Virus record (IMG/VR): IMGVR_UViG_3300027710_000096 | Coordinates: 1-29,453 of that record | Strand: one strand, 5' to 3' | DNA length: 29,453 nt | From: a virus | In this document: positions 1 to 29,453 of the stretch, one piece after another | How the letters are laid out: each line of letters begins with the position of its first letter | How positions within the stretch are numbered: the first letter of the stretch is position 1 | Notes under the pieces: generated by a model | Told to the model about the DNA's origin: nothing | The model's database searches: none | Seen by the model: only the letters and a program-made list of their open reading frames with translations | Program-made: the position numbers and the translations under genes

Positions 1-783
1 GCTCGTGAGAGCGACGAACAGATCCTGGCCCGTCTTGGCGAGCGCTTTGAGATCTTGGACGAGATGACCAAAGCAGTCAAGCAGGGCGATGTCCGTGCTA
101 TGATTGTCAGCGGCCCTCCAGGCGTGGGCAAGAGCTTCGGTGTTGAGAGCATCCTGCAAAAGGACGGCTTGTTCGACACCCTGGCTGAGCGTAAGCCCAA
201 GTTCGAAGTGGTAAAGGGTGCTATGTCCAGCATTGGACTCTACGCTAAACTCTACGAGTTTGCCAAAGCTGGCAATGTTGTAGTGTTTGATGACTGTGAC
301 AGCATCTTGATGGAAGACTTATCCCTGAACATCCTCAAGGGTGCCTTGGACAGTAGCGCTCGTCGTTTCATTAGTTGGAACACGGACTCACGCCTGTTGC
401 GCTCAGAAGGTATCCCAGACCGCTTTGAGTTCTGCGGTGCGGCTATCTTCATTACCAACATCAAGTTCGAGCACGTGAGGTCTAAGAAGCTTCGTGATCA
501 CTTGGACGCTTTGGAAAGCCGTTGCCACTACATTGATCTGCAAATGGACACAAATCGTGAGAAGATCTTGCGTATCAAGCAGGTTGTGGGCAAGGGTGAG
601 ATGTTGAGCAAATACGAGTTCCAAGACTGCGTCAAGGACGAGATCGTCCAATTCGTAGAAGACAACCAGGACAAGCTTCGTGAGCTGAGCCTGCGTATGG
701 TCTTGAAGATAGCAGACTTACGTAAGGCTTTCCCAACAAGCTGGACAGCTATGGTTAAGACTACTTGTATGAAGCGAGCCTAA
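1..783 (+). CDS. AAA family ATPase (5' end outside window)
   Basis: The frame is open from the first base of the window, so the gene begins upstream; a TTG at 55 and the ATG at 64 lie inside the open frame and are unlikely starts. A Walker A motif (GPPGVGKS) lies about 20 residues after that TTG and a Walker B-like strand (VVVFDDCDS) about 52 residues later. A sensor-type stretch follows (AIFITNI), then a helical C-terminal lid region. This is the layout of an AAA+ ATPase that remodels a nucleic acid or protein partner. I see no feature identifying it as the clamp-loader ATPase gp44, and the gene is not next to other clamp or polymerase genes. The next gene starts 2 nt after its stop. Base composition looks more GC-rich than the minus-strand genes. 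The family is clear; the specific role is unknown. Confidence 0.85.
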   Translation, partial: ARESDEQILARLGERFEILDEMTKAVKQGDVRAMIVSGPPGVGKSFGVESILQKDGLFDTLAERKPKFEVVKGAMSSIGLYAKLYEFAKAGNVVVFDDCDSILMEDLSLNILKGALDSSARRFISWNTDSRLLRSEGIPDRFEFCGAAIFITNIKFEHVRSKKLRDHLDALESRCHYIDLQMDTNREKILRIKQVVGKGEMLSKYEFQDCVKDEIVQFVEDNQDKLRELSLRMVLKIADLRKAFPTSWTAMVKTTCMKRA

Positions 784-785
784 GT

Positions 786-1019
786 ATGCGTAACCTACAG
801 CGTATCGCGGCACTAGGTGCCCTTTGGGGCGTGCTGTGGTACCTGTACTCGGACACGGACGTAGACTACGGTTGGGCAGTGTGGTGTGTATGGGGTGTGG
901 CCCTAGTATTAGAACACCTAGCCTACCAAGCGGGCATTGCATTTGGCATAGAAGTCTACCGCAATATGAGTGCAGAACAACGACAAAGCATCAACGATAT
1001 AATGGACAAAGAGCAATGA
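786..1019 (+). CDS. Small membrane protein
   Basis: A 77-residue protein starting at the ATG at 786, 2 nt after the ATPase stop. A TTG-initiated extension from 765 would overlap the ATPase and is not needed. Two hydrophobic segments (about residues 5-20, ALGALWGVLWYLY, and 28-50, rich in Trp, Val and Leu) suggest two membrane spans or one hairpin. The C-terminus is polar and charged. The stop overlaps the next start (ATGA at 1016-1019), so translation is probably coupled. No family recognised; it could be a small inner-membrane effector, but nothing in the sequence shows this. Confidence 0.7.
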   Translation: MRNLQRIAALGALWGVLWYLYSDTDVDYGWAVWCVWGVALVLEHLAYQAGIAFGIEVYRNMSAEQRQSINDIMDKEQ

Positions 1020-1282
1020 CTACATGTACATACATAGGAACTAGTGCAGAGGACACTGTTAGACTACAGCCCTCATGCTGTGCAGCCGCAGTAGAAGGAC
1101 GTAGCTACTGTGCAGATCACTTGTGGCTAGTCTACAAGCAGGGCACAGCAGTTCACCGTAAGAAGGATAAGAGGACAGCAGAGTCAGTGTGGAACATCCA
1201 GGACGCATTCAATGAGGCTATCACTGAGTTAGAAGCGGAAGGCTTTGACTGCTATGGTGACTCAGAGAGGCTGGAGGCCTGA
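1016..1282 (+). CDS. Cys/His-rich small protein, possible zinc-binding
   Basis: An 88-residue protein. I chose the ATG at 1016 because it overlaps the upstream stop as ATGA; the longer open frame to 824 runs through the membrane-protein gene. The N-terminal half holds CTYIG, then PSCC, then a YCADHLWLVY segment. This Cys-x(n)-Cys-Cys...YC-x2-H pattern resembles the C-terminal metal-binding part of GcrA-like proteins (YC-x2-H-x-L-x-Y). A basic stretch follows (HRKKDKR), then a helical acidic tail. Zinc binding and a regulatory role are inference from spacing and composition. It is the last gene of the plus-strand cluster, followed by hairpins and a terminator. Confidence 0.7.
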   Translation: MTTCTYIGTSAEDTVRLQPSCCAAAVEGRSYCADHLWLVYKQGTAVHRKKDKRTAESVWNIQDAFNEAITELEAEGFDCYGDSERLEA

Positions 1283-1353
1283 GGGGGTGGGGGGCATAGC
1301 ACACAGCAAGTTAGCACACACTAACTTGCAAGCATGCCAACTTTTCAACCCCC
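1283..1353 (+). other. Nested inverted repeats (possible structured RNA)
   Basis: Three inverted repeats are nested around one centre. The outer arms are GGGGGT at 1283-1288 and ACCCCC at 1348-1353. The middle arms are GGCAT at 1293-1297 and ATGCC at 1334-1338. The inner arms are GCAAGTTAG at 1306-1314 and CTAACTTGC at 1321-1329, with a 6-nt loop. The structure would form in the 3' UTR of the plus-strand cluster, directly after the last stop. No T-run follows it, so it looks more like a protective or regulatory RNA element than a terminator. Confidence 0.5.
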
Positions 1354-1370
1354 AGTTAGACTAGATCACC

Positions 1371-1398
1371 AGGGGCCGAGATCTCTTCCCCTATTTTT
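1371..1398 (+). terminator. Rho-independent terminator of the 1-1282 cluster
   Basis: Arms AGGGG (1371-1375) and CCCCT (1388-1392) enclose a GAGATCTC palindrome, followed by ATTTTT (1393-1398). It ends the plus-strand cluster. A second small hairpin (GGCAA, 1407-1411, with TTGCC, 1416-1420, around a TTTT loop) follows nearby. Confidence 0.65.
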
Positions 1399-1448
1399 AA
1401 CTGCGCGGCAATTTTTTGCCCTAGTGTAGACCTCGGGCCCTTGTGACA

Positions 1449-1456
1449 CTTAAATA
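1449..1456 (+). promoter_or_regulatory. Late-promoter-like octamer CTTAAATA
   Basis: It resembles the T4 late promoter TATAAATA and lies 4 nt before the ATG at 1461. No Shine-Dalgarno sequence fits between the octamer and the start codon. It belongs to the group of octamers placed next to start codons in this window. Confidence 0.45.
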
Positions 1457-1460
1457 AGTC

Positions 1461-1649
1461 ATGTCCCCAAAGTTGATCTCATTGCTAGCATTGTTGCCCA
1501 GTCCCCTGTGTGCGCTGGGATTTCTCTACAGTGTATACACCATTGATCATCCCAGTGTATGTGGACTCGGGCATGATTACTCCATGCCCGCAATGTGGTT
1601 AATAATGACACTAGCGCATTTAACGCCCTGGTTCCGACGTGCTTATTAA
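1461..1649 (+). CDS. Small two-span membrane protein
   Basis: A 62-residue protein with two hydrophobic segments: residues about 4-24 (LISLLALLPSPLCALGFLY) and about 44-54 (MWLIMTLAHL), ending in an Arg-Arg pair. It could form a membrane hairpin. The only visible expression signal is the late-promoter-like octamer just upstream. Its TAA stop shares the TTAA at 1646-1649 with the stop of the convergent minus-strand gene. No family recognised. The small size makes the call uncertain, but the promoter-like signal and terminator upstream and the precise abutting stop support it. Confidence 0.55.
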   Translation: MSPKLISLLALLPSPLCALGFLYSVYTIDHPSVCGLGHDYSMPAMWLIMTLAHLTPWFRRAY

Positions 1650-1930
1650 GCTGGGTCCGCTTTTACTCGCGTAGCTCGTTTAGTTGTAGTAGGCTCAACT
1701 GGAATCACAGTGTTCACACCACTGGCCAAGTTCAACTGTTGGATCACACTTTCAAATGAGTCTTGTGCTTCCCAAGTTCCGTGTGGTGGACAGTGTAGAA
1801 ACGTCACTGGTTCCACAGTTCCGTCATCTCTCACTATAGTATTGTGGTGAACGCTGACCACTAGATCTTGTCTAATAGCCAAAGGTGTGCCTTTATGAGC
1901 CGGCGTGGCATTGGTTAGTTTGATGTACAT
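1646..1930 (-). CDS. FlbD-like small conserved phage protein
   Basis: A 94-residue protein starting at the ATG at 1930 (MYIKLTNATPAHKG). The open frame continues to 2059, but that extension is of low complexity and overlaps the divergent intergenic region. The order is a beta strand (IKLTNA), a short insertion, IRQDLVVSVHHN, a TFLHCPPHGTW turn, then a helix (ESVIQQL). This matches the short FlbD-type layout of ligand or peptide modules, and the pattern recalls small proteins of marine T4-like phages. The C-terminus is basic (TTTKRATRVKADPA). Function is unknown. Confidence 0.7.
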   Translation of the reverse strand: MYIKLTNATPAHKGTPLAIRQDLVVSVHHNTIVRDDGTVEPVTFLHCPPHGTWEAQDSFESVIQQLNLASGVNTVIPVEPTTTKRATRVKADPA

Positions 1931-2067
1931 AGTGTGTTTAGTATACACTCTAAAACTCAGACTGTATATAGATTTTGGCTCATGAAAAATTTTTTTAGCT
2001 ATTTTTTCCTCTACTATATAGAATTCTTGACATTTTGTATAAGTATGTATATAATTCATATGACACC

Positions 2068-2508
2068 ATGCTACACACTATCACTACCTTAGACGATCCA
2101 CTACTAGCTTTAATCAAGGATGATCCTGTTCGTCCGGACATTCCCATTGAGTTTAGAGTCAGTGATCATTGTTGTGTATACGTGTTATTGGATGATGAAT
2201 ATAAGAAGCCACAAGCTGTAGTCTGTGTAGCACGTAAGAGCACAGTGCCCAAAGATGTGGTGGAGTTGGCTCTTGTGGATATTGAGGTTCCTACAGTGGC
2301 AGTATTCTATACTATATGGAGTTACAGTCCCGGAGCAGGACGACGACTCATACAAGAAGCTCAGCGTAGTATACGTGTAGAGCACAAGAACATTAAGACA
2401 TTTGTTACACTGAGTCCACCCACTGAAATGGCACGTATATTCCATTTAAAGAACGGTGCTGGCGTGCTCAGTGTGAACTCGGACACAGTTAATTACATCT
2501 ATGACTAA
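2068..2508 (+). CDS. GNAT-like acetyltransferase-fold protein
   Basis: A 146-residue protein starting at the ATG at 2068 (MLHTITTLDD). An earlier ATG at 2035 overlaps the divergent region. The C-terminal half carries FYTIWSYSPGAGRRLI, a strand followed by a glycine turn and helix as in the acyl-CoA-binding loop of GNAT enzymes. A KTFVTLSP strand and a FHLKNGA turn follow, also typical of the fold. The FVTLSP segment also recalls the GNAT-type catalytic domain of malonyl-CoA decarboxylase. Substrate is unknown. It overlaps the downstream nucleotidase gene by 8 nt, so the two are probably co-translated. Confidence 0.6.
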   Translation: MLHTITTLDDPLLALIKDDPVRPDIPIEFRVSDHCCVYVLLDDEYKKPQAVVCVARKSTVPKDVVELALVDIEVPTVAVFYTIWSYSPGAGRRLIQEAQRSIRVEHKNIKTFVTLSPPTEMARIFHLKNGAGVLSVNSDTVNYIYD

Positions 2509-3097
2509 TACATTTTACCTGGACATGGACGGGGTTGTCGCAGATTGGGACAGGGCCGCATCCCAGTTTCTAGGACGACCACAACGGCCCGCCAATGATC
2601 TAACACACTATAAGAATACTCCAGAAGAGTGGAGTCGTATTAAAACACAACAGAGATTTTATCGTAGCCTGCCTTTGATGCCCAGATCTGCGGAACTAGT
2701 GGATCTAGCACGACGATATAGAGATGGGTTGGGTTGGAACTTATTGTTTCTAACTGCTGTGCCCAAAGATGATGATGTGCCTTGGGCCTACTACGACAAG
2801 GTATTGTGGGCTCAAGAACACTTTCCCGACGTCCCTGTACACTTTGGACCGCACTCGTGGGACAAACAACGGCATTGTCGGTCCGGGGATATCCTAGTAG
2901 ACGACCGACCTGATAACTGCTCTAGTTGGATTGCCGCGGGTGGACTGGCTGTACAAGTTCTTGGCAACGATTTGAGTGCGGCTATTACTCAAGTGAGCTT
3001 TGATCTTAACCGACGTATGAGTCTACGTAGCATGGCCGCGTTGAATGACATGGCTGACGCTATTGTGGCTGCTGGTGGCTTTAAAGTTGGTAGTTAA
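2501..3097 (+). CDS. 5'(3')-deoxyribonucleotidase, HAD superfamily
   Basis: A 198-residue protein of the NT5C-type HAD family, which removes the phosphate from deoxynucleoside monophosphates. Motif I is DMDGVVADW at residues 8-16, with nucleophile Asp8 and acid/base Asp10. Motif II is LLFLTAVP near residue 82. The metal-binding motif IV is DILVDDRPDNC near residue 130. The length fits the family. In phages such enzymes tune or recycle the nucleotide pool during replication. The start at 2501 overlaps the GNAT-like gene by 8 nt. Confidence 0.85.
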   Translation: MTNTFYLDMDGVVADWDRAASQFLGRPQRPANDLTHYKNTPEEWSRIKTQQRFYRSLPLMPRSAELVDLARRYRDGLGWNLLFLTAVPKDDDVPWAYYDKVLWAQEHFPDVPVHFGPHSWDKQRHCRSGDILVDDRPDNCSSWIAAGGLAVQVLGNDLSAAITQVSFDLNRRMSLRSMAALNDMADAIVAAGGFKVGS

Positions 3098-3175
3098 TAG
3101 GCTCTGAAAAATTCTTTTTTACCGCTGGCGCTTCGCGCTGGCTTCGGGCCGTCCCTGTTACGATTTACCGCCAAG

Positions 3176-3204
3176 AAAAAACCCGGGGGTTTAAGCTCGG
3201 GTTT
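3176..3204 (-). terminator. Terminator at the 3' end of the 3191-3587 genes
   Basis: On the minus strand, arms AAACCCG and CGGGTTT (3198-3204 and 3179-3185 on plus) enclose a 12-nt loop and run into TTTTTT. The hairpin is nearly symmetric and may also act for the plus-strand nucleotidase. It overlaps the last codons of the minus-strand frame ending at 3191. The 3098-3175 gap before it is GC-rich and holds a short direct repeat of CGCTGGC (3123-3129 and 3136-3142). Confidence 0.65.
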
Positions 3205-3415
3205 CTCTATACTTGGCCAATGCAATTTGTCGGGCCAGCCATAATCTAAACTTTACATGATCCGATAGTTCTTCATCAACTATCTTACCAAACTGTTCAG
3301 CTTGACGATTACGGCCGAAAGTGAGTTCGTCATCGACTTCATATTCACCTTCTTCTAGCCCCTTGGGATTACTTCTTGGCTGCGTCTTTCTTGTCGTCTT
3401 TCTTAGCAGGCTCAC
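3191..3415 (-). CDS. Conserved-looking small protein in +1 frame (start unclear)
   Basis: The last 55 or so residues look like a real folded domain: EYEVDDELTFGRN, then AEQFGK, EELSDHVKFRLWLARQ and a basic C-terminus. This stretch has no in-frame ATG, GTG or TTG of its own. The first possible start is the GTG at 3415, inside the overlapping secreted-protein gene, and it has no Shine-Dalgarno sequence. The frame is +1 relative to that gene, whose lysine-rich end stops at 3369. Possible explanations are a start at 3415, a +1 frameshift at the AAG-AAG-TAA-T end of the upstream gene, or a sequencing indel. I have given the GTG start only as the conservative choice. Confidence 0.45.
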   Translation of the reverse strand: MSLLRKTTRKTQPRSNPKGLEEGEYEVDDELTFGRNRQAEQFGKIVDEELSDHVKFRLWLARQIALAKYRETRA

Positions 3416-3587
3416 TTTTGGCAGGCGTTGCTGGCGCTGTGGCTGCTGGTGTAGTTGTTGCTGGTTTGGCCGGTGCTGTGGCAGCTGGCTTGGCTTCAAC
3501 TTTCTTTTCTTCTTTCTTAGCTGGTTCAGCGGCGAAAGCAGTAGCGGATAAGGCCAATGTGGCGATTAGGGTAGCGATAGTTTTCAT
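3369..3587 (-). CDS. Secreted Ala/Lys/Pro-rich protein with signal peptide
   Basis: A 72-residue protein. Residues 1-19 are a textbook Sec signal peptide (MKTIATLIATLALSATAFA), with predicted cleavage after AFA. The mature part is low-complexity: Lys/Glu-rich, then Ala/Pro/Thr repeats (PAATAPA, PATTTPA), ending in KKDDKKDAAKK. It should be exported to the periplasm as an unstructured, basic protein. A good ribosome binding site (AAGGAA) lies about 9 nt before the ATG. The style resembles small secreted proteins of proteobacteria, so it could be a gene taken from a host. Function is unknown; cell-envelope or DNA/nucleotide binding are guesses. Confidence 0.75.
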   Translation of the reverse strand: MKTIATLIATLALSATAFAAEPAKKEEKKVEAKPAATAPAKPATTTPAATAPATPAKSEPAKKDDKKDAAKK

Positions 3588-3676
3588 TTTAAGTTTCCTT
3601 GGTTTGTTTAATACAAGAATTATCCCTGTATGTATATATAACGCGGTAGCCTGGAAACTCGTTTACAGAGTTGGAT

Positions 3677-4366
3677 TTATTTTATACTCAAACTTTGATC
3701 GTGCAGATCACCGATTAATTTCATGAGTTTTTCTATGATTTTACTGTTACGCAGGGTCTTGTATACCAGGTTCTCAATACCGTATTCTCCGGAGTGTTTT
3801 AGGCCTAATTTGCGGTAATTTCGTAGCATTTTTAATACTTTTCGGCCGGTTTCGAGGTCGTTTGATTCGATGGCTTTACCTATGACTGTCTGCCATATTT
3901 TACTCATTCTTATGATTTCTTCACGGTCAATTTCCTCGGGTTGGCTGTCTGGTTTTACCCGCCAACCACCACTGCCCAAACTATATGTTGCACTGACTGC
4001 GGGGAAGTTTGAGTCTTCAATATACACTTCTACGGGAACACCATGTATGCTGATATCGTATTGTTTCTTATAGAGCAAGCGTTTGGTATCAAACAACTCC
4101 GCGGCTTCACGGTCGCAGTCCACAGTATTAAAATCTACAATAATGTGCAGATCCAAATCGCTGTGTTTGGTATAGTAGTAGCCCAATTGACTGCCTGTGA
4201 GCACTAGGTCTTCCACCTTAAAAGGCACTTCAACATAGTCAACAAAGTCTCGGGCTATCTTTAGCAGGGTCATTTTAACTTCGGGACGCAGTTCTTCACC
4301 CTGCCATAACAGCGGGTTAAGTTCGTTGTGTTCTTCAAAACCTAGATCTAACTCAAGTATACGCAT
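3677..4366 (-). CDS. Nucleotidyltransferase-fold protein
   Basis: A 229-residue protein with the Pol-beta-type nucleotidyltransferase signature LTGSQLGYYYTKHSDLDLH: Gly58-Ser59, then the metal-binding Asp70 and Asp72. A third acidic strand (VPVEVYIED) follows about 40 residues later and would complete the catalytic triad. The C-terminal half is helical and basic. Such proteins transfer a nucleotide to RNA, protein or a small molecule; the target here is unknown. It has its own late-promoter-like octamer 7 nt before the ATG and is divergent from the AlgH-like gene. Confidence 0.75.
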   Translation of the reverse strand: MRILELDLGFEEHNELNPLLWQGEELRPEVKMTLLKIARDFVDYVEVPFKVEDLVLTGSQLGYYYTKHSDLDLHIIVDFNTVDCDREAAELFDTKRLLYKKQYDISIHGVPVEVYIEDSNFPAVSATYSLGSGGWRVKPDSQPEEIDREEIIRMSKIWQTVIGKAIESNDLETGRKVLKMLRNYRKLGLKHSGEYGIENLVYKTLRNSKIIEKLMKLIGDLHDQSLSIK

Positions 4367-4373
4367 AGATAGA

Positions 4374-4381
4374 TATTTATC
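4374..4381 (-). promoter_or_regulatory. Late-promoter-like octamer GATAAATA
   Basis: It matches the T4 late promoter TATAAATA at 7 of 8 positions and ends 7 nt before the nucleotidyltransferase ATG at 4366. It is back to back with the plus-strand octamer at 4383-4390. Confidence 0.6.
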
Positions 4382-4382
4382 G

Positions 4383-4390
4383 ATTAAATA
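4383..4390 (+). promoter_or_regulatory. Late-promoter-like octamer ATTAAATA
   Basis: It ends 6 nt before the ATG of the AlgH-like gene at 4397. No Shine-Dalgarno sequence lies between. One base separates it from the opposing octamer. Confidence 0.5.
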
Positions 4391-4396
4391 TGTTAT

Positions 4397-4957
4397 ATGA
4401 TTGAACAGAATTACCGAGGCTACTTATTAGCCGCTCATCCTAAAAGGCCTGACCCACATCTACGTAAGGGAGTCATGTTAGTACTTGATCACGACAATGC
4501 AGGTGCTATAGGATTACAGATTAACAAAACTTTCAGCAGCAATGTTAGCTTTGATACAGTGATGCAGAATGTAGGCTTGCCCAATGATATAGATCAACCT
4601 TTGTATAACGGTGGTCCAGAGTCTACAAATAGAATACACGTAATACATAGCTTAGATTGGTATACTTCTAATACAACTAAACTCACTGATCAGATTGGAG
4701 TCAGCAACGATATCAGTGTGTTGGCTGCTATATCAGACGGGCAAGGTCCTGAATACTTTAGAGTAGTAGCAGGATATACTAGATGGTTACCCGGGCACCT
4801 AGAAGGAGAAATCCTCGGTGAAGAACCTTGGAACATTAATCATACTTGGACCTACTTGCCTGCTGATATTGATACATTGTTTGGTTTGGACAACTCAGAT
4901 CAATGGCATACGGTGATCACTGAAAGTGGCCGTATGCAGGTATCTACTTGGTTTTAA
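4397..4957 (+). CDS. AlgH / UPF0301 family protein
   Basis: A 186-residue protein, the usual length for UPF0301 (DUF179, AlgH). Visible family features are GYLLAAHPKRPDPHLRKGV at residues 8-26, GAIGLQINK near 36-44, YNGGPEST near 74-81 and GYTRWLPGHLEGEI near 131-144. AlgH-like bacterial proteins have an unclear biochemical role, first linked to alginate regulation. A phage copy may modify host regulation or bind a small ligand. The TAA stop shares TTAA (4954-4957) with the stop of the convergent gp41 gene. Confidence 0.85.
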   Translation: MIEQNYRGYLLAAHPKRPDPHLRKGVMLVLDHDNAGAIGLQINKTFSSNVSFDTVMQNVGLPNDIDQPLYNGGPESTNRIHVIHSLDWYTSNTTKLTDQIGVSNDISVLAAISDGQGPEYFRVVAGYTRWLPGHLEGEILGEEPWNINHTWTYLPADIDTLFGLDNSDQWHTVITESGRMQVSTWF

Positions 4958-6435
4958 TCTTTTTCGCTGTTTAGGCCTGCAAGCAAATTTCTAATAGCAG
5001 TAGCTTTTGGAGCATCAACTCTAGGCTTGCTTAAATCAAATCCTTCTTTAGGACTTGCCCTTTCCCACCCGGCACTACTGGTTTCCCCGCTGTCAGATGT
5101 GGTGTTAATAGCACTGGTACGTTTTAGTCCTGCATACACACTACTACCTCCACCATTGTTCTGCCGTTGTTGATTGAAGCTGCCTTCTTCCTCTTCACCT
5201 AGGTCAGTGATACGCAGAGTTTCTACATTAAACTCTAGATCAACCTTTTGTCCAACGCCCGAGCTAGAACGTGTCTTCATGAACTGGATTTGATAACGCC
5301 CACGTTCCTTCATAGCCCTAGAAGTAAAGATACCAATAACATTATCCGCCGTCATAATCTTTGACAAGCCACCTGAGATGTGACTGTGATCAAATTCAAT
5401 TTCTTCAACGGCTGAACGATTTAACTGTGACGCTGTAACAGTAATACATTGTGTTTCCATGGCCAAGTTACGAATCTCTTCTGATACATATTTGTCTTTG
5501 ACAAACAGGTCACTGGGGCTAACTTTAACACTCAGCGGCATCATCAAATCCAAATAGTCAATTAGAATAACGTCGGGCTTGCAACCTTTCTTAACTTGGT
5601 ATTCTTTCAAATAAGCACGAATGTCGTTACAGTTCTTGCCAGATGGCATATACTTGACCTGCAAGTTACCTGCCTTTTTGCCCAGCATCTTAACCTTGAG
5701 CTCGACGTCATCGATGCTCTTGAATACTTCGCGAGTTGAGATACCTGTCATCATAGAGTCCAAACGCATAGACACTAAACCTTCACTCAATTCGAATGTA
5801 AGATACAATACATTAAGTCCTTGTAACGCCCAGTTTACACCCATGTTGGCTAAGAACAAACTCTTACCACCACCTGATCCTGCACAGAAGATATTCAACT
5901 CTCCACGGTTAAATCCACCATAAAGTTTCTTATCAATACTAGGCCATCCTGTGCTAATCTGTCCGTTACCATCTTTCAGTTTGCTTAGACGTGCCCTAGG
6001 ATCTTCAAAGTAATCTGTGCCCATGTCCTTGTTAAGGCTAATCTGGATGGCATCCTTGATCAGCTTTTCTACTGGACCGTAGTCACCTGCTTCTAGTAGA
6101 TCACTGGAGTCGATAATAGCTCTCTCCAATCCTTTGTGTCTACTAAACTGCTCAAACTCGTTCATCAACCAGTCATAATTTTCCTTGGGCAATTGTACAG
6201 GATTTAGGTCTGCACCTGTGCTAGCATTGACAATTGTTGCCTCGGGCATGACCTTGTATTCATCTACATACTTGTTAATGAATGTAGCAATGTCTTGCAG
6301 TCGTTGGTCAAAGTTTAGTGGATCAAAAATATTTTGACAGCGAACAAACGTTTCTGCATCGCTCATGAACATTTCGAGATACAGTCGTTGAATGTCGTAG
6401 TTGTAATTTGGTTTAGGTGCTTTTTCTTTACTCAT
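4954..6435 (-). CDS. gp41: Replicative DNA helicase gp41 (DnaB-like)
   Basis: A 493-residue DnaB-family helicase, close in size to T4 gp41 (475). The N-terminal helical domain (about 1-140) would form the hexamer collar and primase contact. The RecA-like motor starts near residue 160 (STGWPSIDKKLYGGFNRGE), with Walker A AGSGGGKS at 185-192, helicase motif H1a around LYLTFELSEG, and Walker B-type VILIDYLDLMMP. The last 70 residues are Ser/Asn/Gly-rich and probably disordered. It unwinds duplex DNA at the phage fork. It overlaps the primase gene by 8 nt, so the two primosome subunits are probably co-translated. Confidence 0.95.
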   Translation of the reverse strand: MSKEKAPKPNYNYDIQRLYLEMFMSDAETFVRCQNIFDPLNFDQRLQDIATFINKYVDEYKVMPEATIVNASTGADLNPVQLPKENYDWLMNEFEQFSRHKGLERAIIDSSDLLEAGDYGPVEKLIKDAIQISLNKDMGTDYFEDPRARLSKLKDGNGQISTGWPSIDKKLYGGFNRGELNIFCAGSGGGKSLFLANMGVNWALQGLNVLYLTFELSEGLVSMRLDSMMTGISTREVFKSIDDVELKVKMLGKKAGNLQVKYMPSGKNCNDIRAYLKEYQVKKGCKPDVILIDYLDLMMPLSVKVSPSDLFVKDKYVSEEIRNLAMETQCITVTASQLNRSAVEEIEFDHSHISGGLSKIMTADNVIGIFTSRAMKERGRYQIQFMKTRSSSGVGQKVDLEFNVETLRITDLGEEEEGSFNQQRQNNGGGSSVYAGLKRTSAINTTSDSGETSSAGWERASPKEGFDLSKPRVDAPKATAIRNLLAGLNSEKD

Positions 6436-7432
6436 CTTTTAGTGCTTCTAGTTTTTTCTTCATTAGATTTATTTTTATCTCTCCCGAGACTCTGTAGTGC
6501 AAGATTGTGGTTAGAACATAGAGTCTGCCATATTTTTTAACAGCATCTGCAACGTCTTTGATATCATCGCTCCACGGCGGTGAACTGGCACTCCAGCCAT
6601 TGTCTATTGCAGCCTTAAGCATTTTAGCTCCGGGTCTATCTTTATCGGGTACTACAATTACTTCTCTAGCTAGAGCATTTATCCTAGCTACTTGAGCTTC
6701 GTTAGGTTCGTTGGTCATAATAGCCACACCGTCTATAGCAATGGCATCAAATTGACCTTCAGTGACAATGACAAACTTTCTATTGTAGTCCTGTGTATCT
6801 ATATTAAACACGTAACCGCTTTGGCTATCTGTAAGATACTTAGGTTTACCATCTGTGATCTTTCTTCCTGTATATCCTACAATCTTTCCATCTTGATAAA
6901 AAGGTATTAACACTCTATCTATATAACCGGGGGCAGGACTCCACATCCAGTTATACCAATCTAGATCCATTCCACGACCTATAATGTATTCTACTATTTT
7001 ACCAATATCTTCTGCAACGTCAGGCAAGTAACCAGTGTTAATCCATTCCATCACAGTCATGGTGCCTTCAGGCAAGGATCTTTCTAGTAATGTTAGGTTA
7101 AGTGCTTTCTTAAGTACTGGCTGATCATCTTTGATCTTCATGGTAGCCAGATTAAGTTTTCCTATATCTATCTCGCTCATTCCAATCCATTGGAACAAGT
7201 TTCTTGAATTCTTACTTAATAGTTTACCAGGTGTCCAACCTGCGGCAAACCCGCAGTTAAAGCAATGATAAACAAATCCGTCTTTTTCTATTTTAATACC
7301 GCCACGGAGCCTGTCATCTTGACGTTCGCCTCTATGGTGACAGCAGGGTGCGTTGAAACTTGTCCAACCGCCAGATGTCAGTTTTCTTTTTGGAGGCAGT
7401 AATGCTAATAATGCAGATTGTATATCATTCAC
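6428..7432 (-). CDS. gp61: DNA primase gp61
   Basis: A 334-residue primase, close to T4 gp61 (342). The N-terminal zinc-binding module shows APCCHHRG (residues 28-35) and VYHCFNCGF (54-62). The TOPRIM catalytic domain shows VIVTEGQFDAIAI with the conserved glutamate, then VIVVPDKDRPG with the acidic metal ligands. It makes RNA primers for lagging-strand synthesis together with gp41. The start is a GTG at 7432, in the same frame as the upstream stop at 7442; no in-frame ATG lies nearby before the zinc module. It overlaps gp41 by 8 nt. Confidence 0.9.
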   Translation of the reverse strand: MNDIQSALLALLPPKRKLTSGGWTSFNAPCCHHRGERQDDRLRGGIKIEKDGFVYHCFNCGFAAGWTPGKLLSKNSRNLFQWIGMSEIDIGKLNLATMKIKDDQPVLKKALNLTLLERSLPEGTMTVMEWINTGYLPDVAEDIGKIVEYIIGRGMDLDWYNWMWSPAPGYIDRVLIPFYQDGKIVGYTGRKITDGKPKYLTDSQSGYVFNIDTQDYNRKFVIVTEGQFDAIAIDGVAIMTNEPNEAQVARINALAREVIVVPDKDRPGAKMLKAAIDNGWSASSPPWSDDIKDVADAVKKYGRLYVLTTILHYRVSGEIKINLMKKKLEALKDE

Positions 7433-7441
7433 ATATACAGT

Positions 7442-8278
7442 TTAACTTCTGTAGAGAACTTTGTCAAGTGTTCCGGAGTAAGCAGTATTTCTATTGTCCG
7501 TATCAGTAGGACCTTTGGCTGGAACATGTTTGATTCGAATATATGAATACACTCCATTGAAGTTAGCGTAGCCAATTCCGGTATAACCGTTATAGGTTAA
7601 GGTGCTGACCACAGAATAGTTTTCACTGCTATCTGGAGTGTTGTCCAATGTAGCTTCAACATAAACGGTGCCTTTGTAAGCTGTCATATAAACGGCCACA
7701 GTATGTAATGCTGAGTTTCCGTTAAATGCTGGATCTGCATAAAGGTTACCACTAAGATTTTCATACAATTGAGTTTCGTCATTCCAAACTGGATTGAATG
7801 TAGTAACTGAAACGCTGTCCTTGAGCACTGGATTTACATCGTTACTTAAATGCAGGGTTCCAGCCATACCGTAATAAGTATTTGAATATGCAGGAGTGTA
7901 ACTACCATCGGAGTCTAATAATTTTACGCTGTATTGATAGCTGGTTCTATCTAAGTCTAGAGTATCGCTTTCGTTGAGAGTTAATAGAGCAAGTCCGCGT
8001 GTAGCAGTAGTTCCAAGATCTAAAACATCTAATTCTTTCTCTACTATCAGTCGTTGGTTAATTGCATCAAACATACTGAATACAAATGTTTGGGTATTAT
8101 GAATTGTAACCTTTTTCTGATCGCTGTTTTTAAACTGGACTCGAACTTGGTTCTTAATCCCTTTTTGTATTTTCAAGTCTCGTTGATACATAACCTGGTT
8201 AACTCCCCTAGTAGTAGCGTCCAAATCTAATATAACGGCGAGTGTATTTGGATATAAATAGATTGGTAAATTTTGCAT
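7442..8278 (-). CDS. Virion structural protein (tail/fibre type)
   Basis: A 278-residue, beta-rich protein beginning LPIYLYPNTLAVILDLD, followed by QVMYQRDLKIQKGIKNQVR and FKNSDQKK. This N-terminal layout resembles BppU-like domains that attach fibres to baseplates, and the pattern recalls structural proteins of cyanophage-type T4-like phages. The rest is rich in Thr, Tyr, Asn and Gly, typical of fibre or adhesin beta domains. It has a late-promoter-like octamer 5 nt upstream of its ATG, consistent with late expression. It lies directly upstream of the primase gene, so late transcription would enter gp61-gp41. The exact tail position is unknown. Confidence 0.7.
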   Translation of the reverse strand: MQNLPIYLYPNTLAVILDLDATTRGVNQVMYQRDLKIQKGIKNQVRVQFKNSDQKKVTIHNTQTFVFSMFDAINQRLIVEKELDVLDLGTTATRGLALLTLNESDTLDLDRTSYQYSVKLLDSDGSYTPAYSNTYYGMAGTLHLSNDVNPVLKDSVSVTTFNPVWNDETQLYENLSGNLYADPAFNGNSALHTVAVYMTAYKGTVYVEATLDNTPDSSENYSVVSTLTYNGYTGIGYANFNGVYSYIRIKHVPAKGPTDTDNRNTAYSGTLDKVLYRS

Positions 8279-8283
8279 AAGAG

Positions 8284-8291
8284 TATTTATT
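8284..8291 (-). promoter_or_regulatory. Late-promoter-like octamer AATAAATA
   Basis: It matches TATAAATA at 7 of 8 positions and ends 5 nt before the ATG at 8278. No Shine-Dalgarno sequence lies between (the spacer is CTCTT). Confidence 0.55.
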
Positions 8292-8299
8292 TAAAAATA

Positions 8300-8677
8300 A
8301 TGAGCGATCAGTTTCAAGAAAAATTCCCCTTTATATCTTGCGTTAAATCCAATGATAAAGAATACGTGGGCATTGTTATCAACTTTGATGATTACATTGC
8401 CAGCATCTACGATCTATCAATGATATTAGGCGAAGCTGAACGCACTCTATTTTTAGAAATGGGTGAGATTTGGTGGTGGGAAAGTAATCGAAAAATACCT
8501 ATCAATATTTTTCTAAAATCTGAAATGCAGGTATTTAGGCCGTTTATTAAAACATTTAATTCTAAAGATGCAGAATTAGTCTTTGGGCCAACCGTTAATC
8601 TCAGCGAAATTGCCGAGAAACGTATAAAAAGAAAATCAATTCAATTAGTAAGATCAGTTAAGAATATCCGTAACTGA
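8300..8677 (+). CDS. Conserved phage hypothetical protein
   Basis: A 125-residue protein from the ATG at 8300 (MSDQFQEKFPF). A TTG-initiated form from 8273 would overlap the divergent gene. The middle holds EYVGIVINFDDYIASIYDLS, then GEIWWWESNRKIPINIFLK and FGPTVNLSEIAEKRIKRKS. The WWWESNRKIPINIFLK segment looks highly constrained, and I recall similar proteins from marine T4-like phages, without an assigned function. No membrane or signal segment. It converges on the DnaE-like gene with a 20-nt overlap. Confidence 0.75.
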   Translation: MSDQFQEKFPFISCVKSNDKEYVGIVINFDDYIASIYDLSMILGEAERTLFLEMGEIWWWESNRKIPINIFLKSEMQVFRPFIKTFNSKDAELVFGPTVNLSEIAEKRIKRKSIQLVRSVKNIRN

Positions 8678-9236
8678 TACCTTCACAAATCAAATTCATC
8701 TGTACTACTACTGCCATAGCATAGGCTACAGCATGAGCCTTCTTAAAGTAGTATTCACCATCCTCGGGCTTTGTCCAAATAGTCGTCATCACTGTCGTCC
8801 AGTCTGTCCCAATCAAGTGTCTCTTGGCGGGACGTATCATAGCCAAAACTGCCGCTAGTTGGAGTATACTCTTCGGTTTCATCTGCCTTAGGATGGAGCC
8901 GTGCCCGTTGACGTGAAATAGTAAGTTGCTGAAATCGTCCTGCTCTAAAAGGTCCCATAGTGGTTCGGTTTCCATTAAAGTTTTGAGATGCTCTTCATCT
9001 CGTATATCTTTATATATGCCTACATTCAAAAAATCTATCTTAAAGTAGCCTCTATCTTCGGCTTTTTTGTATTCTATGCTGGCTGTGTCTGTTAACGGAT
9101 TATACGGTATAGCATGACAATATACGCCAGTATTGTGCTTTTTAAAAGTATTATTTTCTTTTTGGGCCGCCGGAACGTGTTGGATAATATCCAAAACTTT
9201 TTTCCTATCGGCAAAGTCAATATCAATATCCGGCAT
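8658..9236 (-). CDS. Miniature DnaE-like (DNA polymerase III alpha core) protein
   Basis: A 192-residue protein matching, in order, several core motifs of bacterial C-family polymerases, with large deletions between them. PDIDIDF at residues 2-8 corresponds to the catalytic PDxDxDF (Asp401/Asp403 of E. coli DnaE). FKIDFLNV (65-72) corresponds to the KFDFLGL carrying the third catalytic Asp555. LLFHV (105-109), MKPKSI and AVLAMIRPA correspond to the FQLE and ALFRPG regions. YFKKAHAVAYAM (163-174) corresponds to FNKSHSAAYAL. The PHP, thumb-to-fingers bulk and C-terminal domains are absent; DnaE is about 1,160 residues. An earlier ATG at 9272 would add METTHHHTTRSD. The gene overlaps the kinase gene by 14 nt. 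Whether it polymerises DNA is unknown. Confidence 0.8.
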   Translation of the reverse strand: MPDIDIDFADRKKVLDIIQHVPAAQKENNTFKKHNTGVYCHAIPYNPLTDTASIEYKKAEDRGYFKIDFLNVGIYKDIRDEEHLKTLMETEPLWDLLEQDDFSNLLFHVNGHGSILRQMKPKSILQLAAVLAMIRPAKRHLIGTDWTTVMTTIWTKPEDGEYYFKKAHAVAYAMAVVVQMNLICEGISYGYS

Positions 9237-9993
9237 GTCTGATCTCGTCGTATGATGGTGCGTAGTTTCCACGGTGTTGCACAGTTATGCCTGCGGCAAC
9301 ATTAGCAAATATTATAGCTTTTTCTATGTCTTTTGTAAAGAGATATTGAGCAACCAGTGCCGCCATAAAAGTGTCTCCGCAGCCGCATACATCCATAACT
9401 TCGACTGACTTAGTTGGACAATATATGTCGTGGTGTGGAACTTTTGCACCTCGGTCTCCTAGTGTAACAATTAGACCAGAACACTCACTTTTGAGCTTAC
9501 TGTATTCTAATTCATTGACCTTAACCCATGCACCCTGGAAACGTTCTACATTTGTTTTCTTAGTATCAATAAAAACTGGACTCTTTACTGATCCTATGAT
9601 ATTTTCAATATGTTCATATGTTAGGAACCCTTTATCATAATCTGAAATAACAATAGCATCATACGTTTCTAATGGACTAGGTGTTGAGCCTGACCATTGC
9701 ACGACATTATCTTCATCATCAACTCTCAATAGATGTTGTCCTGAACGTTTGTCTATGAATCTAGTTTTTGTAATTGAAGTATCGTTGTGTATAAAGTCCG
9801 CTTCAATATTTAAATTTACCAAATTGCGATGTACGTTTGCACTCATGCCTGGTAATGAAAATGTTTCTACAATTTTAACAACAGGTACAGGAGCCTCAGG
9901 GCTCAATCTATCTACTGTACCTATGTTATAGATATCAGTGCAACTATCACCGATTAGTAATACGTTGAATGATGTTTGTTGTTGAGTATCCAT
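9223..9993 (-). CDS. PfkB-type sugar kinase, HldE kinase-domain like
   Basis: A 256-residue ribokinase-family protein resembling the kinase half of HldE (RfaE), which phosphorylates D-glycero-D-manno-heptose 7-phosphate. Visible features are LLIGDSCTDIYNIGTVDRL near residues 12-30, SPEAPVPVV (31-39), the substrate loop PGMSANV near 47, and VCGCGDTFMAAL, the GxGD catalytic motif with the base Asp. The usual AGDT is CGDT here. It is shorter than the bacterial domain (about 315). It overlaps the adenylyltransferase gene by 47 nt, so the two HldE activities are encoded as separate adjacent genes in the order opposite to bacterial HldE. The true substrate could be another sugar. Confidence 0.85.
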   Translation of the reverse strand: MDTQQQTSFNVLLIGDSCTDIYNIGTVDRLSPEAPVPVVKIVETFSLPGMSANVHRNLVNLNIEADFIHNDTSITKTRFIDKRSGQHLLRVDDEDNVVQWSGSTPSPLETYDAIVISDYDKGFLTYEHIENIIGSVKSPVFIDTKKTNVERFQGAWVKVNELEYSKLKSECSGLIVTLGDRGAKVPHHDIYCPTKSVEVMDVCGCGDTFMAALVAQYLFTKDIEKAIIFANVAAGITVQHRGNYAPSYDEIRHAGY

Positions 9994-10342
9994 CTACTAG
10001 CTTTACAAATTTAATTTCTTTACAATACTTGGCACCTACAATTCGTTTGCCTTCGTAATCACTGCCCTTAACCATTATGTTAGGTTGATACATTTTACAG
10101 ATTCTTTCTAGGTCCTCTTCGGAATCAAATGTCCAAACTGCATCTACACATTTTAATCCCTGAAGCATAAATGCTCTATCAGCCTGATTATTAATAGGTC
10201 TGCCTTCACCTTTAAGTTCTGTTACACGGCGGTCGGTATCAATACAAACTAAAAGAAATTCTCCTAGCCCTTTAGCATATTCTAGTAGTTCAACATGTCC
10301 ACGATGTAGTATGTCAAACGTGCCATTAACTATAATTTTCAT
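9947..10342 (-). CDS. Sugar-phosphate adenylyltransferase, HldE C-domain like
   Basis: A 131-residue cytidylyltransferase-fold protein resembling the adenylyltransferase half of HldE. The nucleotide-binding HxGH motif is in GTFDILHRGHVELL (residues 7-20). LLVCIDTDRRV and the NIMVKGSDYEGKRIVGA segment fit the family's DxLVKGGDY motif. The bacterial enzyme makes ADP-heptose for LPS core. The start overlaps the upstream cupin stop as ATGA, and the kinase gene follows with a 47-nt overlap. A likely use is sugar activation for surface or DNA/protein modification; no glycosyltransferase is in this window. Confidence 0.88.
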   Translation of the reverse strand: MKIIVNGTFDILHRGHVELLEYAKGLGEFLLVCIDTDRRVTELKGEGRPINNQADRAFMLQGLKCVDAVWTFDSEEDLERICKMYQPNIMVKGSDYEGKRIVGAKYCKEIKFVKLVDGYSTTNIIQRITNR

Positions 10343-10698
10343 TTTTGGCTGTCGCCTTTACCTACACGATAATTATCTTCCACACTGTCTGGAGTACTCA
10401 CTTCAATAACAGTACCAGCTTCGATGCACTCTAGTTGATGTGGCATACAGGGTGTATTATGCCACACTGCACCATCACGCAATTCTTCTTCGTGTAGTTC
10501 AGCAGTCTTAGTATCAATCCAACGAACAATAAACTTGCCGCTTTGTATATACCAAGTTTCTTCTTTGTCTTTATGGAAGTGCATACTAAACTTGGCACCT
10601 GCATTAAAGTTCATAAACTTGCCGCAATACTTGTCGTTAGTGGCCCAGATAAATTCTGACCCCCAACCTTTTGGAACTAGACCTTTTAATTGTGTCAT
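10339..10698 (-). CDS. Cupin, mannose-6-phosphate isomerase-like
   Basis: A 119-residue single-domain cupin. The start at 10698 (MTQLKGLVPKGWG) overlaps the upstream stop as ATGA; a longer frame to 10743 is not needed. The metal-binding motif is HFHKDKEETWYI with a GK turn, followed by WHNTPCMPHQLE holding the second-motif histidine. The layout fits type-II mannose-6-phosphate isomerase or GDP-mannose pyrophosphorylase C-domains. Its position directly before two HldE-like genes suggests sugar interconversion. Substrate unproven. Confidence 0.8.
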   Translation of the reverse strand: MTQLKGLVPKGWGSEFIWATNDKYCGKFMNFNAGAKFSMHFHKDKEETWYIQSGKFIVRWIDTKTAELHEEELRDGAVWHNTPCMPHQLECIEAGTVIEVSTPDSVEDNYRVGKGDSQK

Positions 10699-10877
10699 TC
10701 TGGTAATCCTGTAAATCTTCCTAAGAATGCCTCTAGATAGCAAGAATATTTTTGGTCATGATTATTATCATTGTAATAATGCACCCAAGTATTCTCACCT
10801 TCTTCTACAATTTTAGAAACTACAAATCTCTTTCCTTCACCTGCCCACCAGCGCGAACCTACTGTAACTAATTTCAT
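10695..10877 (-). CDS. Small hypothetical protein
   Basis: A 60-residue protein beginning MKLVTVGSRWWAGEG. Short alternating strands (FVVSKIVEEGENTWVHYYND) suggest a small beta-barrel, similar to small phage SH3-like proteins, but no family can be named. ATGA overlaps join it to both neighbours (10874-10877 and 10695-10698), which supports it as a real gene. Confidence 0.6.
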   Translation of the reverse strand: MKLVTVGSRWWAGEGKRFVVSKIVEEGENTWVHYYNDNNHDQKYSCYLEAFLGRFTGLPE

Positions 10878-11251
10878 AATTCTCCACTTTCAGCTAATTT
10901 TAACATTAGGCTATATTGTTTATATGCATTATTTACAGCTGGATACTTGTCTCTTAAATATTTTTCACGTTCTTTTTGTTCCATGAGCATTTCAAACATG
11001 TGATAATGTCCTTGTTTTTTCATGTTGTTAAAAACTTGTGCTTCAAAATCTGCTATGCGTTCTAATTCACTTTGTGCAATCTCAACTGTGTATAAAGGTT
11101 CACTGTCGGCTATAATATCTTCGTGGACTAGATTATAATCCATTGGGTCTTTAAAAAACTTTAGATTAATTTTATGATAACGGTGCGCTCGTTTATTTGT
11201 ATCAAGCACACGAATTTGGTGTTGCTCACAAAAACTTTTTATATTTTCCAT
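10874..11251 (-). CDS. Conserved phage hypothetical protein
   Basis: A 125-residue protein starting at the ATG at 11251, 2 nt after the cupin stop. A TTG start at 11257 would add two residues. The C-terminal half is strongly helical and charged (ELERIADFEAQVFNNMKK, MLMEQKEREKYLRDKYPAV, YKQYSLMLKLAESGEL), which suggests a helical bundle or coiled coil. Function is unknown; it is coupled to its neighbours. Confidence 0.65.
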   Translation of the reverse strand: MENIKSFCEQHQIRVLDTNKRAHRYHKINLKFFKDPMDYNLVHEDIIADSEPLYTVEIAQSELERIADFEAQVFNNMKKQGHYHMFEMLMEQKEREKYLRDKYPAVNNAYKQYSLMLKLAESGEL

Positions 11252-11253
11252 GC

Positions 11254-11574
11254 TCAAACATAAACCTTATCGTCAGCACCTGCAGGAGTTTTAACACCAA
11301 TGATCACTGATGGTTCTAAGTAATCAGAATCATTTACTTCTCCTGGTTCTAAAACAATAATATCACCTGCTACAAATTTAATACCTTGTATAATCACACT
11401 ACCAGAAATGAGTAATATTGTTTCGGTGCATCGAGTGTGATAATGTGCCTTAATAAGGCCAACTGGCTCCGGTGTATATGCAACTTCTACTAGATCAGTT
11501 TGAACTGCGGCTTCAGGAAATGATCCTATAAACCAACCACGTGCTCCTGTATTTTCTAATTTAAAATGTTTCAT
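11254..11574 (-). CDS. Cupin-domain protein
   Basis: A 106-residue single cupin starting at the ATG at 11574, which overlaps the upstream stop as ATGA; a GTG at 11580 is possible. AHYHTRCTETILLISG holds the first motif with two histidines and a glutamate, and VAGDIIVLEPGEVND the second-motif PG turn. The second histidine seen in classic cupins is replaced by Asn/Asp, so metal binding may be altered. It is probably sugar- or small-molecule-binding. It lies in the same coupled operon as the sugar genes. Confidence 0.72.
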   Translation of the reverse strand: MKHFKLENTGARGWFIGSFPEAAVQTDLVEVAYTPEPVGLIKAHYHTRCTETILLISGSVIIQGIKFVAGDIIVLEPGEVNDSDYLEPSVIIGVKTPAGADDKVYV

Positions 11575-11900
11575 AACCACCTTAGAATAAACATTGTAGC
11601 ATCTCTAGGGTCTTTGAACAACCACTGTCCTTTTATCAATTTATAATCACCTTGGGCATTTAAGTGTATCCATTCTGCGGTCTTACTATACCATTCTTCG
11701 TATTTGCCAGACAACATTCCCATGTCTGTGTACGCAGGGTTAACTTTGGTTTCTACCCAATCTTCATCTTTTAATATAGCAATCATCATATCATCTAATA
11801 GATCTTTATCAATCTTTCGGGCCATATCTTCAGCCATACGATCTATAATGTCATTTTGTAAACTACGTGCTACTGCTCGCTTACTTGCAAATCCAGTCAT
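11571..11900 (-). CDS. Hypothetical protein with ATMFxLRW tail
   Basis: A 109-residue protein from the ATG at 11900, which overlaps the upstream stop as ATGA; the ATG at 11906 would add MG. The N-terminal half is helical (RAVARSLQNDIIDRMAEDMA, DLLDDMMIAILKDED). It ends with GDYKLIKGQWLFKDPRDA then TMFILRWL. The last residues resemble the tails of the two upstream genes. No function recognised. Confidence 0.65.
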   Translation of the reverse strand: MTGFASKRAVARSLQNDIIDRMAEDMARKIDKDLLDDMMIAILKDEDWVETKVNPAYTDMGMLSGKYEEWYSKTAEWIHLNAQGDYKLIKGQWLFKDPRDATMFILRWL

Positions 11901-12157
11901 GCCCATCTCATTGCCAACATTGTATATAGTTTTTCGTGTACATCAAATGTATCTAACACTCGATAACTTCCTACTTTGTAATCATACCATAGATCTTTGT
12001 TTTGTGTTCTCACCCAACTGGCAACCTTAGGCTCGGCTTGTACAACATACCATTGTTCGCTGTCTACCTGACCTCGGTCTATGATTTCGTAACTGTGTTT
12101 CTGTACTGCCCTTAGAGGTAGTAGTGTAGAATACTTAATAGGGCGATGTATTTTCAT
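11897..12157 (-). CDS. Small hypothetical protein
   Basis: An 86-residue protein beginning MKIHRPIKYSTLLPL. It has strand-rich segments (YEIIDRGQVDSEQWYVVQAE) and ends with KLYTMLAMRWA, similar in pattern to its neighbours' tails. ATGA overlaps at both ends. No family recognised. Confidence 0.62.
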   Translation of the reverse strand: MKIHRPIKYSTLLPLRAVQKHSYEIIDRGQVDSEQWYVVQAEPKVASWVRTQNKDLWYDYKVGSYRVLDTFDVHEKLYTMLAMRWA

Positions 12158-12369
12158 GATCCGTATTTTAATGCAAACAAAGTTGCTAGTTTTTCTTCAT
12201 AGAATGTAAAATTAGTAAAACCTTTAACATCACCAATCATAGGATCCCAACGAGTTCGATAAAATGCAAAATCAAAATCTTTACCCTGTACTAATCCACT
12301 AGCACGTAGTTCTTTAACGATGTCTATTACAGCACCTGGGTCTTTATCTAGTAACTTTATCACGGTCAT
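12154..12369 (-). CDS. Small hypothetical protein
   Basis: A 71-residue protein: an N-terminal helix (GAVIDIVKELRASGLVQG), then FDFAFYRTRWDP and FTNFTFYEEKLATLFALKYG. The tail again follows the aromatic, hydrophobic, basic pattern seen in the next two genes. ATGA overlaps at both ends. No family recognised. Confidence 0.62.
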   Translation of the reverse strand: MTVIKLLDKDPGAVIDIVKELRASGLVQGKDFDFAFYRTRWDPMIGDVKGFTNFTFYEEKLATLFALKYGS

Positions 12370-13061
12370 TTGACTCCTGCTTCGTTGAGTATTTCTTTAA
12401 CAAGTGCTACATCTGCAGGAAATTCCTTGAACTTCTTTAACCAATACTTAATGTCAAACGCTGGAGCAATCATTGCCAATTGTTCGTCATTCATCTTACC
12501 TGCCATGTCTTTACCCGAGTTACAATTTAATAAAACCCAACAACTAATCTTTCCGTTGACAATGTCATGTACTGCTTTATTAAGACTAACATAGTTAAAG
12601 TAATGCGCAAAATTTGCATTATGCTCATCACCCCATTCCATCATAGTTTGTAAAGTTCTTTGCACCGCCGCCTCGACAGGTTCAGTTTTTACTGTTTCAA
12701 ATAGATACTGTTCATAGAGTTCATCTCTACACCAGTGGTCTAACTTGACACCACTTTTAATAACATAGTCGATGAACTTAGTAGGATACAATGGATTTAC
12801 ATTATTAACAAAGCTACCAAATTTTACAAAGGCGTTATAGTAAGCACTGTTGCAGAAGTGATCATAGTTCTTAGGAACTTTATTACCCTGCGTCAGTTGA
12901 TAGAATCTATTATAGGCCATAAAACCAGCCTGCACTCTTTTCTCAGTCTCCTGTAAAGCCCTACGTTTTCGTTCGCACATATGAGCAACAAGAGTCTTCT
13001 CTTTCATGAAACTCTTGCTACAATGCACACAGATAAAAGGCTGCTCCACAAGTGCTATCAT
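12366..13061 (-). CDS. Zinc-finger-like phage protein
   Basis: A 231-residue protein. Residues about 10-30 hold a C2HC-like finger, CVHCSKSF then a 9-residue linker and AHMCERKRR: Cys-x2-Cys-x12-His-x-Cys, followed by a basic patch. The helix RVQAGFMAYNRFYQLTQG follows, and the rest is helical with WCRDELYEQY and a C-terminal helical part. This arrangement recalls a conserved unnamed protein of marine T4-like phages. Nucleic-acid binding is inferred from the finger and basic patch. ATGA overlaps at both ends. Confidence 0.72.
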   Translation of the reverse strand: MIALVEQPFICVHCSKSFMKEKTLVAHMCERKRRALQETEKRVQAGFMAYNRFYQLTQGNKVPKNYDHFCNSAYYNAFVKFGSFVNNVNPLYPTKFIDYVIKSGVKLDHWCRDELYEQYLFETVKTEPVEAAVQRTLQTMMEWGDEHNANFAHYFNYVSLNKAVHDIVNGKISCWVLLNCNSGKDMAGKMNDEQLAMIAPAFDIKYWLKKFKEFPADVALVKEILNEAGVK

Positions 13062-13549
13062 TGATATTCTTTTCTATCTTTTTTATCAAAACCTATTTTA
13101 TCAAACAGATCTAACTTTTCTTCATCAGTCATTACACTGGCTAACAACTTAATCTCATCCATCTTATATGTCGGATGTAAAATTGCCAACAACTTTTCAA
13201 ATTTGTCAAAGTCTGCCTTCATTGCAGGGAGGTAGGGGTGGTAACTCTTAATACCTGCACCAGTGGCTGCATACAACAACCACAACAATTTTTCATGATT
13301 CTTACTTAATGTCCAGTGATGTTTATTAACCATCTCATTGGTCATTTCAACAAACCATTCCTGGATGTCTCTGTCATTAGATCCAACACTGCTAACAAAT
13401 CTCAACAACACATAAGGACTGAATTCTTTTAATTCTGCGGTTGTAAGATTATCATAGAACTCATAGTTCTTGCTGTCAACGGCAGATAGCACTCGAGTTA
13501 GATCAAGTGCCCGTTTCTTTGGTTCTTTTTTAGGTTTCGTCGTTGCCAT
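13058..13549 (-). CDS. Possible clamp-loader small subunit (gp62-like)
   Basis: A 163-residue protein, close to T4 gp62 (187). After a lysine-rich N-terminus, DLTRVLSAVDSK and FSPYVLLRFVSSV match the order of the domain I recall in marine phage gp62 (yxPFxvNRxlS). MTNEMVNKHHW then fits NEMN-type motifs, and the end (KIGFDKKDRKEYQ) is basic. gp62 pairs with gp44 to load the sliding clamp. No gp44, gp45 or gp43 lies beside it, so this assignment is tentative and it may be a related hypothetical protein. The start at 13549 overlaps the preceding gene by 20 nt. Confidence 0.55.
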   Translation of the reverse strand: MATTKPKKEPKKRALDLTRVLSAVDSKNYEFYDNLTTAELKEFSPYVLLRFVSSVGSNDRDIQEWFVEMTNEMVNKHHWTLSKNHEKLLWLLYAATGAGIKSYHPYLPAMKADFDKFEKLLAILHPTYKMDEIKLLASVMTDEEKLDLFDKIGFDKKDRKEYQ

Positions 13550-13748
13550 GTTCTTTACTTAAATGATAAACAGTCATTAATTTGTCTAATGCAATTTTTA
13601 CAGCAGGATTAGTTTCTGCAAGTTTTTGTATCTCTTGCCATTCACCCCATGCACCGAGTGTAGTGCTAGGAGAACTGGTACCAATACCGAGACTGCCATT
13701 AGAACCGATACGCATTACTTCTTGCGCCATTATTCCATGGAACTTCAT
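13530..13748 (-). CDS. Small protein with fibre-like GIGTSSPS motif
   Basis: A 72-residue protein from the ATG at 13748, overlapping the upstream stop as ATGA; a TTG start at 13760 is less likely. Residues about 12-30 read RIGSNGSLGIGTSSPSTTL, a motif usually found in trimeric tail-fibre and intramolecular-chaperone-linked proteins. The second half (ETNPAVKIALDKLMTVYHLS) is paralogous to the end of the next gene upstream. It therefore looks like a fibre-motif piece joined to a shared helical domain. Function unknown. Confidence 0.65.
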   Translation of the reverse strand: MKFHGIMAQEVMRIGSNGSLGIGTSSPSTTLGAWGEWQEIQKLAETNPAVKIALDKLMTVYHLSKEHGNDET

Positions 13749-14047
13749 ACCGGGTGCCAATCTACTGTTTCCTTGTTTTTACTTAGATGATATATTATTA
13801 TACACTGTTCCATGGCTTTTTGCAAGGCAGGGTTTGTCCGGGCTTCACGACGGATCTCTCCCCAAAGTCTATCTTCTTTTATATGTTCGTATAACGGACG
13901 GCCGTCGGGTGTTCTTGGATCTTTTTCGTTCTGGTATTGATAGCCAACTAATTTTCTAGATTGGACTGGGGACCCAACTTCTCTGGCGTAGATTTCTTCG
14001 CCATTGCGTTCATAGATATATGTAGCACCCGGAGTTAATGTACCCAT
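13745..14047 (-). CDS. Small protein, paralogue of its downstream neighbour
   Basis: A 100-residue protein. The N-terminal half is strand-rich (GATYIYERNGEEIYAREVG). The C-terminal half (ARTNPALQKAMEQCIIIYHL) aligns with the end of the next gene: TNPA, a charged helix, then IYHLS. It starts 3 nt after the stop of the 14051 gene and is joined to the next by ATGA. No function recognised. Confidence 0.68.
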   Translation of the reverse strand: MGTLTPGATYIYERNGEEIYAREVGSPVQSRKLVGYQYQNEKDPRTPDGRPLYEHIKEDRLWGEIRREARTNPALQKAMEQCIIIYHLSKNKETVDWHPV

Positions 14048-14050
14048 GAT

Positions 14051-14554
14051 TTACCAACACTTAGTATAATCTACAATTTCGCTTTGGCGACTAACTTCTT
14101 TGACAAAGTAAGCACACATTGGTTTGTCGCCTGCGGCTAATGGAGTGCATAGAAGTTGTCCAGGTTTCATTTTGGGGAAATACCATTTAACATCCGGGTA
14201 TATATCTATAATATCTATCTCATGAAATTCTGGTCTAAATCCACTGATGGGATTAAAACAATAAGTCTTAAATCCTCGGTCATTTAAACTTGTTAATGGT
14301 AACACTTCCATGTCTGGACCTTCTGGATCGCCGACTACGGTACACCAATCTAATGGCATAGTAAGTTCATATGGTCCGATCTTTAATACGGCTGCTGGCC
14401 CGGTGAAACTCTCAAGAAAGATAAGAGGAATAAAGAAATAATCAGGATTTTGATTATCACTGTTGTCAAGGACTGAGAATCTTAAATCCTCATCTACTTC
14501 CTCTGGTAGGTCATTCAGATAGAATGTTTTGTTTTCTAATGTTAAAATTTGCAT
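14051..14554 (-). CDS. Conserved protein downstream of UvsW
   Basis: A 167-residue protein. Conserved-looking stretches are FFIPLIFLESFTGPAAVLKI, then YELTMPLDWCTVVGDPEGPD, FNPISGFRP and GDKPMCAYFVKE. It is beta-rich, without membrane or signal segments. I recall similar unnamed proteins beside UvsW in marine T4-like phages. The start shares a base with the UvsW stop (TAATG at 14552-14556), so expression is coupled. A recombination-related role is only a context inference. Confidence 0.72.
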   Translation of the reverse strand: MQILTLENKTFYLNDLPEEVDEDLRFSVLDNSDNQNPDYFFIPLIFLESFTGPAAVLKIGPYELTMPLDWCTVVGDPEGPDMEVLPLTSLNDRGFKTYCFNPISGFRPEFHEIDIIDIYPDVKWYFPKMKPGQLLCTPLAAGDKPMCAYFVKEVSRQSEIVDYTKCW

Positions 14555-16017
14555 TATTGATATTTCACTTTTTGTATTTCAAACGGATACTTGGCTTCTT
14601 TATAAAACTTCTTGCGTTCTGTAAGATGCCTCTTCGCGTACTTTGTAGATGCCGTAAGGTCCCAGATCTGGACGAAGTCCTTGTCGTCTGCTTTTCTAAT
14701 GCCTCGCCCAATGCTTTGTATAACGCGGACAAAGCTCTTTCCGGGCTCCAGAAGAACCATATTAAAAATACGGGGGATATTAATACCCACAGCGGCCACA
14801 CCGTAAGTCGCCACAATAATCTTGTTGTTAGCAGTTTTAATCTCGTCATACTCGTCTTTTCTATCTTTTGTTTTCATTGAGCCCGAGACAAAAACGCTGT
14901 CTGGAATGTTGTTAATAATTAATTGACCGGACTCAATTCTATCAACTAATACTAGTGTGTTGCCTGTTTCTGCAATGCCGTTAATAAGATTGCTGATCCA
15001 ATTCATACGTGTTTCGTCAGTGACAAGGTATTTTAATTCACCTGCATAGCTTTCGAATTCTTTCCACTCTGCTGTTTGAATAACAGTTACTTGACAATCA
15101 CTGAGCACGCCTTTTTCTTGAAGTTCGTGTGCTTTAACACGATGCACAACCTCTCCTAGGCTAGCACGTAGGGCTTGAAATTCGTGGTCTGCTTTTGGTA
15201 CTGTACCAGTCAAACCCCAACGTATAGGTGCGTTGGAAAGGTTACGTGTTAACAAGTTCTTTAACACTTCTGCCTTGGCCATATGCACTTCATCAACCAT
15301 GACACAGCTGACTCCGTCTAACAATTCAGCTAGACGTAACAGTTGTTCTTCACCGTCAAATTCCTTGGAACCCTTGTCCAAAATATTCAAACTTTGCCAA
15401 GTGCAAATAGTATGTGTTTTGTCAAGATTTTTTCTGTCGCCGTAGTAAACGCCAACATCTAATCCGCAGTTAAGAAAGTCCTCTTCAGTTTGTTCAACCA
15501 GTGACTTGTTAGGAACAATGGTTATTGTTCGACCATATTTTTCACAGATTTTTGCCAAAGTTGCAGTGGTAATAGTTTTGCCGAAACCAGTGGCAATTTC
15601 TTGTATGCACTGAGGATTTTCTAAAAACTTATTGATAACTTCAACCTGGTCATCGCGCAGTCTAATCTTTTCACCGGCAAATCGATGACCTACAGGCCAC
15701 GTTTGATCACCCCAAAATTCCTCAGAAATTTCAGGGAAACTTAATGCTGTTGGGCGGCGATGATCTTCTAATTCAATGTAATAATTCTTTGCCTCAAGGT
15801 ATTCAAGCACCTGCGGCAGCATACTCATGTAGGTAGTACCACCAAGACCAAAAAAGCTGATACTACCGTCCCATCTTCCTAACTTATAAGCTGGTCTAAA
15901 CCGTGCAGTAGGATCCTCATACTTGAATTTTTTGACCAAAGCCTTACGTGCATCAAGATCTAAATTTTCAATCTTAACGTTTACCTCATCTTTGATAATA
16001 ATTTTACATGATGCCAA
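14554..16017 (-). CDS. uvsW: DNA helicase UvsW
   Basis: A 487-residue SF2 helicase, near T4 UvsW (503). The N-terminal domain (about 1-115) carries RPAYKLGRWDGSISF. Walker A is TGFGKT (143-148), the DEVH box is at 242-245, motif III GLTGT is near 268-272, and motif VI QSIGRGIRK lies in the C-terminal RecA domain. In T4, UvsW unwinds R-loops and branched DNA and helps move from origin to recombination-dependent replication. It overlaps the upstream helicase-derived protein by 14 nt, suggesting coupled expression and a possible partner. Confidence 0.95.
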   Translation of the reverse strand: MASCKIIIKDEVNVKIENLDLDARKALVKKFKYEDPTARFRPAYKLGRWDGSISFFGLGGTTYMSMLPQVLEYLEAKNYYIELEDHRRPTALSFPEISEEFWGDQTWPVGHRFAGEKIRLRDDQVEVINKFLENPQCIQEIATGFGKTITTATLAKICEKYGRTITIVPNKSLVEQTEEDFLNCGLDVGVYYGDRKNLDKTHTICTWQSLNILDKGSKEFDGEEQLLRLAELLDGVSCVMVDEVHMAKAEVLKNLLTRNLSNAPIRWGLTGTVPKADHEFQALRASLGEVVHRVKAHELQEKGVLSDCQVTVIQTAEWKEFESYAGELKYLVTDETRMNWISNLINGIAETGNTLVLVDRIESGQLIINNIPDSVFVSGSMKTKDRKDEYDEIKTANNKIIVATYGVAAVGINIPRIFNMVLLEPGKSFVRVIQSIGRGIRKADDKDFVQIWDLTASTKYAKRHLTERKKFYKEAKYPFEIQKVKYQ

Positions 16018-17188
16018 AATCTAAGGTCCTTGTTTTGTTGTTGTCTAATACATTGATTACGTTATGGTGCCAATTTAGCAAATTTTTGATGGAATAATGA
16101 ATATTATAAAAATTAAAATTCACTACACAGTTAAATTTTATTTTTTTGTCAAGAATTGTTTTAGGGACCTTACTGCTGATAAACACTGCTTTAGTTTTTT
16201 CACTGATGACAGAATTTAATTTTTCTTCTCTGACAAAATTATTGAATTTTTCACCAGTTTCGTTGGGTAGTCTAAACAGCACACTAATTTCTTCATTAGA
16301 AATTTCACTAACTTTTAAAAAGTCTAAAGATTTTTCTAATTTTTCCATTTCACTGCCACCTGGAATTACAAACAAAACTGGCCCCATATATTTTACAATA
16401 TCTTTGAGAGAAAAAATACCATTTTCTTCCAAATTTATTGACATATTTTCACCAGGATCAGTTTGTAGGAATTTTTTAATCACTCGGTCTGTATTTTTCC
16501 ATTCATCAGTTTCTTCGATGGTTTCGTCCCAGGTAAAAATTCCTAATTTTCTTGCTCTGAACAAATTTTCAATGATGTTTGAATTAGTAGGTTGAGCTAT
16601 TTTTTCAGAAATATTCAAAAATTTCAGATTTTTGTCAGCATACGACAACATAGGAATGTACTGCTCAATGTTGGCTTCAATTTCTCTGATTTGATTTTGA
16701 TAATTTTCAAATTCTTCGTCTACTATGAAATTTTCTTCAATGGCAACACGACCTAAAAATGTCAATGACCGTTCATCTAGTGAAAAAACCCATGATTTAT
16801 GCTCTGGGTCCCACTGTGCCATGTTTAGCTTTGGCTTTTCTTCTCTAATTCTTGCCAGCAGTGATTCGTTGAATGGAAATTCTATTTTAATTGTCTTTCC
16901 AAAGTTAGGATGTTCAAACATAGCAATACGTTTGAAGGAAGACACTAATCTTCTTGCCAGTCTAAATGACGGATTTTCCAAAAATGGCAAAATATCCTTG
17001 CCGAATATGGAATTTAATTTTGCTACCTGTCTCTTTAAGATTTTTACAGATAATAATTCTTGTTTTTCTGTAAATCCGGACCCGCGGGATATTTGATCGT
17101 GAAAACTGTATATCAATTTTGAATCATATGGATTCATTGACACATTACGACTGATAGCTAGGGTAATAATTAGGTCTTCAATATACAT
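16004..17188 (-). CDS. Helicase-derived protein lacking a Walker A motif
   Basis: A 394-residue protein from the ATG at 17188 (MYIEDLIITL); an earlier start at 17206 lies in the promoter-like region. Residues about 35-57 read GSGFTEKQELLSVKILKRQ, a TEKQ-type segment as seen at the N-terminus of some phage SF2/SNF2 helicases. FPFNESLLARIREEKPK and WDPEHKSWVF resemble a HARP-like domain. The part that should form the motor has no GxGKT or DExH; FVIPGG and KAVFISSK stand near where such strands could lie. It is AT-rich and Lys/Asn/Phe-rich. It is probably a non-motor helicase relative working with UvsW, which overlaps it by 14 nt. Confidence 0.6.
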   Translation of the reverse strand: MYIEDLIITLAISRNVSMNPYDSKLIYSFHDQISRGSGFTEKQELLSVKILKRQVAKLNSIFGKDILPFLENPSFRLARRLVSSFKRIAMFEHPNFGKTIKIEFPFNESLLARIREEKPKLNMAQWDPEHKSWVFSLDERSLTFLGRVAIEENFIVDEEFENYQNQIREIEANIEQYIPMLSYADKNLKFLNISEKIAQPTNSNIIENLFRARKLGIFTWDETIEETDEWKNTDRVIKKFLQTDPGENMSINLEENGIFSLKDIVKYMGPVLFVIPGGSEMEKLEKSLDFLKVSEISNEEISVLFRLPNETGEKFNNFVREEKLNSVISEKTKAVFISSKVPKTILDKKIKFNCVVNFNFYNIHYSIKNLLNWHHNVINVLDNNKTRTLDFGIM

Positions 17189-17194
17189 AAAATT

Positions 17195-17200
17195 ATTATA
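17195..17200 (-). promoter_or_regulatory. Sigma70 -10-like TATAAT before the helicase-derived gene
   Basis: A perfect TATAAT lies 6 nt before the ATG at 17188. A TTGCT sequence, similar to a T4 MotA box core, lies about 18 nt further upstream inside the terminator loop. It may be a middle promoter restarting transcription after the UvsY terminator. The start site would again fall on or next to the ATG. Confidence 0.4.
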
Positions 17201-17204
17201 ACAC

Positions 17205-17233
17205 AAAACAAAAAGGAGAGCAAGTCTCCTTTT
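17205..17233 (-). terminator. Rho-independent terminator after UvsY
   Basis: On the minus strand, AAAAGGAGA (17225-17233) and TCTCCTTTT (17211-17219) form a 9-bp stem with a 5-nt loop (CTTGC), followed by a T-rich run. It begins 3 nt after the UvsY stop codon. Confidence 0.75.
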
Positions 17234-17235
17234 GT

Positions 17236-17691
17236 TTATAACACTACGTCTTCTAGGCCGGCTGTTCGAAGTTTGATGATATTACTCAATTGCCATTGTT
17301 TTATATCCAAAGCCTTGACAATGCCTAACCATTGATTGCGTAACATGGCAAATTCGTTGATAATTTTTTCCATATCAACAACATCTGCTTCGCCATCGAC
17401 ATATTTTTCAACATCTCGGCTGCTGAGTGCTCTCTGATAATTTTCTAGATATTTCTTAAATGCCTTACTACGGGTACGTCTTAGTTCAATGTTCAAATAT
17501 TCAAGCACGGCTTCAATTTCTTGAAGTTGATTGAATCGTTGTTCAACTATACCCGGTAAATGGGCTGAGGCCTTTTCCACGTTGCCGTGTATTTTAACCT
17601 CATACCTTGCAGAATCTAGTTCTTTATAAAAGTACTCTATGCAATCAGGAAGGAAGGATATGTCTTTGCTTACTTTGGAGTACCATGACAT
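17236..17691 (-). CDS. uvsY: UvsY-like recombination mediator
   Basis: A 151-residue, mostly helical and charged protein, near T4 UvsY (137). The order is an early helix, YLNIELRRTRSKAFKKYLEN, then LSSRDVEKYVDGEADVVDME, then KALDIKQWQLSNIIKLRTAG. T4 UvsY has the same layout of a Lys/Arg-rich helix, a Ser/Asp/Glu segment and a C-terminal helix with Trp/Lys/Ile. UvsY loads UvsX onto gp32-covered ssDNA. UvsX and gp32 are directly upstream in the same block, which supports the call. It ends in a terminator. Confidence 0.75.
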   Translation of the reverse strand: MSWYSKVSKDISFLPDCIEYFYKELDSARYEVKIHGNVEKASAHLPGIVEQRFNQLQEIEAVLEYLNIELRRTRSKAFKKYLENYQRALSSRDVEKYVDGEADVVDMEKIINEFAMLRNQWLGIVKALDIKQWQLSNIIKLRTAGLEDVVL

Positions 17692-17693
17692 AC

Positions 17694-17945
17694 TCAGTCC
17701 ATGTCTTCGCCATAATCGTAGTCTTCTTCATCGATGTCGTCTTCGTCATCTTTGTTTTCATCTACAACTAATTGGATTGCATTGTCAAGATGAGTGTCGT
17801 AGCCCATTAAACCTTCGAGTACTGACAACTCAACATCTTTGCCAATTAAAAAATCAATATATTGATTTGCGGCAACTTCTTTATTTTTATCAGAGACATA
17901 TTCTCTGAATGTATCCCATACTTCTATGATTAGATCTTCTTCCAT
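17694..17945 (-). CDS. Small acidic protein between UvsX and UvsY
   Basis: An 83-residue protein with a helical N-terminal part (IIEVWDTFREYVSDKNKEVA, QYIDFLIGKDVELSVLEGL) and a very acidic tail (DENKDDEDDIDEEDYDYGED). The start shares a base with the UvsX stop (TAATG), and the stop lies 2 nt before the UvsY ATG. Acidic tails like this can mimic DNA or bind basic partners. A role in the recombination complex is inferred from position only. Confidence 0.7.
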   Translation of the reverse strand: MEEDLIIEVWDTFREYVSDKNKEVAANQYIDFLIGKDVELSVLEGLMGYDTHLDNAIQLVVDENKDDEDDIDEEDYDYGEDMD

Positions 17946-19012
17946 TATGCCTCCTCGGTGTCTTCTGTTACTGCTGTAGTTTCAGTTTTCATACCATTCT
18001 TAGAAATTTCTTCCATTATGATAGATAAACCTTCTTTTTCATTACGATCCCATGCTTTGCGGAATTGTTTGATTACTTCACCATCAGATGTTGTGTAAAC
18101 AAGACTATTGCCTTCTTTCTTTAACATACCTTTGGCTTCAAACAAGTCAACTAAACCACTGTGCGGGCTCATACCTGTTGTGTAAGGAATCTCAACTTGC
18201 ACTGATTCAAATGGCTTTGCATAACGTGTTTTCATAATCTTACAAGCTGAACGGATACCGTTAACTGTTGTAGTCTTATTACCATCTGCATCTGTTTTCA
18301 ATTTCAGTTTACGCATAGCAACAACAATAGAACTAGCATAGATGAAACCTTGTCCACCACTGATCTTGTCATCTGGGTCAAACATATCCTGTGAAGCATA
18401 AGTGTGATTTGTGCAAACCATACCTACATTCCACGAACCAAACATGTTTACACAGTTACGAACAAGCGATGTAAGTGCTTTAGGCTTACGGCCCATGTCA
18501 CCTTTCATCTCTCCTGCTTCAAACTGATTAACGTCTGTTGGAGTTAACAACATGCCCAATGAATCGATAACAAATAATACCTTGGGACGACCGTCTTCTG
18601 GCATAACTTTGTACTCTTTCATGAATTCACTAATGGTTTTTGCCACGTCGTCAATCATAGCCATGTTGAGTTTTAGAAGTTTATCTTCACTGGTATTAAC
18701 ACCTAGATCAATCAACCACTTTTCGTCAAGTGCGTTTTCGCTGTCAACTAAGACAACAAAAATACCTTGTTCTTGTGCCGCTTTAATAATGTTACCAGAG
18801 CAGATATATGATTTACCTGCGCCTGATTCGCCTGCAAAAACTGTTACTTTGCCCAGAGGAACTCCTTTGTAGAAGTCCCCTGAGATAAGATAGTTCAGGG
18901 CGTAGTTACCGGTTGAAATCCAATCGGTAGGGTCATTAAACCCAATTCCTAAGCCATCAATACTTTTAGTGATAGACTTACGGAACTTCGAAATATCGAA
19001 GGCCTTTCCCAT
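17945..19012 (-). CDS. uvsX: RecA-like recombinase UvsX
   Basis: A 355-residue protein, near T4 UvsX (391). Walker A is GESGAGKS (61-68), followed by FVVLVDSENALDEKWL and the Walker B region LFVIDSLGMLLTP. DNA-binding loop 1 region (FEAGEMKGDMGRK) and KISGGQGFIYASS, corresponding to loop 2, are present. UvsX forms filaments on ssDNA and drives strand exchange in recombination-dependent replication. It starts 13 nt after the gp32 stop and is coupled to the next gene by TAATG. Confidence 0.95.
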   Translation of the reverse strand: MGKAFDISKFRKSITKSIDGLGIGFNDPTDWISTGNYALNYLISGDFYKGVPLGKVTVFAGESGAGKSYICSGNIIKAAQEQGIFVVLVDSENALDEKWLIDLGVNTSEDKLLKLNMAMIDDVAKTISEFMKEYKVMPEDGRPKVLFVIDSLGMLLTPTDVNQFEAGEMKGDMGRKPKALTSLVRNCVNMFGSWNVGMVCTNHTYASQDMFDPDDKISGGQGFIYASSIVVAMRKLKLKTDADGNKTTTVNGIRSACKIMKTRYAKPFESVQVEIPYTTGMSPHSGLVDLFEAKGMLKKEGNSLVYTTSDGEVIKQFRKAWDRNEKEGLSIIMEEISKNGMKTETTAVTEDTEEA

Positions 19013-19025
19013 GTCTATCTCCTAA

Positions 19026-20024
19026 TTAAGTACTTTGGCGATTACGGATCATCGCAATGATATCGGCTGCTCTGCTAGATGCTTCACCACCAGCACTCTC
19101 AGCTTTTGCGGCTGGAGGAGTGAATGATTTCTCTGCTGTTGCAACTTCTTCTTCCCACGGTGCCGCTTCTTCAGCTACTGGAGCTGGTGCTGCCTTCGGT
19201 GCAGGTGCTGCCTTAGCGCCGCCTTCATCTGCATCACGACCACCAAAGCCCGCAGGCTTGAAGTATTGACTCCAGCGATCTGGATCATATGCTTCGCCAT
19301 CAACAGATGCTTCAAACATCTCTTTGATAACTTTGAGTTCAACTGCGCCTGGCTTCTTGGGCAAGAAGTCTGACAGTTTGAACAAACCGTGTTGTGCAAT
19401 AGCCGCTTGTTCTTCTTCGCTCAAAGCACGTTCACGACGAGCCCAAGTAGAAGTAGAGTAGTCAGCGTAACCACCTTTGCTGGTTTTAGCAATCTTAAAA
19501 TCCAAACCACGAACGTAGTCTGTTGGCAATTCTTCAATCTCAGCATCCATTAGTGCGTTCTTAACAATGTTAAAAATCTGGCTACCAATGATGAATCGAC
19601 GAATTGGATTCTCTGGAGTACGGTCTTCTTTGAACTTGCTGTCAACAACAAATCCTTGGAATAAGTAAGACTTTTTCTTCCAGTACTTACGACCCATATC
19701 TTCCAAGCTCTTGTCTTTAAACCAAGGACGAACCTCAGTCAATACTGGACAAGTTTCGCCCCACATTTCCATACAGGGGACTTGCACAGTCACGGGCTTA
19801 GAATTTGTTTCACCTTTAATACCAGCGAAAGGCAATTTGATCATTGCTCGCTCTAACCAGAAAAAAGTGTTGTTTGTGTCGCCATCGGGTAAAAAACGAA
19901 CTGTTACGTTTGTGTTTTCTGCGATGTTCCAGTGTGGAAAGATTGCGTTGTCGCCGCCGGATGATCCGCCGGTATTTTGTGCGCTCTGTTGAAGTTTTGC
20001 GCGAATTTCTGCTAACGTTGCCAT
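19026..20024 (-). CDS. gp32: ssDNA-binding protein gp32
   Basis: A 332-residue protein, near T4 gp32 (301). A basic/Gln-rich N-terminus gives cooperativity, and FPHWNIAENTNVTVRFLPDG opens the OB-fold core. VPCMEMWGETCPV and KSLEDMGRKYWKKKSYLFQG correspond to the zinc-binding and binding-cleft part of gp32; two cysteines are visible in CMEMWGETC. The tail (about 250-332) is Ala/Pro/Glu-rich and acidic, as in gp32 where it binds partners, and is longer than usual. An AAGGAA ribosome binding site lies 8 nt before the ATG. It is isolated from the upstream gene by a terminator. Confidence 0.93.
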   Translation of the reverse strand: MATLAEIRAKLQQSAQNTGGSSGGDNAIFPHWNIAENTNVTVRFLPDGDTNNTFFWLERAMIKLPFAGIKGETNSKPVTVQVPCMEMWGETCPVLTEVRPWFKDKSLEDMGRKYWKKKSYLFQGFVVDSKFKEDRTPENPIRRFIIGSQIFNIVKNALMDAEIEELPTDYVRGLDFKIAKTSKGGYADYSTSTWARRERALSEEEQAAIAQHGLFKLSDFLPKKPGAVELKVIKEMFEASVDGEAYDPDRWSQYFKPAGFGGRDADEGGAKAAPAPKAAPAPVAEEAAPWEEEVATAEKSFTPPAAKAESAGGEASSRAADIIAMIRNRQST

Positions 20025-20082
20025 AATAATGTTTCCTTAATAAAGTTTTATGTGCCGCTTCCTTAAAGCCAACTGACTAAAA

Positions 20083-20118
20083 GAAAAACTGTGCATAGCA
20101 TTAACTATACACAGTTTT
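20083..20118 (-). terminator. Rho-independent terminator before gp32
   Basis: On the minus strand, AAAACTGTG (20110-20118) pairs with CACAGTTTT (20085-20093), and after one mismatch TATAG-type bases pair four more (20105-20108 with 20095-20098), with a 6-nt loop. TTTCTTTT follows. It lies after the 867-residue gene and before gp32. The gap at 20025-20156 otherwise holds only the gp32 leader with two AAGGAA sequences. Confidence 0.7.
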
Positions 20119-20156
20119 ATTTATGTTTGCAACCTAAAAGGTGCAGATAATATGGT

Positions 20157-22760
20157 TTATTTTGCCAAACCTGCTAAACGTAAAATGTCGGCCATTTCTG
20201 GTAAAGGTCCTGATGGGCCGTGTTTACCTTTGTTGAATTCGATATCACGTTTCAAACTATTAGTAGGGCCGCCAGCTAATGAGCCTTTGCGGCCGGTTCT
20301 ATCTGTCTTACGTAGGTCATCTGGACCATGTTGTTTACGGTGACCTAGTCTGTCAAAGTTAGGTGCTTTACCGCCGTGATTAACGCCAAGGTCGCCACGT
20401 AGTGCTCGCATAGCATCGCCCATGTTCTTAAAGGTGCCATCGACATCCATATCATTTTCGCTGTCATGGTATTCAACTTTAACTTCGCCAGTCTTCAAAT
20501 TGTGTTCAATAGTTCCACGGCCGTAGTAGCCGCCTTCACCGTCATCATATTCGTAATGATCAACCTCGGGTGTTGACATGTCTTCTTCTTTGTGCCATCC
20601 GCTCCAATTACCGCTGAGTTTACTAAGTGCTGTGGCTAGGTCGCCGGGTCCTTCGCTCATACCTAGTTCTGCTTTCTTACGAGCCAATCCTGCCGAGCTT
20701 GTTGGGCTATTGGTTTTTTCTTTTTCCAAATCTTTGGTAGACATTTTCCAATCGCCGCCTTGTTCTTTGCGTTTGTATGCAGGTACTTGGCTCTTGTCTG
20801 GACCGCTTTCATTTGGACCACGGTCATCTGGAACGCCAGCAGCCTTTAATGCGTCTGCCCTGTCACCATAACCTTTAACGCCTGGCTTGATATCTTTAGA
20901 TGCTTGTCTAATTGCGTCTTTCTCTGAATCGGACGCATTGCTAGCATCAACGTGTTTCATTGTTGTAGAAGCTTGATGACTTTCTCTGCCTTCTACTTTT
21001 GCCTTGATGTTGCCCACTAGTTCTTTTAATCTTGCTAATCCGTCATCACCATTAACAGGTGTACCGTGACGTTGTTGCCATTCCATGGTTAATTTGTTCA
21101 TGAATTGTTCTGCCATTTGAGCCGCTTGCTCACCCGCTTCTTCGCCAAATTTTTCTGCAATTTGTTTCTTAACATCGAGTGCAATACCTTCACCTCCGCG
21201 GAATGGTCCAACTTCTGGGTTGTCACGATTGTAAAAACTCTTAACAATCTTAGCAACTTCTTGTACCATGTTGCCTTCCTTACCTTCAGCAACTGGAGGT
21301 TGTGCAGGAGGAGCCGCCGGAGCAGGTGCAGCCGGTGGCATTTCTGGTGCAGGTGGTTCTTGACCAGTACCGCTCAATCCAAGTGCTACTAATAGTTCTG
21401 GGTAACTTTCTTGAGCCCACATTTTTAAAACTTCCATAGGATCAGCAGATGGATCTAATTCAGATGCTGATTTAAATTTATCTTCTAAATCAGAATCAGT
21501 TAGACCCAAACCGCTAAAGAATTGCCATGCTGTTTGACCGTCTGGACCTAATTCTAATTCGCCGTTAGGCAGTTCGTTCATTGCTTGTTTTAGTGCTTCA
21601 ATTTCGTCGTCTGTTAGTTTGCCTTGTTCAGTAGCTTCTGCCCACTCTTCAAATTTGCTGAACGCACCTTCTTTAACTCCGCTATCACATACACACGGAT
21701 CTTCTTTGCAGTCTGGGCAAATGTCTGTTTCTTCACTTACATATTCTTCTAGGTCTACTGTATTTGTTTCTTGCATAATTCTGTGAATCAATGGAAAGAA
21801 ACTTGCTAGGTCTTCTTTGAAATTTGTTTCTGTAAATTTTGCTTTATAAGTTTCCATGGTCACAGGATCTAGTTCCATTAGGTCATCGCCTTGGTCTACA
21901 CCTGCTAATTCTCCTACCCATGATTCATAATGATGGCGCTTGCTTAGTGCTTCGATAGTTGCTTTTAGTTCATTTAATCGGCCTACGGCCCTTTCTGTAA
22001 TTCCCATAGCGTCATCATGTAAACTTGTGTGCTGTACTTGTCTTTGGAATTCTTGTAGTTGTGCAATCTGTTCACTCATACGAACGATGGCCTTACCAGC
22101 CGGATCGTGCGGAACACCACCATGGTCAACGTGTTGAGCCATAGCAAATGCGCCTGCTGGATGAATGAACGGATATTTAAATCTTTCTCCGTCTCTGTTT
22201 TGAATGTAAATTGCCTTGATGTTATTTCGTTGGCTGCGAGCACCTGGATACATTTCATCAACTGCTTTGTGATGTCTTACAATAACTTCTGTTGCACCTT
22301 TAACTGCGCGGCTAGTTTTCTTAGAACTCTTTTGGTTCCAACGTGATTCGTTCATGTTCATAGTAGGTTCTTCTTCCTTAGGGGCTTGCGTGGCAGCAAG
22401 ATGTTGAAAATCGTTTCTGTCAAGATTTGTCTTGGCAATATCGCGTGTGTCAAAACGCAGTAATCTACGCATGGCAAACATACGCATTTCTTTTAAAAAT
22501 CCATACCAAACTTGTTTGCTAGGATCGTCTTGATTTTCTGTAATACCTTGACTGTAATAAATCTTTAAGCTACCTAGATCGTTTAAGCTGATACTAACAC
22601 GGCCTAAATTTACACCTTCGTTGACAAAGTCAAAATCAAAGAAACGTGCTTCTGCAGGGTCGATAGTAACTGCTCCTGTTTCGTCGCCCATTTCTAAATT
22701 AGTGAAACGGCTGCGAACTTTGTCAAACAGGTCTTGGGAGATTATTTGGATAGCTTTCAT
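20157..22760 (-). CDS. Large late protein, modular, of unknown function
   Basis: An 867-residue protein between the large terminase and gp32. The first 120 residues look folded (FFDFDFVNEGVNLGRVSISL; KQVWYGFLKEMRMFAMRRLL). A central part contains IKAIYIQNRDGERFKYPFIH and helical segments. A CPDCKEDPCVC cluster near residue 350 may bind zinc. Pro/Ala-rich linkers follow, then a conserved-looking EVAKIVKSFYNRDNPEVGPF, a YYGRGTIEHNLKTGEVKVEY domain, and a short C-terminal MADILRLAGLAK. Much of it is low-complexity linker. The late-promoter-like octamer upstream and the terminator downstream make it a separate late unit, probably a virion protein. No family can be named with confidence. Confidence 0.65.
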   Translation of the reverse strand: MKAIQIISQDLFDKVRSRFTNLEMGDETGAVTIDPAEARFFDFDFVNEGVNLGRVSISLNDLGSLKIYYSQGITENQDDPSKQVWYGFLKEMRMFAMRRLLRFDTRDIAKTNLDRNDFQHLAATQAPKEEEPTMNMNESRWNQKSSKKTSRAVKGATEVIVRHHKAVDEMYPGARSQRNNIKAIYIQNRDGERFKYPFIHPAGAFAMAQHVDHGGVPHDPAGKAIVRMSEQIAQLQEFQRQVQHTSLHDDAMGITERAVGRLNELKATIEALSKRHHYESWVGELAGVDQGDDLMELDPVTMETYKAKFTETNFKEDLASFFPLIHRIMQETNTVDLEEYVSEETDICPDCKEDPCVCDSGVKEGAFSKFEEWAEATEQGKLTDDEIEALKQAMNELPNGELELGPDGQTAWQFFSGLGLTDSDLEDKFKSASELDPSADPMEVLKMWAQESYPELLVALGLSGTGQEPPAPEMPPAAPAPAAPPAQPPVAEGKEGNMVQEVAKIVKSFYNRDNPEVGPFRGGEGIALDVKKQIAEKFGEEAGEQAAQMAEQFMNKLTMEWQQRHGTPVNGDDGLARLKELVGNIKAKVEGRESHQASTTMKHVDASNASDSEKDAIRQASKDIKPGVKGYGDRADALKAAGVPDDRGPNESGPDKSQVPAYKRKEQGGDWKMSTKDLEKEKTNSPTSSAGLARKKAELGMSEGPGDLATALSKLSGNWSGWHKEEDMSTPEVDHYEYDDGEGGYYGRGTIEHNLKTGEVKVEYHDSENDMDVDGTFKNMGDAMRALRGDLGVNHGGKAPNFDRLGHRKQHGPDDLRKTDRTGRKGSLAGGPTNSLKRDIEFNKGKHGPSGPLPEMADILRLAGLAK

Positions 22761-22766
22761 ATTAGT

Positions 22767-22774
22767 TATTTATT
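22767..22774 (-). promoter_or_regulatory. Late-promoter-like octamer AATAAATA
   Basis: It matches TATAAATA at 7 of 8 positions and ends 6 nt before the ATG at 22760. It touches the last codon of gp17. No Shine-Dalgarno sequence lies between. Confidence 0.55.
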
Positions 22775-24353
22775 AATAATTGCTGATGTATATAGGCATG
22801 GGCATTAAGAATTCATCCTCGCGTTCTTCGCGCATTTTATCGTAGATAGCGGGATCCCATTCTTGTAACATCAGCGCCATGCGTATAACCAGCAATGTAG
22901 CACTAACTAAGTCATCGTGTAAGCCTACTTTAGCTTCAAAACTAACGCCTTTTGCAATGTATCCTTTAAGTTCGCTGATCAGCGGTTTACTTCGAATACG
23001 GAATCTTTTGCTTTCTACAAGATGCTTTAACTTAGCACAGGCATTAATTTTACTTGAGTTTGTAGTGTTAAATCCTTTACGGAATCTACGAACATGTCCT
23101 TTCTTAATAGGCTCACTTAGGAACAAACCTGGGATACTTTCTTCACCTATTTCTTCAATGGCAACTAGGGCAGCCTCACCAATATTGTTATTTTCTACTG
23201 AATAATAAATGCTAGACTGCACACCTTTACTAGCACACTCGTCGTTAATAAAATTGCATAAATCTCTAAGGATGCGAACTTGTCCTTGAACTGTTGTTAA
23301 ATTATGCTGCCATTCTGCTACTTGTTCAAAGCTAGGAATTTCTAAGATTTGTATAGCTGCAGGGTCACCGCCTGTCCCTAAACTAGGATCTAATGCTAAC
23401 AAATAGGTACTCATAGGATTAATCTTTTTGTACCAACGTGCTTGCCCCATCTTCATGTAAGGCTCATCACCTTCCATGCCTGCAAGACAAATACTATTAA
23501 TCAGTGTTTCATCAAAGACTAAGAATTCACAATCGTGTTCTCGACGGAAACGTTCTTCACCAATGCGGCTACGTTCTTCATTGGCCCATACTTCATCACG
23601 ATCAGGGTGTTCATTCCAATATGCCCTGAATGGAAAGAATCCATTCTTGCCTAGTGTTTGTTCATTGCCAAATTCGTCAAATCTGTGGTTAGCTTCTTTC
23701 CATATGTTAGCAAATTGGTCTTCGTCACTGTTAGGAGTAGAAGTGATAATTGCCTTACCACCTGTGGCTAGTGTAGGTGAAATTGACGTCCAGAATTCAA
23801 CGGCAATGTTAGGTTCAACGAACGCAAACTCGTCAGCGTATAGTAATGACAGTGACAAACCACGACCGGTTGTTTCAGTTGTAGTCTGTGCAATAATACG
23901 TGAGCCGTTGTCAAATTCAATACTTTGTTTGTTATAACTCTTTACACCACAGCGTATATGATTAGCACAAAGTTCGTATGCATATCGAATACGACTCATA
24001 ATTTCTTGAGCACCAGTAAACTTGTGGGCAGCTACTAATACTGTAGCATCAGGAATGAACATCGCATACCATAGTAAATATCCTGCGGCTGTTGTTGTCT
24101 TACCTGTCTGACGAGGTAATAAATTTACGTTAAAGCGATTTCCGTGATAGCTGTCAATCAGTCTACGTTGATATTCAAAAGGTTCGTATTTTAGTTTGCC
24201 TTTGGTAGGATGTTGGATATAAAAGAAATTGTCAAGAAAAAAGTGTGGACCGTCAACTGGGTCTGAACACTTCATAAGATCTTCAATGTCTTTTTCAGTG
24301 TATCTGTCAGCACTGTATGCAGTCTTGACTAGTTTGTTATCTGTATATGCCAT
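22773..24353 (-). CDS. gp17: Terminase large subunit gp17
   Basis: A 526-residue DNA-packaging motor, shorter than T4 gp17 (610). Walker A is PRQTGKTT (80-87), Walker B LLYADEFAFVE (170-180), and the coupling motif follows in ITSTPNS. The nuclease domain has its first Asp in ALDPSLGTGGD (about 320-330), a Glu in YYSVENNNIGEA, and the final metal ligands in HDDLVSATLL. It translocates DNA into the prohead and makes the headful cut. It stands alone between a terminator upstream and its own late-promoter-like octamer, whereas gp16 is three genes upstream. Confidence 0.96.
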   Translation of the reverse strand: MAYTDNKLVKTAYSADRYTEKDIEDLMKCSDPVDGPHFFLDNFFYIQHPTKGKLKYEPFEYQRRLIDSYHGNRFNVNLLPRQTGKTTTAAGYLLWYAMFIPDATVLVAAHKFTGAQEIMSRIRYAYELCANHIRCGVKSYNKQSIEFDNGSRIIAQTTTETTGRGLSLSLLYADEFAFVEPNIAVEFWTSISPTLATGGKAIITSTPNSDEDQFANIWKEANHRFDEFGNEQTLGKNGFFPFRAYWNEHPDRDEVWANEERSRIGEERFRREHDCEFLVFDETLINSICLAGMEGDEPYMKMGQARWYKKINPMSTYLLALDPSLGTGGDPAAIQILEIPSFEQVAEWQHNLTTVQGQVRILRDLCNFINDECASKGVQSSIYYSVENNNIGEAALVAIEEIGEESIPGLFLSEPIKKGHVRRFRKGFNTTNSSKINACAKLKHLVESKRFRIRSKPLISELKGYIAKGVSFEAKVGLHDDLVSATLLVIRMALMLQEWDPAIYDKMREEREDEFLMPMPIYISNY

Positions 24354-24358
24354 GCATT

Positions 24359-24366
24359 TATTTAAT
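24359..24366 (-). promoter_or_regulatory. Late-promoter-like octamer ATTAAATA
   Basis: It ends 5 nt before the gp17 ATG at 24353 and directly follows the upstream terminator. No Shine-Dalgarno sequence lies between (the spacer is AATGC). Confidence 0.55.
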
Positions 24367-24367
24367 G

Positions 24368-24395
24368 AAAAAAATAGACCCCGAAGGGTCTATTT
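24368..24395 (-). terminator. Strong rho-independent terminator before gp17
   Basis: On the minus strand, AAATAGACCC (24386-24395) and GGGTCTATTT (24372-24381) form a 10-bp stem with a TTCG tetraloop, followed by a T-run. It ends the upstream unit and leaves gp17 to its own promoter-like octamer. Confidence 0.88.
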
Positions 24396-24412
24396 GGTAA
24401 AGGTAAAACTTA

Positions 24413-25075
24413 TCAGTTTTCGCTGACAAACCTTTTGTATTGTGCAAATAGATCTGTTACTGCTTCGTTCATATCTGCGTATGCTTTTGGACGATCTCCG
24501 TCCATTCTATCGCCTTGCCCTGGCTGATTCTCTTGATGTGCAAACTGGTTTGCATCAAATTCATTCTTTTTATTAGGGTCAGATGGAGTATTGTCATACT
24601 CGTCAACTGGCTCTTTCTTTTCCATATCGTGATCATCCATGTCGTGATCGCCGTCGTTGTCTAGATCGCCGTGTGCTTTATTAACATCATCTTCGCCACC
24701 TTCGTCATCGCCATCCATTGGATTTAATTTGTCAATAACACTACGCATAGTGTCAGCTGGAGATCCACCGCCTGCTGGTTCTAGTGTTCCAGGTGCAGGA
24801 GGTGCATTGTCTAATGGAGGAGATGCTGATACAGGTTTGTTTTGACCTGCTAGTTGCATGATGGTAGCTAACATGTTGCTTAGTTCATCACCACTGCCTG
24901 CTGTCATGTTAATGCTTGCTGGCATAGATGGCTTCTCTGGAGCAATGTCCACACCCATTTCTGGAACCATGCCTGGCATCATGCCACATTCTTCAACTTG
25001 CTGACTTTCCTTAATAATGTTAGGATTGTCGGCATCAAGTTCTGCCAATCTTTTTAGTACGTCAATCATTTGCAT
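24413..25075 (-). CDS. Acidic virion-associated-type protein, EF-hand-like loop
   Basis: A 220-residue protein from the ATG at 25075, 1 nt after the upstream stop and with AAAGGA about 8 nt before it; a longer frame to 25093 is less likely. The N-terminus MQMIDVLKRLAELDADNP forms a short helix with a possible gp21-type cleavage site after LAE. Met/Pro/Ala-rich linkers follow. Residues in the second half read KAHGDLDNDGDHDMDDHD, a loop like a calcium-binding EF-hand or dockerin loop. The end YKRFVSEN is basic/aromatic. Position beside packaging genes suggests a head protein. Function is inferred. Confidence 0.65.
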   Translation of the reverse strand: MQMIDVLKRLAELDADNPNIIKESQQVEECGMMPGMVPEMGVDIAPEKPSMPASINMTAGSGDELSNMLATIMQLAGQNKPVSASPPLDNAPPAPGTLEPAGGGSPADTMRSVIDKLNPMDGDDEGGEDDVNKAHGDLDNDGDHDMDDHDMEKKEPVDEYDNTPSDPNKKNEFDANQFAHQENQPGQGDRMDGDRPKAYADMNEAVTDLFAQYKRFVSEN

Positions 25076-25076
25076 A

Positions 25077-25664
25077 TTATTTTCCTTTGCCACTTATAGG
25101 GCCAGTTGTTCCTGGTTCTGCATCTGTATTGAACTTGGCAGGACCGTCTGTGGGAATTTCTTCTCCACGCTCGCGTCTTTGTAATTTCAAGATATCATTC
25201 AATTCTTTAACAAATCCACTATTGTATTTGTCACCGTAGTAATCTTCCATTTGAGCATTAGGAGCTTCTTTGTAATCTGGATCAGTTAACAAAGCGCCTT
25301 CTCTCCTGGGCTCAATATTTTGATATTCTTCAGTAGGTTCCATAGGACTGCGAACTACTAAATGTTGTTTACCTACGCCAAGGCCTGTGCTTAGATATTC
25401 TGTTAATTCAAATTGTGTTGTAGGATAATCTAGTACAACTTCGTAGATATTAACTTCACAATTTTTAACTTGCGGAAAATCTAAAGGTAGTGCTTGGATA
25501 GGAGTCTTTGATTTTTTGAATCCTGCTGGAGCATTGCCTGTAGTAAAACGGCTTAGTAAAGTCTTCATTGTATCTTCTTGCTCAGTGGTCATTTCTCCGG
25601 CAATTTTTATACGGAAGTCATACTTCTTTTTAGATTCGGTTAGGTGTTCTTTGAATGATTTCAT
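25077..25664 (-). CDS. Probable head-targeted internal protein
   Basis: A 195-residue protein. The N-terminus MKSFKEHLTESKKK closely resembles the capsid-targeting sequence of T4 internal proteins (MKTYQEFIAEA), with a gp21 protease-type site after LTE. The rest has DFRIKIAGEMTTEQEDTM, TPIQALPLDFPQVKNCEVNI and YEVVLDYPTTQFELTEYL, and ends in an Arg/Gly/Pro-rich tail. I recall similar proteins near terminase genes in cyanophage-type T4-like phages. The octamer 7 nt upstream of the ATG suggests late expression. Confidence 0.7.
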   Translation of the reverse strand: MKSFKEHLTESKKKYDFRIKIAGEMTTEQEDTMKTLLSRFTTGNAPAGFKKSKTPIQALPLDFPQVKNCEVNIYEVVLDYPTTQFELTEYLSTGLGVGKQHLVVRSPMEPTEEYQNIEPRREGALLTDPDYKEAPNAQMEDYYGDKYNSGFVKELNDILKLQRRERGEEIPTDGPAKFNTDAEPGTTGPISGKGK

Positions 25665-25670
25665 AGTGTA

Positions 25671-26153
25671 TTATTTATTAAGATTCTTTAGTTTCTCCAG
25701 GATGCTATTACGATCTGTAATAATATATCCCTCGCCCTCTACGGTATTTCCGCTGCCTTCACCGTGTTTTTTGTCTATGGCTAGTTTCTTAAGCTGTAGA
25801 TCAACCATCTTTAACTTCTTATCAATCTTGTTAGTTTTAGCTGTAATAGCGGCATTCATCATCTGTGCGGCCACTTCGAACATGCGGGACCCGTAACGTG
25901 CTTCCACGTTCATGCCCAAATCCATCAGGTCGTCGTAGGCTTTTTCAGCTTTGTCTGCAAGTGCATCTAACTCCGAATCGCTGATATCGCCTAGCCCTTT
26001 TACACGGGGAAGTGCGGCTGCAATTTTATCAAATTCTTCTAATTTTTCTTCTAGATTAATTGTGGGCACAGGACTTACATCAACTGCTTCTGCCTGAATA
26101 ACAGGCTCACTAGCAGGTTCTATGTTCAAGAGTTCTTCTAACTTTTTTGTCAT
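25671..26153 (-). CDS. gp16: Terminase small subunit gp16
   Basis: A 160-residue helical protein, near T4 gp16 (164). The start at 26153 (MTKKLEELLNIEP) is 4 nt after the gp4 stop; the frame is open further but would overlap gp4. The core reads LADKAEKAYDDLMDLGM, then SRMFEVAAQMMNAAITAK and KMVDLQLKKLAIDKK. This is the helical-hairpin layout with a MFEVxAxMM segment of T4-type small terminases. gp16 forms a ring that recognises DNA and stimulates gp17. It lies two genes upstream of gp17 in transcription. Confidence 0.78.
   Translation of the reverse strand: MTKKLEELLNIEPASEPVIQAEAVDVSPVPTINLEEKLEEFDKIAAALPRVKGLGDISDSELDALADKAEKAYDDLMDLGMNVEARYGSRMFEVAAQMMNAAITAKTNKIDKKLKMVDLQLKKLAIDKKHGEGSGNTVEGEGYIITDRNSILEKLKNLNK
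25672..25679 (-). promoter_or_regulatory. Late-promoter-like octamer AATAAATA
   Basis: It matches TATAAATA at 7 of 8 positions and ends 7 nt before the ATG at 25664. It lies over the last codons of the gp16 gene, and no Shine-Dalgarno sequence follows. Confidence 0.55.
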
Positions 26154-26157
26154 ATTT

Positions 26158-26604
26158 TTACTTATTCCGTTTTCCACCATTCTGGAAAATATCGCTCTCA
26201 TTAACAATTCTAAACTTAATACCTTGCTGACTACACCAATCTGCGGCTGCTGACCACTTGGCTTGATTCTTGATAAATTGGGCTTGGTTGTAGGGATTTT
26301 TACCTACACGTTCTTTTAGGGTTTGATTTGCAGGTTTTATTTCTACAATTTCAACGTGCTTTTTCATATTCCTATCAACATAAGAAATTAAAAAATCAGG
26401 GACGTAAACTGTATGCTTGCCAGTCAATGGATCTCTATAGGGAATTTTTACACTTTCGCTGGACCATTGCTGTATGCTAGGATTGTTATCACAGAAAGTC
26501 ATAAAGGTAAATTCCCAAGAACTTCTATATCTAGGAGCACTCTGTCCCATATATTTTTCAGGGTTTTTTATTTTGTAGACCCCTTGGCTAAACTTTAAGC
26601 TCAT
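26158..26604 (-). CDS. gp4: Head-completion nuclease gp4
   Basis: A 148-residue protein, near T4 gp4 (150). YRSSWEFTFMTFCDNNPSI (26-44) matches the YRSNWE motif of the family. Further features are WSSESVKIPY, VYVPDFLISY and VEIVEIKPANQ, in which the PDF and ExK positions form a restriction-endonuclease-type core. The C-terminus (WCSQQGIKFRIVNE) fits T4 gp4. It is thought to finish filled heads before tail joining. It is joined to the upstream gene by ATGA at 26601-26604. Confidence 0.9.
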   Translation of the reverse strand: MSLKFSQGVYKIKNPEKYMGQSAPRYRSSWEFTFMTFCDNNPSIQQWSSESVKIPYRDPLTGKHTVYVPDFLISYVDRNMKKHVEIVEIKPANQTLKERVGKNPYNQAQFIKNQAKWSAAADWCSQQGIKFRIVNESDIFQNGGKRNK

Positions 26605-26969
26605 GCTACAATGTTTCTTTGAATTTCAGGATGAGTTTGAAATTTTTCCGCATAGCCTAAGCTACTACTTTTAAATCTGTTGTAATTTAAAATTTCAGAT
26701 ACTAGACCAGATAATTGTACATTGTCCAAACCTTTTAGAGTATCTAAAATTTGCATAGGATTATATCCATCCTGCTTGGCCTGTCTAATAATTGTAACGG
26801 CAATAGATTCGGCAGCTACTTCACCGAAGTCTCTATTAGTGAAATATCCTTTCATAGCAGCCAACACTGATGAATTAATTTCAACTGGCATGTTTGTGTA
26901 TGAGTCAAATGCTTGCACTGTTGATTCTTGAGATTTACTAACAGGAATGTTAGAATAATTTTGATTCAT
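26601..26969 (-). CDS. Conserved virion-region protein
   Basis: A 122-residue, largely helical protein. The middle reads FGEVAAESIAVTIIRQAKQ, DGYNPMQILDTLKGLDN, then LSGLVSEILNYNRFKSSSLG. I recall close patterns in cyanophage-type T4-like genomes near head and tail genes. No membrane segment or catalytic motif. It is in the late operon with gp4 and gp16 and starts 2 nt after the previous stop. Confidence 0.7.
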   Translation of the reverse strand: MNQNYSNIPVSKSQESTVQAFDSYTNMPVEINSSVLAAMKGYFTNRDFGEVAAESIAVTIIRQAKQDGYNPMQILDTLKGLDNVQLSGLVSEILNYNRFKSSSLGYAEKFQTHPEIQRNIVA

Positions 26970-26971
26970 AA

Positions 26972-28117
26972 TTATCTTTTAGGTGGAAATAAAATTGCGG
27001 CAGGATTTGCTCTGATTTTTCCGTCAACGCTAGTATTAAATGCTTTAAAAATATTAATACCAACCCCGCCTGGTAAATTAAATATTCCAGGCTGATATTC
27101 TGTATTCGGAGGAGTATAATATTTGCCAGGTGAAGTTTTTGTCAGCGCTCCTAATGCACCGCTGGCTATATTATAACCTGTGGCTTTTGTTCGTGTAATA
27201 CCTTTTGTGTTTACATAATTTTTAGCAAGAATTTTAGCAATGTCTAAAAGGGGATTAGGAGAATTATATGCACCACCAACTTTGCCAAATACTCTCTGGG
27301 CACCCGGTTTATCAAACCCTGTCTGTTGCTTGACATAATAAGGATTGTTTATAGGATTTCCTGCAATTTGTAACGGACTAGGTGTTTTGTCATAATACAC
27401 CGCAGTAAACCCCGGAGGATTAGTTTCTGCAACAATCTGTCCGTAATCATATAAAACGTTTTCGTAGGCAAGGTTCATTCTATTCTGCATGGTCTTGCTG
27501 CCTTCAGCCTGGTTCAACGAATCGTGTGCCCATTCTGTAATCTTAGGATTAATTAGTGTTACTTGAGTAAAATTTTGTTGGTGTAAACTATAAATTTCTA
27601 CTGAAGTAAGGAAGGGAACTTTAACTTGGTTATCATAGATACCGTATTGATAATCTGTTTCACCATACTTAGTATCTCTAAACGCTACAGGTACTTCACC
27701 ATTGGTTCCATAGCTACTGTCTGCAAAATAATGTTTGTAATAGTTAATCCATAGTTTGTTGATAATATCAAAATTATCATCATGAAAATCTAAACTAACA
27801 GGAGTATAGGTTAATTTAGTAGGTACTATTGTTTTTCTATTATATTGATTTAGAGTCTCAGTGGCAATTGTAAATTTAGGAAGGTCAACTTTTTTAACTA
27901 ACAGCCCAACATCCATTGAGCTTTTATTTCTCCATTCTTGATCTATGATAGCATCTGGATTAATATTGAATACTACATAATAGAGAAAACCAACTTTAGG
28001 AGAGTATGCATAGTTGTCGTCAATATACAATCGACTAGCATGTTGATAGTCTTTTAAATTAGGATATCCCTTAGTATATCCTGTGCCAGATAGATAGTTA
28101 GTAAATGCGTTACTCAT
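26972..28117 (-). CDS. Tail-tube-like virion protein
   Basis: A 381-residue protein. Residues about 42-150 resemble the T4 gp19 tube domain: YVVFNINPDAI, VKKVDLPKFTIATETLNQYN, then KLTYTPVSLDFHDDNFDIIN. Compare this with the rims of gp19 (the ExxLP, then IRDD order) in the next gene. The remainder is Asn/Pro/Tyr-rich with a long irregular tail, which suggests a tube-initiator or tube-end protein (as gp48/gp54 in T4) rather than the main tube. Its own octamer lies 5 nt before the ATG. The assignment to a T4 gene is not possible from the sequence alone. Confidence 0.6.
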   Translation of the reverse strand: MSNAFTNYLSGTGYTKGYPNLKDYQHASRLYIDDNYAYSPKVGFLYYVVFNINPDAIIDQEWRNKSSMDVGLLVKKVDLPKFTIATETLNQYNRKTIVPTKLTYTPVSLDFHDDNFDIINKLWINYYKHYFADSSYGTNGEVPVAFRDTKYGETDYQYGIYDNQVKVPFLTSVEIYSLHQQNFTQVTLINPKITEWAHDSLNQAEGSKTMQNRMNLAYENVLYDYGQIVAETNPPGFTAVYYDKTPSPLQIAGNPINNPYYVKQQTGFDKPGAQRVFGKVGGAYNSPNPLLDIAKILAKNYVNTKGITRTKATGYNIASGALGALTKTSPGKYYTPPNTEYQPGIFNLPGGVGINIFKAFNTSVDGKIRANPAAILFPPKR

Positions 28118-28122
28118 ACAAA

Positions 28123-28130
28123 TATTTAGT
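28123..28130 (-). promoter_or_regulatory. Late-promoter-like octamer ACTAAATA
   Basis: It ends 5 nt before the ATG at 28117, directly downstream of the gp19 terminator. No Shine-Dalgarno sequence lies between (the spacer is TTTGT). Confidence 0.55.
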
Positions 28131-28132
28131 CA

Positions 28133-28164
28133 AATAAAAAGCTCGGGTTTTTATGCCGAGCTTT
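28133..28164 (-). terminator. Rho-independent terminator after gp19
   Basis: On the minus strand, AAAGCTCGG (28156-28164) and CCGAGCTTT (28138-28146) form a 9-bp stem with a 9-nt loop, followed by TTTATTTG. It separates gp19 from the next late unit. Confidence 0.85.
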
Positions 28165-28183
28165 ATTATAGTTAATTTAACTA

Positions 28184-28834
28184 TTAACCTGTAGTTAGAC
28201 CCTGTGCGCCCGCCGGTCTTACAACACGACCTACATCAATACCAATACCACTAGCTGCTCCGCCTGGGGCATCTAATTGAATGGCGTTGTCATAAGTGAT
28301 AGTTAGTGCAATATCCATTGGATTTGTTGCATCGCTATAGTCACCACCTTGGTAAGTAGCTGTTTTAATGAAGCAACCTAAGAATTCAAAGCTTTCTAGT
28401 GTAACTGGTTCAAAAGCACCGTTACCACCGTCAAGCATTTCGACACGCATTCTGAACTTATAGTCAATACCACTTGCGGCACCGCTTTGTTCAAAGAAGT
28501 CAAATTGTTTCTGTAGTTGTTCACCTACCTTGCGACTAACAATACCACTGGCATCATCACGGATAGTTAATTTTGCATCTGCAAAATTGTGCTTACCTAA
28601 TAGCTTGACTGTGCTGTTATAAACAGGTAGTTTGATTTCTTCAAAAGTAACTTCAGGACGGCTAACGTTCATTACCTGTTTAGTTAGTTCAGTTGTAGGT
28701 TGCCCTGGGACACCAAAACTGTCTAAGGTAACGCGGAAGCGATACTTTAGTTTTGGCATCAACAGACCCTGTGTAGTAGAAGCTTGGCTTCCACTAATAG
28801 GTACTGTGAATCTTGATAAACTTGCGATTGGCAT
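28184..28834 (-). CDS. gp19: Tail tube protein gp19
   Basis: A 216-residue protein, longer than T4 gp19 (163). LMPKLKYRFRVTLDSFGVPG, then VMNVSRPEVTFEEIKLP and KLLGKHNFADAKLTIRDDAS are typical of gp19, as is the EFLGCFIKT region later. The extra length is an N-terminal segment and a C-terminal tail ending AGAQGLTTG. It forms the inner tube on which the sheath polymerises. This very abundant product has an AAGGAG ribosome binding site, unlike most other late genes here. Confidence 0.92.
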   Translation of the reverse strand: MPIASLSRFTVPISGSQASTTQGLLMPKLKYRFRVTLDSFGVPGQPTTELTKQVMNVSRPEVTFEEIKLPVYNSTVKLLGKHNFADAKLTIRDDASGIVSRKVGEQLQKQFDFFEQSGAASGIDYKFRMRVEMLDGGNGAFEPVTLESFEFLGCFIKTATYQGGDYSDATNPMDIALTITYDNAIQLDAPGGAASGIGIDVGRVVRPAGAQGLTTG

Positions 28835-28841
28835 ATAAATG

Positions 28842-28863
28842 CTCCTTATTCTTTGTATTTACC
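28842..28863 (-). promoter_or_regulatory. gp19 late promoter and Shine-Dalgarno
   Basis: A late-promoter-like GGTAAATA at 28856-28863 ends 21 nt before the gp19 ATG. A strong AAGGAG (28842-28847) lies 7 nt before the ATG. This is the one octamer in the window with a normal leader. Confidence 0.65.
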
Positions 28864-28865
28864 TA

Positions 28866-29453
28866 TTATAGTCCGGCTGCAATGTCACCAGTATTTTTCA
28901 AGCGTAGTGGAATATAAATGTATTCAATGGCTTTTACTGGCTCAATGGCAATATCAACATACAACTCATTTCTATCAATTCTAGAAGGAGTGTTGTTTGT
29001 CTCATCACAAACTATAACATAATCGTATAGTGCTCGTTGTCCTACTAATTCAAGCATTAGACTTTCGGCTGCTGCTTTAATTTCACGACGTGTTTGAGCA
29101 TCATTAGGTTCAAACAAGAACGGTCTTGCAAGAACATCTAGTTGTTTACGTAGATAACAAACCAAACGTGATACGTTGATTCTATCTAATGCGCTGGCAT
29201 TTCTAGCACGAGTACGTTGACCATAAGCTAACACACCAACACCAGTCAATGTTGCAATTGGATTAATCTTAACATCGTCAAGTACGTCACGCAGGCCTTG
29301 TGGCAATGCTGTAGATTTAAATTCACCTTCAGCAGTAATGTAACCAACGCTAGTAGCATTGTCAACACCACCACGGCGTGTACCAGCTGGTGCAAACCAT
29401 GGATAGCTCTTTGCATCGCTGTTAATGATTGTACGTAGCATCATGTGTGAAGC
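28866..29453 (-). CDS. gp18: Tail sheath protein gp18, C-terminal part (cut by window)
   Basis: The frame is open to the last base of the window (A-S-H before the Met at 29444), so the true start lies outside; about 195 C-terminal residues are seen, of roughly 660 in T4. The sequence fits the sheath's inner core domain: NPIATLTGVGVLAYGQRTRA, SALDRINVSRLVCYLRKQL, then FEPNDAQTRREIKAA and DYVIVCDETNNTPSRIDRNE. VDIAIEPVKAIEYIYI is the C-terminal beta strand that links neighbouring subunits. The sheath contracts to drive the tube into the host. Confidence 0.92.
   Translation of the reverse strand, partial: ASHMMLRTIINSDAKSYPWFAPAGTRRGGVDNATSVGYITAEGEFKSTALPQGLRDVLDDVKINPIATLTGVGVLAYGQRTRARNASALDRINVSRLVCYLRKQLDVLARPFLFEPNDAQTRREIKAAAESLMLELVGQRALYDYVIVCDETNNTPSRIDRNELYVDIAIEPVKAIEYIYIPLRLKNTGDIAAGL

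Follow-up and report, generated by a model that had tools for sequence, protein, structure and literature searches.

Transcription of the late genes of phage T4 is a textbook system, in which the late genes carry Shine–Dalgarno (SD) leaders. The presence, in DNA of a T4-like virus, of T4-type late octamers only a few nucleotides before start codons raises the question of whether such a phage could make late proteins from mRNAs that begin at, or almost at, the AUG. The DNA concerned (the window, the whole 29,453-base stretch analysed) is a complete IMG/VR record and a fragment of a T4-like myovirus genome, with a base composition of 60% AT. Profile matches (Pfam/PHROG) identify genes for a gp17-type terminase, the gp19 tail tube, a second tube-like protein and head closure, together with gp32, UvsX, UvsY, a DNA helicase, a primase and a gp41-type helicase; the gene order of gp17, gp19, gp32, UvsX and UvsY is common to the window and the PA5oct/Phosso group of T4-like myoviruses. 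A near-identical match to the window was sought among phage records and none was found. The G+C content at 1–3600 is 45–49% compared with about 40% overall, and several plus-strand ORFs lie there. At 9223–10342, adjoining sugar-kinase-like and nucleotidyltransferase-like ORFs resemble the two halves of a heptose kinase/adenylyltransferase; a related gene with a late box at a spacing of 5 nt, in the relative G004 (L112:13289–14089), matches the heptose kinase/adenylyltransferase PHROG.

An earlier note on this DNA had listed eight octamers ending in TAAATA, and their coordinates and distances (d) from the ATG all proved correct when checked against the sequence (Table 1). Those at 4383 and 1449 lie on the plus strand and the others on the minus strand; the TAAATA core of the TATAAATA-like box is exact at all window sites. 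Support from beyond the window was obtained for seven of the eight, and the start codon is ATG in all seven of the corresponding genes (scans covered ATG only); for the gene starting at 4397, for example, all three distinct homologues found have short spacing and no SD. The exception is the octamer at 1449, which the note had listed with the other late-promoter-like octamers. No homologue of its 62-aa ORF was found in any of the fetched loci, so this site is probably a chance match.

Table 1. Coordinates of octamers, terminators, genes and related features (window positions unless another contig or phage is named; d, nt between octamer and ATG)
Feature	Position	Strand	Remarks
Late octamer ATTAAATA	24359..24366	-	d=5, ATG 24353; gp17-type terminase gene
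Intrinsic terminator AATAGACCC-TTC-GGGGTCTATT + T-run	24367..24395	-	Ends at terminase octamer; likewise in most related loci
Terminase large subunit gp17	22773..24353	-	Predicted leaderless mRNA; Pfam Terminase_6N and PHROG matches
Late octamer ACTAAATA	28123..28130	-	d=5, ATG 28117; second tail-tube-like gene
Terminator-like hairpin + T-rich run	28131..28164	-	Adjoins octamer of tube-like gene on its upstream side; similar hairpins in homologues
Late octamer AATAAATA	22767..22774	-	d=6, ATG 22760; large virion structural gene
Late octamer AATAAATA	25672..25679	-	d=7, ATG 25664; phrog_14802 virion gene; overlaps stop of upstream ORF
Late octamer AATAAATA	8284..8291	-	d=5, ATG 8278; phrog_14467 virion gene; d=4 in G001 orthologue
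Late octamer GATAAATA	4374..4381	-	d=7, ATG 4366; left half of divergent promoter pair
Late octamer ATTAAATA	4383..4390	+	d=6, ATG 4397; right half of divergent promoter pair
Late octamer GGTAAATA	28856..28863	-	d=21, ATG 28834 of gp19; AAGGAG leader; long class
gp19 tail tube protein	28184..28834	-	Normal SD leader; PHROG tail tube, E 6e-43
CTTAAATA	1449..1456	+	d=4, 62-aa ORF (start 1461); left out of system
Back-to-back boxes TATTTA-N4..6-TAAATA	window 4364-4399; L091:17495; L093:7543; L098:12406; L104:3328; L118:14181; HTVC008M 18914		Each box 4–8 nt from a start codon
bS21 genes	PA5oct 170985; HTVC008M 91237; Phosso 389762; Atu_ph07 489120		

The two strands of the window hold 19 TAAATA hexamers, eight of which sit 4–7 nt before an ORF-opening ATG compared with 0.08 expected (binomial P ~6e-15, or ~2e-5 when any ATG is counted). 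The signal is far stronger outside the window: in 1.04 Mb of related viral DNA, with simple ORF calls and only ATG starts scanned, 164 TAAATA sites lie 4–7 nt before an ORF ATG where 2.3 were expected, an enrichment of about 70-fold. When the clade is pooled, no hexamer occurs exactly 5 nt before ATG as often as TAAATA (118 cases, background 2.5), which thereby outranks every SD word at that distance. The 32 chosen loci gave 89 cases of TAAATA at d=5, 116 at d=4–7 and one at d=0–3, and whole contigs of 92–221 kb gave the same peak at d=5. Across the clade the distribution of spacings has its mode at 5, is nearly empty from about 9 to 16 and shows a second, smaller peak at 21–23, and among single-base variants only position 4 of TAAATA tolerates change, to G or T.

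Such a pattern might be put down to chance in AT-rich DNA or to TAA stops that happen to adjoin start codons, since the window is itself AT-rich and some boxes include the stop codon of the upstream gene; chance does account for the single site at 1449. For the set, however, this explanation is refuted, and the probability that we leave to it is negligible. The excess over expectation is too great for base composition to be the cause, and overlap with upstream stops was likewise rejected because the d=5 peak persists (79 cases) after removal of all starts with a nearby upstream stop. Permutations of the hexamer with the same letters, other TAA-starting ones among them, show no such peak, except where they overlap the box by a single base. 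The view of the earlier note that the 4–7 nt spacing is not due to chance is thus borne out.

The T4 late box occupies positions −13 to −6 relative to the transcription start site (PMC1524935), about one helical turn upstream of it (PMC2988020). With this start position carried over from T4, +1 at d=5 would be the A of the AUG, which argues strongly for a leaderless mRNA in genes of this spacing, and spacings of 6–8 would leave a leader of a few nucleotides. A pyrimidine directly precedes the AUG in 97% of 101 clade genes with the box at short spacing (the short class) compared with 63% of box-less genes, in agreement with the usual transcription start of a pyrimidine at −1 and a purine at +1. 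A similar signature was sought in genes with the box further upstream (the long class), where pyrimidine–purine steps are spread over several positions and give no independent fix of +1. SD words occur in one of 99 short-class genes, in 25 of 32 long-class genes and in about 45% of genes without a box. Because the start site is carried over from T4 and initiation can move by a few nucleotides, transcription might begin further downstream or upstream than in T4, or the true start codon or leader might differ. We regard this as very unlikely, as homologues align from their first residues at the annotated ATG, a pyrimidine–A step lies at the AUG and the spacing is sharply 5, with 9–16 nearly empty.

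Short spacing is a property of particular gene classes. Late boxes precede terminase, tube-like, adaptor and virion genes and almost never homologues of gp32 and uvsX. Short spacing without an SD was found in 129 of 184 distinct terminase homologues; of 48 homologues of the second tail-tube-like gene, 46 are short and none has an SD, the large virion structural gene starting at 22760 is short in 93 of 115, and the neck genes mostly lack an SD leader. The earlier note had set gp19 apart as an exception, and this is general: all 95 distinct gp19 homologues have an SD, and 72 of them have a box at least 14 nt upstream, mostly at 20–24. Strong SDs are also retained by the tail sheath gene (five contigs), with a late box about 30 nt upstream, and by the major capsid gene (four contigs), with no box close by. 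Orthologues of the virion gene at 25077–25664 occur in both states: none of the 45 short copies has an SD, whereas 67 of the 74 long ones do, with several switches between short and long and a minimum of about seven changes on the tree. These sequence patterns suggest that the bulk virion proteins are made via SD leaders, whereas the leaderless type serves for several of the less abundant ones. From T4 virion copy numbers we infer that the difference between short and long may serve dosage. The idea that leaderless mRNA accounts for most late proteins went too far: short spacing does predominate among the recognised late promoters of the core clade (about 100, compared with 33 long), but neither the operon-internal genes, which have no promoter of their own, nor the most abundant structural genes belong to this type.

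Conservation was followed most widely at the terminase gene. A terminase search of IMG/VR returned at least 599 related stretches, of which 80 were retained; TAAATA plus 4–7 nt precedes the terminase ATG in nearly all of those that include the gene start, frequently with an intrinsic terminator upstream that ends at the box. With distant relatives added, short spacing was present in 84 of 87 loci whose terminase is at least 65% identical, and in 13/52, 33/73 and 9/39 loci of the next successive 5% identity bins. On the terminase tree the window falls inside a clade in which short spacing is almost fixed, and the trait recurs in sister clades; the minimum of 10 changes of state is approximate, because the tree was built with FastTree only. 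Five contigs binned into bacterial or archaeal MAGs (L145, L146, L147, L148 and L149) are T4-like phage contigs with conflicting labels, likely through binning errors, and the terminase gene of L145, from a ‘Euryarchaeota’ MAG, has short spacing (d=4). Assignment of a host from the five MAG contigs that carry relatives was rejected, as their terminases are at most 64% identical and the MAG labels conflict. In the 221-kb relative G001, 41 tRNA genes are clustered at L083:5650–18512, and several genes among them have a short late box.

The sites at 4374 and 4383 together form the arrangement CAT-N7-TATTTA-N5-TAAATA-N6-ATG, i.e. two back-to-back late boxes, each adjoining an ATG; the earlier note had listed the two sites without pointing out the pairing. 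An orthologous pair is present in G001 at 207543–207577, and in other contigs similar pairs separate a head–tail adaptor gene from a divergent virion gene. The two start codons are about 30 nt apart, which leaves scant space for leaders, and such a pair would constitute a bidirectional late promoter giving leaderless mRNA on both sides. The same pairs bear on the possibility that the late promoters are genuine but that longer read-through transcripts account for most translation of the genes, leaderless RNAs being minor. The late regions of T4-like phages are polycistronic, and 60 of the 175 short sites, about a third, overlap or abut the stop codon of the upstream gene, so that longer RNAs could serve for those genes too. 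Divergent pairs, however, lack any same-strand gene upstream, and at 51 of the 175 short sites a terminator ends at the box, as at the terminase octamer of the window, where read-through RNA should therefore stop; moreover, the SD is absent there even on a read-through RNA. Translation mainly from such transcripts thus seems to us unlikely. We find it less credible still, indeed highly improbable, that TAAATA is an AT-rich translation-start element and no promoter. A-rich, SD-less start regions do aid initiation in several bacteria, but the preference here is for an exact word with one tolerated position; that word is identical to the late box of T4-like phages, recurs 20–24 nt upstream of SD genes and forms back-to-back inverted pairs.

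Late promoters of this type require a gp55-like late sigma factor, as the earlier note had recognised, and one is encoded by each of the three longest relatives, G001, G002 and G003 (phrog_12791/phrog_234, E down to 1e-85); the window, being a fragment, has none. A clamp search with phrog_223 matched T4 only, with no match in the clade, but it also missed PA5oct. Ribosomal protein bS21 was considered as a linked translation factor and ruled out as the cause, since Phosso and PA5oct carry it and lack the trait; no bS21 match was obtained in the clade contigs, all of which may be fragments.

Box, spacing, absence of the SD, gene-class rule, conservation and gp55 are thus all directly visible in the sequences. 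We consider it very probable that the octamers are T4-type late promoters, most of the recognised ones in the clade lying 4–7 nt before the start codon and giving leaderless or nearly leaderless late mRNA. In our working model, host RNA polymerase carrying the phage gp55-like sigma factor would read the octamers and start on the A of the AUG at a spacing of 5, or slightly upstream of it at 6–8, and the resulting mRNA would be translated by recognition of the 5′-AUG without SD pairing. At about 20–24 nt upstream (about 30 for the sheath), the same promoter would give a short leader with a strong SD, as predicted for tail tube and sheath, so that promoter position would set the mode of translation: terminase, neck proteins and several other structural proteins would come from leaderless mRNA, and the bulk virion proteins from mRNA with an SD leader. 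A broader proposal, towards which we lean only slightly, is that this T4-like branch and, separately, the pelagiphages have a two-tier late programme, in which the distance from gp55 box to AUG (5 versus at least 20 nt) sets leaderless or SD translation and thereby the amount of protein, divergent promoters being leaderless on both sides.

The T4 promoter word thus appears to be joined directly to the start codon both in cultured Pelagibacter phages and across uncultured phages of a widespread group. This suggests a simple and evolvable switch between leaderless and SD translation, by a promoter shift of about 15 nt, and one orthologue has switched several times. The spacing rule would also aid gene-start calling in phage metagenomes, and the question can be addressed directly in HTVC008M, whose host is in culture. 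Late-promoter prediction has been reported to fail in Pelagibacter myophages (PMC7029224), which short spacing may explain.

Comparison with known phages places these promoters close to those of T4 (gp55/gp33/gp45 dependent, TATAAATA), with which the clade shares the −10-like box before late genes and a phage gp55. In T4, however, the box lies mostly 20–30 nt before the ATG (peak at 28) and never at 4–8, which fits an SD leader, whereas the mode in the clade is 5; unlike in T4, the octamer of the clade has no fixed first base. The cyanophages S-PM2 and Syn9 have the same TAAATA core and a gp55 match, but their boxes are at least 12 nt, mostly 19–40 nt, before the ATG, with none at 4–8. A d=5 peak was sought in T4, S-PM2, Syn9, phiM12, PA5oct and Phosso and found in none of them. 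TAAATA does stand exactly 5 nt before the ATG, as in the clade, in 11 genes of HTVC008M and six of Mosig EXVC030M, both cultured Pelagibacter phages, and, more weakly, in three of the Methylophilales phage Melnitz, the d=5 spike being sharp in each; the tube, sheath and capsid genes of HTVC008M keep their SDs, following the same rule as the clade. Among the HTVC008M ORFs, those starting at 49760 and 75830 are examples with d=5, and the one at 46310 belongs to those with d=18–21. All three are Kyanoviridae, a different T4-like branch, so that short spacing either has several origins or is ancient and has been lost many times, and their box, unlike that of the clade, is often followed by G (TATAAATAG). 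Other large phages with unusual late promoters, phiKZ and AR9, differ from the clade in using a phage-encoded RNA polymerase; the phiKZ late motif is TATG with the G as +1, and AR9 leaders are 26–491 nt long. In a literature search outside which most subscription journals fell, no paper was found that joins leaderless mRNA with T4-like late promoters. Leaderless mRNAs are known for some bacteriophage genes. They also occur in mycobacteria (PMC4633059). In both, transcription starts at the AUG and the SD is absent, as predicted for the clade, but those mRNAs come from host or other promoters, whereas in the clade a single class of viral late-sigma promoter would give rise to them for many structural genes.
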